From: a virus
IMG/VR virus record: IMGVR_UViG_3300007775_000011
Location: 1-60,165 of that record
Strand: one strand, 5' to 3'
DNA: 60,165 nt
Part shown: one piece after another, positions 1-60,165 of the stretch
Position numbering within the stretch: position 1 is the first letter of the stretch
Layout: every line of letters starts with the position of its first letter
Notes under the pieces: model-generated
What the model was told of the DNA's origin: nothing
Seen by the model: the letters and a program-made list of their open reading frames with translations, nothing else
Database searches by the model: none
Position numbers and translations under genes: made by a program

Positions 1-11
1 AAAAACTTTTT

Positions 12-923
12 CTAATCCTCTTGTACTAGTTCTTTCATTAGATCATCTGCATATTGCTGTGGAAGCTCCCCCGGATCAATATTTTTATTTTTTAATTCAA
101 TAATATGCACATCTTTTTTATACATAGCAAGATAAGCAGCTATTTTTTCAGCTTGTTCGATGGCTTGGGGATCTGGATCATAGAAAATAAATACTTCATC
201 AAATCTTCTAAGTTTTTTGGCCTGTTCCCTTCGGTATTTAATTCCAAACGAGTTAACTGATCCAAATCCTAGTCTCCATGTATCGGTAATTCCTTCATTT
301 AGTACAACTTTACTGCCGGGAACATTATCTAAACCATATAGACAATGTTTATGGTCTATGACTTCTAGTTCTTTTTTACAGGCTTTATATTTTAATTTAG
401 ATTTTTCGGTGTAATCCCTTCCTTGATAACTTACAAGTTTACCATATTGATAAATTGGAGCTATTATTCTGAATTTATAAGGGCCGGTATGATTTGTGCC
501 TAAAAGCCCCCAATCTTTTTCAAGTTTATCCGGGTCAAATCCCCTAGATTTGAGATAAGATTTATGGGCTTTATTAAGAGATCCAGTGCCGGGGGGCAGT
601 ATTAATTCTTTTATTCGTTTACGCAACCCACTTGTTTTATCGTTTGCGGGGATTTTATAAGCTGACCTATACCTAGATATTATTTTAGTAGTTTCTCTCC
701 AGGAGCAGCCAGACAAAGCCTTTACTACTTTTTTAATTGAATGGCCTCCACATCTCCAGCAACTATAAAAGCTGTCTGTAAGATGAAAACCAAGGTGCCA
801 ACCCGGATTTCCCCGGCAGAAAGGACATGGAATATGTACCCAACCGATAGAACAATGTTTATGTCCTTCAGTTCGATATTGTATTCCAGTATCTCGGTAA
901 TATCTAATGGCGTCAAATATCAT
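12..923 (-). CDS. DNA primase (zinc finger plus TOPRIM)
   Basis: Would make RNA primers for phage replication. The 303-residue product has an N-terminal zinc-binding module (CPFC near residue 33, CWRC near 55) and a TOPRIM domain with the catalytic Glu in NEG (about residue 209) and an acidic pair in YDPDP (about 250). This is the DnaG/T7 primase type without a fused helicase; the helicase is the separate gene at 56313-57860. The start shares one base with the upstream stop (TAATG) and has no clear ribosome site, so translational coupling is likely. Confidence 0.85.
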   Translation of the reverse strand: MIFDAIRYYRDTGIQYRTEGHKHCSIGWVHIPCPFCRGNPGWHLGFHLTDSFYSCWRCGGHSIKKVVKALSGCSWRETTKIISRYRSAYKIPANDKTSGLRKRIKELILPPGTGSLNKAHKSYLKSRGFDPDKLEKDWGLLGTNHTGPYKFRIIAPIYQYGKLVSYQGRDYTEKSKLKYKACKKELEVIDHKHCLYGLDNVPGSKVVLNEGITDTWRLGFGSVNSFGIKYRREQAKKLRRFDEVFIFYDPDPQAIEQAEKIAAYLAMYKKDVHIIELKNKNIDPGELPQQYADDLMKELVQED

Positions 924-1141
924 TATTTATTACCGTATGATTTTTTGAGTAAATAGGATAAGTTTAGGCCCATCCAAGATTTTTTACAATTAATGTTATG
1001 ATCATCATAGATCATATAAATAGTAATCAATCCTTTTGTTTTCCATCTTCTGGGAATTGATTCTAAAAAATCACATTTCATAAAATTAATTTGCAATCCC
1101 ATTTCATAAAATTTATTTGGATTTATTGAATGTTTTTTCAT
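923..1141 (-). CDS. hypothetical protein, 72 aa
   Basis: Not recognised. A short basic protein between the SNF2-type helicase and the primase, overlapping the helicase stop by four bases (ATGA) and joined to the primase by TAATG. The tight packing on both sides supports a real coupled gene. No motif, signal peptide or membrane segment is visible. Confidence 0.6.
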   Translation of the reverse strand: MKKHSINPNKFYEMGLQINFMKCDFLESIPRRWKTKGLITIYMIYDDHNINCKKSWMGLNLSYLLKKSYGNK

Positions 1142-2799
1142 CTCTTATTCTCCAATTTTTTGAGTAAATATTGAATTGTATTTTTTTCATTGACTTTTCC
1201 ATCTAATACTTGATCAGTCATACATTGTTTTTTATCTATTATTTGGATTAAATCTTCTTCCACAGTACCCATTGCGACCAAATAATAATTAGTGCAGTGT
1301 CTTGTCTGAGTCATTCTATTAATTCGATCCTCTGCTTGTTCATGATCAGAAGTTTTAAATGAGAATTCTATTGTTACTGAGTTTGCCGCAGCAGTAAGGG
1401 TAAGAGCTACACTGGCGGCTTTTAAATTTCCAATAAAGACAGTACAATTAGGGTCATTTTGGAATTTTAATTCAGATTGTCTTCTTTGTTTTGGTGATTT
1501 TGAACCATCTATTACGACACACTTATTTTGGAATTTATTGTATAGCTCCTCAATAATCACTTTATGATGAGCAAATATAACAAGTTTTTCTCCACTTCTT
1601 AAAAATTCTTCAATCCATTTAATACATTCTTTTATTTTAGAAAAAGCAGCAGCTTGTCGCAGTGCAGTTAGTCTTTCAATTGCCGGTAAGTTTTCGGTGG
1701 CGGCTAATTCTCTATTATATGATGCTTTATTTATTTCAATAGGAATAACTGATCTGATTTTTCCCGGCAGTTCTTTTAAAACTTCCGTCTTTTTCCTTCT
1801 GATCATAACTGAGCCCCGGAGCTTCTTATATAATTCATTAACATTAGATTGTCCGGTAAAGTTCCATCCAAATCCATTATGTTTTGGGTCACAATATCTG
1901 TGAGCGAACTTCCACCAACTTGGAAATATGGTAGAATCAATCATTTTAATAATTGGGAATAATTCAAGAATTTGATTTTCAAGAGGTGTTCCGGTTAATC
2001 CCTGAACGTGTTTTGCTTTTTTTGCTAATATTTCAAAAGCCCATCCCATTTGGCTTTTATTATTTCCAGCCATATGGAATTCATCGGCAGTAACAGATTT
2101 CCAATTAATATTAGCAAGATCGGGTCGAAGTGATACCTTTTTGCCTGTTTTTCTACAGACACGACAATCTTTTTTAAGTATCTTATTGCCGCTGCATTTA
2201 GGACAGGTATTTGTTACTGCAAGAATATTATAATTTATAATGACTATATCCCCGTATATTTTAACAGGGTTTTTACCATTGATGATTTGGACTGTTACAC
2301 CGGTCATTAATTCTTCTGCCTTTTCGGCCCACATATATTTAGCTGTAGCGGGGCAGCATATAATAGCCGGTCTTGCATCTTGTCGGAGTTGTAGCCAGGC
2401 AAGTGTTTGATAGGTTTTACCCAACCCCATATCATCGGCATTTAAAACTTTACCATTCCTGGCTTCATAAAATGCAACTCCATCTCGTTGAAAATTTTTT
2501 AATATTGCATTAAATCCTGTAATATTTTTGATGCTTTTTATTTGAAGGGGGTTTTTTCGATTATTTTTCCATTTCCGTAATTCCCGGCTTAATCTAAATT
2601 CCCAAGAACATAATTTTTTGATATTTTCTTCACAAAATTTGGTAGTCCATAAAGGGCCGGATTTATCAAATTTTCTGCCGCTTAGTGTTTTGACTTTTGC
2701 TATTAAATCCCATTGGGGTGGAAATTTAATATGTAATAAGTCATTTTCTAAATAGACAAATCTTTCAGGAAGAATAGGTTTTTTCTTAAGTAATTTCAT
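1138..2799 (-). CDS. SNF2-type DNA helicase/translocase
   Basis: Superfamily 2 DNA-dependent ATPase, probably remodelling protein-DNA complexes or aiding replication or recombination. Visible motifs in the 553 residues: Walker A in DDMGLGKT (about residue 125), DEFH (motif II, about 238), GLTGTPLEN (motif III, about 269), and a C-terminal lobe with the motif VI segment RINRMTQT. A four-cysteine zinc knuckle (CPKC ... CRVC) is inserted between motifs Ia and II. Its start overlaps the stop of the zinc-ribbon gene by ATGA. Confidence 0.85.
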   Translation of the reverse strand: MKLLKKKPILPERFVYLENDLLHIKFPPQWDLIAKVKTLSGRKFDKSGPLWTTKFCEENIKKLCSWEFRLSRELRKWKNNRKNPLQIKSIKNITGFNAILKNFQRDGVAFYEARNGKVLNADDMGLGKTYQTLAWLQLRQDARPAIICCPATAKYMWAEKAEELMTGVTVQIINGKNPVKIYGDIVIINYNILAVTNTCPKCSGNKILKKDCRVCRKTGKKVSLRPDLANINWKSVTADEFHMAGNNKSQMGWAFEILAKKAKHVQGLTGTPLENQILELFPIIKMIDSTIFPSWWKFAHRYCDPKHNGFGWNFTGQSNVNELYKKLRGSVMIRRKKTEVLKELPGKIRSVIPIEINKASYNRELAATENLPAIERLTALRQAAAFSKIKECIKWIEEFLRSGEKLVIFAHHKVIIEELYNKFQNKCVVIDGSKSPKQRRQSELKFQNDPNCTVFIGNLKAASVALTLTAAANSVTIEFSFKTSDHEQAEDRINRMTQTRHCTNYYLVAMGTVEEDLIQIIDKKQCMTDQVLDGKVNEKNTIQYLLKKLENKR

Positions 2800-2951
2800 T
2801 TAGTTCGGGTTCTTTTTATTTTAGTGGGGGTGGGTTTGGTTCTAATTCTTTTTGATTCCCCTATTCGATAGGCTATTATTGCGTGACAGTTTGGACATTC
2901 TTTAGTCCATTTTTCTCTGATCATAATTGATTTATTACATATAGGACACAT
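2796..2951 (-). CDS. zinc-ribbon microprotein, 51 aa
   Basis: A small gene with CPIC at residues 2-5 and CPNC at 19-22, so one zinc is probably bound, followed by a Lys/Arg-rich tail. Likely a nucleic-acid-binding protein. The stop overlaps the SNF2-type gene start in ATGA, implying co-translation. No family name can be given. Confidence 0.65.
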   Translation of the reverse strand: MCPICNKSIMIREKWTKECPNCHAIIAYRIGESKRIRTKPTPTKIKRTRTK

Positions 2952-3068
2952 TTAATTTACTCCATATGCCATGGCCCATTTAAAAAGCATAAATAAAACA
3001 ATATAAACAAAAATTATACATCCAAGGAATTCTTCTATATTGTTTTTTATATATTTGATAGGGTTCAT
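2952..3068 (-). CDS. single-pass membrane microprotein, 38 aa
   Basis: Encodes 38 residues with one hydrophobic stretch (about residues 15-30, beginning LGCIIFVYIVLF) preceded by a charged N-terminus. The upstream sequence contains AGAGA at a fair ribosome-site distance, and the gene fits between the pentapeptide gene stop and the zinc-ribbon start with almost no gap. Function unknown; a small inner-membrane protein is inferred from hydrophobicity only. Confidence 0.5.
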   Translation of the reverse strand: MNPIKYIKNNIEEFLGCIIFVYIVLFMLFKWAMAYGVN

Positions 3069-3070
3069 TT

Positions 3071-3544
3071 TTAAATCTCTTTTATATCGTCACGGTATTT
3101 ACAAAATGAATTTTTCCAGTCGGCAAGTGCGTCAATCGCATTACAGGCATCCTCAGATAAGTTATCACGATTAGCGCGGGTAATATGCGCAATGAGTTGA
3201 AAAATATGTTTGTCATCCCATTTTACATTAAATGCTCCGCAATACAAAGGAAGACAAGAAAAATCGAGGTCGGCCCACTGAAGGTCGGCTCTACGAAGAT
3301 TGGCTCCACGAAGGTCGGCTCCACTAAGGTCGGCTCTACGAAGATTGGCTCCACGAAGGTCGGCTCTACGAAGATTGGCTCCACGAAGGTCGGCTCTACG
3401 AAGATTGGCCCATTGAAGGTCGGCTCTACGAAGATTGGCTCCACTAAGGTCGGCTTCACGGAGATAGGCCCTGACCCCCAAACTATCCCCTTTAATCCAT
3501 AATTTATGCTTGATAATAATGCATTTCAGTTTTCTTGTGTCCAT
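3071..3544 (-). CDS. pentapeptide-repeat protein
   Basis: The 157-residue product has an N-terminal segment, about 14 A(D/N)LRR-type pentapeptides (roughly residues 28-97) and a C-terminal domain rich in charged and aromatic residues. Such repeats form a right-handed beta helix; in the Qnr/MfpA family they mimic DNA and shield gyrase, but here the repeat block is short and that role is only a guess. A ribosome site (AAGGAG) precedes the start. Confidence 0.8.
3265..3470. repeat. 15-bp tandem repeats inside the pentapeptide gene
   Basis: On the plus strand, units of the form ggctcYacgaaggtc and ggctcYacgaagatt alternate, so the protein repeats are still nearly identical at DNA level. This suggests recent expansion by slippage or unequal recombination. 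Confidence 0.75.
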
Positions 3545-3603
3545 ATTTTTATTCTCCTTTATTAAAAAGCTCCCCAGATATTCTAGGGAGCTTTTATGGA
3601 TAA

Positions 3604-4587
3604 TTAAGCGGCAATTTTTACCGCTTCTTCAAAGGCTTTATTTTTTAATGAATTGAATTCACCAAACCAGGCAGAGTTTAATCTGGAATCAGTGGATCTA
3701 GTAGAACGATCATGATCAGCAAATTGGGTGACCGCATTAAGAAGACCCCAGACTGTACCGTCTGAAGAAGACATACCGGAACCAATAGCCCCGCCCTGGA
3801 ACAATTCAATGATCCGGGCCATTCTGCGTGGTTGGGGCTGTTCTTCGATACTTTTTTCAGCATCTCCCATTACGTTAATTAGGAATTTGACTGCTTGTTT
3901 ATCGCTGATTTTCTTTTCCGTCATAGCGATAATATTGCTTTTAAAATTCTTAAAAGAATCATGAACCAGACCAAGTTCGGCTTTAACTTCTTCAGGATTG
4001 AATTCACGGGAGTGAGGAACTTTTACAGAATATTCTTTCTGCCCTTCTCCCTTGTCGATAGCAAAAGAAAGAGTGTTATTGCAAACTACTCTAACTGAAG
4101 TAAATTGAGCTGTAGTAGCCAAAGAACCGTCACAGGAAGTAGCAAGGAGCAAATAGGATTCAATCCTATCATGTTTAATAGTAGCAACATCCCCGGTTTT
4201 AGCCAAAGCCCATATTTTTTTACCGTTGAACATACTACCGGCTGTTTCCATTTTGAATCCGGCTGTTTCGATTAGAGAGCGATAAAATTCAAGGACTTCT
4301 TTTGGCTGTACTACTTTGTATTGATCGGAAACGATTGAGAGGGGTTCTTGATTATCGGAGCGAAAAAGAACATTTTTATTTGGAAAAGGGAAAACTTCGT
4401 TATACTCTTCTCCGGTAGGATTAAAACGAACAGGGGCAGAAAGGATATCCCAATTTAGTCGGGCTTCCTCTATCCAAGTTTCAATAGGGGCATCAGCTGA
4501 TATCTTCTGGCCAAGCCCGTGCCACGGTACCTGACCTGCATAACCCATACTCTGTCCATCATTGATTTCATAAAGTTCGTGTGCCAT
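3604..4587 (-). CDS. DUF932 family protein
   Basis: The 327-residue product matches the DUF932 (phage/plasmid-like) family: an N-terminal PWHGLGQKI segment and conserved central strands around [13 protein letters not shown]. The family is common in phages and plasmids; its molecular function is unknown. It is first in the minus-strand block after a promoter-like region, with a strong ribosome site (AAGGAG) before the ATG. Its start context is the same as that of the Lys-rich protein gene at 56179. Confidence 0.8.
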
Positions 4588-4600
4588 GGTAATTCTCCTT
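4568..4600 (-). promoter_or_regulatory. strong ribosome site shared with another gene
   Basis: AAGGAGAATTACC precedes the DUF932 ATG. The same 20 bases across ribosome site and start codon occur before the gene starting at 56179, pointing to a common high-level translation signal. Confidence 0.6.
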
Positions 4601-4887
4601 TGTCCTATTTAGGGTTGGAGTTAATAAAGCGGGTTTTGATTATGATTTAATTATAAAAAATCGGATTAAGAAAGTAAAGAAAAAAAAGAATAAAAAGAAA
4701 ACTTTTATTCAAGTTTTTATCTATTTACTTGAAACAACAAATAAAAATTCAATTATAAAAAACCTCTTTACTTTTAAAAATCTGACTCTTACTCTTACCG
4801 TTAGTTACTTTAATTTTTAACAAATAGTTAAAAATTTAACTTAAAACAAATCATTCTAAAACCTTTTCTCAAAAACAAATCATTCCA
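4588..4887. promoter_or_regulatory. divergent promoter region between minus and plus blocks
   Basis: A very AT-rich 300-base gap with no gene. For the minus block there is a sigma70-like promoter: TTTACT (complement of 4673-4678), a 17-base spacer and TATAAT (complement of 4650-4655). For the plus block TTGAAA at 4729-4734 is followed 18 bases later by TTATAA at 4753-4758, a weaker candidate. Short direct repeats of ACAAATCATTC occur just before the terminase small-subunit start, which has no evident ribosome site. Confidence 0.5.
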
Positions 4888-5517
4888 ATGTCCAGAAAAA
4901 GAACCAAAACATATAAACCCAAAAGAAAGAGAACAAAAAACTATTCTCATAAAAAGAAACCCCCTATAAAACCAATCAATAGACAACATTATCATTCTTT
5001 CCAACCTGGTAATGAACTTTGGAAATTAGCCAAGAATCCCGGTAGGAACACTATATACCAATCAGCAGAAGAACTTTGGAAAAAAGCTTGCGAATATTTC
5101 GAGTATATAATTAATAATCCCCTAAAGGAAGCAAAGGTGGTTAATGATCACGGTACCCCTGATGTTATATACGTTGACAAGCTTCAAGCAATGACCAAAG
5201 AGGGGCTTTGTATTGTTCTTGGTATAGGTACCTCCACTTATGATGACTATCGGAAAAGGCCGGAATTTTCGGGTATCTGTAGTGAAATAGATAGTGTTAT
5301 GCGTAATCAGACTATAACCGGAGCGGCGGCAGGTCTATTGAATCATGCTATTATTGCCCGTTATTTAGGATTATCAGAAAAAAAAGAAGTAACCGGAGCC
5401 GATGGAGAACCTTTAATGCCGGTATCAGAGAATAATGAAAGAGCCAAGCAATCACGTTTGGCTTTAATGGCAAGTGTATCTGATGATCTAATTGAAGATG
5501 AAGGGGATGAAGAATGA
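4888..5517 (+). CDS. terminase small subunit (DNA-packaging gp3-like)
   Basis: The 209-residue product starts with a Lys/Arg-rich tail followed by a helical DNA-binding region (LGIGTSTYDDYRKRPEF, then a helix rich in Ala/Gly with NHAIIARYLGLSEKKEV), the pattern of gp3-like small terminases. It would recognise phage DNA and load the large subunit. First gene of the plus-strand late block; its stop overlaps the next start (ATGATAA). Confidence 0.75.
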   Translation: MSRKRTKTYKPKRKRTKNYSHKKKPPIKPINRQHYHSFQPGNELWKLAKNPGRNTIYQSAEELWKKACEYFEYIINNPLKEAKVVNDHGTPDVIYVDKLQAMTKEGLCIVLGIGTSTYDDYRKRPEFSGICSEIDSVMRNQTITGAAAGLLNHAIIARYLGLSEKKEVTGADGEPLMPVSENNERAKQSRLALMASVSDDLIEDEGDEE

Positions 5518-5906
5518 TAACCGAAGAACAATATAAAAAAGCAATAGAGGATAGGAAGAAAGCAGAAGATATTATATCCCAGTATCATCAGGAATCCAAT
5601 GAGAGATTCGATGAAAGGTATCAGGAATTTGAAAAGGGAACCAAACCTTTTACCGATGATGAATTGAGATATGCTGCATATAACAGATGTCCTTGCGGCC
5701 ACGGTCTTGCTTATCCTAAAAACTGTAGGTTGAATCACTTTTGGGATTGTTCAGCTATTTTAAAAGGTATTGCGGATACAAAAGTGCAACATACTGGAAA
5801 ATTACCTTTTATGTTTTATTCAATAAAATCTGAAGATCAACCAAGTGCTCGTGGGGCTACAACTAGGGGCCCAGTTGTTCCTCAAGTTAAAAAGGATATA
5901 TCTTGA
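5514..5906 (+). CDS. putative zinc-binding protein between the terminase genes
   Basis: Not assigned to a named family. The N-terminal half is charged and helical; the central part has a CPCGHG segment followed by NCRLNHFWDC, plausible metal ligands. It overlaps both terminase genes by four bases, so it is translated with them and may take part in packaging. Confidence 0.6.
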   Translation: MITEEQYKKAIEDRKKAEDIISQYHQESNERFDERYQEFEKGTKPFTDDELRYAAYNRCPCGHGLAYPKNCRLNHFWDCSAILKGIADTKVQHTGKLPFMFYSIKSEDQPSARGATTRGPVVPQVKKDIS

Positions 5907-7366
5907 ATTATCCTAATTTATTACAGTTCTGGAAAATCCAAATGTTACACCAAATGGGTGTCAAGGCGGTTATTCGTCCTTGTCATAAGGTGAAAGCACG
6001 AGCATTAACCAGATTAGTATTGGGGGAGCTTCCCAAACCAAATTTAATGATATTAGAACCTCCCCGGATCGGTAAAACTGATTTAGGGGTTAAAGCGTTT
6101 GTGCCTTGGGGCATGAGTTGGTTTCCTGATAGTGAATTTATTTTATCAAGTTACGCATCTTCACTTGCAACTGATAATAGTGTTTATATCAGGAATACTC
6201 TTGCATCTGATTGGTACCGTTCTATGATAGATGAAGAATGGGGAGCTAAGGTCAGAATAATGGGAGATAAAGCTGCCGGACGTTCTGATCATTTTTTTAC
6301 AGAACAGGGAGGCTCAGTTAAAGCGGTTGGACGTGGTGGCGGTATTACCGGATTTGGTGCTGGTAAGTTGAGAAAGGAATTTGGAGGGGCTATCATGATG
6401 GACGATATGATGAAAGCCCAGGAAGCTAAATCTCCAGCGATTAGAGCGGAAACCGTAAACTATTATAAGTCTACCCTTAAAAGCCGCCGGAATCGTCTTA
6501 AAACTCCAAAGACCCCCCTTGTTTTAATTATGCAGAGACTTCATAATCAGGACTTGGCCGGACATCTACTCAAAGAAGAAAGAGAGCAGTGGAATGTGGT
6601 ACAGATCCCGGCTCTTGATGAAAATGATATTAGTATTTGGGAAGATCGTTGCAGTCAAGAAGAAATGCTGGAAATGAGAGAGTATGACCCTGAAACTTTT
6701 TATGCCCAATATATGCAGAATCCCCAAGCCAGTTCTTCTATTATTCTTAAACCTGATTGGTGGAAGTATTGGAGAAATAAAGCAGCACTTGAAAATCGAA
6801 TTACACTTAAATTCATAACAGCTGATACTGCGTTTAAAGCAGCAGATGATAACGATTGGTCAGTATTTCAATGTTGGGGTTGTGAAGGGACAAGAGGTTT
6901 ACATTTAATTGATCAAATAAGGGGCCGTTGGGAGTTTCCTGAGTTGGTTCCTGTAGCAAAGGAATTTTGGTTAAAACATAGTACATATATTAGAGGTATA
7001 ACACCAGCATCTGAATTCTGGATAGAAGACAAAGCAAGCGGCATATCTCTTATCCAGACAATGCGAAAAGAGCCGTATAGCATCCCGGTAAATGCCTGGA
7101 CTCCTGACGAGATGCAAACCAGTCCTGATAAAGTAGGGAGAGCCAAACAAGCAGCCCAGCCCCTTTGTGCGGGTAGGATATCTGTCCCTGACCCGGAGAT
7201 GGGAAAAGAATTTAAGTTTTCACGTGATTTAGTAAATGAAGCTGAGGCATTTACTAATGATGATAGTCATCTTTATGATGATCAGGTTGATACATTTACG
7301 CAAGCGGTTTCTATTTGGATGGAAAGAGGCGGGGGCACCGGCCCTATGCCTTTGATGGACTCATAA
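5903..7366 (+). CDS. terL: terminase large subunit
   Basis: ATP-driven DNA packaging motor and headful or site-specific nuclease. The 487-residue protein has a Walker A-like PPRIGKTD (about residue 54), a Walker B GGAIMMDD (about 162), and C-terminal RNase H-like nuclease acidic residues in ITADTAF (about 304) and DDQVD (about 461). The start is TTG, overlapping the upstream stop, with AAAGGAT as ribosome site. Confidence 0.9.
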   Translation: MNYPNLLQFWKIQMLHQMGVKAVIRPCHKVKARALTRLVLGELPKPNLMILEPPRIGKTDLGVKAFVPWGMSWFPDSEFILSSYASSLATDNSVYIRNTLASDWYRSMIDEEWGAKVRIMGDKAAGRSDHFFTEQGGSVKAVGRGGGITGFGAGKLRKEFGGAIMMDDMMKAQEAKSPAIRAETVNYYKSTLKSRRNRLKTPKTPLVLIMQRLHNQDLAGHLLKEEREQWNVVQIPALDENDISIWEDRCSQEEMLEMREYDPETFYAQYMQNPQASSSIILKPDWWKYWRNKAALENRITLKFITADTAFKAADDNDWSVFQCWGCEGTRGLHLIDQIRGRWEFPELVPVAKEFWLKHSTYIRGITPASEFWIEDKASGISLIQTMRKEPYSIPVNAWTPDEMQTSPDKVGRAKQAAQPLCAGRISVPDPEMGKEFKFSRDLVNEAEAFTNDDSHLYDDQVDTFTQAVSIWMERGGGTGPMPLMDS

Positions 7367-7384
7367 TTTAAGGAGGAATATATA

Positions 7385-7669
7385 ATGTCATTTGATTGGA
7401 AAAAAACGGTTAAAGCAATTGCACCTATGATCGGAACCGCTATTGGAGGCCCATTTGGTGGAATGGCATCTGCTGCTATTACTTCTGTATTGGGTATCAG
7501 TCCTGATTCTACAGATGATCAAATATCTGAAGCAATAAAGACCGCTTCCCCGGAACAGTTGGTTGCCCTTCGGAAAGCCGAGAAGGGTTTTAAAATCAAA
7601 ATGAAAGAACTGGATATCAAGATCGTGATTCAGCCAGACAAAGAGAAGTTGCCCTTGGTGGTGATTTGA
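7385..7669 (+). CDS. three-TM holin-type protein, N-terminal part
   Basis: Resembles the 3TM holin family: an N-terminal Gly/Ala-rich segment (MIGTAIGGPFGG), then SPEQLVALRKAEKGFKIKMKELDI. In that family the chain continues with a DRDSARQRE-like linker and two more membrane segments. Here the reading frame breaks after KMKELDIK and the linker and remaining domains are in the -1 frame (see 7621-7884). A strong ribosome site (AAGGAGG) precedes the start. Either a frameshifted gene or two coupled parts. Confidence 0.65.
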   Translation: MSFDWKKTVKAIAPMIGTAIGGPFGGMASAAITSVLGISPDSTDDQISEAIKTASPEQLVALRKAEKGFKIKMKELDIKIVIQPDKEKLPLVVI

Positions 7670-7884
7670 CGGTACAAATTCTTGCTGTTTTGGTTCTTAT
7701 CGGGTTTTTGGGAATGTGTATTTATTTAATCGGATGGGGACTGGAAGAGACCGCAAATGCGGGTTTAGCCGGTACTGTTATTGGTTATGTATCAGCCAAG
7801 GCAACTCAGGTTTGTAATTACTATTTTGGATCATCAAAGGGAAGTAAAGATAAAACCATATTAGCTGGTTTAGTAAATAAATAA
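7621..7884 (+). CDS. three-TM holin-type protein, C-terminal part in -1 frame
   Basis: From 7621 this frame reads DRDSARQREVALGGDLTVQ, the expected continuation of the upstream holin, then a hydrophobic helix (ILAVLVLIGFLGMCIYLIGW), a second Gly/Ala helix and the family-typical NYYFGSSKGSKDKT end. There is no ATG and no ribosome site; the only initiator-like codon is TTG at 7666, inside the homologous region. So it is probably joined to the upstream frame by frameshifting, or is split by a one-base deletion or sequencing error. Confidence 0.65.
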   Translation, partial: DRDSARQREVALGGDLTVQILAVLVLIGFLGMCIYLIGWGLEETANAGLAGTVIGYVSAKATQVCNYYFGSSKGSKDKTILAGLVNK

Positions 7885-7898
7885 AAGGAGAAGAACAA

Positions 7899-8285
7899 AT
7901 GCCGGTATCTTATTCAGTTGATCCTATACAGCCACCCAGAAACGCCACTCTTGAAATTCATGAGTTTGTAGTTGAAGCAGATGGTGCTGGAGTAGTACCT
8001 AATCAAGATACAGCATCAATTCACGGTTGGGTAGCTTTGGTGGAAGTTGTACCTGATTCTGTAGCTCCCCCTGCTGCTGCTTTTGATATCGCTCTTAATA
8101 CTCAGGATGGTATTGATGTATTGGGTGGACAGGGAGATCAGATTAGTGTATCCGCTCCTTCTCAATTTGTTCCGCAAGTCGGGGATGGTTTGGGCACAAG
8201 GCCCGTGTCTGGGGTTCTTACTTTCACTTGTTCTAATATTGGGGCAAGTAATAAAGTGGTCATTAAAGTCACCGTGGAAAAATAA
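7899..8285 (+). CDS. hypothetical beta-rich virion protein
   Basis: Not recognised. A 128-residue, low-complexity, Val/Ala/Gly-rich sequence with alternating hydrophobic residues, as in small beta-sandwich decoration or fibre proteins. A good ribosome site (AAAGGAGAAG) precedes it, and its stop overlaps the next start. Location among fibre-like genes suggests a structural protein; that is inference. Confidence 0.55.
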   Translation: MPVSYSVDPIQPPRNATLEIHEFVVEADGAGVVPNQDTASIHGWVALVEVVPDSVAPPAAAFDIALNTQDGIDVLGGQGDQISVSAPSQFVPQVGDGLGTRPVSGVLTFTCSNIGASNKVVIKVTVEK

Positions 8286-9211
8286 TGTCAGGATCAAGCT
8301 CACGATCATACGGCCATTTTATTTATGCTGCCCTGGCTTCTTTATTTCAAGAGGCTCCGGGATCGGAAATAATACTACCTGATCCTGGCACTTACTACAA
8401 GTGGTCAAATTCGACTGTAGGGCAGCAATCAGCTCCTTATGGGGTAATAGCTGACTCTGCTAATGATCGGCTCTTAGTCGCTAAAAAAGGGGGCGGCAAT
8501 TATCTAATTAATTATAATGCTTCTATAGAGATTGATCCCAATCAGTGTTTCGGAGCTGCTTTATTTAAAAATGGGGTTTTAATACCCTCTACAATACAAA
8601 GACAGACTTCACCTGAACCAGCAAGAATCCATGCTGATAGTATTAGTTTAGTTGTTGGGGATTTAGTAACTGGAAGTATTGATAATTTAAAAATCCAAGA
8701 TGGTGTATTTTATGAAATTGCCGAAAAAACTGGGATACCTGGATTTTCTTTATTAATGACTTTTACAGATGGAGAAGCTTTATCTGATATATTTGAGTTT
8801 ATTGGTGATTATGATGGTTCAGCAAGTCATCAGGTAAAGGGGTCTGTTTACAATAATACAGGAACTATTTTTGATAATTTTACTTTATTTGATGCTGATT
8901 TTGCTTCCTTACCTTCTATTCAGTACAAAAAACGGTTTACTTTTCCCGGTACGTTATCTGATTATTATAATAATGACAAGGAAGTAATTATTAAAATTGA
9001 ACACGAGACATCAGGAAATACCAACCATAGATTTTATATGGATGAAATAGCAATAGTCAGGAGAAAATCAATATTGAATATATCAGCATCTGACATTATT
9101 CCTTTATCTCCGGGTGATTATATTGATTTGAGATTTTTTTGTCCTGCTAATTCCCAAACAGTAATTGTTAAAGATGCAAATTTAAACATTATTAAGAAAT
9201 ATAATAGTTGA
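8285..9211 (+). CDS. putative tail-fibre or spike protein with SSSRSYG N-terminus
   Basis: Not recognised. The 308-residue protein is rich in Asn, Ser, Ile and Tyr with alternating beta-strand patterns. Its N-terminus MSGSSSRSYG is nearly shared with the next gene (MSSSRSYG), which suggests both attach to the same virion component through this short segment. Confidence 0.5.
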   Translation: MSGSSSRSYGHFIYAALASLFQEAPGSEIILPDPGTYYKWSNSTVGQQSAPYGVIADSANDRLLVAKKGGGNYLINYNASIEIDPNQCFGAALFKNGVLIPSTIQRQTSPEPARIHADSISLVVGDLVTGSIDNLKIQDGVFYEIAEKTGIPGFSLLMTFTDGEALSDIFEFIGDYDGSASHQVKGSVYNNTGTIFDNFTLFDADFASLPSIQYKKRFTFPGTLSDYYNNDKEVIIKIEHETSGNTNHRFYMDEIAIVRRKSILNISASDIIPLSPGDYIDLRFFCPANSQTVIVKDANLNIIKKYNS

Positions 9212-9220
9212 GGTTGTTTT

Positions 9221-9580
9221 ATGTCAAGTTCAAGATCATATGGCCGGGGCCCAATAATTGATGAGATATTTAATGACATAGGAACTAAGTCAACGGGGAC
9301 AGTAACTATTGATTATAATAATGGGTCTTATCAAAAACTTACTGTTGGTGGTGATATTTCTATTGCTTTTAGTAATTTACCTGTATCTGGGAAAGCATGG
9401 GGAATTACTCTTGAACTTGTAAATGGGGCCGCTCATACTATTACTTGGCCAGCCGCTTTAAAAACTCCAGCCGGGGATACTTTAGAACAGACAGCTGCTG
9501 GAACTGATATACTTGTTTTTACTGGGCATACAGGCTCTGATACTATTTATGGTATGACTGCTGCGGAGGATATACAGTGA
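9221..9580 (+). CDS. small putative fibre protein with SSSRSYG N-terminus
   Basis: A 119-residue protein opening with the SSSRSYG segment shared with the previous gene, then a single beta-rich domain (KAWGITLELVNGAAHTITWP ... GHTGSDTIYGMT) of the type repeated in many phage fibre proteins. Function inferred only from pattern and neighbourhood. Its stop overlaps the following hydrolase start. Confidence 0.5.
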   Translation: MSSSRSYGRGPIIDEIFNDIGTKSTGTVTIDYNNGSYQKLTVGGDISIAFSNLPVSGKAWGITLELVNGAAHTITWPAALKTPAGDTLEQTAAGTDILVFTGHTGSDTIYGMTAAEDIQ

Positions 9581-10797
9581 TATCACGTAAAATGATGATG
9601 GCAGCAGCAGGGGCCGATAAAATACCTGGGCCATTTAATACGGTTGTGTTTTTAGGACACAGTTTTACCGCTAATAATGATCTTGTAAAGCGGGTTAATG
9701 TACTTCAAAATGCCAGTTGTGCTTTGTATAATAGAGGTATAAATGGAGATAAATATACCGATATGCTTGCGAGATTTGATACTGATGTATCTCCTAATAA
9801 CCCTGATTTAGTTTTGTTGGATTCTCCAACAAATGATATAACAAATGGGATTACCGCTGCCACAATACAAGCTACATTTAATTCTATAAAGGCAAAATGT
9901 GATTTAATTGGAGCAACTTTGATGACTACTGAGCTAACTCCATGGAAGAATTATTCTATGTGGACCGAAGCAAAGCAGACTCAAACAGAATTATGGAATG
10001 CGATTTTACCTAGTATTGGAGTTGCCTATACAAAATCATATGATATTCTAGGTGAGCCAGGCAGTCCAGAAGAACTAAATGCTTTATATGATGGTTTAGA
10101 TGGCGTACCAGATGGTTTACATTTGAATTCAGCTGGATTTGATATATATGCACCAATTCGATCATCTGCTTTTACGGGAGGGATAAATGGTCCTGCAGAA
10201 GCTTTAAAAGCACTTGGCTGGGCTGCTGGAGATGATTTTGATGGGTTGGCTCCCCACCCATCGTTTGGTGGTGGGAAGGTTAAGAACCATGTAATGGATT
10301 TAGATGAAACATTTTTAGGATGGTTTGATGTTTCTGGCGTTGGGAACTGGACTACAATGGGGGATGGTAGTATAGGAAATACAACCCAGATATTTGAAAA
10401 AATTGCATATGATACAGGAAACCAAGATGGGATACATAATATTGATCTAGTCTGGCCATCAAACCCAAATATGGCTGTTGGGGTAAGAGATACCTTGAAC
10501 GGTAATGATGCCGTGTATGTTCTTATTAGCTCTACAACTATATCATTATATAATAGTACTACCGCTGGCGGACAAGTACAGGTTGACCAAGTAACAGGGT
10601 TATCATATACACCCGGTGATATTGTAAAGCTTGAAGCGGTGTGTAATGGGACAACTATAAGTTTTACTATTAATGATGATAGTAATACAACTGTATCTTT
10701 TAATGGGTTTGACATTAATAATACAGATGGAAAAATCACACTTTTTAACGGCAATGCTAATCATAGGTTCAGAAAATTTAGAACTAAATTATTATAA
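9577..10797 (+). CDS. SGNH/GDSL-type esterase with C-terminal beta domain
   Basis: Probably removes acyl groups from a host surface polysaccharide. The 406-residue protein carries the SGNH blocks: GHSFT with the nucleophile Ser (about residue 28), NDI in block III, and DGLHLNSAG with the Asp-x-x-His pair (about 176). Residues 220-406 look like a laminin-G/concanavalin-like carbohydrate-binding domain. The upstream fibre-like genes suggest it is a virion-bound depolymerising enzyme. Confidence 0.7.
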   Translation: MISRKMMMAAAGADKIPGPFNTVVFLGHSFTANNDLVKRVNVLQNASCALYNRGINGDKYTDMLARFDTDVSPNNPDLVLLDSPTNDITNGITAATIQATFNSIKAKCDLIGATLMTTELTPWKNYSMWTEAKQTQTELWNAILPSIGVAYTKSYDILGEPGSPEELNALYDGLDGVPDGLHLNSAGFDIYAPIRSSAFTGGINGPAEALKALGWAAGDDFDGLAPHPSFGGGKVKNHVMDLDETFLGWFDVSGVGNWTTMGDGSIGNTTQIFEKIAYDTGNQDGIHNIDLVWPSNPNMAVGVRDTLNGNDAVYVLISSTTISLYNSTTAGGQVQVDQVTGLSYTPGDIVKLEAVCNGTTISFTINDDSNTTVSFNGFDINNTDGKITLFNGNANHRFRKFRTKLL

Positions 10798-10814
10798 GTA
10801 TAAAGAGATTAATT

Positions 10815-12983
10815 ATGTCAAGACAACGCACAAAATATTATAATGCTGCTTTTTCTAGTCCTACCGGAGCAGGAGGGGTTGGAGACCGGGGAGCTAGAAA
10901 TTATGTTCCATTTGGCGGTGATAATCCTTATTTTTCTCAAGATTATGTTTACAGGTGGAGACAGTACACCCGTTTATATGAGACATCATGGGAAGCTCGA
11001 AAGATTATTAATATTATTCCTGAAGATGCGTTGAGAAAGGAATGGATTGCAGAAGGTATCCCGGAAGAGATGGCCAAATATATCCAGGGAAGATTAGACC
11101 GTCTGCAATTTAATAATATTTTGAAAAGGAGTTTAAAGCTTGAGAGACTTCTTGGCGGTTGTCTCACTTTTATGGGTATTGATTCTGATAAAGATGATCC
11201 TTCAATTAAATATAATCCAACTGAAAAATCGGCATTAAGGTTTTTTAATGCTATTCCTGTTAGTAGAATAGCTCGGATGACTTGGGATCACAATCCCCTT
11301 TCTGAACATTATATGAGGCCCGAAAGCTTTTTGATTAATAGTCAAGAAGTCCACGTGAGCCGTTGTTTAGTTTGGGATGGGGAACCTCTTTTTGATCCCT
11401 ATGATTTTGCTCTTACCCAGTTCAGGTCAAATTTAGCTGGTTTCGGCCCTTCTAAGCTTGCTAATGTTTGGGATGATATAGTTAAAGCAGTAGGGACAAG
11501 GCAAGCTGCTTATCAATTAATTCAAACAAATAATGCTGTAATTGCCGCAGTAAAAGGTCTGAAAGATTTAAGCGGTACAAATGCCGGCAAGACTGCATTA
11601 GAGAAAGTCAAGGATATTGCAAATCAATTAAGTATATACAGGGCTGCTCTTATTGATGAGAATAGTGTTGATATTAAACAGCGGTCTGCTTCTTTTGGTT
11701 CTGTTCCTGAATTGATCTTGACTTTTATTCAGATTCTTTCTGCTGCATCCGATATACCGGCAACCAGATTTATTGGACAAGCTCCGGGAGGATTAAACGC
11801 AACCGGAGAATCTGACCTTGAAAATTACTATAACGTGATTGATGCTTATCAGCGACAGAGGATTGAGCCCCAGATCAGAAAAACGTATGACATTATTGGA
11901 TATTGGAAATTTAAAGATGCTTGGAAAAAAGAAAGGGAAAACTTGGGATTCAAATTTCCCCCTCTTTGGAATCAATCTGATCTTGAAGAAGCTGATACCA
12001 ATATGAAACATATTGAAAATGCCATGAAAGCTTTAGATGCCGGTTTAATGGATGAAAATAAAGTTATTGAGGAAATGAATAATCGTGGTGTTTTTACGGT
12101 AGACCTTGATGAAATTGACGAAAATTTATTGGATGATATTGATATAGATTCTGGCACCGGCTCCCTTCCTTCTCCTGCTCTTTCTCCCAGCAGGGCTTCA
12201 TCCCCGCTTCCTGCTGCCAATCCTGGTCAAGCTGGTGGAGGAAGGGAGCCAAATGCCGGTGATAAAGATGATGAATCAAAATATACAAGAAGAGAACCCG
12301 ATGGAAAAGGTGGATGGATTTATCATTATAACAAACTCAGGAATACCGGCAGTGCGATGCTTTTAATAAAGAAAGCCGGACATAACCCAGATCAATATGA
12401 TTTAGATCAATTTGTAAAGGGTTATAAAGTGGAGCAGGAACATAAAGACGTAACCAAAGGTGATCCGGTATCCACTGCTAAAATTGTTTTAGCTCATTTG
12501 GATGAGAAACCTGATTATTATGATCGACTTGAAAAGGTGGAAAATAATAATGGTGAATATCCACCCCCTATCCCGGTTGAACTTCATGGACTCCCTTTTG
12601 GCATTGAGAACCCTAAAGGATCAGTTAGAACGGGAATAGGTTGGGAAGTGGTGATGCCAGCTCATTATGGTCATATAAGATTTACTAAAGGATCAGATGA
12701 AGAAGAAATTGATGCTTATGTCGGTCCCTATCCTGAAAGTGAGATTGTATTTATAATTGACCAAAAGGACATTGAATCTGATACCTTTGATGAGCATAAA
12801 TGTATTTTTGGTTGTTTGAGTATGACTCAGGCCAAGGAACTGTATGCCGCAGGATTTAGTGACGGTAAAGGCCCGGATCGAATAATGTCTATTACCCCAG
12901 CCACTATTGATCGGTTTAAACAGTGGTTGGTTACGGGAGGACATAAAATCCCGTTTAATAATAAGCGAAAAAGGACTAAATAA
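10815..12983 (+). CDS. portal protein fused to DUF5661 and pyrophosphatase-like domains
   Basis: Residues 1 to about 440 match the DUF1073 type of phage portal (NYVPFGGDNPYFSQDYVYRW, later ATRFIGQAPGGLNATGESDL), forming the dodecameric DNA channel. A Pro/Ser/Ala linker (about 447-482) leads to extra domains: a YTRREPDGKGGW segment (about 488), a DUF5661-like helical unit (VEQEHKDVTKGDP, about 538) and a polyvalent-protein inorganic-pyrophosphatase-like domain (about 592-712; VVMPAHYGHI, DEEEIDAYVGP, FDEHKCIFG). At 722 residues it is much longer than usual portals. Confidence 0.8.
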   Translation: MSRQRTKYYNAAFSSPTGAGGVGDRGARNYVPFGGDNPYFSQDYVYRWRQYTRLYETSWEARKIINIIPEDALRKEWIAEGIPEEMAKYIQGRLDRLQFNNILKRSLKLERLLGGCLTFMGIDSDKDDPSIKYNPTEKSALRFFNAIPVSRIARMTWDHNPLSEHYMRPESFLINSQEVHVSRCLVWDGEPLFDPYDFALTQFRSNLAGFGPSKLANVWDDIVKAVGTRQAAYQLIQTNNAVIAAVKGLKDLSGTNAGKTALEKVKDIANQLSIYRAALIDENSVDIKQRSASFGSVPELILTFIQILSAASDIPATRFIGQAPGGLNATGESDLENYYNVIDAYQRQRIEPQIRKTYDIIGYWKFKDAWKKERENLGFKFPPLWNQSDLEEADTNMKHIENAMKALDAGLMDENKVIEEMNNRGVFTVDLDEIDENLLDDIDIDSGTGSLPSPALSPSRASSPLPAANPGQAGGGREPNAGDKDDESKYTRREPDGKGGWIYHYNKLRNTGSAMLLIKKAGHNPDQYDLDQFVKGYKVEQEHKDVTKGDPVSTAKIVLAHLDEKPDYYDRLEKVENNNGEYPPPIPVELHGLPFGIENPKGSVRTGIGWEVVMPAHYGHIRFTKGSDEEEIDAYVGPYPESEIVFIIDQKDIESDTFDEHKCIFGCLSMTQAKELYAAGFSDGKGPDRIMSITPATIDRFKQWLVTGGHKIPFNNKRKRTK

Positions 12984-12984
12984 A

Positions 12985-13026
12985 CCACTTGTTTTTAAAT
13001 TTAAGAGGGATTTAAAACTTTTTAAT
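12985..13026 (+). repeat. dispersed 42-nt intergenic element, copy 1
   Basis: Starts two bases after the portal stop. Contains an imperfect inverted repeat (GTTTTTAAAT / ATTTAAAAC) followed by TTTTTAAT, so it could act as an AU-rich terminator; it also carries TTGTTT about 17 bases before TTAAAA, so a promoter is possible. Other copies are at 18124, 27255 and, on the minus strand, 55548-55583. Confidence 0.8.
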
Positions 13027-13041
13027 AGGAGAGTATTTTAG

Positions 13042-13128
13042 ATGAGTAAAAAGATTCTTATAACAGGAGCAAGCGGTTTTGTAGGAAAGCATCTTGTTTC
13101 TAGGTGTTATAGATTAGGTTGGGTTTGA
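13042..13128 (+). pseudogene. NAD-dependent epimerase/dehydratase N-terminal fragment
   Basis: A 28-codon reading frame with ribosome site AGGAG encodes MSKKILITGASGFVGKHLV and nine more residues before TGA. The GASGFVGKHLV segment is the dinucleotide-binding (GxxGxxG) start of extended short-chain dehydrogenases such as nucleotide-sugar epimerases; the remaining roughly 280 residues are absent. It is best read as the stump of a deleted sugar-nucleotide gene, lying just after dispersed repeat copy 1. Confidence 0.7.
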
Positions 13129-13170
13129 AGATAGTTTAAAGTTTACTATTAATTTTTAAAGGAGAATATC

Positions 13171-13791
13171 ATGCCGAAGGGATCGAAAGTTTATAGAAAT
13201 AGTACTGATTCTACTATTAAATATCAAGTATTATCTTCTTATGGCACTAAAGGTCCAATTTTACCTATGAATGAAATATGGAAAAAATGGATGTGGAAAA
13301 TCCAGAAAGTAGATCATGGGGCACGTACAGTCACTTTAAAATCTTTTGCTCAGCTAAACAATTCATATAATGATTATAGCTTTGAAATTGAATGGGAAGC
13401 TGATCAAATAAATCCTGATATGAAACTAAATAGAGTTTATCGGTTATCTGCTCCTCAACAGCAAAAAGCTATATCTATGACCCATGATTATATAAAAAGA
13501 AATTTTAGAGTTAAACCTGAATCAATTAAAATTAAAAGGATTTCAAAGCAAACGTCTGATTTTCAAAATGGTTGTAATAAAGCTACTCAAGAAATCAACA
13601 ATAAGTTGATGAATGCCAAGAAGGTTTACGCCCATCCAAAAGATTCAAGATGGTACATTGTAAATCTTTCTTCCAGCTCCCTATCTCCCAGATATCACAT
13701 TATGGGACCAACTGGTCCTCATGGTAATGATATGACGGATTTAGAGCAAGCCAAAAAGAAATTGGATGCGACATATCGGTTGAGTAAATAA
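13171..13791 (+). CDS. hypothetical protein with FQNG..KA..EINNKL motif
   Basis: Not recognised. The 206-residue protein has a basic, aromatic N-terminal half and a C-terminal half containing DFQNGCNKATQEINNKL, shared in pattern with the gene at 14725-15141 on the other side of the Mu F-like gene. Strong ribosome site AAAGGAG. Its position suggests a head or head-maturation role. Confidence 0.6.
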   Translation: MPKGSKVYRNSTDSTIKYQVLSSYGTKGPILPMNEIWKKWMWKIQKVDHGARTVTLKSFAQLNNSYNDYSFEIEWEADQINPDMKLNRVYRLSAPQQQKAISMTHDYIKRNFRVKPESIKIKRISKQTSDFQNGCNKATQEINNKLMNAKKVYAHPKDSRWYIVNLSSSSLSPRYHIMGPTGPHGNDMTDLEQAKKKLDATYRLSK

Positions 13792-13793
13792 CA

Positions 13794-14708
13794 ATGCCTA
13801 TCTTACTTGATTATAAACAGCTAGAAAAGCTGAAACAAAAACGTAAAGCCCGTAAAATGAAAAGACAACGGGATAATATATCTATGGAACGTACTTTGAA
13901 GAAAAGTATGGATAAACTTTGGAAAGAAGTTTTGTTACCTGCTTCTGAAGAAATCCGGGATATGATCAAGAGGAAAGCCCCTGCATCTGATATTGCTGAA
14001 TTGATGGATCGGGTATTAAGAAAAGCTGAATTTGAATATGGTCTTGCTTCTGATGAATTTATAACAGAATGGCAATTAAGTGTAGATCGGCAAACCAGAA
14101 CAGAAATGTTAAAAGGGTTACAGGAAAGTTTGGGGGTGGATATGACCGCTTTCTATGACACCCCGGAAATAAAAGATGTTCTTGAATCATCTACATTGGA
14201 AATGTCCCAATTAATTAAAACCATTCCTAATGATTATTTGAGTGATGTAGCCAGGGCTGTTAATGATAATTTTACTGGTAGACCTTTACCGGAGAATAGA
14301 ACACTTTTACAACAAGTTCAGCATTTAGGAAAAGTGACTAAAAATCGGTCAAAAGTAATAGCACGAGACCAGACAAAAAAACTCAGTTCGGCCCTTAATA
14401 GGCATCGTCAGGAATCTATTGGGGTTGAAATGTATATTTGGCGTACTGTAAAGGATGAGCGTGTTGTGGGCAAACCGGGGGGAAGATACCCGAAAGGAAA
14501 CAAAGCGCATGGCAATCACTGGATGATGGACGGTAAATATTGCCGGTGGGATGATCCAACTGTTTATAGTACCGATAAAGGTAAGACTTGGAAAAAGCGT
14601 AAAAGCGATATGCCCAAGAATAATCCTGGCGATGATATTTTATGTCGGTGCCACGCAGAGCCGGTTATTGATATTCAACAAATAATTAAATTTGCCGAAG
14701 CGGCATAA
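13794..14708 (+). CDS. Mu F-like minor head protein
   Basis: Head morphogenesis protein that binds the portal inside the prohead. The 304-residue protein has a helical N-terminal part and a C-terminal Mu F-like domain (KVIARDQTKKLSSALNRHRQ, then MYIWRTVKDERVV, HGNHWMMDGK, DILCRCHAEP) with the conserved Arg-Asp and Cys-Arg-Cys pattern. It follows the portal as in most phages of this architecture. Confidence 0.85.
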   Translation: MPILLDYKQLEKLKQKRKARKMKRQRDNISMERTLKKSMDKLWKEVLLPASEEIRDMIKRKAPASDIAELMDRVLRKAEFEYGLASDEFITEWQLSVDRQTRTEMLKGLQESLGVDMTAFYDTPEIKDVLESSTLEMSQLIKTIPNDYLSDVARAVNDNFTGRPLPENRTLLQQVQHLGKVTKNRSKVIARDQTKKLSSALNRHRQESIGVEMYIWRTVKDERVVGKPGGRYPKGNKAHGNHWMMDGKYCRWDDPTVYSTDKGKTWKKRKSDMPKNNPGDDILCRCHAEPVIDIQQIIKFAEAA

Positions 14709-14724
14709 TAAAGGAGGATTAAGT

Positions 14725-15141
14725 ATGTCTCGTGTAACCATTTTGAAAGATAGCAGTTCAGGTGAATTTCGTGTTCCTGGACCAAGTGGGACAGAGGCAT
14801 CTGCCTATTATACGGATAGTAAATCAGATGCAGAAGGGACTGCCAAGCGGATGTGGAATGATTCCAATATTCAGATTAATTTTAGAACGGTTCCTGATTT
14901 TGATCGGTTTCAGAATAAGAATTTTCAAAATGGCCGTATGAAAGCTAAAAATGAAACCAATAATAAGTTGGCAAATGCCAATCCTGATGGAACAATAAGT
15001 CCTGATGAAGATCGGAAAAGAAAAGATTTAATTCAAAAAGCCAAAAGAATTTCGGAAGAATTAAAAAGAGAAGCTTACAATATTGGGGGTTCTTTTCGTG
15101 GTCCGGGAATCTGGGTTGAGGTAAAAAGGAATCTTGGATAA
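14725..15141 (+). CDS. hypothetical protein, paralogue-like to 13171-13791
   Basis: A 138-residue protein; the ATG at 14725 is chosen over an upstream in-frame ATG because of the excellent ribosome site AAAGGAGG. It contains FQNGRMKAKNETNNKLANA, resembling FQNGCNKATQEINNKLMNA of the gene before the Mu F-like gene, so the two may share an origin or bind the same partner. The C-terminus is basic. Function unknown. Confidence 0.6.
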   Translation: MSRVTILKDSSSGEFRVPGPSGTEASAYYTDSKSDAEGTAKRMWNDSNIQINFRTVPDFDRFQNKNFQNGRMKAKNETNNKLANANPDGTISPDEDRKRKDLIQKAKRISEELKREAYNIGGSFRGPGIWVEVKRNLG

Positions 15142-15168
15142 ATAATTTATTTAAAAGGGAAAACAAAA

Positions 15169-16389
15169 ATGCAAATCACAAACAGAATAAATATCCCCAT
15201 TCCAACCGGATCAAGCCGGGAATATACTGAGGAAGGTTTTCTCAGGTGTAAATGTCGTGTACTGGCTGAAAGGGTGATGCCATACTCCAGAGCAGAACTT
15301 GAACAGATACCCCCGGAAATTACAGATGATCCTATTCTGCTTTTTGTGGGTAGGGATTCTATATCTGATCCCGACTCTCTGAGAAGTTTAGAAGGGGCTG
15401 CAGCTGTAGCGGGGGATCATAATTGGCTTGATCCTGAAGTCATTAAACAATATCAAGTAGGTCATGTTGCGGGTACTCCAAGAATGGATGGCCCCTATCT
15501 GGAATGTGATTTATTTATTACCGATAAGGAGGCAATAGAACAAATCGAAAATAAGGAACTTGAAGAAATATCTGCTGCTTATTCAGCTGATGCTGAATTC
15601 GGGGAGGGAGAATATGAAGGCCAGCCCTACCACGCTGAACAGCGGCAGTTGCGATATAATCACGTTGCTATAATTCCGGCTGGGTCTGGTCGGGCAGGTC
15701 GTGACGTAAAAATTCTCAATAAGAAAAACAAAGATGGAGGAAACCAGATGTCAGAAGATACAGTCAAAATGGTTCGTATCAAGTTGGTCCATAGCAATAA
15801 AATGGTTGCTATGAATGAGGATTCCGCTGCTGCTGTTGAGGAAGAAGCTACAGCAATGGATGGTAAGTTGGGCACTCTTATGAATGAACTGGAAGAGGCC
15901 AAAGGCGGTCGGGAAGAACTGGAGGCCAAAATACAGGAACTGGAAGGTGAGCTTTCTGTATACAAAGAGAAGTTGGATGAACTTCTTGGCGGACAGGATG
16001 CTGCTGTTGAGGAAGCTGCTGCAAATATGGTAGCGGAATCAGAAGAGGCTGAAGAGATCATGGAAAATTCCCCCATGTTTGATGAAGAGGGGGAAGAGAT
16101 CGAAAACGAAGACAAACGTGAGGAAATGATGAACTCCATCAAAGGGGTTTATGGGACTGATCTGCATAAAAAGGTTCTGACTACTGTTGGAATTAAATGC
16201 GAGAATATGTCTCCTGATCATATCCGTGGTGCTTTTAAGGCTCAGCACCAGCTTGCCTCTTCCGGTAAAAACCGTAAAGTGGTTGCGGGTCTTCAGATGA
16301 ACAATTCCATGACCCAAAAGACAACCGATGGGGCCCAGATCAGTGAACGCAATCCCCTTCAGCGTTTGGGTTTTCCGGCAAAGCAGTAA
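15169..16389 (+). CDS. DUF2213 prohead protease fused to scaffold-like region
   Basis: Capsid maturation protease. Residues 1 to about 180 fit the DUF2213 family (ending LRYNHVAIIPAGSGRAG), which is placed before capsid genes in many phages. Residues about 195-330 are acidic and coiled-coil-like (EELEAKIQELEGELSVYKEK), like an internal scaffold, followed by a helical tail. The fusion suggests protease and scaffold are delivered together and cut during maturation. Confidence 0.75.
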   Translation: MQITNRINIPIPTGSSREYTEEGFLRCKCRVLAERVMPYSRAELEQIPPEITDDPILLFVGRDSISDPDSLRSLEGAAAVAGDHNWLDPEVIKQYQVGHVAGTPRMDGPYLECDLFITDKEAIEQIENKELEEISAAYSADAEFGEGEYEGQPYHAEQRQLRYNHVAIIPAGSGRAGRDVKILNKKNKDGGNQMSEDTVKMVRIKLVHSNKMVAMNEDSAAAVEEEATAMDGKLGTLMNELEEAKGGREELEAKIQELEGELSVYKEKLDELLGGQDAAVEEAAANMVAESEEAEEIMENSPMFDEEGEEIENEDKREEMMNSIKGVYGTDLHKKVLTTVGIKCENMSPDHIRGAFKAQHQLASSGKNRKVVAGLQMNNSMTQKTTDGAQISERNPLQRLGFPAKQ

Positions 16390-16461
16390 TAACAGTGGGT
16401 AAATTGGCCAAGTATCCCGAAAGTTAGAAATTTAATTAATTCAACATAAGGAGTAAAAACA

Positions 16462-17088
16462 ATGCCTTCTTTTCAGAATGGATACAGAGGAAGTGTAAAT
16501 GGTTCTGTCCAGACCAGTTATACAGATCAGCCGGGGGTTTCTGTTCCCGGTATGGCAGCATTTGCCAGTGATATTAACCTTCGTGATGCTTACCTGATCG
16601 GAGAAACTGATGGTGTAGCCGCAGGTAAAGGTATTCAGCTGATTCACCAGACTGAAGCTGATTATAACCTCCAGCATCCCAATATGGCTGTATATCTTCC
16701 TAATGGTGGGGAAGATGTTACTCACTTTGGCGGTATCGTTATGTTTGATGAAGCGATGCAGTCAGACTCCAACGGTATTCCCGGTTGGGCCAAAGGTCGT
16801 GTTGGTCGGGTTATGCGTCCTGTTCGTAATGGTGGCCGGATTTGGGTCAAAGCTGTGGAAGCTGTTACCCTTGATGATACTGTCAATTGGGTTATCGTTG
16901 CCCCGGCTGACGAATCTTATGAGGTTGGTGAGTTTGCCCCATCTGCTCTTGGAGGTGGAAGTGCCGGAACTTCAGTTGCTTTGCCTCATTGTAAATGGGT
17001 TGTGCCGGCAGCTGCTGGTGGAAATGCGATGATTGAAATGCTTGGAACACTGACTGCTACTGTTCCGGGAAATTCCAGCAGCGCATAA
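16462..17088 (+). CDS. capsid decoration (cement) protein
   Basis: The 208-residue, Gly/Val/Ala-rich protein lies directly before the major capsid gene and shows the beta-rich pattern of capsid cement proteins (YLIGETDGVAAGKGI, GWAKGRVGRVMRPV, RIWVKAVEAVTL). It probably trimerises on the capsid surface and stabilises it. Strong ribosome site (AAGGAG). Assignment rests on pattern and position. Confidence 0.65.
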   Translation: MPSFQNGYRGSVNGSVQTSYTDQPGVSVPGMAAFASDINLRDAYLIGETDGVAAGKGIQLIHQTEADYNLQHPNMAVYLPNGGEDVTHFGGIVMFDEAMQSDSNGIPGWAKGRVGRVMRPVRNGGRIWVKAVEAVTLDDTVNWVIVAPADESYEVGEFAPSALGGGSAGTSVALPHCKWVVPAAAGGNAMIEMLGTLTATVPGNSSSA

Positions 17089-17137
17089 TTTTTATTAATC
17101 AATTTACTTTATTAATCAATAAAAGGAGGGCAAACAA

Positions 17138-18103
17138 ATGCCTTATGATTTTAGTACAGGTGGCAGTGGTCAGGTAACGGCAACTGAATTGATCGTCAGT
17201 GTATTCGATCAGGTTGAGGCCGGATTCTATGATGCGCTATATCCTGAAATCCTGTGGAGAAACCACATCAATGAGGGAAGTATCAAAACGGAAATCAACC
17301 CCGGTGCAATGAACTATGTATACCGTTCCAGAGATGTTAAGGGAATGGGCCAGTTTGTTCAGGGTGATCCCAATAATATTCCAAGGGTCGGTCAGGTAGT
17401 TGGTCAGGTAACTGTACCGATTCTGGATGCTGCGGTTGGATCTACTCTTACCGATATGGAAGCTCAGAGATATCAGTTTGGCTATCAGTCTGCTCTTGCC
17501 CAGGATTATGGCGAGATCATGAAGAAAGCTGCTGATTACCATATTGAGCGTACTTTCTTCTTTGGTAATGATGCAGCCCAGTTCCTGCCTTATTTGGACT
17601 ATCCGACTGTAGACAAGATTGTAACTGATCCTTGGGCATCTGGTACCCCTGAAGATTGGGTTGCTTCTATCAATGATGCCATTACTACGGTATGGACCAA
17701 CAGCAAGACTATCCATTTGCCTGATACGGTTGAACTGCCTCCGGCAAAATTCTCCCTGTTGACCCAGGCTTTTGTTATCGGTAATGTCGCTGGTTCCGGT
17801 GGTGCTGGAGTAGCTGTGTCCGCTCTGGAATACCTGAAGAAAAACAACATTTATACCGCAATGACTGGAAAAGAGCTGAATGTCAAAGTTCTTCGGTATC
17901 TGGAAGGTGCTGGTGTAGCTGGTGTTGATCGGGCTATTGTAAAAGAAAGCCAGGACAGGAACTTTGTTATGCCGTTCCCGCTGGCTTATCAGTTAGCCCA
18001 GCCTGTGCCGATTCCACTGGGTGTTGATATTTTTGCTCAGTACATTTTCGGTAGCTTCAATGTTCGGTACCCTGCAGCAATGGCCTATGTAGATGGCCTT
18101 TAA
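17138..18103 (+). CDS. major capsid protein (DUF2184-like)
   Basis: HK97-fold shell subunit. The 321-residue protein fits the DUF2184 family: EGSIKTEINPGAMNYVYRSRD in the N-terminal half and GVDIFAQYIFGSFNVRYPAAM at the C-terminus. It is preceded by a very strong ribosome site (AAAGGAGG) and followed by a terminator-like hairpin. Codon usage looks more biased than in neighbouring genes, as expected for the most abundant virion protein. Confidence 0.85.
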   Translation: MPYDFSTGGSGQVTATELIVSVFDQVEAGFYDALYPEILWRNHINEGSIKTEINPGAMNYVYRSRDVKGMGQFVQGDPNNIPRVGQVVGQVTVPILDAAVGSTLTDMEAQRYQFGYQSALAQDYGEIMKKAADYHIERTFFFGNDAAQFLPYLDYPTVDKIVTDPWASGTPEDWVASINDAITTVWTNSKTIHLPDTVELPPAKFSLLTQAFVIGNVAGSGGAGVAVSALEYLKKNNIYTAMTGKELNVKVLRYLEGAGVAGVDRAIVKESQDRNFVMPFPLAYQLAQPVPIPLGVDIFAQYIFGSFNVRYPAAMAYVDGL

Positions 18104-18118
18104 TCGGTAAATGAACCG

Positions 18119-18164
18119 GGAGGCCACTTGTTTTTAAATTTAAGAGGGATTTGAGTGGCCTCCC
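18119..18164 (+). terminator. hairpin after the capsid gene, enclosing repeat copy 2
   Basis: GGGAGGCCACT at 18119-18129 pairs perfectly with AGTGGCCTCCC at 18154-18164; the loop is the dispersed repeat. The position right after the capsid stop suggests a transcription terminator or an RNA-processing or stability hairpin. Confidence 0.7.
18124..18152 (+). repeat. dispersed intergenic element, copy 2 (partial)
   Basis: The first 29 bases of the element are conserved, from CCACTTG to GGGATTT; the 3' part is replaced by the right arm of the capsid-gene hairpin. Confidence 0.75.
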
Positions 18165-18207
18165 TTCCCTTACCTTTCCAAAGAAATAAAAACGAAGGAG
18201 AAAGAAA

Positions 18208-18861
18208 ATGGCAACCAGAAGACGAACAAAGAAAACCCCTACCACGGGAAAGTCTCCGACAAAAATGAAAAAAGTCGCAGATATGAACAAGAAAGAACTT
18301 CAGGCCTATGCTTGGGAAAATTACCAGATTAATCTTGATCCTGATCAACTCAAAAAAGATGAGATGCTCAAGGCCATTGAAAATTTGGAAGCTGGTCGGG
18401 AATCTTTGAAAGCATCCAGTGAAAATCTGGAAGAAGAAAAAACCCCGGCACCGGCCCCGCCATCACGAAGACGAACAGCACCGGCCCCATCACCGGAAGC
18501 AAGTATTAAATCCAGTCCAACTATATCTATCGCCAATCAGCACACTGGTGGAATTTCTTTTCCAAGGAAAACCGATGATGGAAGACCTCTGCCCCCTCTG
18601 CGCCTCCCCCCCGGTGAAGTTACCCCAGTGGATCGGGAAATCTGGGAACTCGTCAAGAAAAAGGAAGTTGTTAAGCACTATCTCGACAAAGGACTGCTGG
18701 CTGAAACGACAAAACGGGGGAAAGTGCCTATGTTGGACAATACCTCAACCACGCTCCCGATTCCAGAGCATCTTCAGGATGAAGAGCAGACTGGAGGGAC
18801 AACGGGCCGTGCGGCAGAACTTCGTAAAAAACAAGTTGGGACAGTTACCTTGGACACGTAA
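18208..18861 (+). CDS. hypothetical virion-associated protein with Rho-N/SAP-like segment
   Basis: The 217-residue protein starts with a basic tail, then DMNKKELQAYAWENYQINL ... DEMLKAIENL, which looks like a small helix-extended-helix (SAP or Rho-N type) motif, followed by a Pro/Ala-rich linker and a C-terminal part common in proteins encoded after phage capsid genes. It may bind DNA or the capsid interior; function unknown. Confidence 0.6.
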   Translation: MATRRRTKKTPTTGKSPTKMKKVADMNKKELQAYAWENYQINLDPDQLKKDEMLKAIENLEAGRESLKASSENLEEEKTPAPAPPSRRRTAPAPSPEASIKSSPTISIANQHTGGISFPRKTDDGRPLPPLRLPPGEVTPVDREIWELVKKKEVVKHYLDKGLLAETTKRGKVPMLDNTSTTLPIPEHLQDEEQTGGTTGRAAELRKKQVGTVTLDT

Positions 18862-18873
18862 ATAGTATTTGAT

Positions 18874-18938
18874 TTTTTAGTTATTGGACATCAATCCTGA
18901 GCTGAAATATTCTCAGGATTGTTTCGAGCAACTAAAAA
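18874..18938 (+). terminator. nested hairpin between 18861 and 18952
   Basis: Inner stem CAATCCTGAG (18892-18901) pairs perfectly with CTCAGGATTG (18912-18921), and outer arms TTTTTAGTT (18874-18882) and AACTAAAAA (18930-18938) also pair. It ends at the next gene's ribosome site, so it may control readthrough or translation of the DUF4054 gene. Confidence 0.6.
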
Positions 18939-18951
18939 GGAGAGATTGAAA

Positions 18952-19338
18952 ATGTCTATAACATACGCAGATTTTATTGAAAAGTTTCCTGCTTTTTCAA
19001 GTTTAACTGAAGCAGAAGTAACAAGGCAATTAAATTTTTCTTCCCGTTTATTAGATAGTTCAGCTTGGAATGATTTTTATCAGGATGCTGTTTATTTAGA
19101 TACCGCTCATACATTATCTATAAGAACTTTGGCAAATAACGGTGGAACAGGAGGGGGACAACAAGCTGGAGTAGGGCAAATCACATCTGCATCTGTAGCT
19201 GGTATGTCTACCAGTTTTGCTCAGTTAAATACTGGGGAGGGAAATTATACTGTAGATTGGTATTCTAAAACATCTTATGGGCAGGAATTTTTAAGGTTAC
19301 AATCAATTATTATTCCAGCGGGGGTTATGGCAATATGA
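18952..19338 (+). CDS. DUF4054 head-tail connector protein
   Basis: Head completion protein. The 128-residue product begins SITYADFIEKFPAFSSLTEAEVTRQLNFSS, the typical DUF4054 opening, and ends with a Gly-rich loop and a RLQSIIIPAGVM strand. The start at 18952 follows the ribosome site AAGGAGAG; an upstream in-frame ATG is rejected because it lies within the hairpin. It overlaps the following glycosyltransferase. Confidence 0.75.
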   Translation: MSITYADFIEKFPAFSSLTEAEVTRQLNFSSRLLDSSAWNDFYQDAVYLDTAHTLSIRTLANNGGTGGGQQAGVGQITSASVAGMSTSFAQLNTGEGNYTVDWYSKTSYGQEFLRLQSIIIPAGVMAI

Positions 19339-20318
19339 ATATATTTATCACATGTCCAAATTTTTCTCGTCACGGGGGAATTAGAGTTATTCTTGAGTGG
19401 GCAAATAGATTATCTGAAAATCATATTATTTATTTAAGGACTGATGACATTCATGATTGTAATTGGTTTAATATTAAATCTAATGTCCATATTGTTCGGG
19501 ATGATTCTTATATTTGGAAAAGTGATTGTTTAATTATATCTTCTCCCCATGGAGTTGAATATTTACATCATCCTGCTAGACCTGAAAAGACTTTTGTATT
19601 TTGCCAAATGGCTGAACATCTCTTCCGGTTAAATGATGTTCACTGGCAGAATTTTTGCAGACGTTTTTATTTAGCAGATGCCCCTATGATTTCCATTAGT
19701 AAATGGAATGAAGATTTATTCAGAAAAGCCGGGAGAAAAGGGAAGATTTATCAGGTAGGTAATGGAGTAAATTTGGACCACTTCCCTATTTCCGATAAAC
19801 CTAAAAATGGAAAAATTGTATTGGTGGAAGGATGGGAACCTGGGAATCCAACAAAAGATTGGGATAGAATAGGCCCCAGAGTAGCGCAAAGACTTAAAAA
19901 AGATGGATATATTATTTGGACTTATATTACATCAAAATTGTCTGAAAAATATAGAAGTATTCCTAATCGAGTTGCTTTTAATCCTAATCAAGAACAATTA
20001 AATGATCTTTATGAGAAAGCTACTATATTGATCAAAGCATCTAAATATGATGCCCGTTCTTGTTCTCCAATGGAAGCAATGACTAAGGGAACTGTATCCG
20101 CTCGTGCTATTTATGAAGGTGATGATGATTTAAAGCATCGTTATAATTGTCTTAGATCTACTTATAATGAAGATGATTTATATGATAATGCAAAAAGACT
20201 TTTGAATAATCCTGACCGAAGAGAAGAGTTGGCAAATAATTGTATTGAATATATAAAGACTTTTAATTGGGATTATTGGATGAATCAAATTGAATCTATT
20301 TTAGTGGGGAGTAAATGA
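19335..20318 (+). CDS. GT-B type glycosyltransferase
   Basis: Would transfer a sugar from a nucleotide donor. The 327-residue protein shows a GT4-like layout: N-terminal Rossmann half with SRHGGIRVILEWANRLSE, and a C-terminal half with KIVLVEGWEPGNPTKDW and SKYDARSCSPMEAMTKGT, the acidic donor-binding helix. It heads a five-gene glycan island inserted among head and tail genes, all overlapping or nearly so. Confidence 0.8.
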   Translation: MNIFITCPNFSRHGGIRVILEWANRLSENHIIYLRTDDIHDCNWFNIKSNVHIVRDDSYIWKSDCLIISSPHGVEYLHHPARPEKTFVFCQMAEHLFRLNDVHWQNFCRRFYLADAPMISISKWNEDLFRKAGRKGKIYQVGNGVNLDHFPISDKPKNGKIVLVEGWEPGNPTKDWDRIGPRVAQRLKKDGYIIWTYITSKLSEKYRSIPNRVAFNPNQEQLNDLYEKATILIKASKYDARSCSPMEAMTKGTVSARAIYEGDDDLKHRYNCLRSTYNEDDLYDNAKRLLNNPDRREELANNCIEYIKTFNWDYWMNQIESILVGSK

Positions 20319-20950
20319 AAGATCGTGTTTGTATAATTTCGGTTGTTTATGGGGAGCCGGAATGGAAAAAGACAAAAGAATGTCTGGAATTATTAGATAT
20401 TCCTGTCAATTATATTGATCGTGGTGGTGTAGGTTCTTTGGCAGAGGCTATTAATAAAGGTTTTACCAAATATGCTAAACCAAAGCATGATTATGTTTTA
20501 TTTGTTACCAATGTAACTTTTCCATCTATGATGTTGAAAAAGTTAGTCAAGGAAATGGACAGGTCTGGTTATGCTGCTATTCATCCAAGTTTTAATAGTG
20601 ATCATCATTTTTGTCGTCCTCTCAATCAAGATTGCACGGTGGAATCTCCTTTTGTTGAATTTACTTGTTGTATGGTTCGGAGAGATGTTTTTTTAAATCA
20701 CTATTTAGATGAAAGGATGCCTTATTGGGGACATGATCTTGATTGGGGATATCGGGTTAAAAGATCTGGTTATGATGTAGGAATATATCATGGAATTAAA
20801 TTGGAACATGTCTATATAAGACATAATAAAAAGAAGCATCCATTAACCCAAGAAAGAAAAAGATTAAGGAATAATGCAGACTCAAGTACAAAAGCTGCTT
20901 TAATTGATAAATATGGTCCCAATTGGAGGGATTTTGTATGGGCACTATAA
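20315..20950 (+). CDS. GT-A type glycosyltransferase
   Basis: The 211-residue protein resembles family 2 transferases: VCIISVVYGEPEW at the start, an Asn-rich YVLFVTNVTFPS where the DxD motif usually lies, and PYWGHDLDWGYRVKRSGYDVG, matching the ED-x-D/W acceptor-base region. The C-terminus is basic. Overlaps its neighbours at both ends, so it is co-translated. Target sugar unknown. Confidence 0.7.
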   Translation: MKDRVCIISVVYGEPEWKKTKECLELLDIPVNYIDRGGVGSLAEAINKGFTKYAKPKHDYVLFVTNVTFPSMMLKKLVKEMDRSGYAAIHPSFNSDHHFCRPLNQDCTVESPFVEFTCCMVRRDVFLNHYLDERMPYWGHDLDWGYRVKRSGYDVGIYHGIKLEHVYIRHNKKKHPLTQERKRLRNNADSSTKAALIDKYGPNWRDFVWAL

Positions 20951-21597
20951 AAAAAGCTGCTGAGAGATCGGCACAATCGCAAGTAGAACTTTGGCAAGAT
21001 AATCATTATTATGATGAAGCTGAGCCCTATATTGAGGAACAGTGGAAAAATTTAATATGGCCTATTATTAAAAATTTAAATTTTTCTCATGTTGTTGATT
21101 TAGCTTGTGGGCGGGGTCGGAATACAACTAAATTAATTCCTATTTGTAAAAAGATAAGTTTAGTTGATATTGCTTCTAATAATATTAAATTTTGTAAAAA
21201 ACGATTCAAAAAAGAATCAAAAGTTGATTATTATTTGGGAAGTGGGGTTGAAATTCCGGTACCTGATAATTCAGTATCTTTAGTGTATTGTTTTGATGCT
21301 ATGGTACATTTTCCCCCGGAAGTAGTTTTTGAATATTTGAATGAAATTAAACGTGTTCTGATTCCGGGCGGGGCCGCTTTTTTACATCATTCCAATTGGA
21401 ATAAAAATTCAAATATTAATTTTTCAACCAATCCCCATGCTAGAAATCATATGTCCAGAAATCTTATGATGTATTGGGCCAATTCAATTGATCTGAAAAT
21501 AGTATCATCTCAGATTATTGATTGGGGTGAGGGAATTTATAAAGCAACTGATTTAGATTGCGTTACACTTTTGAGGAAGAAAATATGCCAGGGATAA
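20938..21597 (+). CDS. SAM-dependent methyltransferase (class I)
   Basis: The 219-residue product has motif I VVDLACGRGRNTTKL (about residue 47), a post-I acidic residue in SLVDIASNN, and SLVYCFDAMVHFPPE for motif IV, as in methyltransf_11-type enzymes that methylate sugars or small molecules. The ATG at 20938 follows GGAGGG. Context suggests a sugar or glycan substrate. Confidence 0.8.
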   Translation: MGTIKKAAERSAQSQVELWQDNHYYDEAEPYIEEQWKNLIWPIIKNLNFSHVVDLACGRGRNTTKLIPICKKISLVDIASNNIKFCKKRFKKESKVDYYLGSGVEIPVPDNSVSLVYCFDAMVHFPPEVVFEYLNEIKRVLIPGGAAFLHHSNWNKNSNINFSTNPHARNHMSRNLMMYWANSIDLKIVSSQIIDWGEGIYKATDLDCVTLLRKKICQG

Positions 21598-22601
21598 TTA
21601 TTGAGGGAACAAAAACAGTTTATTGGCCAATACCAAAAAATGGCTGTACTACAATGAAAGCCTATCTTTGTCAAGTTTTTGGATTGGGTAATCAAAAAAA
21701 TGTCCATACGGCTCCTTTTCCAAAAACACCAACCCCAATGAAAGGTTATAGGAATTTTGCTATTGTACGCAATCCCTATGCTCGTTTATATTCTCTTTGG
21801 AAAAATAAAATATCGCCGGAAAGAGTAAAGCATCCAAAATTTAAAGAAAATCAAGTTGATCCTAATGTCTTTAAAAGATGGCCTGATTTATTTAGAGCAA
21901 ATATGTCTTTTGAAGAATTTGTGGATGCTGTTCTTTCTATACCTCCCCAAGAGGCTGATCATCATTTTAGTCCTCAGTCTCTTCAGATTCCTAAACAGGG
22001 TGTTGAGATTTGTAAATTGGAAGAGGTAGCCCCCTTAATGCATTCTATTATGCCAGCATATAACACTTCCCCCAAAAGTGATTGGAAGAGTTTTTATAAA
22101 TTTGGATCAATGACCCAAAGAGTTTGGGACTACTATAAACAAGATTTTCTCCGGTTTAAATATCCTTTACCTTTTAATACTATTCTTGTTGATTGTGATG
22201 GCGTGTTAACAGATGGAAAATTAACAATAGATCGTAACGGGGAGAAATCTTTTAAATCTTTTCATGCACGGGATGTTCGAGCCATCCGGGAATTGGTAAG
22301 CCATGGATATAATATTGTATTAGTTACTGCTGATGGTTGGCCCGGAATATATCATTTTGCTGAAAAAGTAAGAGCAGAAGTTTGCGTGAAAAGAAATAAG
22401 GCAGAGATACCTTATACCAATTATTTAGCTATTGGAGATGATGCTTGGGATGTTCCGATGATGGAAAATGCATCTGGGCGGTTTGCCCCTCTTGATGCTG
22501 ATCCTTCAATTTTACAAATGCCTTTTGTAAATCGTTTAGAGACTCCGGGTGGTAAAGGAGTTATGGCTGAATTAGCACGTATTTTGTTGGGAGAAGGTTA
22601 A
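21585..22601 (+). CDS. sulfotransferase fused to KdsC-like HAD phosphatase
   Basis: Residues 1 to about 195 fit a carbohydrate sulfotransferase: 5'-phosphosulfate loop PIPKNGCTTMKAYL and 3'-phosphate site FAIVRNPYARLYSLW. Residues about 200-338 are a HAD phosphatase of the KdsC/CMP-sugar-synthase-tail type: DCDGVLTDGKLTI, LVTADGW, KRNKAEIP and AIGDDAWDVPMM. The fusion suggests handling of PAPS by-products or of a phosphorylated sugar such as a Kdo or nonulosonate precursor. The start at 21585 follows GAGGAAG. Confidence 0.8.
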   Translation: MPGIIIEGTKTVYWPIPKNGCTTMKAYLCQVFGLGNQKNVHTAPFPKTPTPMKGYRNFAIVRNPYARLYSLWKNKISPERVKHPKFKENQVDPNVFKRWPDLFRANMSFEEFVDAVLSIPPQEADHHFSPQSLQIPKQGVEICKLEEVAPLMHSIMPAYNTSPKSDWKSFYKFGSMTQRVWDYYKQDFLRFKYPLPFNTILVDCDGVLTDGKLTIDRNGEKSFKSFHARDVRAIRELVSHGYNIVLVTADGWPGIYHFAEKVRAEVCVKRNKAEIPYTNYLAIGDDAWDVPMMENASGRFAPLDADPSILQMPFVNRLETPGGKGVMAELARILLGEG

Positions 22602-23333
22602 ATGAAAGTTGATGTAGTATATACCCTGGCCCCTATGTCGAAAAATGGGGAGGATTGGGAATTGCGCTATTCATTACGATCTTTGTCCAATCAACCATGG
22701 GTAGGTAATATTTTTATTGTAGGATACAAACCGGAATGGGTTTGTAATGCTATACATATACTATTAGATGATCCTTATAAATCAAAAGATGCTAATATTA
22801 TCAGAAAGGTTTTAAAAGCTTGCGAACATCCTGAATTATCTGATGATTTTATTATTAATAGTGATGATCATTATATAATGAATAAAATTCGTTTGATGGA
22901 TTTGGGGCCGTGGTTAGAATATCCATCATCATTAAAAGATGCTTATTTAAAACAAGTAGTTTCTCGTTGGTATATTCGATTAATTAAAACTATTGATTTC
23001 TGTAATAGAAGGAATTTGCCCCAGTGGGTATTTGAAAGTCATATTCCATATCTTGTAAATAAACAAAAATATCAAAAGGTCATGTCCAATATTCCTTATG
23101 ATAAAGATAATGGATTAATGACCCATATTTATTACAATTTAGTATTAAAATATTCTCCTTTAAAAACCATACAGGGAACTGTAGTCAGGTTAAAAAAAGA
23201 AGAAACATATGAAGAAATAAAAGAAAAATTAAAATCTTGTATTTTCTTAAATCATAATGATCAGGGACTTTCCGATGGATTAAAACAAATTATGTCAGAA
23301 AGATTTTCTAAACCTTCACCGTGGGAGAAATAA
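22602..23333 (+). CDS. Stealth-like sugar-phosphate transferase
   Basis: The 243-residue protein opens with VDVVYTLAPMSKNGEDWELR and YSLRSLSNQPWVGNIFIVG, then DDFIINSDDHYIM, reproducing the conserved regions CR1 and CR2 of Stealth proteins (D-hexose-1-phosphate transferases of capsule synthesis). It starts directly after the previous stop. Likely last biosynthetic gene of the island. Confidence 0.7.
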   Translation: MKVDVVYTLAPMSKNGEDWELRYSLRSLSNQPWVGNIFIVGYKPEWVCNAIHILLDDPYKSKDANIIRKVLKACEHPELSDDFIINSDDHYIMNKIRLMDLGPWLEYPSSLKDAYLKQVVSRWYIRLIKTIDFCNRRNLPQWVFESHIPYLVNKQKYQKVMSNIPYDKDNGLMTHIYYNLVLKYSPLKTIQGTVVRLKKEETYEEIKEKLKSCIFLNHNDQGLSDGLKQIMSERFSKPSPWEK

Positions 23334-23334
23334 A

Positions 23335-23769
23335 ATGAATTGGAAAGGGGTTTGTATTCATCATTCTTTAACAGAGGACAGTGATACAAGATCATGGGAA
23401 GCGATCAGAAAATATCATATACATACTAATGGTTGGGATGAGATCGGATATCATTTTGGAATTGAAGATGTAGAGGGTCGGATTCATGTCAGGATAGGCC
23501 GTCCAACTAATATGCAAGGGGCCCACGCTCCATCTCTTAATCAATCTCATATAGGAATTTGCGTTGTTGGCAATTATGATGGGATACCGCCCTGCCCTGA
23601 ATATATTCGTAGACTTGTTTTGTTAATTCATGATTTGTCTATTTTTTATAAGTTTCCTATTAATTATGAATCTATTCGATTTCATAATGAAGTAGCGCAC
23701 AAAACCTGTCCGGGTAAACTCTTCCCGGCAAAATCTGAAATAATTAAAATGGTTAATAAATTAAATTGA
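23335..23769 (+). CDS. N-acetylmuramoyl-L-alanine amidase (endolysin)
   Basis: Cuts the bond between muramic acid and the stem peptide. The 144-residue single-domain Amidase_2/T7 lysozyme-like protein has the zinc ligands in CIHHS (about residue 9), GAHAPS region and HKTCPGKLF (about 122-130), and the Tyr in EIGYHFGI. No signal peptide, so it probably depends on the holin at 7385-7884, although it is far from it and sits between glycan and neck genes. Confidence 0.85.
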   Translation: MNWKGVCIHHSLTEDSDTRSWEAIRKYHIHTNGWDEIGYHFGIEDVEGRIHVRIGRPTNMQGAHAPSLNQSHIGICVVGNYDGIPPCPEYIRRLVLLIHDLSIFYKFPINYESIRFHNEVAHKTCPGKLFPAKSEIIKMVNKLN

Positions 23770-24242
23770 AATCATTTACCCGAAGAAAAAACAAAAATGC
23801 CGGTACTGAGTTATTGAACCGGCTTAAAAAAACAGCATCAAGGGAAATTGCGGTGGGGTTCCCGAAAGGAAAAGCTCAAGCCTATCCTGATGGGACTTCT
23901 GTTATTGATGTAGCTGCTCAAAATGTTTATGGGACTCCAACAATTCCCCAACGTGATTTTATGACTTTGGCTTCTAGTGATATCCGGGAAAAGACAAGAC
24001 CTATTATAAAACGGATTGTAAAAGAGGCCAATAAAAAAGGAGGTAATGAAAGGGTGGTTGATTCTCTCCAAAATGCTGCAGGAGAAGTTGCAAAATCAGC
24101 TATTCAAAAAGCCATTATTGATTTAGATACCCCGCCAAATGCTCCATCTACTATTGACGCAAAGGGGTCTTCTAATCCTTTGATTGATACAGGACATATG
24201 AAAGATTCCGTGACTTTTGATATCCGGGAGAAATCAAAATGA
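23766..24242 (+). CDS. neck/tail-completion protein (HK97 gp10-like)
   Basis: The 158-residue protein begins with a TTG codon overlapping the amidase stop. It is basic and helical with VIDVAAQNVYGTPTIPQRDFM and, near the end, SNPLIDTGHMKDSVTF, the latter typical of the gp10/gpG-like tail-completion family. Overlaps the next gene by four bases. Confidence 0.7.
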   Translation: MKSFTRRKNKNAGTELLNRLKKTASREIAVGFPKGKAQAYPDGTSVIDVAAQNVYGTPTIPQRDFMTLASSDIREKTRPIIKRIVKEANKKGGNERVVDSLQNAAGEVAKSAIQKAIIDLDTPPNAPSTIDAKGSSNPLIDTGHMKDSVTFDIREKSK

Positions 24243-24628
24243 GTATCCTTCCTTTAAATGCCGCTACATTATGTTTGGGTTTATTTGAACAAACTCTTAC
24301 TGTAGCTGATTATTCTTATATTACTGAAAACGGAATTGATAAAAAACAATTATATGGATCAAGGGTCAGTATAAAAGCAGCTGTTGATGCTTCTGGAAAT
24401 CAACAGCTTATTCGTATTTTTGGTGGGGCCGTATCGGATGGGGATATCGGAATATATACAAAAGAAATTTTATATATCCTTGATGAATTTACTAATTTGA
24501 CAGATCGAAAAAACACAATTATTACTTATTCCGGGTTATTATATTCTATTAAGCAAAAAGCTGATTGGAGTGAACAGGCTGGGGCTTATGTTTATTTGGC
24601 TGGTAGATATGTAGATCAAGGAAGATAA
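24239..24628 (+). CDS. head-tail joining protein
   Basis: A 129-residue protein with the small beta-barrel pattern of head closure/neck proteins (SGNQQLIRIFGGAVSDGDIGIYT, YTEEILY-like strands, GLLYSIKQKADWSEQAG). Position between the gp10-like gene and the neck terminator fits. Sequence identity to a named family is not certain. Confidence 0.55.
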   Translation: MSILPLNAATLCLGLFEQTLTVADYSYITENGIDKKQLYGSRVSIKAAVDASGNQQLIRIFGGAVSDGDIGIYTKEILYILDEFTNLTDRKNTIITYSGLLYSIKQKADWSEQAGAYVYLAGRYVDQGR

Positions 24629-24629
24629 A

Positions 24630-25214
24630 ATGCCGATAAGAACAAGCATAGATGAACTTTACAATAAAATTGGTGCTGTGATTTTATTATCTACTGGAAG
24701 AAATTGGTGGAGAAAGTCCGGGATTAATACGGCCCCTAAATCTACATATAGTTTGGTTAATATTACGCAAAGCGATTCAATTGAAAATCAAATAACAGAA
24801 GATGTAGAAAAAGATACCCCCGCTATTACTGGAGAAATATTTGAACAAGTAACTTGGGGGACATCTTTATTGGATATTGAAGTTGAATTTTTTCGGAGTG
24901 GGGATAATGATACAGCGTCCGATGCCGCAACTAGATTTAAAAATAGTTTGGCCTTACAGGCACGATTTTATGATTTGTGGGAAGTCTGCGGATTATCGGG
25001 ATCAGTTAGATTAACCAATATTGGAGAAGTCTTTCGACAAGATACAGAACCAAGATGGCGGGTTCAGTTTTCTGTTTACGCAAATGTAACAGATCCTGTA
25101 CCTCTTAATGATAATGATCTTTTTGATATTAATTCCCAAACAGTTGAGGTTACTCATGTTGGGATTGATGATACAGAAACAGATTTAGATGATGTTGTTA
25201 TTAATAACGAATAG
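24630..25214 (+). CDS. phage neck terminator protein
   Basis: The 194-residue product resembles the LIC_12616-type neck terminator family found before DUF3383 genes: a mixed alpha/beta domain with RFKNSLALQARFYDLWEVCG, GSVRLTNIGEVFRQDTEPRWR and an acidic C-terminus. It would close the tail end at the head interface. Confidence 0.65.
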   Translation: MPIRTSIDELYNKIGAVILLSTGRNWWRKSGINTAPKSTYSLVNITQSDSIENQITEDVEKDTPAITGEIFEQVTWGTSLLDIEVEFFRSGDNDTASDAATRFKNSLALQARFYDLWEVCGLSGSVRLTNIGEVFRQDTEPRWRVQFSVYANVTDPVPLNDNDLFDINSQTVEVTHVGIDDTETDLDDVVINNE

Positions 25215-25229
25215 TAGGAGGAACAAAAG

Positions 25230-26756
25230 ATGCCTTATGTAACAGCTGACACAAGTTTGCCAAGAAGTCTAGATGTTTCAATTTCTTTATCCAGAGCCCA
25301 GGCAGAAACAAGAACAGACCTCAGCCTCCCGGCAGTGGTACTTGAAGATTTGGGATTTTTCCCAAATGAAAACAGGGTTCGTTTTTACTCGACTATTGAA
25401 GCGGTGGAAGCGGATTTTGCGGCAGGAACGGAAGCTCATTTTGCTGCTTCTGCTTTCTTTAATCAAACCCCCAAGGCTGATACTCTGGCAATTGGAGAAG
25501 TTTACCTGACAGCCCAACCAGCTTTGCTGGCTTCTGCGGTTTTTACTGCCGCTGAAATTACGGCACTGACTTCTATATCTGATGGGTCAATGGATATTAC
25601 ATATAATCCAGACACAGAAGGTTCTGCTGGCCCTACGACTATTTCAATGACAGGTCTTGATTTTACTGCGGTAACTGATGAGGCTTCTATAGCTTCTATA
25701 CTGAATGCCGCTACAGATTCTGGTATTTCAGTTAGTGTAAAAACTCTTCCGGGCGGTAATAAGCACGTTGTATTTACCACTGTCGCTACCGGTGATAATG
25801 TAGTAGTGACTTATCCATCAGCCGGGGTTTCTGGTACTTATGTTGGAGATTTGCTCAACTTGACCAGTGCTCAGGGTGGTTCTGTAATGAACGGATATAC
25901 CCCAACTGATATTGGTTCTGAATTGACCAACGTATTTAATGCGGCAAATCAGGCCGGTAAATATATTTATGGTTGGGCTCTTTCCGCTGATCTTCGTGAT
26001 GTTTCTATCCAAACTACAGCTGCAGCTTGGGTACTTTCCCGGACAGGTTTTATGGTTCTCACTACCAATGATGTGACTGCCGTTGATCCTTCTTACTCAG
26101 CTGATATTGGTTCTGTGGTATCAGCTACCGGAAACCGGAGAGTGACTTGCGTTTATCATGATAATGCCCAGAGATATCCTGATGTTTCTATTTTGGCTTA
26201 TATGCTTCACGTAGATTATCGGCTCCAAGATTCTACTGTTACGGCAAAATTCAAAGAACTGCCCGGAATTGAAACAGTAGATGTGACTGAAACTGAATGG
26301 TCAACTCTCCAGGAAAAAGGATACAATACCTATACGGCTATTGGAAATGATGCCCGTACCTATCGTGATGGGGATACAAGCAGTTCCAGCTGGTATATGG
26401 ACACTGTGATCAATCTGGATAATTTCGTTGAAGATTTATCCGTGGCCGTTTTCAATGTTTTCTTGCGCAATAAGAAAATCCCCTACACTACACAGGGCCA
26501 GGCTCTTTTGGTTGATGCTTGTCGGGATGTTGGGAATCAGTACACTTATAACGGTACTTTTGCGGATCGTGAAACCACAGATTCAACTCGGAAATCAGGA
26601 ACAGTATTGGTGCCGGCAGTAGTAATTACCCCAACCCCAATTGCTCAGTCTTCAGTTGCGGACAGAGCAGCAAGAAGTGGCCCCCCGATTGCTATGGAAG
26701 TTCAAGAAGCAGGGGCCATTCATTCTGTTTCTATTAATGTTGAAGTTGTCAGTTAA
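25230..26756 (+). CDS. tail sheath-like protein (DUF3383)
   Basis: The 508-residue protein fits DUF3383, the contractile-sheath protein of this phage type: FFPNENRVRFYSTIEAVEADF, TYTAIGNDARTYRDG and the C-terminal QSSVADRAARSGPPI segment followed by an I-V-rich strand. Strong ribosome site AGGAGG. Its presence supports a contractile tail. Confidence 0.85.
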   Translation: MPYVTADTSLPRSLDVSISLSRAQAETRTDLSLPAVVLEDLGFFPNENRVRFYSTIEAVEADFAAGTEAHFAASAFFNQTPKADTLAIGEVYLTAQPALLASAVFTAAEITALTSISDGSMDITYNPDTEGSAGPTTISMTGLDFTAVTDEASIASILNAATDSGISVSVKTLPGGNKHVVFTTVATGDNVVVTYPSAGVSGTYVGDLLNLTSAQGGSVMNGYTPTDIGSELTNVFNAANQAGKYIYGWALSADLRDVSIQTTAAAWVLSRTGFMVLTTNDVTAVDPSYSADIGSVVSATGNRRVTCVYHDNAQRYPDVSILAYMLHVDYRLQDSTVTAKFKELPGIETVDVTETEWSTLQEKGYNTYTAIGNDARTYRDGDTSSSSWYMDTVINLDNFVEDLSVAVFNVFLRNKKIPYTTQGQALLVDACRDVGNQYTYNGTFADRETTDSTRKSGTVLVPAVVITPTPIAQSSVADRAARSGPPIAMEVQEAGAIHSVSINVEVVS

Positions 26757-26782
26757 TTTTGAAATATTAAGGAGGTAGTACA

Positions 26783-27238
26783 ATGGCTCGAATTAATTTA
26801 TATGCCCAGAACAGACACACGTTGGTTGTGGATGGTACGCCAATCACCGGATTTGCCGATGGAGATTGGTTGGCGGTAAAAGTTGATGGTAATGTCGCTG
26901 AAAGGACGCAGGGAGGTGATGGCCCCTCTATGAATATCAGTGTTCCCCAAGGCGGTATCATTACTGTTAATCTGCTTCCGACTTCTCCGGCCCTTGGTAT
27001 TCTTTATTCAATCCGGGATGCTCAGCAACTTACTCCCCGCTTATTCAGCATTGTGTTGATATCTGGAGTGGAAGAGATTATCCAAGCGGGTGGATGTGCT
27101 TTTGGAGAGCTTCCTGAATTTCAGACAGGTGGTCCGACAATGAAAGGCAGGAGTTTTCCTTTTGAATGTTCTCAGATCAAATTGGATTCCAGTGGAGTGG
27201 AAGCTGTTGCCGGTGGTCTTCTTGGAGGATTGATTTAA
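26783..27238 (+). CDS. tail tube protein (DUF3277)
   Basis: The 151-residue protein matches the DUF3277 type encoded after DUF3383 genes: INLYAQNRHTLVVDGTPITGFADGD, EFQTGGPTMKGRSFPFECS. It likely forms the inner tube. Strong ribosome site (AAGGAGG) and a downstream copy of the dispersed 42-nt element. Confidence 0.8.
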   Translation: MARINLYAQNRHTLVVDGTPITGFADGDWLAVKVDGNVAERTQGGDGPSMNISVPQGGIITVNLLPTSPALGILYSIRDAQQLTPRLFSIVLISGVEEIIQAGGCAFGELPEFQTGGPTMKGRSFPFECSQIKLDSSGVEAVAGGLLGGLI

Positions 27239-27254
27239 TAAACCCTTCTTTTAG

Positions 27255-27296
27255 CCACTTGTTTTTAAATTTAAGAAGGATTTAAAATTTTTTAAT
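27255..27296 (+). repeat. dispersed 42-nt intergenic element, copy 3
   Basis: Begins 17 bases after the tail-tube stop, with two substitutions relative to copy 1 over 42 bases. It ends in TTTTTTAAT, like a terminator tail. Confidence 0.8.
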
Positions 27297-27340
27297 ACTA
27301 GGGGTTATTTAAAGAATAAAAGTAAAGGAGAAAGAAAACT

Positions 27341-27814
27341 ATGGAAAAGCGAGAAAAAACTTTTGAAGACAGACTCTATATTATTTTGACGCCACCGGTT
27401 CTCAAGGCTATGCCTTTATGTACAAAGGTAATGGTATTATTGGGGCCGGTGATAGGGTCTTTGGGAAAAGATGTTAAAAAAGGTGGATGGGATGCTTTTT
27501 CTCAAGCTGTATCTATAATGGATGCTGATACAGTTCAAAATTTGATGATATCTGCAGTTAAGATGTCTCAATTAACATTTGACGGAGTTTTGTTGACTGA
27601 TGATTTAAATTTTGAACGACACTTTGGACAATATCGTCAAGATTTATACCAGGTATGTCTTTGGTGCTTGTGGGAGAGCGTGAAGGATTTTTTACCCATT
27701 CAGGGACTCTCCACCCTGAAAGATCTGGAGAAGAAACTGAACAAGAGCAAGGAAGGATTTGGGAACCAGATGAAGACCGAAACAACATCAAGCTCCCAGA
27801 AGGATGGACAGTAG
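27341..27814 (+). CDS. tail assembly chaperone, short form (G-type)
   Basis: The 157-residue zero-frame product keeps the tape measure protein soluble during tail assembly. It is the usual small protein between the tube gene and the tape measure, and contains the slippery heptamer at 27688-27694. Ribosome site AAAGGAG. Confidence 0.75.
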   Translation: MEKREKTFEDRLYIILTPPVLKAMPLCTKVMVLLGPVIGSLGKDVKKGGWDAFSQAVSIMDADTVQNLMISAVKMSQLTFDGVLLTDDLNFERHFGQYRQDLYQVCLWCLWESVKDFLPIQGLSTLKDLEKKLNKSKEGFGNQMKTETTSSSQKDGQ

Positions 27815-27975
27815 ATTGGTGGCTTGGTCGGCCTGTCTGGGCTGGTATGTGTTCTTGGAATGAACTGGGTGATGGTAGTATAACAATAAAGGATTTACTT
27901 CAAATGCATCGAAGTCTTAATTTGAAAGATTGGATTGAAAAGAAATCCTATGAACTTAATAAGGAGGGGTCTTGA
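27341..27975 (+). CDS. tail assembly chaperone, -1 frameshift form (GT-type)
   Basis: A -1 slip at 27688-27694 joins the N-terminal 117 residues of the short form to the overlapping frame ending at 27975. The extension contains LPEGWTVDWWLGRPVWAGM and a helical KDLLQMHRSLNLKDWIEKK end. The extension frame has no ribosome site of its own. This G/GT arrangement is conserved across long-tailed phages. Confidence 0.8.
27688..27694 (+). promoter_or_regulatory. slippery heptamer T TTT TTA for -1 frameshifting
   Basis: In the zero frame the codons are GAT TTT TTA; both tRNAs can re-pair after a one-base slip to TTT TTT. The frame entered continues open to 27975. Matches the X XXY YYZ rule exactly. 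Confidence 0.85.
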
Positions 27976-27976
27976 A

Positions 27977-28258
27977 ATGCCAACTGGGGTTTTAACAGTA
28001 GATATTAACCAAGCTATTGTTTTATTGGTTGGAGTAGTTGGGGTTAAAATTTTATATAATTTGGTAGATGTTCTTTTTGCCAAATATAAAACATCTAGAG
28101 ATCATCTTTCCAAAGAAGAATTCCACACTATTTGTGAAAGCAGACGTTCCCGGTGTTCTAATACTCTGACTAAAAAAGTGGATGCTATAGCCAAAGTCAC
28201 CTTGGCCATGGCAGTAAAAATGAATATTGACGTTAAAGATATTGAGGGGTTATTGTAA
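27977..28258 (+). CDS. hypothetical protein with one N-terminal membrane helix
   Basis: The 93-residue protein begins at 27977, after AAGGAGG. Residues about 9-28 are hydrophobic (INQAIVLLVGVVGVKILYNL), followed by a charged, helical C-terminal part. It sits between the chaperone and the tape measure and overlaps the latter by one base. Function unknown. Confidence 0.65.
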   Translation: MPTGVLTVDINQAIVLLVGVVGVKILYNLVDVLFAKYKTSRDHLSKEEFHTICESRRSRCSNTLTKKVDAIAKVTLAMAVKMNIDVKDIEGLL

Positions 28259-29847
28259 TGCCTTCGGTTATTGATGAACTTGTCACGATATTGGGTATTG
28301 AAGTTGATGGAGGGGTTGGAAAAACTCTCCAAACTTTTAATGCTGGTTTAGATTCTGTAACAAGATTTGCAGGTTGGGCCGGGGCCGCTTTAATAGCCAC
28401 TGCCGGTTCAATTGCTTATTTTACAGAAAGAACAGCTGAAAGTACCGCTGAATTGGACAAGTTTCATCAATTAACTGGTATTAGTACCGATAATGTTCAG
28501 GGGCTAATGCATGCAGTAGAACAAGTTGGGGGAGAAGCAGACAATTTAAAATCAGATTTAATGGGATTGACTAAATCAATGTCAAGTCCTGTTCCCGGAG
28601 AATTCAATCATACTCTCTTTATGATGGGCGTTAATGTCCGAAAGAGTAATGGAGAAATTAAAAAAGCAGATGAGATTTTACTAGATGTAGCTGATAAAAT
28701 GAAAGGTATGTCTAGTATAGAGCAATTACAATGGGGTAGTAAAATTGGTCTGAGTGACGATACCATTTTATTACTCCAGGAAGGTCGGGAAGCAATTGAA
28801 GGATTACAGCAACAAGCTGCTGACATCCCAACTATTGTCAATAAAGAAAACATACGAAACGCAAGAGAATTCATAACTCAAATGAAAATGATCAGGCGGG
28901 TTATTACATATATATCACAAGAAGCGACCAGTGCGGCTGGACCTGCTTTAAAATCTATTGTAAAAGATATGACCCAGTGGCTTAAAATGAACCGGGAATT
29001 TATTCAAATGGGTCTTCGGAATTTCATTGAAGGTATTGTATCTGGATTTAAAAGATTTGGATATTGGATAAAATCCATAAAAGAAGCTTTTGATAATTTC
29101 CTACCTGGAGTTGGTAAATTTATTGAAGGATTTACTGATATGCAGGTTATTAGTTCGGTTGTATTTGCTATTCTTTCTAGTTTAGCAATTGTAATTGGAA
29201 TTGCCGCCGCTAAATTTATAATAATTGGAGCGGCTATAACGGCAGTTGCTTTGGCTTTTGAAGATTTTATTGTTTATTTACAAGGCGGTGAATCTGTTTT
29301 TGGAAGTCTAATTGAATGGACTGAAAAGTTATATGAAAAGTTTTCTAATCGTTTTCCGGCTTTATCTGGTTTTTTAGGGGATTTAGCAGAAGTATTAAAA
29401 GGATCGGTTTTAATAGCTGTTGATGCTGTAAAAAATTCTTTTGATTTATTATGGGAAGGATTAAAAATGATTGGCGGGGGATTAGTTTGGCTTTTAGATA
29501 AAATTAACTCTGGCCTTGGAAAAATGGGATATGGAACCAAGTCTATATCAGATCAGATTCAAGATAATATGAAAAATATGAGGGAATCTTCTGATTCATT
29601 TTTAAAAGGTTTCGTAAAAGATGCCCAAAATTTTAATCTAAATGCATCAGCTCAAATAAATGCTCCGAAAGTTAAAGCTGGTATAAATAGAGGTTCTCAG
29701 AAAACAATACACCAGAAAACAGAAGTAAAAAATGATTTTCATATAACTGGTTCTAATGCGCAAGAAATAGCGGATGCAGCATCTGAAAAAATGGAAATGA
29801 CTATGCATAAAATTTTTCCGGGCGGTTTAGCCCCTGTGGTGGATTAA
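28258..29847 (+). CDS. tape measure protein
   Basis: Sets tail length and leaves with DNA on injection. The 529-residue protein has an N-terminal helical domain (FHQLTGISTDNVQGLMHAVE is typical of phage tape measures), a hydrophobic central segment (about residues 298-340) and a Lys/Asn-rich C-terminus with a DFHITGSNAQEIADAASEKM end. Length suggests a fairly short contractile tail. Confidence 0.85.
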   Translation: MPSVIDELVTILGIEVDGGVGKTLQTFNAGLDSVTRFAGWAGAALIATAGSIAYFTERTAESTAELDKFHQLTGISTDNVQGLMHAVEQVGGEADNLKSDLMGLTKSMSSPVPGEFNHTLFMMGVNVRKSNGEIKKADEILLDVADKMKGMSSIEQLQWGSKIGLSDDTILLLQEGREAIEGLQQQAADIPTIVNKENIRNAREFITQMKMIRRVITYISQEATSAAGPALKSIVKDMTQWLKMNREFIQMGLRNFIEGIVSGFKRFGYWIKSIKEAFDNFLPGVGKFIEGFTDMQVISSVVFAILSSLAIVIGIAAAKFIIIGAAITAVALAFEDFIVYLQGGESVFGSLIEWTEKLYEKFSNRFPALSGFLGDLAEVLKGSVLIAVDAVKNSFDLLWEGLKMIGGGLVWLLDKINSGLGKMGYGTKSISDQIQDNMKNMRESSDSFLKGFVKDAQNFNLNASAQINAPKVKAGINRGSQKTIHQKTEVKNDFHITGSNAQEIADAASEKMEMTMHKIFPGGLAPVVD

Positions 29848-29848
29848 T

Positions 29849-30529
29849 ATGGCTATTTCAGACAGATTAAGAGTTGTTGCTAATTCTTTGGTTGGTGGTA
29901 ATATTGTTACTATTTTGGCACGCTCCGCAATCAGATTGAATGCATTACGACAAGCAGCTATTTTTGAGGCTAAAAGAAATCAAGTTTATTCCCAAACAGT
30001 TCCTTATCAACCACCGGCCCCTCTTATAGCTGGGGTACCTGTTTCTGCCCGATTACAAGAAACCTATTCATATACATCTAGTCCTACGCAACATGCCGTT
30101 GAGAGCGGGGCTATTTTAACGGATCATGTAATTGTTCAGCCCATCAAAATTAATTTATCTTTTGAGGTTTCCAACTTCCAAGATGGCGTTGCTGAGTATG
30201 CTCTTATACTGCTTGAAGATATGTGGAAAAATCGAAGACCTTTGGAGTTAATTACAGAACATAAAAAAATTCAAGATATGGTTTTAATTAATCTTCAAGC
30301 AGACAATTCTGCTCCGGTTTGGGGTAAATTAGTTTTCCGGGCAACATTCCAACAAATTAAATTAGTAAGTTTGGAAACAATAGATTATCCAGAGGAAAAA
30401 CTGAGACCAGCAGATACTACAGGTGGTCCAGATACTTTTTTGAGTTCGGAATCAGCTACTAATCAAGGATTACAGCAACCAAAAGATGTATCTGGTGCTG
30501 CTAGATTATGGGAGTTATTTACAGGATGA
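29849..30529 (+). CDS. baseplate/tail protein (Dit-like)
   Basis: The 226-residue protein follows the tape measure and contains HAVESGAILTDHVIVQPIKINLSFEVSNF, the pattern of Dit-like or LysM-associated proteins that form the hub beneath the tube. Exact family not certain. Overlaps the next gene. Confidence 0.6.
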   Translation: MAISDRLRVVANSLVGGNIVTILARSAIRLNALRQAAIFEAKRNQVYSQTVPYQPPAPLIAGVPVSARLQETYSYTSSPTQHAVESGAILTDHVIVQPIKINLSFEVSNFQDGVAEYALILLEDMWKNRRPLELITEHKKIQDMVLINLQADNSAPVWGKLVFRATFQQIKLVSLETIDYPEEKLRPADTTGGPDTFLSSESATNQGLQQPKDVSGAARLWELFTG

Positions 30530-30855
30530 AAATAATTGAATTAGAGCCCAGAGGACAAGGAACAACTTCTGTTGATTTAGAGGATGCCATTGTCACTTTT
30601 GTCACTAGATATAATTATTCAGCTAATTGCTGGACTTTAGATTTAATTGATGCTGAAGATAACCCTATATTAATGGGGTTAATGCTTATTCCCAATATTG
30701 ATGTTTTAATTCCATATGCAGAACAAAAAGAATTATATGGATCATTAGTATTGGTGGAAAAAGAAACTGATGATTATCAAGATCCAGATAGATTAGGGGT
30801 AGATACTAAATTAATTTGGTATGCTCCCGGTGAGGAAATAAATATTTTAACATGA
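30526..30855 (+). CDS. baseplate plug-like protein
   Basis: The 109-residue protein starts at the ATG at 30526 (ACAGGATG). The pattern YNYSANCWTLDLIDAEDNPILMG and LIWYAPGEE matches small baseplate-plug proteins placed before the hub gene in this tail type. Overlaps both neighbours. Confidence 0.6.
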   Translation: MKIIELEPRGQGTTSVDLEDAIVTFVTRYNYSANCWTLDLIDAEDNPILMGLMLIPNIDVLIPYAEQKELYGSLVLVEKETDDYQDPDRLGVDTKLIWYAPGEEINILT

Positions 30856-31745
30856 GTGATCAACCGTTTTTAAGACAAGTTGAACTATTGATCGGCCCTT
30901 TATCGGAATGGAGGGGGGGTGGAAACCAAGATCAGGCATTGCGTATTTATAGTGATGGAACTCAAGATCATTTACGGGTTAAGTTTTCGATTCATAAACA
31001 TCTTATTTCAACGGCAACTCCAACAGTTATTTCTGTTTATAATCTTTCAGCGGGGTTAAGAGCTGCTTTGAGAAAATCAGAAGCACAGATTGTTTTAAAT
31101 ATCGGTTGGGAGAATAGAGGATTGACACAAGTTTTTGTAGGTTCTTTATTAGCGGCAGTACATGAAAGACAGGGCGGGGATATTGTAACTAATTTAATAA
31201 GTTTAGCTGGTTTTGGTGGGATATCAAGATCAGTTTATAGTATCACTTATAATAATCAAACTCAGATCAGTACTATCGTAAAAGATTTTGCATCTCAAAT
31301 TCCGGGAATTAAAATTGATCCAAAATTAATCAATATCAAAGGAACTACTGTCCGGGCCCAGGGATGGTCTTTTGCAGGACATACAAGTGAGGGTTTAGAT
31401 AGATTGGCTCGAATGTTCGGATTTAGCTGGTGGATAAATAACGGCTATTTTAACGCTCTAAGCGATAATAAAGCACTTCAGGGGGGTAGGGTATTAATTA
31501 GTAGTAAAAACGGTTCTCTATTAAAGGCAGAGCCTATGTTAGCCTCACCTATGCAGAAACAAGCAGGGACAACTATCCAATCAATTCTTAATCCTGATAT
31601 TGAGCCGGGGAAATTAATTCAATTAGAAAGTGAAGTTAATCCAAAGTTAAATGGAGAATATAAAGTTCATACTTTAAGTCATTCAGGTGATACTTTCGGA
31701 AATGATTGGCGGTCAAGTATTGAAAGTTGGATTCAGGTAATTTAA
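30852..31745 (+). CDS. baseplate hub protein (gpD/gp44-like)
   Basis: The 297-residue protein resembles late-control hub proteins: two beta-rich domains, ISVYNLSAGLRAAL, LARMFGFSWWINNGYF and the hub-type end GEYKVHTLSHSGDTFGNDW. It would form the trimeric hub holding the spike. Confidence 0.7.
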   Translation: MSDQPFLRQVELLIGPLSEWRGGGNQDQALRIYSDGTQDHLRVKFSIHKHLISTATPTVISVYNLSAGLRAALRKSEAQIVLNIGWENRGLTQVFVGSLLAAVHERQGGDIVTNLISLAGFGGISRSVYSITYNNQTQISTIVKDFASQIPGIKIDPKLINIKGTTVRAQGWSFAGHTSEGLDRLARMFGFSWWINNGYFNALSDNKALQGGRVLISSKNGSLLKAEPMLASPMQKQAGTTIQSILNPDIEPGKLIQLESEVNPKLNGEYKVHTLSHSGDTFGNDWRSSIESWIQVI

Positions 31746-32602
31746 TGGATAATCGAATACAAAAAGATAAAGATTCTGCATTAAAAGAAACAATTGATCG
31801 TGCTATGTCTCGATTAAACACTTGTATTCCTGGTATTATAGAATCATTTGATACTTCTAATCAAACAGCTGAAGTATCACCGGCTATAAGAATGAGAGTG
31901 AGTATTGAAGGAGAAGATACCCAATTTATTGATCTTCCAAAAATTATTCAGGTGCCTTTAGTTTTTCCTTATGCGGCTACTGCTGGTTTTGCTCTTACTC
32001 TTCCGGTAAAAAAAGGTGATTCTTGTCTTTTAGTTTTTTCACAAAGGGCTATTGATAATTGGCATGATAAAGGAGGGATACAAACCCCGGAAGTTGAGGG
32101 GGTTTCTGGCAGGCACCATGATTTAACAGATGCCTTTGCTATAATGGCCCCTGCTGCTATTCCTGATGTTTTGGGAAGTTGGCAATCAGATGCTATTGAA
32201 TTGAGGAATAAAGCAAGAACATCCCGACTTACTGTAACAGATAGTAAAGTAGAAACTAAAGTGGCATCAACTTCTTTTGTTGTTAATTCAGACGGAACCA
32301 TAATTGGGACTTGTGATTCTATGACAGTCACGGCAAGTACTAAAGTGACTATGACAACCCCTCTTGTTGAATGTTCTGCGAATGTAACAATTGGTGGTAA
32401 TTTAACAGTAACTGGATTGACTATAACCGGGGGTTTATCTTCTCTTGGGACATATGGAGCTGGAATTGCTACTTTCTCCGGTGGTCTTACAAATACCGGG
32501 GGAGATATTTCTAGTGATGGTATATCTCTTGAAAGTCATACCCATCCACAAGGAAGTGATTCAAATGGAGATTCACAACAAGATACAGGAGGGCCGCAAT
32601 AA
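31745..32602 (+). CDS. baseplate spike protein (gp138-like)
   Basis: Membrane-puncturing spike. The 285-residue protein starts at 31745. Residues about 15-110 look like a gp138 N-terminal OB fold (GIIESFDTSNQTAEVSPAIRM, FSQRAIDNW), followed by a beta-helix-like region with Thr/Val/Gly repeats and a C-terminal SHTHP motif, a His-x-His typical of an iron-binding spike tip. Confidence 0.8.
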   Translation: MDNRIQKDKDSALKETIDRAMSRLNTCIPGIIESFDTSNQTAEVSPAIRMRVSIEGEDTQFIDLPKIIQVPLVFPYAATAGFALTLPVKKGDSCLLVFSQRAIDNWHDKGGIQTPEVEGVSGRHHDLTDAFAIMAPAAIPDVLGSWQSDAIELRNKARTSRLTVTDSKVETKVASTSFVVNSDGTIIGTCDSMTVTASTKVTMTTPLVECSANVTIGGNLTVTGLTITGGLSSLGTYGAGIATFSGGLTNTGGDISSDGISLESHTHPQGSDSNGDSQQDTGGPQ

Positions 32603-32982
32603 TGGCTTTTACATGGGGCATTGATTTATCTCATTTTGATCTTGTAATTGGGACAGATGGAAAATTATTAACTGTTTACGGGGCTGAAGAAGTTCGGCAG
32701 CGTATTTTAGTGACTCTTCAACACCATTGGCAAGAATATTTTAGAAATGTTCCTGCTGGAATTCCTTGGTATGATTACATTTTAGGAAGTAAAAATAAAC
32801 AAATTGTGGAAGCTTTATTACGCAGGGCCATATTAGATGTTCCTGACGTATTTAGTATTTTATCTTTAAAATTATATCCCCCAACTTCAACTAATAGAAA
32901 TTATGAATTAGATACATTAGTTGAAGTATTAGGGGATGATTCACCAGAAATGATCCAATTAACTGAATCTCTTATAATATAA
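32602..32982 (+). CDS. baseplate wedge protein (gp25/DUF2634-like)
   Basis: The 126-residue protein has LTVYGAEEVRQRILVTLQHHWQEYFRN and PWYDYILGSK, the gp25/DUF2634 pattern of the wedge component that contacts the sheath. Starts on the spike stop (TAATG) and precedes baseplate J as in related tails. Confidence 0.8.
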   Translation: MAFTWGIDLSHFDLVIGTDGKLLTVYGAEEVRQRILVTLQHHWQEYFRNVPAGIPWYDYILGSKNKQIVEALLRRAILDVPDVFSILSLKLYPPTSTNRNYELDTLVEVLGDDSPEMIQLTESLII

Positions 32983-32996
32983 GGGGGGAGATTATT

Positions 32997-34217
32997 ATGT
33001 CCTATGGAGTAACAGATGAAGGGTTTGTTTTAAAAAGGCTTGATGATATTTTATCTGATTTAATCAGTGAATTATCCACAATAACAGATCCCCAATCAGG
33101 TGAAAGTTTAACCCCTGATTTAACTGATGAAAATGATCCTCTAGTACAAATTATTAATGCTTTTGGTGATGGATTATCAGATGCTTGGGAAGTTTTACAA
33201 CTTTCCTATAATCAATATGATCCTTTAAAAGCAACCGGGGCCGGTTTATCAGGGCTGGTTCAATTGAATGCTTTAACTAGAAAAGCTGGTACAGAAACAA
33301 CGGTTACTTTAACAATGTCTGGTGATGCTGGTTTAAATATAACAGCAGGTAAAAAAGTTTCAACATTAGATGATTCTGTTGTTTTTACTCTCCCGGCATG
33401 GACGTTTGATGGGGGCGGTTCTGCTTCTGTAATTGGTACTGCTACAGAAAAGGGAGTTTTGGAAGCGGCGGCAGGGGAAGTTGTAAAAATAGTAACACCA
33501 ATATCTGGTTGGGATTCAGTAACAAACGCATCAGATGCTATTCCCGGTACTGCTGAAGAAACAGATACTGAATTAAGAGCAAGACAACAAAATAGTACTT
33601 CAGCAACTGGATCTTCTTTTGTAGATGCTCTTTATGGGGCTTTATCCGCATTAGATGGGGTTGAATATACTAAAGTTTATCAGAATTTAACTTTAGTGAC
33701 TGATGCTCGAAGTATTCCCGGTAAAACTGTTGCGGTTGTTATACAGGGCGGTGATGATGATGAAATTTCAGAAACTATATTTCAAAGACTTCCTGCTGGT
33801 GCCGGAACATTTGGGACAACCGCAACAGAACAAACTGATACCCAAGGAATAGTATATCCCATTTTATTTTCTAGACCAGCTGGAATTGATATATATGTTG
33901 AAATTGAAATTGAAGTAATTGACACTGATTTATGGCCAACAGATGGACAAGATATCATGAAAGCTGATATTCTTACCTATGTAACATCAGGTGCCTCAGC
34001 TATTGGAATAACATCTGGATATGATCGTGATGGATATATTCCTGGAGAAGATGTTTATGCTTCTGAATTATATACCCCAATTAATAAACAAAAAGGAATT
34101 AGAATCAATAGTGTTTTAGTAGGGACAAGTGATCCCGGTTCTGCATCTTCTGTTTCGATTGCTTGGAATGAAATAGCATCTTTTGATACCGCCAATATAA
34201 ATATTACGGAAATATAA
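32997..34217 (+). CDS. baseplate J-like protein
   Basis: Wedge protein. The 406-residue product has the baseplate J features: GAGLSGLVQLNALTRKAGTET, AIPGTAEETDTELRARQQN and a C-terminal VYASELYTPINKQKGI region. Good ribosome site (AAGGGGGG). Confidence 0.85.
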   Translation: MSYGVTDEGFVLKRLDDILSDLISELSTITDPQSGESLTPDLTDENDPLVQIINAFGDGLSDAWEVLQLSYNQYDPLKATGAGLSGLVQLNALTRKAGTETTVTLTMSGDAGLNITAGKKVSTLDDSVVFTLPAWTFDGGGSASVIGTATEKGVLEAAAGEVVKIVTPISGWDSVTNASDAIPGTAEETDTELRARQQNSTSATGSSFVDALYGALSALDGVEYTKVYQNLTLVTDARSIPGKTVAVVIQGGDDDEISETIFQRLPAGAGTFGTTATEQTDTQGIVYPILFSRPAGIDIYVEIEIEVIDTDLWPTDGQDIMKADILTYVTSGASAIGITSGYDRDGYIPGEDVYASELYTPINKQKGIRINSVLVGTSDPGSASSVSIAWNEIASFDTANINITEI

Positions 34218-34219
34218 AT

Positions 34220-34924
34220 ATGGCTTTTACATCTATTACCCCGGAACAAAAAGACAGTTTGACAAGAGCTATTGCAAGAACATTATTGCAATTTAGGAAT
34301 AGTCCTGTATTTCAGTATATTCTTGAAGCTTTTATTACTGAAATACAAGCTTTTCAAGATGCTGCTTTTGATCTTATACAGAATAGAGGGCCGGCAGATG
34401 CAACTGGAGTTAATTTGGAAGCTATTGGAAGAATAGTTGGACAAGACAGAACTATATTTGATTATTCTGAATTAGCTTGGTTTGCTGCTGATACTATCGG
34501 ACAGGGAGCTGACCAAGCTCCGGTTTGGGTTACCAATGCCCCTTTAACTGAATCTATTGAAGCTGATGATACTTGGTATAGACAATTAATTGAAGGTAGG
34601 GTACATAGAAATTTTACCCAATATGGATCAATCCCGGAAATACAAGAAGTAGCCAGAATCACTTTTGGAATTGAATTAAGTATATATAGAACAGGGCCGA
34701 TGGTAGTTCAATTGGCAGTACCAAGTTCAATTCCTACTTGGATTTTAAATTATTTAACTAAAACATTTCAAAATAATTATGTAGAAAATCAATATTATTT
34801 ACCATATCCAGCGACAATGTCTATTGATTCTGTATTAATAATGCCGGAAACTTCATTCACACCTGATGTGGCGGGAGCCGGTGCAGATGTTGGGGTAGCA
34901 GCTGTAGCTATCCCTATTTCATAA
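34220..34924 (+). CDS. baseplate protein (DUF2612-like)
   Basis: The 234-residue protein follows J and contains VNLEAIGRIVGQDR and WYRQLIEGRVHRNFTQYGS, the DUF2612 pattern (gp53/tail protein I position). It probably links baseplate and fibres. Confidence 0.7.
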   Translation: MAFTSITPEQKDSLTRAIARTLLQFRNSPVFQYILEAFITEIQAFQDAAFDLIQNRGPADATGVNLEAIGRIVGQDRTIFDYSELAWFAADTIGQGADQAPVWVTNAPLTESIEADDTWYRQLIEGRVHRNFTQYGSIPEIQEVARITFGIELSIYRTGPMVVQLAVPSSIPTWILNYLTKTFQNNYVENQYYLPYPATMSIDSVLIMPETSFTPDVAGAGADVGVAAVAIPIS

Positions 34925-34943
34925 TTTAAGGAGGGTTTAAAAA

Positions 34944-36575
34944 ATGGCGCAAAGAGATCAAAATATACCTGCAGTTTGGGCTGATGGAGCTGCTGATGTT
35001 CCGGCCTCCCCTGTTGCTTCAACAACATATAGAAAATCTTCAATTTCAGCGGGGGATATAACATCAGCCTGGCCATATTCTCAAGTTGTGGATAGTGCTA
35101 TTCACAATGAGGTTTTAGGAAGATTGACATATTTAATGAAGGAGTTGGAAGAAAGATCAGTTTTGATTTGGTCTCCTAATACAGAATATAAAACTGGGAC
35201 TTATTGTCTTGGACCTACAAATTTTTTACGATATATGGCAACCCAAGATTCTACCAATGAAAATCCCGAAGACGAAACCGGTGAATGGATTTTGGTAGAT
35301 TTGAGACAAACTATTGAAACAACAGCATCAGCTACTTCTACTGCTTTGGGATTATCTCTTTTTCATGAAATTAGTGGAACTGCTACAATAACCGGATTTA
35401 CTGGAATTGCTGGAGTAGTTTATCACTGTAGAGCAATTGGGGCTTTTACTCTTACTCACCACGCTACTGATTTAATAATAACCCAAGGCGGTGCTAATAT
35501 TACTGTAGCAGCAGGAGATACATTTGATGTTCAAATGCTTACGACTACCACGGCGCGGATTGTTAACTATATAAATGTAACCGGATACTCAAATACTCAG
35601 AACAACACTAATGTTGGCGCAGGATATAACGTATTCAACTCTTTCACTACCGGAACAGATAATACGGTAGTTGGATATGCTGCATTTTCAAACACAGGGA
35701 CAACTCAGTATTATGCTACCGCTATTGGAAAATACTCATTAAGGAATGTTAATAACGCTAATTATCCTACAGCAGTTGGATATCAATCTGCTGAGGCTCT
35801 CACTACTGGATCACACACAACTGCAATAGGGTATAATTCATTAAGAAGTGTCACCACGGCAGACTATAACACAGCGGTAGGTGGGGCTGCGGCAGAACTT
35901 ACTACTGGCAGCAGAAATACAGCTATTGGAGCTAATGCTCTGGGAGTAAACACAACTGGCGGGTATAATACTGCTGTTGGCGCATTGGCTCTTGATAGCG
36001 CAGACGCAACAGGGAATACAGCCGTTGGAGCTGGAGCTGGTGGAGCTGTAACCTCCGGAGGGAATAATACAATAATTGGTCAAGCTGGGTTGTCTCTTAC
36101 TACAGGGAGTAATAATACCATTATTGGTAATTCGGCTGGGTCTAGCTCTTCTCCATCCGGACAACTAACCACCGAAAGCAACAGAATCTGTCTTGGTGAT
36201 ACTAGTGTAACAAATGCTTATATAAAAGTTGCTTGGACAGTCACCTCAGATGCAAGAGATAAGGCAGATGTGACAGACTTCAACCACGGGCTTGACTATA
36301 TCTCTCAATTGCGACCTGTGAATTTTGTATGGGATGATCGAAGTAGTTATGAAAATGGGGTATCTGATGGTTCAAAGAAAAAGGATAAAATACAACTTGG
36401 TTTTTTAGCTCAAGAGGTTAGCGATGTTGAAAAGAGTTTATGTATTGATAATGATTGCATAGTTGATACAAGCAATACGGAACTATTCGGGATGCAGGAA
36501 ACTAAATTAATACCCGTCCTGGTAAACGCTATCAAAGAATTACAAGAAAGATTGATAAAATTAGAAAGCAAATGA
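34944..36575 (+). CDS. tail fibre with YadA-like repeats and S74 chaperone
   Basis: Receptor-binding fibre. The 543-residue protein has an N-terminal attachment region, a small domain with WSPNTEYKTGTYCLGPTNF, then YadA-head-like repeats (TAIGYNSL, TAVGGAA, TAIGANAL, TAVGALAL; about residues 230-400) and a C-terminal intramolecular chaperone of the peptidase S74 family (WTVTSDARDKADV, LGFLAQEV). S74 chaperones cut themselves off after trimerisation; the Ser of TSDARDK is the expected catalytic residue. Confidence 0.85.
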   Translation: MAQRDQNIPAVWADGAADVPASPVASTTYRKSSISAGDITSAWPYSQVVDSAIHNEVLGRLTYLMKELEERSVLIWSPNTEYKTGTYCLGPTNFLRYMATQDSTNENPEDETGEWILVDLRQTIETTASATSTALGLSLFHEISGTATITGFTGIAGVVYHCRAIGAFTLTHHATDLIITQGGANITVAAGDTFDVQMLTTTTARIVNYINVTGYSNTQNNTNVGAGYNVFNSFTTGTDNTVVGYAAFSNTGTTQYYATAIGKYSLRNVNNANYPTAVGYQSAEALTTGSHTTAIGYNSLRSVTTADYNTAVGGAAAELTTGSRNTAIGANALGVNTTGGYNTAVGALALDSADATGNTAVGAGAGGAVTSGGNNTIIGQAGLSLTTGSNNTIIGNSAGSSSSPSGQLTTESNRICLGDTSVTNAYIKVAWTVTSDARDKADVTDFNHGLDYISQLRPVNFVWDDRSSYENGVSDGSKKKDKIQLGFLAQEVSDVEKSLCIDNDCIVDTSNTELFGMQETKLIPVLVNAIKELQERLIKLESK

Positions 36576-36895
36576 AATATACCTTAATCATAATCGCAAT
36601 TATCTGTTGCAGTTGCACAAAGATGGAGATTGCCACAAACTCTTTGCTGGTTGCCGATTGGTCACAGACAAGGCAATTCCCGGATAATAATATTGAAGAG
36701 AAAAACATCATACTTGGTAAATATCCAAGCAAAGAACATATTAATTATTATTTTGCCGGTTGTCTATTGACAAACACAATTTTACACAGAACATTGCCAG
36801 ACAAGTATTTAGATTATTACCAGAAAGGATTAATAATTGTTCAGGTTGGTGCTATATCTAACAATTATAGTCTAGGGGTAAGGGTTAAATTTTAA
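36572..36895 (+). CDS. phage lipoprotein
   Basis: The 107-residue product has a short lysine start, a hydrophobic stretch and a lipobox-like end (IIAIICCSC, about residues 6-14), then a mature domain with VADWSQTRQFPDNN and a TM-like segment near YYFAGCLLTNTIL. Such proteins are common near lysis or fibre genes; a role in host envelope or spanin-like lysis is possible but not shown. Meets the minus-strand Rad50 C-lobe gene tail to tail with no gap. Confidence 0.65.
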   Translation: MKYTLIIIAIICCSCTKMEIATNSLLVADWSQTRQFPDNNIEEKNIILGKYPSKEHINYYFAGCLLTNTILHRTLPDKYLDYYQKGLIIVQVGAISNNYSLGVRVKF

Positions 36896-37531
36896 TTATC
36901 TATCTTCAACTTCAATAACACTGGTCTTTCCTTTCTTTTTAATATGAAAGATTCGATCAGCAGATTCAATTAAAGCGGGGTCGTGGCTAATAATAATATG
37001 CTGCAGACCCCGCTTATGGCTTATTTCTCTCATCATAGCTCCAATTTTCGGTCGAGCTTTTTTATCAGGATTTTTAAAGGGCTCATCCATTATTATTACA
37101 TTTCTGGGGGCAGGGTTCTGTATATCTCTTAGAGATATTTTTAAAGCATAGGAAGCGACATCAACTTGTCCATATCCTGCACCACCCATTGGATCAGCCA
37201 ATCTCCCATCTCTTTCAAAATAAAGTGGTATTTCTGTCCTCCCAGCACTGATATTAAACTCCATAGCAAGTTTATAGGCTTCTTCTCCGAAAACTGCGGA
37301 CAGAGCCAAATTGGGCGGCTCTGTGACGTGATATTCTAACTCAGCTTGGGTAGCTTTCGCAACTTCCTGTAGAATAGCTCGTGCTTGTTCTACATATCGT
37401 TGTCTTCGGCGGGTATTAATAAGGGCTTTATTTTTCTTTTCCAGGTCTTCTTTTTTCTGGTCTCTCCGGCCCTTTTTTTGTTCTAATTCAGTTCTAATCT
37501 TCTTCAGATTCATCTTCATTCCCGATTTCAT
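36896..37531 (-). CDS. Rad50/SbcC C-terminal ATPase lobe
   Basis: Encodes a descending coiled coil followed by the C-terminal ATPase half: a signature-like segment GGAGYGQVDVASYALKISL (about residue 120) and Walker B with catalytic Glu, NVIIMDEPF (about 147), then the His switch in IIISHDP. The N-terminal half with Walker A is a separate gene at 38762-39817. Together with the nuclease gene they would form a split SbcCD/gp46-gp47 complex. The start could also be the ATG at 37513. Confidence 0.75.
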   Translation of the reverse strand: MKSGMKMNLKKIRTELEQKKGRRDQKKEDLEKKNKALINTRRRQRYVEQARAILQEVAKATQAELEYHVTEPPNLALSAVFGEEAYKLAMEFNISAGRTEIPLYFERDGRLADPMGGAGYGQVDVASYALKISLRDIQNPAPRNVIIMDEPFKNPDKKARPKIGAMMREISHKRGLQHIIISHDPALIESADRIFHIKKKGKTSVIEVEDR

Positions 37532-37754
37532 ATTTTATCTTAAAAGCATCCAAGCCCTTTTCCAAACCCTTTTTGATTTGTTTACCCTTTTTTTCCAAAT
37601 CAGATAAAGAAAAATCAATTTTATCCGGGGAAGTTTTAAAATCTTGTTTCATTTGCCGTTCAGTTGCTTTTAATTCCCCATCAATTTCACTTAATCGGGT
37701 TTGTTTTTTCTTTACGGTTTTTTGTAAATTTTTTATTTCTTGGACAGCATCCAT
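37494..37754 (-). CDS. coiled-coil protein within the split SbcC operon
   Basis: The 86-residue product is almost all heptad-like helix (KNLQKTVKKKQTRLSEIDGEL, KIDFSLSDLEKKGKQIKKGL) with an acidic tail. Strong ribosome site AAAGGAG. It overlaps the C-lobe gene by 38 bases in another frame and probably supplies part of the descending coil of Rad50. Inference from location. Confidence 0.6.
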   Translation of the reverse strand: MDAVQEIKNLQKTVKKKQTRLSEIDGELKATERQMKQDFKTSPDKIDFSLSDLEKKGKQIKKGLEKGLDAFKIKYEIGNEDESEED

Positions 37755-37823
37755 TTTTCTTTTCTCCTTTTTTATTTGTCTCCTTATAGGGTAATATATT
37801 ATCTCCCCAATTCTCCACGTCTT

Positions 37824-38765
37824 TCATCGGTTTTCCTTTTCGGTAAATTCCCAAACTAAATCTTGGACAGGTTGCCTTACTTTATTTTCAGCAAAGAATT
37901 TTTCCAAATTAGTTTCATAATGCAAAGATATGCTTTTAATGGTATTTAAACGAGATATAAAAGCATCCATTCTTTCATCTCGGTCTTTTACAATATCTAT
38001 ATGTTCCCGGCTTATTACATTAGGATCAATAGGAATATTAATTGATTCTAAAGTATTAGTGCCGGCATCCCATAAAAATACTCTTGATTTAAAAGTTTCC
38101 TGTCCAGCAGACATTCTCATTATGCTACCGGGATTGACTAACCGATTGCCCTTATAAGCAGATTCAAAAGATTGGTGATTATGTCCCGATATGATTAAAT
38201 CATAATCAGGGAAATCTCGAAGTAATTTTATGGATGCGCCATTTGGATCAGCTCCGGGGTAGGGTCTTCTGCCCTGATAGACTTCAGTATGGACCATAGC
38301 AACTGCGGGAAGGTGTTTGTTTTTATTTTTAAGAGGTTTTAAAGGATGTCGCCATGGGTAGGTATATAAAACGAAAGAATCCCCCCTACCACCAAAATCA
38401 GAGGGTTCTATTATAGTTTCTTCTTCTTTCAATACTTGGATTTTTCCAGCTTTCCATAAAACATATAATCCAGATTCTTCTATTCGATCTATTTTATGAG
38501 CTGGCAGATCGTGATTACCGGGAATTGTAATAATATCATTGGGCAGGAATTTAAGCATTATTCCCAATAAAAATGGGGAACATTTCCAATTTTCGGTTAA
38601 ATCCCCGGCATGAAGGATGGGACATTTATGTTTTTTTCGGAGCCTTTCAATAAATCTCCACTTAATTATTTGAGTTTGGATATAATCTTCATCCAATCTA
38701 CAAACTGGGGTACTATCATAAGCATGGAGATCAGCCGTTATAATAGCTGATACATTTTTCATCAT
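37824..38765 (-). CDS. SbcD/Mre11-type metallophosphoesterase
   Basis: Nuclease subunit for DNA ends. The 313-residue protein has the metal-binding series: ADLHAY (about residue 10), HAGDLTE, IPGNHDL, MVHTE and SGHNHQS, in the order of calcineurin-like phosphoesterases. The start at the double ATG (38765) follows GGAGGAAG and overlaps the Rad50 N-lobe stop. C-terminal part is the cap and Rad50-binding region. Confidence 0.85.
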   Translation of the reverse strand: MMKNVSAIITADLHAYDSTPVCRLDEDYIQTQIIKWRFIERLRKKHKCPILHAGDLTENWKCSPFLLGIMLKFLPNDIITIPGNHDLPAHKIDRIEESGLYVLWKAGKIQVLKEEETIIEPSDFGGRGDSFVLYTYPWRHPLKPLKNKNKHLPAVAMVHTEVYQGRRPYPGADPNGASIKLLRDFPDYDLIISGHNHQSFESAYKGNRLVNPGSIMRMSAGQETFKSRVFLWDAGTNTLESINIPIDPNVISREHIDIVKDRDERMDAFISRLNTIKSISLHYETNLEKFFAENKVRQPVQDLVWEFTEKENR

Positions 38766-39817
38766 TCTTCCTCCAATACCCAGCAATTTTCACATTTTTT
38801 AGGTAGTTTAGTTTTTAATTTTTTTAGACTTTCAGAAAGTTCTTTTTCAACTTCTTCTTTCTCTTCCTTTAATTTCAAGAAATTTTCTTTTAATGAATTC
38901 AAATTTCTGTAATCTTTTCTAATACTTTCTAAAGATTCAGAAAATTTTAATAATTTATCAAGTTCTTTTCCGGCATTTATAAATACAACTAATCCTTCTT
39001 GTTCTTTTATTAAGGATTGGTAGTGGTTTCTTAAATTAGTTATTTGTAATATTATAGATTTTGTATCAGTTAATTTTTGGGAATCTTCTAATAATGAAGT
39101 AATATCTTCTTCAGCATCCCGGAATATTTCGAGTGATTCCCGTTCTTTCTCTAATTCTGCGTGGGAATCTTTTAATTTATTTAATTTGGATATATTTCGA
39201 TTAATATTATTGAGTTGTTTTTCCCAACCTTCTAAATCTTCAAGATCACCTTCCATTTCTTCAAGATATGTATAGGCTTTTAATTCATCTTCTAGTTCTT
39301 CAACTTCGATTCCTATTGCTTTTAATTGGGCAGCAACTCTTCTATTTTCTTTTTCGGAATTTGAAAGAGCGGTATCAATAACTTGTAAATCAGCAGCTTT
39401 ATTTAATATTTTGGCTACTTCGGAAGCATTAGAATTGAGAAGGTAGAATTGGTCTTTCTGTTCCTGAAAACAAATATCAGTTACATTAAGAGCGTGTTGG
39501 ATAGGCTCTGGGACTTTTACCCCGAAACCGGCAAAAATTTCTTCATCATTTAAGTGGTATTCATTTTTGCTTTTTGTGCGTAGTCTTGTTATAACATCAT
39601 TATCTGAGGTAGTAATAGAAGAGGACATTTCATCAGCGTCCCAATTCATTAAAGTTTCTATACCGGGAGATTTATTAGTCATGAGCCAAAACAATCCCCG
39701 GTAAATAGCAGATTTACCTGAATCAGTATCTCCAATGATAAGATTAATTCCCGGATGGAAATTTAAAGTAATATCTTTCCATCTTTGAATATTAATTAAT
39801 CTTGCTGACAATATCAT
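38762..39817 (-). CDS. Rad50/SbcC N-terminal ATPase lobe ending at zinc hook
   Basis: Residues 1 to about 110 contain Walker A GDTDSGKSAI (about residue 30) and Q-loop-like ITTSDNDV; residues about 150-345 are coiled coil. The chain stops eight residues after a CENC motif, exactly where the zinc hook of Rad50 lies. The descending coil and Walker B are in separate genes (37494-37754 and 36896-37531). The break at the hook apex suggests a two- or three-piece Rad50. Confidence 0.8.
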   Translation of the reverse strand: MILSARLINIQRWKDITLNFHPGINLIIGDTDSGKSAIYRGLFWLMTNKSPGIETLMNWDADEMSSSITTSDNDVITRLRTKSKNEYHLNDEEIFAGFGVKVPEPIQHALNVTDICFQEQKDQFYLLNSNASEVAKILNKAADLQVIDTALSNSEKENRRVAAQLKAIGIEVEELEDELKAYTYLEEMEGDLEDLEGWEKQLNNINRNISKLNKLKDSHAELEKERESLEIFRDAEEDITSLLEDSQKLTDTKSIILQITNLRNHYQSLIKEQEGLVVFINAGKELDKLLKFSESLESIRKDYRNLNSLKENFLKLKEEKEEVEKELSESLKKLKTKLPKKCENCWVLEEE

Positions 39818-40380
39818 TTTGTCCTTCTCCTGGTTCTTTCAACAAATTGTTTGACAAGTTTATTATGTCTTCCGGCTGCATAAACCCCGCAGGCATCGGC
39901 TATATGCTCAAACCTTCCTTTGTTCCAGACTTTTTTTGTAATTTGATAAGAAAACCCTTTGCCTGTTTTTGACATTTTTCCGTTATATAATTCAACGGCT
40001 CTTTCCATCATTTCTTCTTTCGTAGCATTGGGTTTATTACAAAATGCTATTTTAACATCACGTGGATCATACCATTCAATAGGGATTTTTAACAAAGCGA
40101 ATGTTGCACTTGCGCTGGCAGTAGCCAAACCCATAGCTCGTGCTGCTGTAGATGATTGGCTACCACCGTGCGGTATTTCTCCCATTCCTGCTTGTATTCT
40201 ATATCTTTTACAAATTTTTTCGATTTCTAGTGCAATATACGCAGATCGGTTGGCATTATCATTTGATAATTTTATACTTGAATCTTTTTTGGTTGAAATA
40301 CAACCATCTCGAACAGGTTTATGATTACGGAATACAACCCATCCAATATTTGAAAAAGCTATATCAAGACAAAGAATCAT
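39814..40380 (-). CDS. RuvC-like Holliday junction resolvase
   Basis: Would cut branched DNA before packaging. The 188-residue RNase H-fold protein has the catalytic acidic residues at LDIAFSNIGW (Asp5), GMGEIPHG (Glu) and HIADACGVY (Asp), spaced as in RuvC-like nucleases. Basic C-terminus. Overlaps the Rad50 N-lobe gene by four bases. Confidence 0.75.
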   Translation of the reverse strand: MILCLDIAFSNIGWVVFRNHKPVRDGCISTKKDSSIKLSNDNANRSAYIALEIEKICKRYRIQAGMGEIPHGGSQSSTAARAMGLATASASATFALLKIPIEWYDPRDVKIAFCNKPNATKEEMMERAVELYNGKMSKTGKGFSYQITKKVWNKGRFEHIADACGVYAAGRHNKLVKQFVERTRRRTK

Positions 40381-40520
40381 TTAATTTTCTCTTTTTTTAT
40401 TAAATAATAATTTGTCTTATAATATATAAGGGCTTTGTTTTCTCCCATAGAATATCCTAAGAATAAAAAGGATATTAAAAGAGCGGTTATCAAAAATATA
40501 AAAAATATTAAAGGTCGCAT
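40377..40520 (-). CDS. small membrane protein, 47 aa
   Basis: MRPLIFFIFLITALLISFLF begins a single hydrophobic helix followed by a Lys/Tyr-rich tail. Stop overlaps the RuvC-like start (ATGA). The ribosome site is poor. Could be a small inner-membrane protein; function unknown. Confidence 0.45.
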   Translation of the reverse strand: MRPLIFFIFLITALLISFLFLGYSMGENKALIYYKTNYYLIKKEKIK

Positions 40521-40540
40521 AAATCAATACTCATAAAAAT

Positions 40541-40876
40541 TTAATTGATCGGAAAAGGGAATTTCACGGATTGTAATTTTTCAAGTTCCGCTTTATTCTT
40601 TTTAGTAGATATTTTTTTCCTTTTTAATTTTGCTATTCTTTGCTGAATAGCATTATAAGCAGAAGCAGACCTCATTAACCATCTTTTATCATCTATACAT
40701 CGGACATTAAAAGAAATATGCTTTAAAGCCTTATAATATCTTCTGCGAATATCCCGGAATATCTCACCAGTATTTCCGGTTCCTTTTCCTGATCTTATAA
40801 AATATTGAGCATCTCGAATAGATAAGCCTGAAGGATACACCATTTTTCTGATTTGCCGTGCTCTTTTACCGTTCAT
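40541..40876 (-). CDS. hypothetical basic protein, 111 aa
   Basis: Not recognised. Strongly basic with a helical C-terminus (AIQQRIAKLKRKKISTKKNK); KMVYPSGLSIRDAQYF resembles segments of small phage nucleic-acid-binding proteins. Ribosome site AAGGAG. Sits between the RecA-like and RuvC-like genes, so a recombination accessory role is possible. Confidence 0.55.
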   Translation of the reverse strand: MNGKRARQIRKMVYPSGLSIRDAQYFIRSGKGTGNTGEIFRDIRRRYYKALKHISFNVRCIDDKRWLMRSASAYNAIQQRIAKLKRKKISTKKNKAELEKLQSVKFPFPIN

Positions 40877-40897
40877 AGTAGTCTCCTTTATAAAATA

Positions 40898-42025
40898 TTA
40901 ATATCGGGCTTTACGGCCCAATTTGAGTGATTCCTCACGATTCCACCAAGCTCGTTGGACGATTCTTTTTAATTTCTTTTCTTTCCCGGCATCTTCAATA
41001 GCTCTTACAAGTTTGTCTTTGCCATTTTCATTCATGTCAAATTCCGGGGCTTTGATCCAAGAACCGCCTTTCCAATGTCCAACATCAATTAAAAATTGGA
41101 CCATAGAAGCATTATCATCAATTCCTAGATCATCATATATATTGAATTCAATATCCCGGAGTTTGCCGGTAATTGAATTTTTATCCATAGTTATTTTACT
41201 AGTTACCCCTATTTTGACACCTTGTTCTTTTATGGAGGCTTTCTTTTTGAGAAAAGGTCGTACATGTGAATAAAAATAAGGAGCCTCACCCCCACTGGTA
41301 GTATAGTGAGATTGTCCCGGCATAGGGTTTATTCTTTGTCGGAGTTGTTGAGTAAGAATAAATAATGAATTGGTATCAGCTACACATCCATTAAGCATAC
41401 GGAGAATTTGACCTAATATTTTGGCCTTTTCAGTGTTGAAACTTCCTGCAATTTTTTTAACAGCTTCTTTACTTTTTGCAGCTGCTAATGCTTTTTTCAT
41501 TTCTTTTTCGATTTCTTCATCAGTTGAGAAACTGTCCAAACTATCTGATACCCAAATAAATTTTTTGCCTTTTTTAGATAGTTGGAGCATATTGTTTTTT
41601 AAATCTTGAATAGTATTGGAAATTCCAGATTCATCTTCATTCCCTTTCAGATCTTTATACAATAATCCACTAGGGGTTTGAAGACGGTCTAAAAGAGGTG
41701 GGAAAAGTCTTTTTAAATCAAAATCACACCTTCTTTCAACATCATCATAAACTAGAAGATAATCATCAAATTTAGAATCAAGACAGGCTTCAGCAAAAGC
41801 GGAAAGAACAAGAATAGTTTTGCCAGCTGCAGATTGACCAGGCATAGTATTGATTCTGCCCAATGGCCATCCCCCGTTTACATCTCCAGACATAGCCAAA
41901 TTCAACATAGTTGAACCAGTCTTTAAAAAACCAGTAACAGGTTTGGTATCCGTCCGGGGTTTTCTTTTTCTTTCCACACTTTTCACGACAGCATCAGCTG
42001 ATCGTCTTCTGGTTCTTCGGGTCAT
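40898..42025 (-). CDS. RecA/UvsX-like recombinase
   Basis: Strand-exchange ATPase. The 375-residue protein (start at 42025 after GGAGAAG) has Walker A PGQSAAGKTI (about residue 64), Walker B KFIWVSDSLDSFS (about 156), an L2-region SLFILTQQLRQRIN and a basic C-terminal part. Downstream genes encode RuvC-like, Rad50 and SbcD proteins, giving a complete recombination set. Confidence 0.85.
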   Translation of the reverse strand: MTRRTRRRSADAVVKSVERKRKPRTDTKPVTGFLKTGSTMLNLAMSGDVNGGWPLGRINTMPGQSAAGKTILVLSAFAEACLDSKFDDYLLVYDDVERRCDFDLKRLFPPLLDRLQTPSGLLYKDLKGNEDESGISNTIQDLKNNMLQLSKKGKKFIWVSDSLDSFSTDEEIEKEMKKALAAAKSKEAVKKIAGSFNTEKAKILGQILRMLNGCVADTNSLFILTQQLRQRINPMPGQSHYTTSGGEAPYFYSHVRPFLKKKASIKEQGVKIGVTSKITMDKNSITGKLRDIEFNIYDDLGIDDNASMVQFLIDVGHWKGGSWIKAPEFDMNENGKDKLVRAIEDAGKEKKLKRIVQRAWWNREESLKLGRKARY

Positions 42026-42212
42026 AAAGCTTCTCCAATCCTTCTTTATTGAAAAAATAATGGTTATGCTTGCCTCCCGGTTGTATACATATACCAGCTT
42101 TTGTAGCATGGGCAATCAGGGTTGGTTTTGTTAAAACCATTCCATATTTATCCATGAGCATTTTTAATGCTTCATTGGTCCTGATTAATTCAGGTTGTTT
42201 TTTTTCTTTCAT
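41994..42212 (-). CDS. small helix-turn-helix-like protein
   Basis: The 72-residue product has TLIAHATKAGICIQPGGKHNHYFFNKEGLEKL, similar to MerR-type or excisionase-like winged helices. It overlaps the RecA-like gene start by 32 bases and may autoregulate the operon downstream of the structured leader at 42233-42325. Function inferred. Confidence 0.6.
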   Translation of the reverse strand: MKEKKQPELIRTNEALKMLMDKYGMVLTKPTLIAHATKAGICIQPGGKHNHYFFNKEGLEKLYDPKNQKTIS

Positions 42213-42232
42213 AACTCTTCCTTTTGTAAAAA

Positions 42233-42325
42233 TTAATTAACAAATAAGGCTGTGTATTATTTTTCGTAGGGTGGAATCATTTATCCCTATTTCCACCATC
42301 TAAGGGCACCTCATTTGTTAATTAA
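42233..42325 (-). promoter_or_regulatory. nested inverted repeats before the HTH/RecA operon
   Basis: Outer arms TTAATTAACAAATAAGG (42233-42249) and CCTCATTTGTTAATTAA (42309-42325) match at 16 of 17 positions; inner arms GGTGGAA (42270-42276) and TTCCACC (42291-42297) pair perfectly. It could be a terminator for the SSB gene, an operator, or a structured leader. Confidence 0.65.
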
Positions 42326-42331
42326 AGGTTT

Positions 42332-43564
42332 TTAATCTTCAGCCTCTTCTTCGAGTTTTTCTTTTAGGTCATCGCAATCTTCCCAAACATCGCATTTACG
42401 ACATTTATTAGAAGTATTACAATCATGTCCATACCGAAGACCGTGAGGACATTTCCCATCTTCTTCCGGTTCTTCCTCATCCTTATCCTCATCTTTTTTC
42501 TTTTTGGAGGTTCGGCGGGAAGTTTTCTTTTTAGAAGATTTCTTTGGAGGTTCTTCCTCTTCTTCCTCATCCTCTTCTTCCGGTTCTTCCTCTTCTTCCG
42601 GTTCTTCCTCTTCCTCTTCAGGAAGATCAAGTTCAAGGATTTCGGCAATTTCTTCTCTCATTTCCTCTTCATCAAGTTTCAGAAGAGAGACATCAAGGGA
42701 ATATTGTTTGATGAGTTTCTTCATTTCCTTGAGAGACATTTCAGAAAGTTCTTCCCCATCAATATTAGGGGCTTCCTGTTCCTCTTCCTCTTCCTCTTCT
42801 TCCCCGACTTCTGGATCCATTCCATAATAGACCTTTTCCAGTTCTTCATATTCAAGAACATGAAGACAATCAGTCAAATCAATATCATGGAAAACAGCCC
42901 AATCAGGTAAGCTCTTTTTAAAGCTCTCAAAATCAATCCGGTCAGCAGTACCATAAAATTCATCGGTCATGCGGATATCAAGAGCAATCTTGTCTTCGGG
43001 ATCGGCAAACCAAGGCTCATTGTCTTCGATTTCTTCAATTTCAGATTCAAGAGCCTTACCGAAACAATGAAAACTGATATCAAAAAGGAAGAGGTGGTTA
43101 TCATCACTTTGGTGATCAAAGAACAAATAAAGCTCCCGTTGTTTCGGCTTGATTGCTTTGATCACGTCTTCATTGACGTCTTTATCTTTACGAAGTTCAA
43201 CTAAATCTTCACAAATGGGACACCGCTTGTTAAAGGTCTTGGCAGGGCAAATGACTTTTGCCTCATCTGGGCCAATCTCAGCGTGACGGTAATATGTACG
43301 TTTATAGTATATTCCACCTGGTTCGATCTTATCCGGATGATTATAAACCTTGGCCTCATAAGGCATAGCACTGACCAAAATATTGGTCTTGTGTTTTTTC
43401 TTCGGAAAATCAAGCTGGAAAAATTCTACTCCTTTTGGGAGCTGTATATAATTTCCACCGCCCTGTTCCCGTTCCTGGGTTTGCTCTTTCGCCCGTTGGC
43501 GCATAGCTCCCATTGCTTTTTTATCACGCTTTTTAGCGGATTTCTTGCCTGCTTTTCTTGCCAT
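42332..43564 (-). CDS. single-stranded DNA-binding protein (gp32-like)
   Basis: Coats single-stranded DNA at forks. The 410-residue protein begins at MARKAGKK (ribosome site CAGGAG) though the frame is open to 43690. The core resembles T4 gp32, with Zn-ligand-like CPAKTFNKRCPICEDL (about residue 130) and aromatic strands RELYLFFDHQSDDNHLFLFD. The C-terminal third is extremely Glu/Asp-rich with a Lys-rich part and a second Cys cluster (CNTSNKCRKCDVWEDC). Acidic tails of SSBs recruit other replication proteins. Confidence 0.75.
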   Translation of the reverse strand: MARKAGKKSAKKRDKKAMGAMRQRAKEQTQEREQGGGNYIQLPKGVEFFQLDFPKKKHKTNILVSAMPYEAKVYNHPDKIEPGGIYYKRTYYRHAEIGPDEAKVICPAKTFNKRCPICEDLVELRKDKDVNEDVIKAIKPKQRELYLFFDHQSDDNHLFLFDISFHCFGKALESEIEEIEDNEPWFADPEDKIALDIRMTDEFYGTADRIDFESFKKSLPDWAVFHDIDLTDCLHVLEYEELEKVYYGMDPEVGEEEEEEEEQEAPNIDGEELSEMSLKEMKKLIKQYSLDVSLLKLDEEEMREEIAEILELDLPEEEEEEPEEEEEPEEEDEEEEEEPPKKSSKKKTSRRTSKKKKDEDKDEEEPEEDGKCPHGLRYGHDCNTSNKCRKCDVWEDCDDLKEKLEEEAED

Positions 43565-43686
43565 GTCATTACTCCTGTTGTTTGGGTTTTTTGTTTTTTG
43601 GAAAGCTATCATATTATTTTGTTCTTCGGGATAGGCTTTCCAGTATTTCATCCATTCCGGTGTTCCCGGCGTTAAACTTTTGAAAT

Positions 43687-44229
43687 TCATTTGCGTGTTC
43701 TTCTAGTTCTTTTTTGTCCTTTCATCCGGTCTTTTACTTTACCCCGGATTTTTTCTGATTTATTTTCAATATATTGCTGATATTCTTCCCCAAGGTTTCG
43801 GGGGAGATCGGGCCCAGCAAAATATTCCATTCCCATTAATTTGACCATTTCAATCAAAGTATATCTCCTTTCCCGGACTTTACTGATGGCAACGGAAAGG
43901 AGGTTTAAATTGAATTCAGCTTGATTGAGTTGTTCTTTGGCTTCAATATGGTCTTCATGGTTTCTGTAATAAGCTTCTACAGTTTGGGCATTTGCTTTAC
44001 CACCGGGAATATTTGAAGGATCATCCCAAGCTTCTTGGATTAATCGTGATCGGGTTATTTTGGAATTTTCCCAAGCCTCATCTCGTTCTTTTTTTAACTG
44101 GGCTTCCAATTGCCCATAAAACCCAAAAAGAGAAGGTTGACGCAATAATTCAACATCAAGTTGATTTGGGTCAATATCTAAATCTTCATCAATATCGAAT
44201 TCATCAATATCAAAATTTTTTTCTTCCAT
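43687..44229 (-). CDS. hypothetical acidic/helical replication-module protein
   Basis: The 180-residue product starts with an acidic stretch (DIDEFDIDEDLDIDPNQL), is helical in the middle and ends basic (RMKGQKRTRRTRK). Between SSB and clamp loader; could be an accessory or adaptor protein. No recognised family. Confidence 0.55.
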   Translation of the reverse strand: MEEKNFDIDEFDIDEDLDIDPNQLDVELLRQPSLFGFYGQLEAQLKKERDEAWENSKITRSRLIQEAWDDPSNIPGGKANAQTVEAYYRNHEDHIEAKEQLNQAEFNLNLLSVAISKVRERRYTLIEMVKLMGMEYFAGPDLPRNLGEEYQQYIENKSEKIRGKVKDRMKGQKRTRRTRK

Positions 44230-44305
44230 AGTCTTTCTCCTTACCTGATAAAGTTAAATAATTAAATAAATATAAAAGAAAATAAAGAAAAAAGAAAGTA
44301 AAAAA

Positions 44306-45274
44306 TTAAAAAGGAATCTCTTCTTCATCATCTTCTTCAACAGCTTTACACGCATCATAACTAGCCATTGTTAAACCGGGGAAACCAGTATTATAGAAAG
44401 GCTCTTTAAAGGCATCCATTATTACAAAAGCAAGGGGATGATCTTCTTTTAATAAAACAGAATTACAATAATTCAAAACAGCATATCTGACTTTTTCGGG
44501 GTCTTGTCCTTTAAACCGAAAAAGAATATCTCTGATTTTATCCCATCCTTTTGCGTTGATCAATCCATTACAAAGATCAATCACCTGAGATTCCTGTAAT
44601 ATGATTTTGTCAAGAGCTTCTTCTTGTTCTTCAGGGTCAAGATCAATAATCTGATCTAATGCTGTTAAAGCATCCCTGGGATGTCCTTCTGAGCCCTTAA
44701 TAATTTGATTAAGAATATCTTTTCCAACTCTTTTTCTTTCTTTTTTACAAACCTTTTTTAAAAGTTGGAGTAAATCACGTCTTTCTAATACTTCGACTTC
44801 AAAGATAGAACACCGGCTTTTAATAGTACCCAGGATATCTTCCGGGTTGGTTGAACAAAGAAAAAAGAAAGCATGTTCAGGCGGTTCTTCCAATAATTTT
44901 AAAAGAGCATTTTGTGGTTTATTTTTCGGGCTATTTCCACCCTCCCCGAAAAGGTGGAACTCATCAAGAATCCAGCCTTTATTTTTACTTTCCCCCAAAC
45001 TGGATAAATTAGCACTATCAATTATAGCACGGGCATCTTCAATTTTTCGATGATTGGAGCAATTTATTTCTTTCTGATTGAATCCCTGACAATCTAATTC
45101 ATGGGCCATTATTCGAGCCATAGTTGTTTTCCCGCAACCTTTTGGGCCGGTAAATAGAAAACTATGAGGTATTTTGTTTTTATCTCGTTTAATTATACTG
45201 GCTAAACTTTTTACTAATTTTTCATTACCATAAACTTCATACAAGCTTTCAGGCCGGTAATTAAGATGTAACAT
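44306..45274 (-). CDS. clamp loader AAA+ ATPase (DnaX/RFC-like)
   Basis: Loads the sliding clamp encoded at 51281-52297. The 322-residue protein has Walker A FTGPKGCGKTTMARI (about residue 42), Walker B WILDEFHLF (about 100), and a sensor/arginine-finger region LLEEPPEHAFFFLCSTNPED ... IKSRCSIFEV, the SRC motif of clamp loaders. C-terminal helical domain. Confidence 0.85.
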   Translation of the reverse strand: MLHLNYRPESLYEVYGNEKLVKSLASIIKRDKNKIPHSFLFTGPKGCGKTTMARIMAHELDCQGFNQKEINCSNHRKIEDARAIIDSANLSSLGESKNKGWILDEFHLFGEGGNSPKNKPQNALLKLLEEPPEHAFFFLCSTNPEDILGTIKSRCSIFEVEVLERRDLLQLLKKVCKKERKRVGKDILNQIIKGSEGHPRDALTALDQIIDLDPEEQEEALDKIILQESQVIDLCNGLINAKGWDKIRDILFRFKGQDPEKVRYAVLNYCNSVLLKEDHPLAFVIMDAFKEPFYNTGFPGLTMASYDACKAVEEDDEEEIPF

Positions 45275-45275
45275 A

Positions 45276-45590
45276 TTATCTCCCCTTAATTATTTTGTAT
45301 TTAATATTTGAGGCAAAGATAAATTTGCCCTGCTCTATACTTTCCCCTAATCGACACCCTTCACAATCCGGGGAACATCTTTTATAATGAGTATGATATC
45401 TTTTAAATTTATTTCTTTTATTAATGCACCATGATCTGAATTTTTCTTTTGCCTCTTCTTTTGTAATTCCGTAAAATATGGCAGGTTGGGAATTTTTAGC
45501 GGCAAAACATATTCGGGAAAACCTCCATTTATTTTTTATCCTGCAATCAACGACCTTTGTTTTGCCTAAGCATAATCCACATTTCATCAT
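45276..45590 (-). CDS. cysteine-rich zinc-binding protein
   Basis: From the ATG at 45590 (double ATG; ribosome site GAAGGTG) the product is 104 residues with KCGLCLGK at the N-terminus and CSPDCEGCRLG near residue 75. Basic centre. Probably binds zinc and nucleic acid. Starts inside the end of the preceding zinc-ribbon gene. Confidence 0.55.
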   Translation of the reverse strand: MMKCGLCLGKTKVVDCRIKNKWRFSRICFAAKNSQPAIFYGITKEEAKEKFRSWCINKRNKFKRYHTHYKRCSPDCEGCRLGESIEQGKFIFASNIKYKIIKGR

Positions 45591-45750
45591 CGGCACCTTC
45601 ACCAAATTCCATGTTAAAATAATCCTCAGCACAAGGAACACAAAACCCATGTGACCACCCAGAAACGCCAAGCCCGTCTTTTACGCCAAGCCATGCCCCA
45701 CACCTGCAGCAAAAAGAGACTATGGCCGGGATGCTCGTTGTGATTATCAT
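45547..45750 (-). CDS. small zinc-ribbon protein
   Basis: The 67-residue product has CCRCGAWLG and CVPCAEDYF, four likely zinc ligands. Ribosome site AAAGGAT. It is the last gene of array 1 on the minus strand, following the site at 45760-45796. Confidence 0.55.
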   Translation of the reverse strand: MIITTSIPAIVSFCCRCGAWLGVKDGLGVSGWSHGFCVPCAEDYFNMEFGEGADDEMWIMLRQNKGR

Positions 45751-45759
45751 GTTTTATCC

Positions 45760-45796
45760 TTTAACCGTACACGGTCGGCATAATACTCTGTTAAGT
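45760..45796 (+). other. short attC-like palindromic site (degenerate)
   Basis: TTTAAC at 45760-45765 and GTTAAGT at 45790-45796 (exact GTTRRRY) flank ACCGTACACGGT and CGGCATAATACTCT. The 3' part resembles the L'/R' end of integron attC sites. The TAA stop of the next gene lies in the GTTAAGT box. Confidence 0.35.
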
Positions 45797-46045
45797 AGCA
45801 CGTAGTTTTCTTTCTATCTCTTCCGCACTGTCCCGTTTAAAGTCAATCCATTGGTGGTTCTCACCATTGTTACACTGCATTTCACCATCATCACCATACA
45901 ATCCACTCTTTGAGCAACCGTGATTTAACCACAGCAATTCACGCAACTTCTTCTCGCTACTTAACAAGTCGCTTGAGTTCGACGGCAAACCCGCCGGTTT
46001 GGTTGCTCTTATCAATTCTCCAGTTGCTATTTCTGTTCCTGCCAT
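45791..46045 (-). CDS. cassette gene: hypothetical protein, 84 aa
   Basis: Not recognised. Contains two Cys (HGCSKSGLYGDDGEMQC), and a helical C-terminus (WIDFKRDSAEEIERKLRAT). Strong ribosome site AAGGAGG. Stop codon TAA is part of TAAC, as in most genes of this array. Confidence 0.6.
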   Translation of the reverse strand: MAGTEIATGELIRATKPAGLPSNSSDLLSSEKKLRELLWLNHGCSKSGLYGDDGEMQCNNGENHQWIDFKRDSAEEIERKLRAT

Positions 46046-46086
46046 TTCATTCCTCCTTAGTTGGGTTTCCGCGTCTCAACTTGGTG

Positions 46087-46341
46087 TTAAAAACCCTCTT
46101 CATAATTGCAATAGTCGCAGGTTGCCTTACAGTTTCTTGGCAATGCCAATGTTTTCTTGCCAGATAATCTCAAAGGGTATTCCCCACAATTAGGGCATAC
46201 CAAATAAGGCTCAACCGGCTTAGTGGTTGCAATAACACGGCTTTTAACAACCGCATCAACCGGACTCGCTACCTCTGGCTTGTCTGGGCAGTTATCACAT
46301 TTTCCGGGAATTTTTACGCAATCTTCACATTCTGTTTTCAT
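46087..46341 (-). CDS. cassette gene: cysteine-rich zinc protein
   Basis: The 84-residue product has CEDC, CDNC, CPNC and CDYC pairs, so up to two zinc ions. Ribosome site CAGGAG. Stop TAA within TAAC. Function unknown; zinc ribbons of this kind are common in phage accessory genes. Confidence 0.65.
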   Translation of the reverse strand: MKTECEDCVKIPGKCDNCPDKPEVASPVDAVVKSRVIATTKPVEPYLVCPNCGEYPLRLSGKKTLALPRNCKATCDYCNYEEGF

Positions 46342-46377
46342 TATCTGCTCTCCTGTTATGGCAACACGTTGGTGCGC

Positions 46378-46608
46378 TTAATAACATGGATATTCACAGG
46401 CGCTCACGCAGTCATCACACCACGGCACCCCGTTACGTGGTACTTTTGCCAATTCTTTCTTGCTAACAAAAACTCCGCATTCGTGGCATTTTTCACGCTT
46501 TTGCACAGAACCAGTAAATTCAGTGGATTCGCTAACCTTGGCGTTTTGGTGGCAGTTATAAGGCGACAAGGTGCATGTGTCGTCATAAATGCAGTCTATA
46601 CATTCCAT
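46378..46608 (-). CDS. cassette gene: cysteine-rich zinc protein
   Basis: From the ATG at 46608 (ribosome site AAAGGTGAG) the product is 76 residues with CIDC, C(x5)C, CHEC, CDDC and C(x3)C motifs. The frame extends to 46638 but lacks a ribosome site there. Similar in style, not clearly in sequence, to the neighbouring zinc protein. Confidence 0.65.
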   Translation of the reverse strand: MECIDCIYDDTCTLSPYNCHQNAKVSESTEFTGSVQKREKCHECGVFVSKKELAKVPRNGVPWCDDCVSACEYPCY

Positions 46609-46631
46609 TCGCTCACCTTTGATTATGGTCG

Positions 46632-46853
46632 TTAGCAAAACGTCATACCAAGTAAAAACTGGAGCCTGTTTTCTAATTTCTCCAAATGCTCACGAGGCAC
46701 AACGCACACTGGCGTTCCATTCTCTATCTCTGCTGCTTCCTGCCACTCCGACAGGTATTTATCAGGCATCCCGCCGTGATCCATGACTATCTTCCCACCT
46801 ATTATTCTTAGCTTGTCTGGGGCAGCATCCCCAAGCTTTCTTATATTTTTCAC
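46632..46853 (-). CDS. cassette gene: hypothetical protein, 73 aa
   Basis: Starts at GTG 46853 after AGGAGG, which itself lies directly next to the attC-like site at 46870-46957. Product: KNIRKLGDAAPDKLRIIGGK followed by a helical C-terminus. Stop TAA is inside TAACG. No recognised family. Confidence 0.6.
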   Translation of the reverse strand: MKNIRKLGDAAPDKLRIIGGKIVMDHGGMPDKYLSEWQEAAEIENGTPVCVVPREHLEKLENRLQFLLGMTFC

Positions 46854-46869
46854 GGCGTACCTCCTGTTT

Positions 46870-46957
46870 GCTAACCAGCGCATTAAATCGACTGGAATAA
46901 TCTTTGGTTATTAAAATCGGCCAGCCCATCGGCCAGCGGTTTATGCTAAACGTTAGC
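46870..46957 (+). other. attC-like recombination site 1
   Basis: GCTAAC (46870-46875) and GTTAGC (46952-46957) are the outer boxes; TAAATCGACTGG on the left pairs with CCAGCGGTTTA on the right with one extra A unpaired in the left (L'') arm, as in integron attC sites. The 3' end GCGGTTTATGCTAAACGTTAGC fits the attC consensus used for metagenomic cassette recovery. Nearly the same sequence recurs at 59406-59493. The upstream gene's TAA stop is in the GTTAGC box. Confidence 0.75.
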
Positions 46958-47222
46958 GGTCCATGAATGGGCCGACAATAGTAACGTCAATAGTCCCTAA
47001 ATTCCATCCCCTTCTGTGTCGTATGCGTCTGCCAGGGGAGTAAGACAAAATATACCAAAGGTTTTGCCGTTTGATCTCAATCTTGATGCCCCACTGCATC
47101 CAGTTCGGCATTGCCTGGTTTACGGATTTACGAAGCCGATGGAATCCGCTAACCAGGCGTTGCACTCTGACCCCATGGGGCGTGGGTTCTTTGGTTGTTT
47201 GTTTATTCGGTGTTTCCATCAT
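46953..47222 (-). CDS. cassette gene: hypothetical basic protein, 89 aa
   Basis: Start at 47222 (double ATG) after AAAGGAG. Product begins METPNKQTTKEPTPHG, then two beta-like segments with NLWYILSYSPGRRIRHRRG, ending GPFMDR; its TAA stop forms the attC-like site boundary. Function unknown. Confidence 0.6.
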   Translation of the reverse strand: MMETPNKQTTKEPTPHGVRVQRLVSGFHRLRKSVNQAMPNWMQWGIKIEIKRQNLWYILSYSPGRRIRHRRGWNLGTIDVTIVGPFMDR

Positions 47223-47268
47223 TTCAAATCTCCTTTGTTCACCCATGGGTCAGGTGAACTTAAACGCT

Positions 47269-47376
47269 CTATTTCCCGTCTAAATTATCCCATATATGGT
47301 CTAAAACCTTATTTCCAAGCTCTGTGTATCTAAGCCAGCCTCGCAATCCGCAGTCTCGCAAAGTCTTGTCTTTCAA
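47269..47376 (-). CDS. cassette gene: possible 35-aa protein with TTG start
   Basis: A TTG codon at 47376 preceded by AAAAGGAA opens a frame encoding KDKTLRDCGLRGWLRYTELG and 14 more residues. Composition is protein-like but the gene is short and the start weak. Confidence 0.35.
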   Translation of the reverse strand: MKDKTLRDCGLRGWLRYTELGNKVLDHIWDNLDGK

Positions 47377-47392
47377 AGTCTCAAATTCCTTT

Positions 47393-47430
47393 TGCTTGTT
47401 ATCCGGCTACCAGTTATGCCGGTCGTTATC
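47393..47430 (+). other. short attC-like palindrome (degenerate)
   Basis: CCGGC (47403-47407) pairs with GCCGG (47418-47422) and is followed by GTTATC (47425-47430), which contains the complement of the adjacent gene's TAA stop. Confidence 0.3.
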
Positions 47431-47629
47431 TTCGACAACCTTTCATGCCAATAACGACTTCAAATTTTTCATGGCAGTTTTCACATTCCACAGTAAAACA
47501 TCCATTGTGTTTCTTGGGCTTCTTGTATCTCGCCCACGTTTCACACTTTTTGCACTGTCTGGGCAATCCTTTCAAAAACCGTTCACATCCAGGCTGAGAA
47601 ATTTCATCAATAAAATCTAAATTTTCCAT
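47426..47629 (-). CDS. cassette gene: zinc-binding protein, 67 aa
   Basis: Product MENLDFIDEISQPGCERFLK followed by CKKCETWARY and CENCHEKFE: a four-Cys zinc ribbon. No good ribosome site; an in-frame ATG further upstream lies in the attC-like site at 47634-47717. Stop TAA is inside TAACG. Confidence 0.6.
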   Translation of the reverse strand: MENLDFIDEISQPGCERFLKGLPRQCKKCETWARYKKPKKHNGCFTVECENCHEKFEVVIGMKGCRR

Positions 47630-47633
47630 GTCA

Positions 47634-47717
47634 GATAACCATCGCATTAACGCAGACTGGAAGAAAGCTGGCGGCATTGGCTCGTTCAAGGCCCAGCAGC
47701 TCAACAAAAACGTTATA
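47634..47717 (+). other. attC-like recombination site 2
   Basis: GATAAC (47634-47639) and GTTATA (47712-47717) bound an imperfect palindrome. The left inner box GCATTAACGCAGACTGG resembles GCATTAAATCGACTGG of site 1; the right part includes CCCAGCAGCTCAAC. Between the zinc-protein gene and the tRNA-like unit. Confidence 0.55.
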
Positions 47718-47733
47718 TTGCTAAATAAAAATG

Positions 47734-47847
47734 TTGCCATGAAGGGAGTTGAACCCTCATCTGCCACCAGAAAAATCATACAGAATCGAACTGTATCAGC
47801 TTCCCCACCTTTCATGGGGAGGTGTCTGCCAATTTCACCACATGGCA
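47734..47847 (-). tRNA. tRNA-like sequence of unusual length (114 nt)
   Basis: Minus strand: acceptor strands TGCCATG and CATGGCA pair perfectly; TG at positions 8-9; D arm GTG-AAATTGGCAGA-CAC as in tRNA-Leu; T arm GAGGG-TTCAACT-CCCTT. In canonical register the anticodon loop is ATGAAAG (GAA), but its stem has a mismatch; an alternative CCCCA/TGGGG stem would displace U33. About 46 extra bases follow, including a second T-arm-like hairpin (TACAG-TTCGATT-CTGTA). It is the only content between two attC-like sites. Functional decoding is doubtful. Confidence 0.45.
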
Positions 47848-47848
47848 A

Positions 47849-47975
47849 CATAACAAAAAAATAAAGCGGATTGCTAAAACCGTGGCGGATTTAAGTTATT
47901 GGCTGTGGCGCTACATTTCGGTAACGTCCAAGTTTTATACTAGCAATCCGCAACAGCTTATTATAGGTTGTTATC
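47849..47975 (+). other. attC-like recombination site 3 (long)
   Basis: CATAAC (47849-47854) and GTTATC (47970-47975) flank an 11-bp perfect stem GCGGATTGCTA (47866-47876) / TAGCAATCCGC (47941-47951), extended by AAAC/GTTT after a short bulge. Length is similar to the long VCR-type attC sites of Vibrio. The RHH gene stop TAA is in the right box. Confidence 0.55.
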
Positions 47976-48147
47976 TTTCCCGTTCACGCATGGCATCCAA
48001 GGCCATGTTTATTAAGCGGGAAATTCCTTTACCTTTTTGCGCCCTGATCCACCTGTTATTAATCCGGCTTATCCTTGCGCCTATTCGTACATGGTCGGTT
48101 GTAGGGCCAACCTTTCGGCCAGCCCCTTTTCTTGCACCGCCTCTCAT
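47971..48147 (-). CDS. cassette gene: ribbon-helix-helix-like protein
   Basis: A 58-residue basic protein opening MRGGARKGAGRKVGPTTDHV, the GGARKGAGRK segment typical of small phage DNA-binding proteins, then RIGARISRINNRWIRAQKGKG and ISRLINMALDAM, compatible with an RHH fold. Start overlaps the preceding stop (ATGA), so it is coupled to 48144-48359. Stop TAA in TAAC. Confidence 0.6.
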   Translation of the reverse strand: MRGGARKGAGRKVGPTTDHVRIGARISRINNRWIRAQKGKGISRLINMALDAMRERER

Positions 48148-48359
48148 ATGTATTTACCTGTTACAGGAGATACAACATACAAACCGCTTTCACTGTGCAA
48201 ATCATCTTTGATGCTACATATCCCTTCAGCCTCCAAAGTCTCAAAGGCAGCAAATAACTGTTTCTGCCCGGTGTGTATATTAAAACATCTCCCGTTATCC
48301 ATAGCCAAAGAGTTACATATCATCCTCACTGCTTCTATTTGCGCTTGTGCCTTTTTCAT
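48144..48359 (-). CDS. cassette gene: hypothetical protein, 71 aa
   Basis: First gene after the array-1 leader. Ribosome site CGGAGG. Product is helical at the start (KKAQAQIEAVRMICNSLAM) with a C-terminal GLYVVSPVTGKYI strand. Coupled to the RHH-like gene through ATGA; the pair might act together but nothing shows a toxin-antitoxin relation. Confidence 0.6.
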   Translation of the reverse strand: MKKAQAQIEAVRMICNSLAMDNGRCFNIHTGQKQLFAAFETLEAEGICSIKDDLHSESGLYVVSPVTGKYI

Positions 48360-48373
48360 GGTGTATCCTCCGT

Positions 48374-48429
48374 TTGGCTTTATTGCCCTTTGTTAAATAC
48401 AGAATATCATCATTTTTGATTTTTGTCTA
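48374..48429 (-). promoter_or_regulatory. array 1 leader: promoter plus conserved 24-nt segment
   Basis: Minus strand: TAGACA (48424-48429), 17 bases, TATTCT (48401-48406), then a 24-nt segment (48374-48397) whose plus strand ends with GTTAAAT. The segment and its distance from the -10 box are the same in the array 2 leader. A promoter with adjacent recombination core, comparable in layout to an integron Pc/attI region, is inferred. Confidence 0.6.
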
Positions 48430-48464
48430 CCTTTTTTCAATAAATAATTAAAATAAAGTAAAAA

Positions 48465-48529
48465 GATAACAAATAAATTAACGACGACAGGAAACCTGCG
48501 GTTTATCAGCCCTCATTATTGCCGTTATA
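48465..48529 (+). other. attC-like recombination site 4
   Basis: GATAAC (48465-48470) and GTTATA (48524-48529) flank ATTAACGACGACAGG, which resembles the left inner box of sites 1 and 2, and CCTGCGGTTTATC, which resembles the right inner box of site 1. CAGG/CCTG pair across a three-base loop. Confidence 0.5.
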
Positions 48530-48532
48530 TTT

Positions 48533-48610
48533 TTAAGCTATTCCATCAATGTGGGTTATTGTTTCAACCCACCGGACAGGTATATCACCGGCCCATTCCT
48601 TGTCATTCAT
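48533..48610 (-). CDS. possible 25-aa protein coupled to the polymerase gene
   Basis: ATG overlaps the polymerase stop (ATGA) and encodes MNDKEWAGDIPVRWVETITH and five more residues. It ends six bases before a TAACG box. Sequence looks protein-like, perhaps a truncated copy of a larger gene. Confidence 0.4.
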   Translation of the reverse strand: MNDKEWAGDIPVRWVETITHIDGIA

Positions 48611-50055
48611 CGAATAAAATTATTTGAACAAATAGGACAAGTCCAAATATTTTTCTTTTTATTATGGTACATCCATTCATTTCCGCAATTACAAGGATGA
48701 AAATGAACTTCATCTTTTTCATACCAACTTTTTCCAGCTGGAGAAAATTCTGTTTCAGCGTCAAGTGGTACGATTAACCACGGCCATACTTCACGAATAT
48801 CATGGCACATTATTTTATCAGTAACTTTCATTACATGATTTATTTCAGAGGGCTCAAAATCAAAAACAATAGCATCATGAATCTGTCCTAAGATCTTTGT
48901 TTCCCATTTCTCTTCTATAGATATTTTTTGAATATGAATCAAAGACCAAAGAAGACAATGAAAAGCTGATCCCTGTACAGCATAATTGATAGCTTCATTC
49001 CGGGACATTACTCCCTGATATCTAAAACCTGTAAAACTATCAAAATATCCATTTTCTTGATAGGATTCTACATGATCATTTTTCCATTGATTATAAACTG
49101 GATAGCGGTCTTCCCAAAATTTTCTTTCAACTTTTTGTATATGCTTTTCAAATTTTTTATAGGATCGGATACCGTGTTTTGCTAAATGTTTTTTTAATGG
49201 AACCCCATCTGCTGTTTTAAGATTTAACTGTTCTATTCCTACCCAAAGAGCTTGGGCGCAATTAACATAATAATCACCGTAAAATTGAGGAAAGACAAAC
49301 TTATTTTTACCGCAATATCTTGCATCTTTTGTCCACTCATCCATTTCTAATTTATAGCATTCCATTGCCATATCTCGGTGCATATCTCTTTCCGGGTCGG
49401 TAATATCCTCTATCATAGTGGGATCACGATGATAACAAGCGGCAACTTTTACTTCTATGCCGCCATAATCTTTTTCCCCAAATACTCTTTTATCTGTTCT
49501 TGGTAAAAAAGCTTTTCTTACCATACTTTTTACCCAAGGGATTCTAACCGGGATATTTTGGAAATTAATATTAGATGATGATGAACGAAAAGTGACTACA
49601 GTATGTAAATTAAAAAATGGGTAAAGAAAACCATCAACCTGTTCTCTGAGTATTCCTCCAAGATAGGTACCTTGGATTTTTTCCATTTTTCTTCTTTCTA
49701 ATAATAAATTAAGCCATTCCATATTAAGAGCTTGTAAACTTTCTTCATCAGTGGAACCTTGATCACCGCCAGTTTGTTTTTTTGCTTTTAATTTTAAATG
49801 ATCATAAAGAAGTTCGGATAATTGTTCATTGGAATTATATTTGAATTTACTGCCATATAACTCTTTCCATTTCTGTACTTCTTTATACTCACTTAATTTG
49901 ATTTCAGCTTTTTTGATTTTTTTTGTTAATCTTCGATCTTGTAAATGGCAATGATCTAAATCAATTTTCATTCCATTCAACTGGATCTGAGAAAGAGCCA
50001 ATGCCCCTTCATGAAGCAGCTGATATCCTTTGATGTCAACAGGAGTTATTTGCAT
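48607..50055 (-). CDS. DNA polymerase I-type polymerase domain
   Basis: Replicative polymerase. The 482-residue protein has FRSSSSNINFQNIPVR, motif A in KDYGGIEVKVAA (about residue 198), motif B region KFVFPQFYGDYYVNCAQALW (about 255), and motif C QIHDAIVFDF (about 408). A C-terminal zinc ribbon (CNCGNEW ... CPICSN) is added. The exonuclease domain is the separate upstream gene; the start overlaps its stop by 10 bases, so the pair is a split SPO1-like polymerase. Confidence 0.9.
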   Translation of the reverse strand: MQITPVDIKGYQLLHEGALALSQIQLNGMKIDLDHCHLQDRRLTKKIKKAEIKLSEYKEVQKWKELYGSKFKYNSNEQLSELLYDHLKLKAKKQTGGDQGSTDEESLQALNMEWLNLLLERRKMEKIQGTYLGGILREQVDGFLYPFFNLHTVVTFRSSSSNINFQNIPVRIPWVKSMVRKAFLPRTDKRVFGEKDYGGIEVKVAACYHRDPTMIEDITDPERDMHRDMAMECYKLEMDEWTKDARYCGKNKFVFPQFYGDYYVNCAQALWVGIEQLNLKTADGVPLKKHLAKHGIRSYKKFEKHIQKVERKFWEDRYPVYNQWKNDHVESYQENGYFDSFTGFRYQGVMSRNEAINYAVQGSAFHCLLWSLIHIQKISIEEKWETKILGQIHDAIVFDFEPSEINHVMKVTDKIMCHDIREVWPWLIVPLDAETEFSPAGKSWYEKDEVHFHPCNCGNEWMYHNKKKNIWTCPICSNNFIR

Positions 50056-51281
50056 ATATCAATTCCCAATTTTTTACGTTTTTCCCATTGAACTTCAGCC
50101 AACCGATATTCCAATAAAGAATCCAGAGCATTTCTTTTTAGAACATCTTTCATATTAGCTTCATAAATTCTATTAAAAGAATTAGCGTGCTTTTCCGTCC
50201 CTTTTAAAAATTCCCCGGTTGCGTCTTTAAAATCCATTATTCCAAAATTAACAATACTTTGAAATTCAAGATCATTACACCCACGGCGATTATCTAATGT
50301 ATGAGATCCATACATTGTATCCCATAACCAACCTTCTGGGATTATATTCATAATATGTCTAGTCCACATATCTTCAAATTTCATGTGATGGGCTATTTTT
50401 TTAATATTTGGATTTTTAAGAATCCGGCCCCAAATCCTTTCAACATTTATATCATCAAAAGGAAAGGCAAAAGCATTATCCCTATCAGTTGCTATACTTA
50501 AAGTGACAATATGGTGTCCTTTTGCAATAGGACGTAGACCAGTTGTTTCATAATCAAAAGCAATAGGATTTATAAACCCTCTATTTATTTCTTCCAATTT
50601 GGGCAGTATTTGTTTAGGAGATGTTAAAATTTCAATACAACTTTCAGGGTCTTTCCATTCCGGGAAATCATCTTGGTAATGATCAATAGCATTTTTGAGA
50701 TCCATCTCAAATATAGTTTCAATAACCTGATTCCCGTGCGCGGCTTTTTTTACATAAGCTGGGTGGTACATTGGGAATATCCAACATTTATGATCTTGGT
50801 CAGGTATTTGCCAACCCCTCCAAGAATAAATCCCGGTACCCACAGAAACACGATGGCCGAAACAACTATCAATAGCGATATTACCCAATAAAAATATGGC
50901 CTTTGGTTTGTATTTTTTAATGACTTTTAAAATCCGGTTTCGACAAGCTTGGATTTCTTTTGGTTTTGGATTTCTACTATCAGGTGGGTGACAATTAACG
51001 CTATTGATTTTTATACAATCTCTATCTATATCAATCTTGTTTCTTTTTAATAATCTGCGGAGATATAGACCTGGTTTACCAACTAATTGTTTTCCAAGTT
51101 TATCTTCTTTTTCTCCCGGAGCCTCAGCCCAGATTAATATTTCTTTTTTACCTTCTCCGTGAGGTTTCATTTTCGGAGATTTACAAGACCGATATAGACC
51201 GCAGGAGGCGCATCCAATAGTTTTACCGGATGCCCCCCTGTTTATTCCAACAATTTCGTCTTTACTAAAAAAGCCGGACAT
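50046..51281 (-). CDS. uracil-DNA glycosylase-like domain fused to 3'-5' exonuclease
   Basis: Proofreading half of the polymerase. Residues 1 to about 200: family 4-like UDG with Fe-S type cysteines (GCASCGLYRSC) and WAEAPGEKEDKLGKQLVGKPG; residues about 240-400: DEDD exonuclease with FDYETTGLRP, AHHMKFEDMW and ALDSLLEYRL. In SPO1-type phages UDG, exonuclease and polymerase are on one chain; here polymerase is separate. The glycosylase site may be structural rather than active. Confidence 0.85.
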   Translation of the reverse strand: MSGFFSKDEIVGINRGASGKTIGCASCGLYRSCKSPKMKPHGEGKKEILIWAEAPGEKEDKLGKQLVGKPGLYLRRLLKRNKIDIDRDCIKINSVNCHPPDSRNPKPKEIQACRNRILKVIKKYKPKAIFLLGNIAIDSCFGHRVSVGTGIYSWRGWQIPDQDHKCWIFPMYHPAYVKKAAHGNQVIETIFEMDLKNAIDHYQDDFPEWKDPESCIEILTSPKQILPKLEEINRGFINPIAFDYETTGLRPIAKGHHIVTLSIATDRDNAFAFPFDDINVERIWGRILKNPNIKKIAHHMKFEDMWTRHIMNIIPEGWLWDTMYGSHTLDNRRGCNDLEFQSIVNFGIMDFKDATGEFLKGTEKHANSFNRIYEANMKDVLKRNALDSLLEYRLAEVQWEKRKKLGIDICK

Positions 51282-52297
51282 CAGTTTTCCTTTGCCATAG
51301 CTACAACGTGTTTGAAGTTATCCTTTTCAAATAATATTGATTTATCTCCAATAATCGCAGTACGAAACATTTTAAGAATTTGGATAAAATTTGAAGGGTT
51401 AATTTTAAAAGTACATTCCCCGGCTTTGGATTTCATTTTAAGGGACTTTTTAAACCACCCATTATCCCCTTTCCCTTCCACTGTTAACTTTTTCTTGTTA
51501 ACAGAAACTATCAATGAATTATTATCTGCCATAATAGTTGCATTATTTATAGCAGATATCAAATCTTTGGGAAATTCAATTTCATCTCCATCTACTTTAA
51601 AAAAACTGGAAATATCTGGATATTTCCCATCGTGCGTTCTACAGCTAAAAATGGTGCCTAAGCGGTTTTTAAAATGGGCCCATCCTTCGGTATGGGAAAT
51701 CTTTACAGGCTTATAAGAAGCTAAATGACGAGCTGAGGAAGCTGGTAAAAGATACCCTTCACTATCAGCTCCTGTTTCTGTGTCCCAAATAGTAGCACGG
51801 GAATTATCACAAGATTGAATAAAATCAGGCTTTACATATAAACATGTAAAAATTGGTTGGGAAGCATCGCCGGAAGCAGAGAAAATACAACTGTTTATAG
51901 CGGTAATAAAATTATCAGGATTAGGGATTTTCTTAAACTTTTTGGGTTGTGACATTTCTTCGATAGGCAAACGAATTTCTTGTTCAAGTCTGATCCCGGC
52001 TTCCCCATCCGATTCTGTAGAGATAGTTAATTCAGAATTATCAATTTCCAGTTCAATTTCTTCGCAAGAAAAACTTTTTAAAATACTGAAAAACTCTCTT
52101 GCTTGAACTGCTGCCTTCATATCTAAAGAACCATCCCCAACAAGTGGGTGTTGTATGGCTATTTCATCATTAAAAGTCATAGCCATATCTTCATTAAATA
52201 CAAAACAGGAAGCTTGCTCAACAAGACTATTTTCAGAAGCAATCCCCGGCTGAAGTATTTGTAAAATATCCAATAATTCTTTTCTATTAATTTTCAT
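51281..52297 (-). CDS. sliding clamp (DnaN-like)
   Basis: Processivity ring. The 338-residue protein (start at 52297 after AAGGAGAAGGAG) has three repeated clamp domains, with DAVA-like regions replaced by SGDASQPIFTCLYV, RLGTIFSCRTHDGKYPDISSFF at the usual domain 2/3 link, and a C-terminal FRTAIIGDKSILFEKDNFKHVVAMAKEN. Bacterial clamps are near 366 residues. Partners: loader at 44306-45274 and polymerase next door. Confidence 0.85.
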   Translation of the reverse strand: MKINRKELLDILQILQPGIASENSLVEQASCFVFNEDMAMTFNDEIAIQHPLVGDGSLDMKAAVQAREFFSILKSFSCEEIELEIDNSELTISTESDGEAGIRLEQEIRLPIEEMSQPKKFKKIPNPDNFITAINSCIFSASGDASQPIFTCLYVKPDFIQSCDNSRATIWDTETGADSEGYLLPASSARHLASYKPVKISHTEGWAHFKNRLGTIFSCRTHDGKYPDISSFFKVDGDEIEFPKDLISAINNATIMADNNSLIVSVNKKKLTVEGKGDNGWFKKSLKMKSKAGECTFKINPSNFIQILKMFRTAIIGDKSILFEKDNFKHVVAMAKEN

Positions 52298-52322
52298 TGC
52301 TCCTTCTCCTTGCATTAAATTA

Positions 52323-53144
52323 TTATTCCCAACTATGTATTTTTTTTATTTCAACAGGATTCATTCTTTTTTTGAAAAAATAAAGAGATTCACTATCAAG
52401 ACAACCCCCATCATTAATCAATCTTGGATCATTTTGAATAAATGGAAAGGTATAAAAACAATATTGGACATATTCAGATAGAAAAGGTTCTGGAGCGCAT
52501 ATACAATAACGAAAATTGATATATTTCCAATTGTAATCCCAAATTACAATAGCTTTTAATTCGTTATTGCAGCATAATCCATAACGATTAAACCCCTTAT
52601 CTAAATAAATAGTTAATGTTTCGGGGTCATATATGACTTCTTCGGAGTTTTTATTTTGCAACCATTTTAAAAAAAGTTCATTAATATCATCACTCATTCT
52701 TTTTGTAACATAATTGCAACAAGGATCATTTAAGTTAACCCAAGTATATAATTTTCCTTTCGGCCATTTTTTGATATTTTTTCTAAAGGTTTTCCATTTA
52801 TTCCCTGAAAGATCCAAAAAGTTTCTTTGATCAAAAATAAATTCATAATCAAGAAATTTAGATATAGGGCCACAAACTCTATATACATTTGGCCAATTAG
52901 GAAAATCGGCCCGTACTCCTTTCATTGGCATATAAGGCCATTTTATATCTGTTCGGAGCGGGGGGAATAAATCAAATTTTTTATCATCAAAAGCATGAAT
53001 ACCGCTATGATTTTGTTCTTCAGTAATTCCGGCTTTTTCAAAATATTCACGACTAATGAAAAAGTTAGGATCAATCTTGGTTTTTTTCAGAGTTTCCAGA
53101 TATAATCCCAAGTGTTGTTCCTTCTGGTTGTTTTTTTGTCCCAC
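52323..53144 (-). CDS. GNAT-like acyltransferase (DUF2156-type pattern)
   Basis: The 273-residue protein has an N-terminal segment with LSGNKWKTFRKNIKKWPKG and a C-terminal LINDGGCLDSESLYFFKKRMNP, resembling the DUF2156 aminoacyl/acyl-transferase layout (NxGxxLG..GL..FK...P). Location beside clamp, polymerase and DNA-glycosyltransferase genes permits a role in base modification, but the substrate is unknown. Confidence 0.5.
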   Translation of the reverse strand: MGQKNNQKEQHLGLYLETLKKTKIDPNFFISREYFEKAGITEEQNHSGIHAFDDKKFDLFPPLRTDIKWPYMPMKGVRADFPNWPNVYRVCGPISKFLDYEFIFDQRNFLDLSGNKWKTFRKNIKKWPKGKLYTWVNLNDPCCNYVTKRMSDDINELFLKWLQNKNSEEVIYDPETLTIYLDKGFNRYGLCCNNELKAIVIWDYNWKYINFRYCICAPEPFLSEYVQYCFYTFPFIQNDPRLINDGGCLDSESLYFFKKRMNPVEIKKIHSWE

Positions 53145-53179
53145 AACTTGATCCCCCCATTTTTATTAAAGCGGTTTCC

Positions 53180-53365
53180 TTAAATATAAACAATTAATTC
53201 TTGTTCCATTTGCTTTAATAAATTTTTTGCTATTCTTTTCCGCTTATTATTTTTGCAATATTCTTCCATTGCGTCTATAATAATTTTAGATTCTTTGGTG
53301 GAAGCAAAAATAATAGAATCCCCCGTTTCTGTTCCTTTTCCATTATATAATAGAGCGATTTTCAT
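53180..53365 (-). CDS. hypothetical protein, 61 aa
   Basis: Not recognised. Short alpha/beta protein with KIALLYNGKGTETGDSIIFA, then a helix with a Lys/Arg-rich run. Start overlaps the stop of the next minus-strand gene by four bases. Confidence 0.5.
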   Translation of the reverse strand: MKIALLYNGKGTETGDSIIFASTKESKIIIDAMEEYCKNNKRKRIAKNLLKQMEQELIVYI

Positions 53366-53589
53366 AATGTTATTTTTTCAAGTTTTATTTTAGAGGGTTT
53401 TCTTGATTGAGGAGTAAAATCTAATTCTTGTATCATTTCGGCTTGTCCCTTACTTAAAAAAGTAAGAGCCTCAGAACGTTGTCCCCAAGTCCATTTACCA
53501 TCTTTAACAGTGAGGAATTTTTTCCAGTTTCTTTTTTTAGATTTAGGTATAGAAACGATTAAGAATATTTCTATTTCCATTTGATTCAT
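53362..53589 (-). CDS. hypothetical protein, 75 aa
   Basis: Not recognised. Contains IFLIVSIPKSKKRNWKKFLT and WTWGQRSEALTFLSKGQAEM. No ribosome site beyond GGGGGATG. Coupled to the previous gene. Confidence 0.5.
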   Translation of the reverse strand: MNQMEIEIFLIVSIPKSKKRNWKKFLTVKDGKWTWGQRSEALTFLSKGQAEMIQELDFTPQSRKPSKIKLEKITL

Positions 53590-53628
53590 CCCCCGGTTTT
53601 GGTTTAATTACTTATTTTCAACTTTTAG

Positions 53629-53685
53629 GGATTGGAGGGGGAATTGAACCCCCCAACAGCGTCCTACCCTTTCCTAAGCCCAATA
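53629..53685 (-). tRNA. tRNA-like remnant lacking the anticodon arm
   Basis: Minus strand: TATTGGG and TCCAATC form six acceptor pairs (one mismatch); a D-arm-like CTTAGGAAAGGGTAGGACG follows, then directly a perfect T arm GGGGG-TTCAATT-CCCCC. Total 57 nt, so no room for an anticodon arm. Probably a decayed tRNA or a mimic of the tRNA acceptor/T domain. Confidence 0.4.
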
Positions 53686-53712
53686 CATAAAAACCAAAAA
53701 TAAATAATTAAT

Positions 53713-53753
53713 AAAGGGGTGGGACTAGAATGGGAGAGCCAGCCCCACCCCTT
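53713..53753 (-). terminator. strong hairpin terminator
   Basis: AAAGGGGTGGG at 53713-53723 pairs with CCCACCCCTTT at 53743-53753. On the minus strand the stem is followed by an A/T-rich TATTAATTATTTATTTTT. Ends the block led by 54309 and precedes the tRNA-like remnant. Confidence 0.7.
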
Positions 53754-53825
53754 TAAAGTCCTACATAAAGGCGTAATTTTATAAAATATTATAAATTATT
53801 GTTTTAATCTAATCCATAAACAAAC

Positions 53826-53872
53826 CACCTCCTTCTTCCGGGCCAACTATCCGGGATCGGCTACTTGGTTTA
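53826..53872 (-). promoter_or_regulatory. hairpin region with a ribosome-site-like AAGGAGGTGG and no clear gene
   Basis: Minus strand: AAACCA and TGGTTT arms enclose a CCGG/CCGG stem and AAGGAGG. Downstream reading frames are only a few codons long. Could be a decayed gene start or part of a small RNA ending at the terminator 53713-53753. Confidence 0.35.
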
Positions 53873-53876
53873 TTAA

Positions 53877-54125
53877 TTAGTATTTCCTTATTTTATTTTT
53901 GGGATCGAAAGCTTTGGCAAAAAAAGCTTTTAATTCACCATATCCATTACCAAATATTTTATCCCAAAACTGAGAATAATAATATATATTTCCATCATCT
54001 TCCTCCCAAGACAAAATTCCTTTTAAATCTCCATCTTTACAAATTTTAAATTCAATTTTAGAACAGGAGGCATTGTGTTGTTTAAGTGTATTTTTTAAAA
54101 GCTTTTCAATCTTTTTTAAATTCAT
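53877..54125 (-). CDS. hypothetical protein, 82 aa
   Basis: Start at 54125 after GGGAGAAAG. Product: NLKKIEKLLKNTLKQHNASC, then a DxDGxLKGxLSWEEDDG segment. Not recognised. Overlaps the upstream gene by 20 bases. Confidence 0.55.
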   Translation of the reverse strand: MNLKKIEKLLKNTLKQHNASCSKIEFKICKDGDLKGILSWEEDDGNIYYYSQFWDKIFGNGYGELKAFFAKAFDPKNKIRKY

Positions 54126-54309
54126 TTTCTTTCTCCCTTTCTTTTTGTTCTTGGACAAATTTTGTAAAGAAAGATTTTTCAATAGCTTCAAATTCATCAG
54201 AAGTTAAATTAATATTGCGTTTAAAAAATAACCCTTCCCGGTCTTTAAAATCCAATTGAATAGTTCTGCGATCATTTTTATATACTGTAGGAAGTTTAGC
54301 AATAATCAT
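54106..54309 (-). CDS. hypothetical protein, 67 aa
   Basis: Not recognised. A small alpha/beta protein (LPTVYKNDRRTIQLDFKDREG, then helical with a Lys/Glu tail). Starts one base after the glycosyltransferase stop. Confidence 0.5.
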   Translation of the reverse strand: MIIAKLPTVYKNDRRTIQLDFKDREGLFFKRNINLTSDEFEAIEKSFFTKFVQEQKEREKENEFKKD

Positions 54310-54310
54310 A

Positions 54311-55456
54311 TTATTTTCTTTTGATAAGTTTCATTCCATATTCATCATTGCTTTTTATTGGGGTAATATCAGGTTTTAAAATTGGTTTATTACGTTTAAA
54401 TTTTGAATAATCAACTTGATGGTGCCAACGATTAAATTTAAAAACTATATCAACAACATCAGGATGTTGTTTTTGGAGACTTTTAGCAAATGATTTTCGA
54501 TAATCATTTGTATTGTATACATTATCTGTATTTCCACCTTTTAAGGCTCCTTTAGTTTTTCCACCGTCAAATGTTTTTCCTTTATTCATTAAAAGGACAT
54601 AGAATAATAAAGTACAATATCCATCTTTTAATAATCTGAGACTGAGATCAGTATCTTCATTATATCTTCCCCGCCATCTATGCGGCAGATCAGTCTTTAA
54701 AAGAATACAAGAATAAATTCTGGAATTGAATAAATAAGGAGGGTGATTGGGAGATCGGTCACGGACGAAACCTTGATCATGTGGTCCGGCCATTACTATA
54801 TTTTCATATCTGTCAACAAAATCTTCCATAGCCCGAAAGAAACCACCCCCGGTCACTTTTAATCTTCGGTTATGATTACACCTTGTAAATGTAGTTATAT
54901 TGTCATCAACAGTCCAATGACGTTTAAATCCTCTTTTTTTACACCATTCCCATATATAATTTCGTGCCGGCACTGATCCTCTTCCAAGATCATGAAAAGG
55001 CATAACAACTACTTTATTTTTTCCAAGGTGTTTTATATATTCTTCAGCTTCGGTTTCTTCAACAAAAAATTTATAAGAAACCCCAAGTTGATCCAGTAGT
55101 TTTCCTGTAGTTTGGACATCGGCCCTTCCTTTACTCGGTATACAAACTGGATATTTAGAATCTTCAGGTGGGCCCGTATATTCAAATTTATTTTTTTCAA
55201 GTGGTTTTTGTCCAGGGTACCACGCAGAATCAGTTCTTTTATTAATTCTAATTCCTAATTTTTCGGCAAATTCTTTTACATCTTCTTCAGTCATAAAATT
55301 CATAACTATTCTGCGTTGTGGAGATGCATCTTTCATAACAAATTCAGGCATTCCCCACCACATATCTTTCCAATGTGGCTCGAATAATCCAAAATCAATA
55401 GATTCTTTTTCACGGGTAGGTCGATTTTCGTTTAATTCTTTTTCAAAATTATCCAT
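54311..55456 (-). CDS. TET-associated-type DNA glycosyltransferase (TAGT/GREB1-like)
   Basis: Likely adds sugar to hydroxymethylated bases in phage DNA. The 381-residue protein has YPVCIPSKGRADVQTTGKLL (about residue 100), GRGSVPARNYIWEW, and RHWTVDDNITTF, which match the IPSKGR, ARN and W-x-x-DDN/DDDI motifs of TAGT enzymes, plus RYNEDTDLSLRLLKDGY as the acidic catalytic region. The N-terminal 95 residues form a separate domain. No TET/JBP or hydroxymethylase gene was seen in the window. Confidence 0.7.
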   Translation of the reverse strand: MDNFEKELNENRPTREKESIDFGLFEPHWKDMWWGMPEFVMKDASPQRRIVMNFMTEEDVKEFAEKLGIRINKRTDSAWYPGQKPLEKNKFEYTGPPEDSKYPVCIPSKGRADVQTTGKLLDQLGVSYKFFVEETEAEEYIKHLGKNKVVVMPFHDLGRGSVPARNYIWEWCKKRGFKRHWTVDDNITTFTRCNHNRRLKVTGGGFFRAMEDFVDRYENIVMAGPHDQGFVRDRSPNHPPYLFNSRIYSCILLKTDLPHRWRGRYNEDTDLSLRLLKDGYCTLLFYVLLMNKGKTFDGGKTKGALKGGNTDNVYNTNDYRKSFAKSLQKQHPDVVDIVFKFNRWHHQVDYSKFKRNKPILKPDITPIKSNDEYGMKLIKRK

Positions 55457-55468
55457 ATTAATACCTGT

Positions 55469-55536
55469 TTTAATTATTTTTATTTTTTAAATAAACAACT
55501 TGTTTCGACTCTATTTAAAAAATAAAAATAATTAAA
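55469..55536. repeat. 25-bp perfect inverted repeat
   Basis: Arms at 55469-55493 and 55512-55536 are exact reverse complements (AT-only, beginning TTTAATTATTTTTATTTTTT), loop 18 nt. It lies 12 bases before the glycosyltransferase ATG. It could be an operator, cruciform, terminator or recombination site. Confidence 0.9.
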
Positions 55537-55547
55537 GGGGCGAGTAC

Positions 55548-55583
55548 TAAAAAGTTTTAAATCCCTCTTAAATTTAAAAACAA
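55548..55583 (-). repeat. dispersed intergenic element, copy 4 (minus strand)
   Basis: The complement matches 36 bases of copy 1 from CTTG to TTTTTA without mismatch. Here it directly follows the hairpin 55584-55611, so its TTGTTTTT would serve as a U-tract. Confidence 0.8.
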
Positions 55584-55611
55584 GGGGGATATACCGTTTG
55601 ATATATCCCCC
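55584..55611 (-). terminator. hairpin terminator after the Lys-rich protein gene
   Basis: GGGGGATATA (55584-55593) pairs with TATATCCCCC (55602-55611) with an 8-base loop. On the minus strand it is followed by TTGTTTTT, giving a typical Rho-independent terminator. Confidence 0.8.
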
Positions 55612-55630
55612 ATTTCGATCCGGGTATATA

Positions 55631-56179
55631 TTATTTCCCGGATGCCTGTTTTCTCAGAACGGCATAGATGGCGTTGCCGATAACACGGTATGACTTTTCA
55701 GGGAATTTTTCCTTAACTTCAAGAACAACATCATCTTCGTGTCTGTCCCCAAGACCGTCTTTCAGGGTTTCCTGCAGAAAAGTTGCCATCCCTTCTTTCT
55801 TTTTGCCGGCACCTTTCTTTTTGGAACCGGATTTTTTAGCCTTGCTCTTATCTTTCGGAGCGGCCTTTTTTTCTTCTTCCTCTTTGGCCCCTTCTTCATT
55901 GACCTTGGGACCAATTTCAAGTTCTTCAAAAAGAGCCCAGGTTTCATCGGTCAGCGGATCACTTTCAGCAACATCAGCGTCTGCGATTTCGATAATTTCC
56001 GCTTTCAGTTCTTCGATGTCGGAATCGGTATCAAGAGGTGGTTCAAGACCGATAACATCATTCAGATCTTCGGCGGCGGCGATCAGGCGTTTATCCATAC
56101 TGGGGCCTTTTTTCTTGGCCGGGGCTTTTTTCTTGCCGGTGGTATTTTTCGTTGTTTTTCCTGTTGCTTTCTTTGCCAT
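55631..56179 (-). CDS. Lys-rich histone-H1-like DNA-binding protein
   Basis: The 182-residue protein has a Lys/Ala/Thr-rich N-terminus (KKATGKTTKNTTGKKKAPAK), an acidic middle, a second Lys-rich run (about residues 108-130) and a folded C-terminal part with LKDGLGDRHEDDVVLEVKEK. It may condense DNA or remodel the host nucleoid. Codons are less AT-rich than in neighbours; strong ribosome site and terminator suggest high expression. Confidence 0.6.
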   Translation of the reverse strand: MAKKATGKTTKNTTGKKKAPAKKKGPSMDKRLIAAAEDLNDVIGLEPPLDTDSDIEELKAEIIEIADADVAESDPLTDETWALFEELEIGPKVNEEGAKEEEEKKAAPKDKSKAKKSGSKKKGAGKKKEGMATFLQETLKDGLGDRHEDDVVLEVKEKFPEKSYRVIGNAIYAVLRKQASGK

Positions 56180-56312
56180 GGTAATTCTCCTTTGTTTTGG
56201 TTTGTTTATGGCTTTTGGTTAAGTACTGTATTGATCTTGTAAAACATCATATTCTATTTTTAACACTAAGTAAAGAAAAAAAAGAGATAAAAAAGAAAAA
56301 AATTAATTTTTA

Positions 56313-57860
56313 TTAAAAATAGCTTCCCAAATAAGGTCTGCCGGTTTCTAAAGATTGCAAAACTTTAATCTCCAAAGATTGATCAAATTCACCTTCCCTA
56401 CCCAATAAAGGTGACATTCTCATTATTTTATCTTTCTTTTCTTTTGCTGTTTGGTTTAAAGCATAAGCAGCAGTCACGTGATCCCACTTTCTTCCGGATT
56501 CACTAAAGTTTTTAGTTCTTAATTTTCTTGTTTCTAATCCATCTGAATCTGCCTGGGTAGCGGTAATGAAACATAAATTATATTTTAAACTGATTTGCCG
56601 CACTGCTTTCCAAACCTCATTAATTTTATGTCTCATATCAATTCGATTATCAGACCATTCAAGTAAATCAATATAATCCAAAACCAATACTTTCGGAATC
56701 CATCCTCTATTTGCCCATATTTCTAAAATAGATATTAATTCATTAATTCTCAAAGAAGGTCGGGCAACTACACGAAAATCATTAGACCCGGAAAATTTGC
56801 TCATCCATTTCAATCCAGCTCTATAGCCTTCACGCCAAGTCAAAGGTTCCACCTTTTCTCTGATTTTATACCAGACTGCTCCTTTAAATTTTTGAGGATT
56901 CCTTTTTAAACAATATGTACAGGGGACATATCCTAATTCGGTTGCATCTTCAAATGAAATTTTCGCAGGCGGTTCATCTTCTTTTTCCGGCTCTTCATAT
57001 AGTCCAAAATCGCAAGTTCTTTTTTTTATACTACAAGAATCGGTTTGATTATGAAGACAATCTATTATTGGTATTTTAATTTCACCACAATATCTTTGGT
57101 CATAGCTTTTTTGGCATAATCTTACATGAAGTCTTCTGACCTGCTGTTCCTCACTTAAATCTCCGATTTGAAATAAGGCAACTCTATTACGAAAACGATG
57201 AGCCCGGAAAGCTAACTCATCAAGCCACCACGTTTTACCTCTTTTTGCCGGGGCTAAAAAAGAAATGAAAGTTCCTTCTGAAAATTGATTATTAAAAAGA
57301 ACGTCTAAAGCTCCTGGATATGTGAAAAGAGGGTCTTGGAACGTCTCAAAAGCAGTTCTGATTTTATCAGCATTAGTAAAAGGATTGAAACCCAAATCTT
57401 CATGAAGTTCTATAGATCGGTAATTTTCAAGAACTTCTTGTGCATGTAACGGCTCATCATCATGTAAAGCTTGGCTGGCTTCTCTAATTGTTATTTTTAT
57501 TCTTCTTTCGTCTAGATAAGCTCTTGATTGTTTTAAATAATATTCAAAGTCATATTCTTTTTCTTTTTCATATTGGTTACTCAAAGAATCCATAAGATCA
57601 GCCATATCATCGGCCAAATCTTCATCAATATCATCTTTTCTTACTTTTTGATCATATATCTCTTGGAGTAGTTTCCCCGGAGCTTTCCCAAATTCTTCAT
57701 GGTATTCTAAAATCCAATTACATAATAATTTACTTACATCAGCTTGGAATAAATCAAGATTTAATTCAGGATATATGGACTTCAGAAAGGGGGTGCTAAT
57801 AGCCAACCCAATTAATAAATTCCTTTCTGAAGAAACTTTTATTTTTCTTTTGCGTATCAT
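56313..57860 (-). CDS. DnaB-like replicative helicase with inserted Cys cluster
   Basis: Unwinds DNA at the fork. The 515-residue protein has an N-terminal helical domain, a RecA core with FLAPAKRGKTWWL in place of Walker A (about residue 203), Walker B KVLVLDYIDLLEW (about 392) and FITATQADSDG (about 425). Between strands it has an insert of about 70 residues with Cys residues (C, C, C, then CTYCLK) that may bind zinc. Works with the primase at 12-923. No strong ribosome site was seen. Confidence 0.8.
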   Translation of the reverse strand: MIRKRKIKVSSERNLLIGLAISTPFLKSIYPELNLDLFQADVSKLLCNWILEYHEEFGKAPGKLLQEIYDQKVRKDDIDEDLADDMADLMDSLSNQYEKEKEYDFEYYLKQSRAYLDERRIKITIREASQALHDDEPLHAQEVLENYRSIELHEDLGFNPFTNADKIRTAFETFQDPLFTYPGALDVLFNNQFSEGTFISFLAPAKRGKTWWLDELAFRAHRFRNRVALFQIGDLSEEQQVRRLHVRLCQKSYDQRYCGEIKIPIIDCLHNQTDSCSIKKRTCDFGLYEEPEKEDEPPAKISFEDATELGYVPCTYCLKRNPQKFKGAVWYKIREKVEPLTWREGYRAGLKWMSKFSGSNDFRVVARPSLRINELISILEIWANRGWIPKVLVLDYIDLLEWSDNRIDMRHKINEVWKAVRQISLKYNLCFITATQADSDGLETRKLRTKNFSESGRKWDHVTAAYALNQTAKEKKDKIMRMSPLLGREGEFDQSLEIKVLQSLETGRPYLGSYF

Positions 57861-57861
57861 A

Positions 57862-57934
57862 GAACGGTACCAATCAGATGCAAGAGTTTATGCCGCGCAT
57901 TCATTGGCGCGGTCTGGTTATAATCGGCGTTATA
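57862..57934 (+). other. attC-like site at the helicase start (degenerate)
   Basis: CCGCGC and GCGCGG pair across an 8-base loop (within 57893-57913) and the right end reads TAATCGGCGTTATA, as in other sites of the two arrays. It could alternatively be a terminator for array 2 or a leader for the helicase gene. Confidence 0.35.
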
Positions 57935-57937
57935 TTG

Positions 57938-58153
57938 CTAGTTATTGAAAACTATCAATTCCACCGGCACATTACGCACAGACCCATCGGGCATCTCTAC
58001 AACCGCAGTAGTAAAGTTCCCCGGGCCATTCTCAAACTCTTCATAGTTAACCCCAAACTGGTGAAACACCCCATTTCCTACAGCAACCTTATCAAAGTGT
58101 GTTTGGCCCTTTACCCTTTGCCACTCATAAACAACAACTTTCCTAGTTTCCAT
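57938..58153 (-). CDS. cassette gene: small beta-strand protein, 71 aa
   Basis: Product TRKVVVYEWQRVKGQTHFDK ... GNFTTAVVEMPDGSVRNVPV resembles small phage or cassette proteins of a single beta sheet. Ribosome site GGGGGG. Stop TAG, 9 bases before a TAACG box. Confidence 0.55.
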   Translation of the reverse strand: METRKVVVYEWQRVKGQTHFDKVAVGNGVFHQFGVNYEEFENGPGNFTTAVVEMPDGSVRNVPVELIVFNN

Positions 58154-58168
58154 ATATTAGCCCCCCAA

Positions 58169-58260
58169 GATAACAATTAAATTCACGCAGACGGCGCGAA
58201 CGTGGGCGGCACTATCCGTGTATTTCTTCGGTGGTGCCGCTGATGATTATGTGCGTTATG
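58169..58260 (+). other. attC-like recombination site 5
   Basis: GATAAC (58169-58174) and GTTATG (58255-58260) are the outer boxes. Left inner box TTCACGCAGACGGC and right inner box GCCGCTGATGATT resemble attC L boxes; GCGGCAC (58206-58212) pairs with GTGCCGC (58234-58240). The next gene's TAA stop lies in the right box. Confidence 0.55.
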
Positions 58261-58480
58261 CGTACGAATAACTTGATCCGAACTCTTCTTTATATCCACA
58301 CGAACAAACACCAAACTTGTCTACTCTGTATATCTCTCCAAATGGGCCACTGTCTAATGTTTTTCTACCAAATATTTTTACTTTATGTCCCAAGTATTGA
58401 GCGTGATAGTCGAGTGTACTCATAACACCACGGTTAACTTGACAAGAAGAGGCTTGTGTCTTTTTTGTTGTTTCTTTCAT
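58256..58480 (-). CDS. cassette gene: hypothetical protein with CxC motif
   Basis: The 74-residue product has GHKVKIFGRKTLDSGPFGEI and VCSCGYKEEFGSS. The N-terminal 20 residues overlap an attC-like palindrome (58432-58506), so MSTLDYH is an alternative start. Stop TAA in TAACG. Confidence 0.55.
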   Translation of the reverse strand: MKETTKKTQASSCQVNRGVMSTLDYHAQYLGHKVKIFGRKTLDSGPFGEIYRVDKFGVCSCGYKEEFGSSYSYA

Positions 58481-58506
58481 GGCTTACAAGTTACCTCCAC
58501 GTTATG
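58432..58506 (+). other. attC-like palindrome overlapping a gene start (degenerate)
   Basis: GGTTAACTTG (58432-58441) pairs with CAAGTTACC (58487-58495) with a one-base bulge; GTTATG at 58501-58506 ends the site and carries the next gene's stop. Confidence 0.35.
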
Positions 58507-58831
58507 TTCTCAACTTGCGACGGTATTCATCCATCCCAATACGTCGCAAATTTGAGTAATCATTGTCAAGCAAAGCCCATGCGAAGAAAACACCGTAGGT
58601 AATCATGGCAACGGTACGCAAATACTCCCCCGGGCCAATTACTAGCCAACAAACAACCACTAATATTATAGACGGCAAACCGAACAGCAAACAGAATCGG
58701 GTGATATCGTTGTACCAAAACCAAATCCAAAAAGAATCATAACCAGTCGCTTCACTTGACCCCAAGGGGTCGGCGTTCTGCGCTTTGTCAAATCCTGTTT
58801 CTGGGTCTAAATCAAACGGGCTATTATTCAT
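58502..58831 (-). CDS. cassette gene: two-helix membrane protein
   Basis: Start at 58831 after GGGGAGGAC. The 109-residue product has two hydrophobic segments (FCLLFGLPSIILVVVCWLVI and TVAMITYGVFFAWALL) with cytoplasmic acidic N-terminus. Stop TAA in TAACG. Function unknown. Confidence 0.6.
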   Translation of the reverse strand: MNNSPFDLDPETGFDKAQNADPLGSSEATGYDSFWIWFWYNDITRFCLLFGLPSIILVVVCWLVIGPGEYLRTVAMITYGVFFAWALLDNDYSNLRRIGMDEYRRKLRT

Positions 58832-58865
58832 TTTGTCCTCCCCTTGGGTCAAGTGACCTCAATCG

Positions 58866-59123
58866 TTATCTTGCCGACCATGTTAAAAAGCTTTTATATG
58901 CCATCCCAGCCCAAAACATATACAACGGAAGCCATGTTTTATTTTCAACTGCTGCTCCTATAAAATAGGCAGGCATCCAAACAGTAGCACAAACAAAAAA
59001 GGCTATTAGCATCCTCCACTTCTTGACAAAGATAACCAGTCGCTTAACAGCTGACCGCAAGAACTGGTGCGGTTTTTGTTCCTCTTCTGCTATCGTTACC
59101 GTCTGTTCATGGTCGTATTTCAT
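58866..59123 (-). CDS. cassette gene: two-helix membrane protein
   Basis: The 85-residue product has a charged N-terminus and two hydrophobic segments (LIAFFVCATVWMPAYFIGA and PLYMFWAGMAYKSFL). Ribosome site AAGGAG. Similar in size and topology to the next gene downstream; the two may work together. Stop TAA in TAACG. Confidence 0.6.
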   Translation of the reverse strand: MKYDHEQTVTIAEEEQKPHQFLRSAVKRLVIFVKKWRMLIAFFVCATVWMPAYFIGAAVENKTWLPLYMFWAGMAYKSFLTWSAR

Positions 59124-59151
59124 TGGTTTCTCCTTCTTGCGGCAGGTTAGC
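59043..59151 (+). other. attC-like palindrome overlapping a gene start (degenerate)
   Basis: CTTAAC (59043-59048) and GTTAGC (59146-59151) flank a perfect 9-bp stem CCGCAAGAA (59055-59063) / TTCTTGCGG (59134-59142). It spans the start of the gene at 59123. Confidence 0.4.
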
Positions 59152-59180
59152 TTATTAAAACGGTGGGTTGCTCAAGTATC

Positions 59181-59387
59181 TTAAGTAATGGCTCCGTTTA
59201 CATCTATGTTTGTAACGTCAGCAAGAACTCCCTCAAGCCATCTAATATTGTCATGCCATGCCTCAGTAAAAGTTATTTTTCCGGTATCAATATCTTCCTG
59301 GTGCATAAACTCAAATCCACAGATGTTTTCATACTTCTGCATGCACTGACGCTGTTTACTGTTTATTTTCTTTGCGTATACAGCCAT
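59181..59387 (-). CDS. cassette gene: hypothetical protein, 68 aa
   Basis: Start at 59387 (AVYAKKINSKQRQ) chosen from ribosome site AAGGAGG next to the attC-like site. The product is a helical, Trp/His-containing protein (TFTEAWHDNIRWLEGVLADV). Not recognised. Confidence 0.55.
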   Translation of the reverse strand: MAVYAKKINSKQRQCMQKYENICGFEFMHQEDIDTGKITFTEAWHDNIRWLEGVLADVTNIDVNGAIT

Positions 59388-59405
59388 TCGCATACCTCCT
59401 TGCAA

Positions 59406-59493
59406 CCCAACCAGCGCATTAAAGCCGACTGGAATAAAGTTTGTTTATTAAAATCTGCCAGCACGGGGCCAGCGGTTTATGCTTAACGTTAGT
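59406..59493 (+). other. attC-like recombination site 6 (near-duplicate of site 1)
   Basis: CCCAAC (59406-59411) and GTTAGT (59488-59493) bound the site. Left inner box TTAAAGCCGACTGG and right inner box CCAGCGGTTTATG pair with one extra A in the left arm. Most bases agree with 46870-46957, including the central TTATTAAAATC segment, though the sites lie in separate arrays. Confidence 0.75.
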
Positions 59494-59497
59494 TTAC

Positions 59498-59635
59498 TTA
59501 GTGCGTATTAACCACACTCTTGATATCTATACTATGCAATCTACTTTCCTTTAGTGCCAAATTAATAGCCTCGAAAAATTCCATCATCATTTTGCTTTCC
59601 CATACTTCACCATTATAAAAAGTAACTTTCCACAT
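59498..59635 (-). CDS. cassette gene: hypothetical protein, 45 aa
   Basis: Product MWKVTFYNGEVWESKMMMEF followed by a helix (FEAINLALKESRLHSIDIKS). Ribosome site GAGGTAA. Stop TAA, five bases before the CTAACG box of the attC-like site. Confidence 0.6.
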   Translation of the reverse strand: MWKVTFYNGEVWESKMMMEFFEAINLALKESRLHSIDIKSVVNTH

Positions 59636-59728
59636 AAATTTACCTCGTAAACTAATAATAAAATTAATCTGACTAGAAGAAGTTTGGGTTGCAAGCGCAG
59701 TCTGGTGGCTGGAAGCTTATTATCGGCG

Positions 59729-59893
59729 TTATCTTTCAGTAGCTTCAACCTTGCAGCCCTTTAAGACTATTCGGAAAAGGTCTGGCTTATTCTTTGCCCA
59801 GTTCCCCAAGGTCTGCAAGCTCTGTCCGGTCAACCGTGCAACCACAGAGAGGCTTTTCAGTCCCTCCGCTTTTGCCTGTTGTGATGGGGTCAT
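59729..59893 (-). CDS. cassette gene: small helix-turn-helix-like protein
   Basis: Product MTPSQQAKAEGLKSLSVVAR then LTGQSLQTLGNWAKNKPDLF: a DNA-binding-like helix-turn-helix. It partly overlaps the upstream gene's end (ATGACT and ATGACC are alternative starts). Stop TAA in TAACG; the flanking site at about 59640-59733 ends GGCGTTATC. Confidence 0.6.
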   Translation of the reverse strand: MTPSQQAKAEGLKSLSVVARLTGQSLQTLGNWAKNKPDLFRIVLKGCKVEATER

Positions 59894-59894
59894 T

Positions 59895-60068
59895 TTAGTC
59901 ATCTTCTCCGGCAACATACTCTCCGTCCATGTCATAGATAGCAACGCTTCCAGTATGGTCACAATTGTTGTCAAACTGGGTTATAGCAAAATCAAGAGCT
60001 TCTTCTGCTGTCTCGCATCCTGTGATTGTCATTGAGCTGTTTCCGCATATTGCTTTATATTCTTTCAT
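59895..60068 (-). CDS. cassette gene: hypothetical protein, 57 aa
   Basis: First gene after the array 2 leader, ribosome site AAGGAGAAG. Product MKEYKAICGNSSMTITGCET ... GSVAIYDMDGEYVAGEDD, a small two-layer alpha/beta protein. Overlaps or abuts the HTH-like gene start. Confidence 0.6.
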   Translation of the reverse strand: MKEYKAICGNSSMTITGCETAEEALDFAITQFDNNCDHTGSVAIYDMDGEYVAGEDD

Positions 60069-60088
60069 TGTTCTTCTCCTTAGTTTGG

Positions 60089-60121
60089 TTGGCTTTATTG
60101 CCCTTTGTTAAACATAGAATA
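60089..60121 (-). promoter_or_regulatory. array 2 leader: -10-like box plus conserved 24-nt segment
   Basis: The 24-nt segment at 60089-60112 is the same as 48374-48397, and TATTCT (complement of 60116-60121) lies at the same distance as in array 1. The plus strand of the segment ends GTTAAAC, an exact GTTRRRY core. No good -35 hexamer is seen before the window ends. Confidence 0.6.
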
Positions 60122-60165
60122 CCAAACTATTTTAAACATTGCGATACTTATTTTAAATTATTTTA

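Follow-up and report, generated by a model that had tools for sequence, protein, structure and literature searches.

We conclude that two blocks of small genes in the window (the whole stretch of 60,165 nt that was analysed) are probably clusters of integron cassettes without an integrase (CALINs), carried in the replication region of a lytic-type phage, with attC-like sites running along the plus strand, genes opposed to them, and a promoter-like leader shared by the two rows. A CALIN is a cluster of attC sites that lacks an integrase, with at least two attC lying close together, and an attC has outer boxes RYYYAAC and GTTRRRY together with inner boxes that pair, the 5' one carrying an extra base. 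Array 1 comprises the sites from about 45759 to 48530 (refined coordinates), and array 2 runs from 57859 to the window end at 60165, where it is truncated by the end of the record; together they hold about 14 cassettes in one phage genome, and their flanks run from polymerase to clamp loader and from a primase-like gene to the helicase. Each contains nearby attC sites in the number expected of a CALIN, and no match to the tyrosine recombinases (PF00589), and so no intI of a complete integron, was found in the record, which is possibly incomplete at its ends. Neither a host nor an attI-like site was found. The arrays are also less AT-rich than their surroundings (G+C 43.6% and 41.8% vs 36.8% elsewhere in the window). 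In these respects, and in recognizing two arrays of integron-type sites and cassettes in a phage genome, a preliminary description of the sequence is supported.

The sites are listed below, with bit scores from a covariance model built from 22 attC sites that do not come from the window (the outside model) unless another model is named.

45759-45796, plus strand: S8, short site (38 nt) that bounds array 1 on the left; TAAC at the g8 stop, GTTAAAG; low score on both strands
45959-46092, plus strand: attC S7, g8 cassette; 21.9 bits, E 0.0028; TTAACAAGTCGCTTGAG, closely similar to a site in Shewanella phage M16-3
46242-46376, plus strand: attC-like S6, g7 cassette; match from 46242, 13.8 bits; own-box match GTTAAAA; one outer box degenerate
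46530-46637, plus strand: attC-like S5, g6 cassette; outer CGCTAAC / GTTAGCA; inner pairing poor, unconvincing
46869-46958, plus strand: attC S4, g5 cassette; 8.4 bits; GCATTAAA/TTTATGC, one extra T
47147-47431, plus strand: attC-like S3, g4 cassette; outer boxes CGCTAAC / GTTATCT; 285 nt, oversized or composite
47633-47718, plus strand: attC-like S2, g3 cassette; 5' half AGATAACCATCGCATTAAC alignable with other sites
47848-47976, plus strand: attC S1, tRNA-like cassette; 20.7 bits with filters off
48464-48530, plus strand: attC S0, promoter cassette, bounding array 1 on the right; 16.2 bits, E 0.086 (window)
57859-57937, plus strand: T7, left boundary of array 2, ending at the helicase start; 3' end CGGCGTTATATTG, 5' end degenerate
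58168-58261, plus strand: attC T6, h8 cassette; 7.5 bits; one half 85% like S0; orientation score 19.0 vs -4.0
58420-58507, plus strand: attC T5, h7 cassette; GGTTAACTTG/CAAGTTACC, one extra T; spacers 5 and 5 nt
58737-58871, plus strand: attC-like T4, h6 cassette; long stem, folding z -3.5; orientation score 15.9 vs -0.7
59030-59178, plus strand: attC-like T3, h5 cassette; 3' box degenerate; 17.7 bits, E 0.32, with model R2 (not trained on T3)
59405-59494, plus strand: attC T2, h4 cassette; near S4 in sequence, different gene adjoining; inner boxes identical to those of S4
59650-59734, plus strand: attC-like T1, h3 cassette; 7.3 bits; 3' end canonical GGCGTTATCT

S3, S5, S6, S8, T3 and T7 are poor sites.

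The case for attC rests on the outside model and on a test of each unit against its own site. Over the 60 kb, the outside model, which is our own, gave just three matches at E<=10, all in array 1 and all on the plus strand, the best of them S7 (its E value referring to the whole window); array 2, the weaker of the two arrays, was matched weakly, with no individually significant match and a best plus-strand score of 7.5 bits. The same model had zero matches at E<=2 in 791 kb from 65 other phage loci. It detected none in TJE1 or P12002L, two published phages, and is therefore biased to gammaproteobacterial sites. A reciprocal model made from the window's sites was applied to 327 kb of DNA from elsewhere; its four matches at E<=2 are all known attC sites, each on the correct strand. 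In the own-box test, which compares the first bases of a unit with the outer box of its own site, the arrays scored 47.6 vs a null mean of 3.5, and none of 20,000 permutations did as well, with a match weaker than in intact integrons.

The anatomy of the sites points the same way. Outer boxes of the RYYYAAC / GTTRRRY form are present in most sites and degenerate in S6, T1, T3 and T7; the TAAC/GTTA boxes described earlier lie at gene ends, with TAAC at the stop codon of 10/14 array genes vs 2/71 other genes (Fisher p = 2e-8). Complementarity of the inner boxes, also claimed from the sequence, holds for the 11 sites compared (the four worst were excluded), with a mean pairing score of 5.64 vs 2.88 when site interiors were shuffled (sd 0.45, maximum 3.82 of 100), and the extra base sits in the 5' inner box of 10/11 sites on the plus strand, as it does in 21/22 reference sites. 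Near-identical sites also stand beside different genes: S4 resembles T2 (96% over 26 nt, 89% over 37 nt), and S0 resembles T6 in one half, as in sedentary chromosomal integrons of the Vibrio superintegron type.

It could be supposed that there is no link to integrons, and that the blocks are a phage operon of small genes whose intergenic hairpins serve transcript processing or translational control. Hairpin folding energy is indeed mostly not significant and unremarkable by itself, a naive minus-strand scan for AAC/GTT plus inner boxes was weakly enriched, and the genes resemble phage accessory genes; however, reciprocal recognition with known attC sites, own-box matching and an extra base positioned as in known sites make this explanation very improbable. 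An unguided search for own-box chains detected real integrons and missed these arrays, from which we take the boxes to be degenerate.

The genes are as small and as consistently minus-strand as first described, with ribosome sites before most, and are listed here with the other features of the rows.

45791-46045, minus strand: g8; start within S7, stop at the cassette boundary; AGGAGG ribosome site
46087-46341, minus strand: g7, Cys-rich; start within S6
46378-46608, minus strand: g6, Cys-rich; start within S5
46632-46853, minus strand: g5; GTG start just before S4; AGGAGG ribosome site
46953-47222, minus strand: g4; start within S3
47426-47629, minus strand: g3; start 4 nt before S2
47739-47851, minus strand: apparent tRNA-like sequence, two of its hairpins resembling T arms; no clear gene in this cassette
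47971-48359, minus strand: g2 (47971-48147) overlapping g1 (48144-48359), both within the promoter cassette
48374-48429, minus strand: array 1 leader with promoter-like sequence, TAGACA - 17 - TATTCT, then TTTAACAAAGGGCAATAAAGCCAA; a consensus match alone
57938-58153, minus strand: h8; phage family phrog_11000, E 3e-15
58256-58480, minus strand: h7; start within T5
58502-58831, minus strand: h6, apparent membrane protein by its hydrophobic stretches; start within T4
58866-59123, minus strand: h5, apparent membrane protein by its hydrophobic stretches; start within T3
59181-59387, minus strand: h4; start just before T2
59498-59635, minus strand: h3; phage family phrog_29556, E 6e-5
59729-59893, minus strand: h2, related to small phage proteins; 72% identity with one from a Pseudoalteromonas phage; phrog_409 (regulator), E 5e-4
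59895-60068, minus strand: h1, first gene of array 2; AGGAG ribosome site
60089-60124, minus strand: array 2 leader; 92% identical over 36 nt to the array 1 leader

Homology supports the coding strand for h2, h3 and h8; Pfam yielded no match above the cut-offs. The tRNA-like sequence at 47739-47851 was missed by ARAGORN and scored at chance level in Rfam.

A cassette gene typically lies sense to its attC, which is not a defining property, and expression from the integron promoter is generally assumed. Here the gene is antisense to attC in 13/13 gene-bearing cassettes and sense in 0/13. Of the sites themselves, 14/15 score better on the plus strand (Wilcoxon p = 0.0003), and the model matches of at least 8 bits at sites are all on that strand; the orientation implied at first, with sites and genes facing the same way, is thus not supported. 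Every gene has its start within its own attC or just ahead of it, and its stop where the cassette begins, 1 nt from the boundary in 9/13 gene-bearing cassettes and 8-10 nt in the other four. Read on the plus strand, every gene is whole within one cassette, with one gene per gene-bearing cassette and two in the promoter cassette. The cargo is therefore of a known kind in an unusual, reversed layout, because every gene opposes its site. One might instead take the units for classical minus-strand cassettes with sense genes, each gene receiving its ribosome site, start codon and N-terminus from the site; recombination would then swap N-termini. On that strand an ATG does lie between the site halves in seven genes. 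Besides the strand preference of the site scores and model matches, the extra base would then sit in the other arm, and the genes are intact within single cassettes only when read on plus, which leaves hardly any probability for this reading, the lowest we assign. N-terminus swapping between genes was rejected on the orientation test, the extra base and the gene layout.

The leader is common to both arrays, and its promoter-like sequence would read the row backwards; consensus matches of this type were not enriched over shuffles. The leader was absent from viral contigs, and had two unrelated chance matches in genome contigs. In the CALIN explanation, each row would be expressed as an operon from its leader, and only cassettes with the gene against attC would therefore be useful to the phage. 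An integron integrase, supplied by the host or by a co-infecting element, would have put the cassettes together and may exchange them even now, folding one strand of a site and cutting at G|TT between complete cassettes; movement by a host integrase may thus occur.

Decay is a substantial alternative, to which we give somewhat less than an even chance: cassettes once captured would by now be a normal phage operon passed on vertically, its sites having degenerated too far for recombination. It fits everything in the CALIN explanation save present mobility, and is favored by the degenerate outer boxes, the several poor sites, the lack of an integrase in the record and the lack of cassette-level variation among the relatives found. 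Syntenic relatives have 20-570 nt or other genes at the place of array 1, with no attC; all the relatives found lack the arrays, no gain or loss of a single cassette was seen among them, and no cassette proteins were found in them. Searches of both arrays against phage and plasmid DNA gave no relevant match, and the duplicated attC motif was not found in viral contigs. Against decay, T5, S4, T2 and S7 have kept the extra base intact, along with the outer boxes and the pairing of the inner ones.

The idea of the phage as a new vehicle for cassettes is not supported, because CALINs in virulent phages (TJE1, P12002L and Pseudoalteromonas phage PH101/H101) and recombination assays with IntI1 have already been reported (Qi et al., 2023, PMC9892861). 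Like those clusters, ours combine attC sites with small genes in a lytic-type phage lacking an integrase; unlike them, they form two arrays per genome with about 14 cassettes, a shared leader and starts in or near attC. In H101, too, the four sites found by the model oppose the strand of the annotated genes, but its cassettes also hold sense frames, whereas here every gene is antisense; no description of antisense genes was found in the accessible parts of PMC9892861. The integron and CALIN of Shewanella phage M16-3 (MZ568829) likewise carry small genes and an attC very close to S7 (AACAAGTCGCT), but M16-3 has an integrase and annotated array genes sense to attC, neither of which is seen here. 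Promoter-bearing cassettes, some with antisense promoters, are known in sedentary chromosomal integrons (PMC11014356).

It is conceivable, though we consider it unlikely, that phages maintain a distinct class of backward-read cassettes, in which the gene opposes attC, its ribosome site and start lie in or beside attC and its stop falls at the recombination boundary, with expression driven from a promoter cassette at the other end of the row; such cassettes would form an integron lineage adapted to phages, exchanging accessory genes via host integrases. Arrays with attC on the strand opposite the genes could serve as a search criterion for such phage-adapted arrays. Antisense cassette genes would be silent cargo in a bacterial integron unless their own promoter were supplied, and a phage with two backward rows would tap a separate cassette pool, which bears on which genes can move between phages and bacterial integrons.

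The window is an entire IMG/VR virus record, linear and 60,165 bases long, whose gene content (terminase, portal, tape measure, polymerase, helicase, glucosyltransferase) is that of a tailed phage; no tyrosine recombinase was found in it. Synteny with L016, a relative (40-70% protein identity), places the two ends of the window next to each other, with an intervening piece absent. The portal protein (10815-12983) seems to include a fused minor head protein domain, and its gene is directly preceded by a lipase-like gene (9577-10797). Outside the arrays, at 55469-55536, two 25-nt arms separated by 18 nt form a perfect inverted repeat. Small minus-strand genes form two rows, g1-g8 in the polymerase/clamp loader interval (array 1) and h1-h8 upstream of the helicase (array 2):

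44306-45274, clamp loader, one flank of array 1
48607-50055, minus strand, DNA polymerase, the other flank of array 1
57860, ATG of the helicase, with array 2 upstream

The polymerase is split, genes 48607-50055 and 50046-51281 (minus strand) covering successive parts of phrog_17, as also in relatives such as L016. Most array genes have ribosome sites, G+C is 43.6% and 41.8% in the arrays versus 36.8% in the rest of the window, and 10 of 14 array genes, against 2 of 71 others, have a TAAC that overlaps their stop codon. Since h2, h3 and h8 are, by homology, members of phage families, the array genes are real on the minus strand. Plus-strand open frames within the cassettes are mostly short; the longest four (77-119 codons) enter or cross attC (the integron recombination site), or span the leader. 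One cassette holds a tRNA-Leu-like sequence (47739-47851, minus strand) with two T-arm-like hairpins, recognized by neither ARAGORN nor Rfam.

A covariance model with the canonical boxes and the extrahelical base was built from 22 aligned attC of known arrays, the sources being Vibrio and Shewanella phages, a P1 phage and a Pseudomonas plasmid. Over both strands of the whole window, this outside model gave three matches at E≤10, all in array 1:

S7, plus strand, 21.9 bits, E 0.0028 over the whole window
S0, plus strand, 16.2 bits
S6, plus strand, 13.8 bits

The model ends of S7 and S0 are those earlier drawn by hand, and switching filters off added S1 (20.7 bits) and S4 (8.4 bits). Array 2 reached only 7.2-7.5 bits, at T6, T1 and T5, all on the plus strand. 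Run with this model, the covariance check proposed in the preliminary description yielded a significant match at S7, in array 1, and weak, individually non-significant matches in array 2. The 9 kb between the arrays held one 22-nt match (11.4 bits) and no site-sized match above 6 bits; across 65 other phage loci (791 kb) no match reached E≤2, and 17 whole related virus records gave none. A second model, R2, trained on ten window sites from both arrays, gave four matches at E≤2 in 327 kb, all known attC on the correct strand (Pseudoalteromonas phage H101, one; Shewanella phage M16-3, one; a Vibrio array, two). R2 also recovered T3, which lay outside its training set; its scores on its own training sites, high by construction, were left out of the count.

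In integrons, each cassette begins with bases that match the outer box of the attC it carries. The outer box was set by rule as the AAC that comes first from the stop codon onward, and its partner was sought at the unit start; the own-box score came to 47.6 (null mean 3.5), a value reached in 0 of 20,000 permutations. On this and on the attC matches, we judge the integron-type cassette arrays originally proposed for this phage to be genuine; array 1 is well supported, and array 2 chiefly by its resemblance to array 1. An unguided chain search missed both arrays yet detected intact integrons, so their outer boxes are worn. S4 and T2 are near-identical yet adjoin different genes, and so are S0 and T6 over one half, the genes again differing.

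Read in the sense of the genes, the sites are odd, with an ATG within the site and the extra base in the wrong arm, whereas the plus-strand reading is canonical. With site ends picked without regard to strand, 14 of 15 sites scored better on the plus strand by reference position weights (Wilcoxon p = 0.0003). On that strand 10 of 11 sites have the extra base in their 5' inner box, as do 21 of 22 reference sites. In the plus reading each gene falls entirely within one cassette. Gene starts lie inside their own attC (seven), directly before it (five) or, in the promoter cassette (S0, with g1 and g2, at the right end of array 1), 105 nt before it; stops lie 1 nt from the cassette boundary in nine of 13 gene-bearing cassettes and 8-10 nt from it in four. 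Seven genes surpass the 15-base gene/attC overlap allowed by the ACID annotation rules (PMC2674596). No description of an all-antisense array was found in the literature, of which our coverage is incomplete.

A leader is common to the start of both rows (92% over 36 nt, 24 nt identical) and is preceded in array 1 by TAGACA-17-TATTCT. Because matches of this type are frequent by chance, we infer a putative promoter from the duplicated position of the leader. Since this promoter-like sequence is located in the terminal cassette, transcription from the leader would run backwards relative to the attC sites.

In twelve relatives identified through their polymerase (41-49% identity), the place of array 1 is taken by about 20-570 nt or by another insert. 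That place is a variable slot, since the relative L003 has a ParB-like and PAPS-reductase-like gene pair there (5977-8434). Ordinary genes occupy both array places in L016, several of whose replication genes are at 57-70%. Because relatives have other sequence in place of the arrays, and those examined encode no cassette proteins, the arrays are most simply gains in the lineage of this phage; the comparison revealed no single-cassette gain or loss. The L003 polymerase gene contains an in-frame insert (2984-4092) that resembles an intein carrying a homing endonuclease, and the related contig L035 has three neighboring glucosyltransferase-like gene copies (9219-13144).

The arrays had been put forward as a new vehicle for cassette spread, but the vehicle is not new, because Qi et al. 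(2023; PMC9892861) already describe CALINs (attC clusters without an integrase) in virulent phages and recombination of phage attC by IntI1. The published CALIN of H101 (25919-27987) resembles the window arrays in that its attC, four by the outside model, lie opposite in strand to the annotated genes; its cassettes hold sense frames too. Two H101 cassettes have a common leader and attC, with different genes. The window phage carries a putatively mobile cargo of a known kind, in a reversed and unusual layout.
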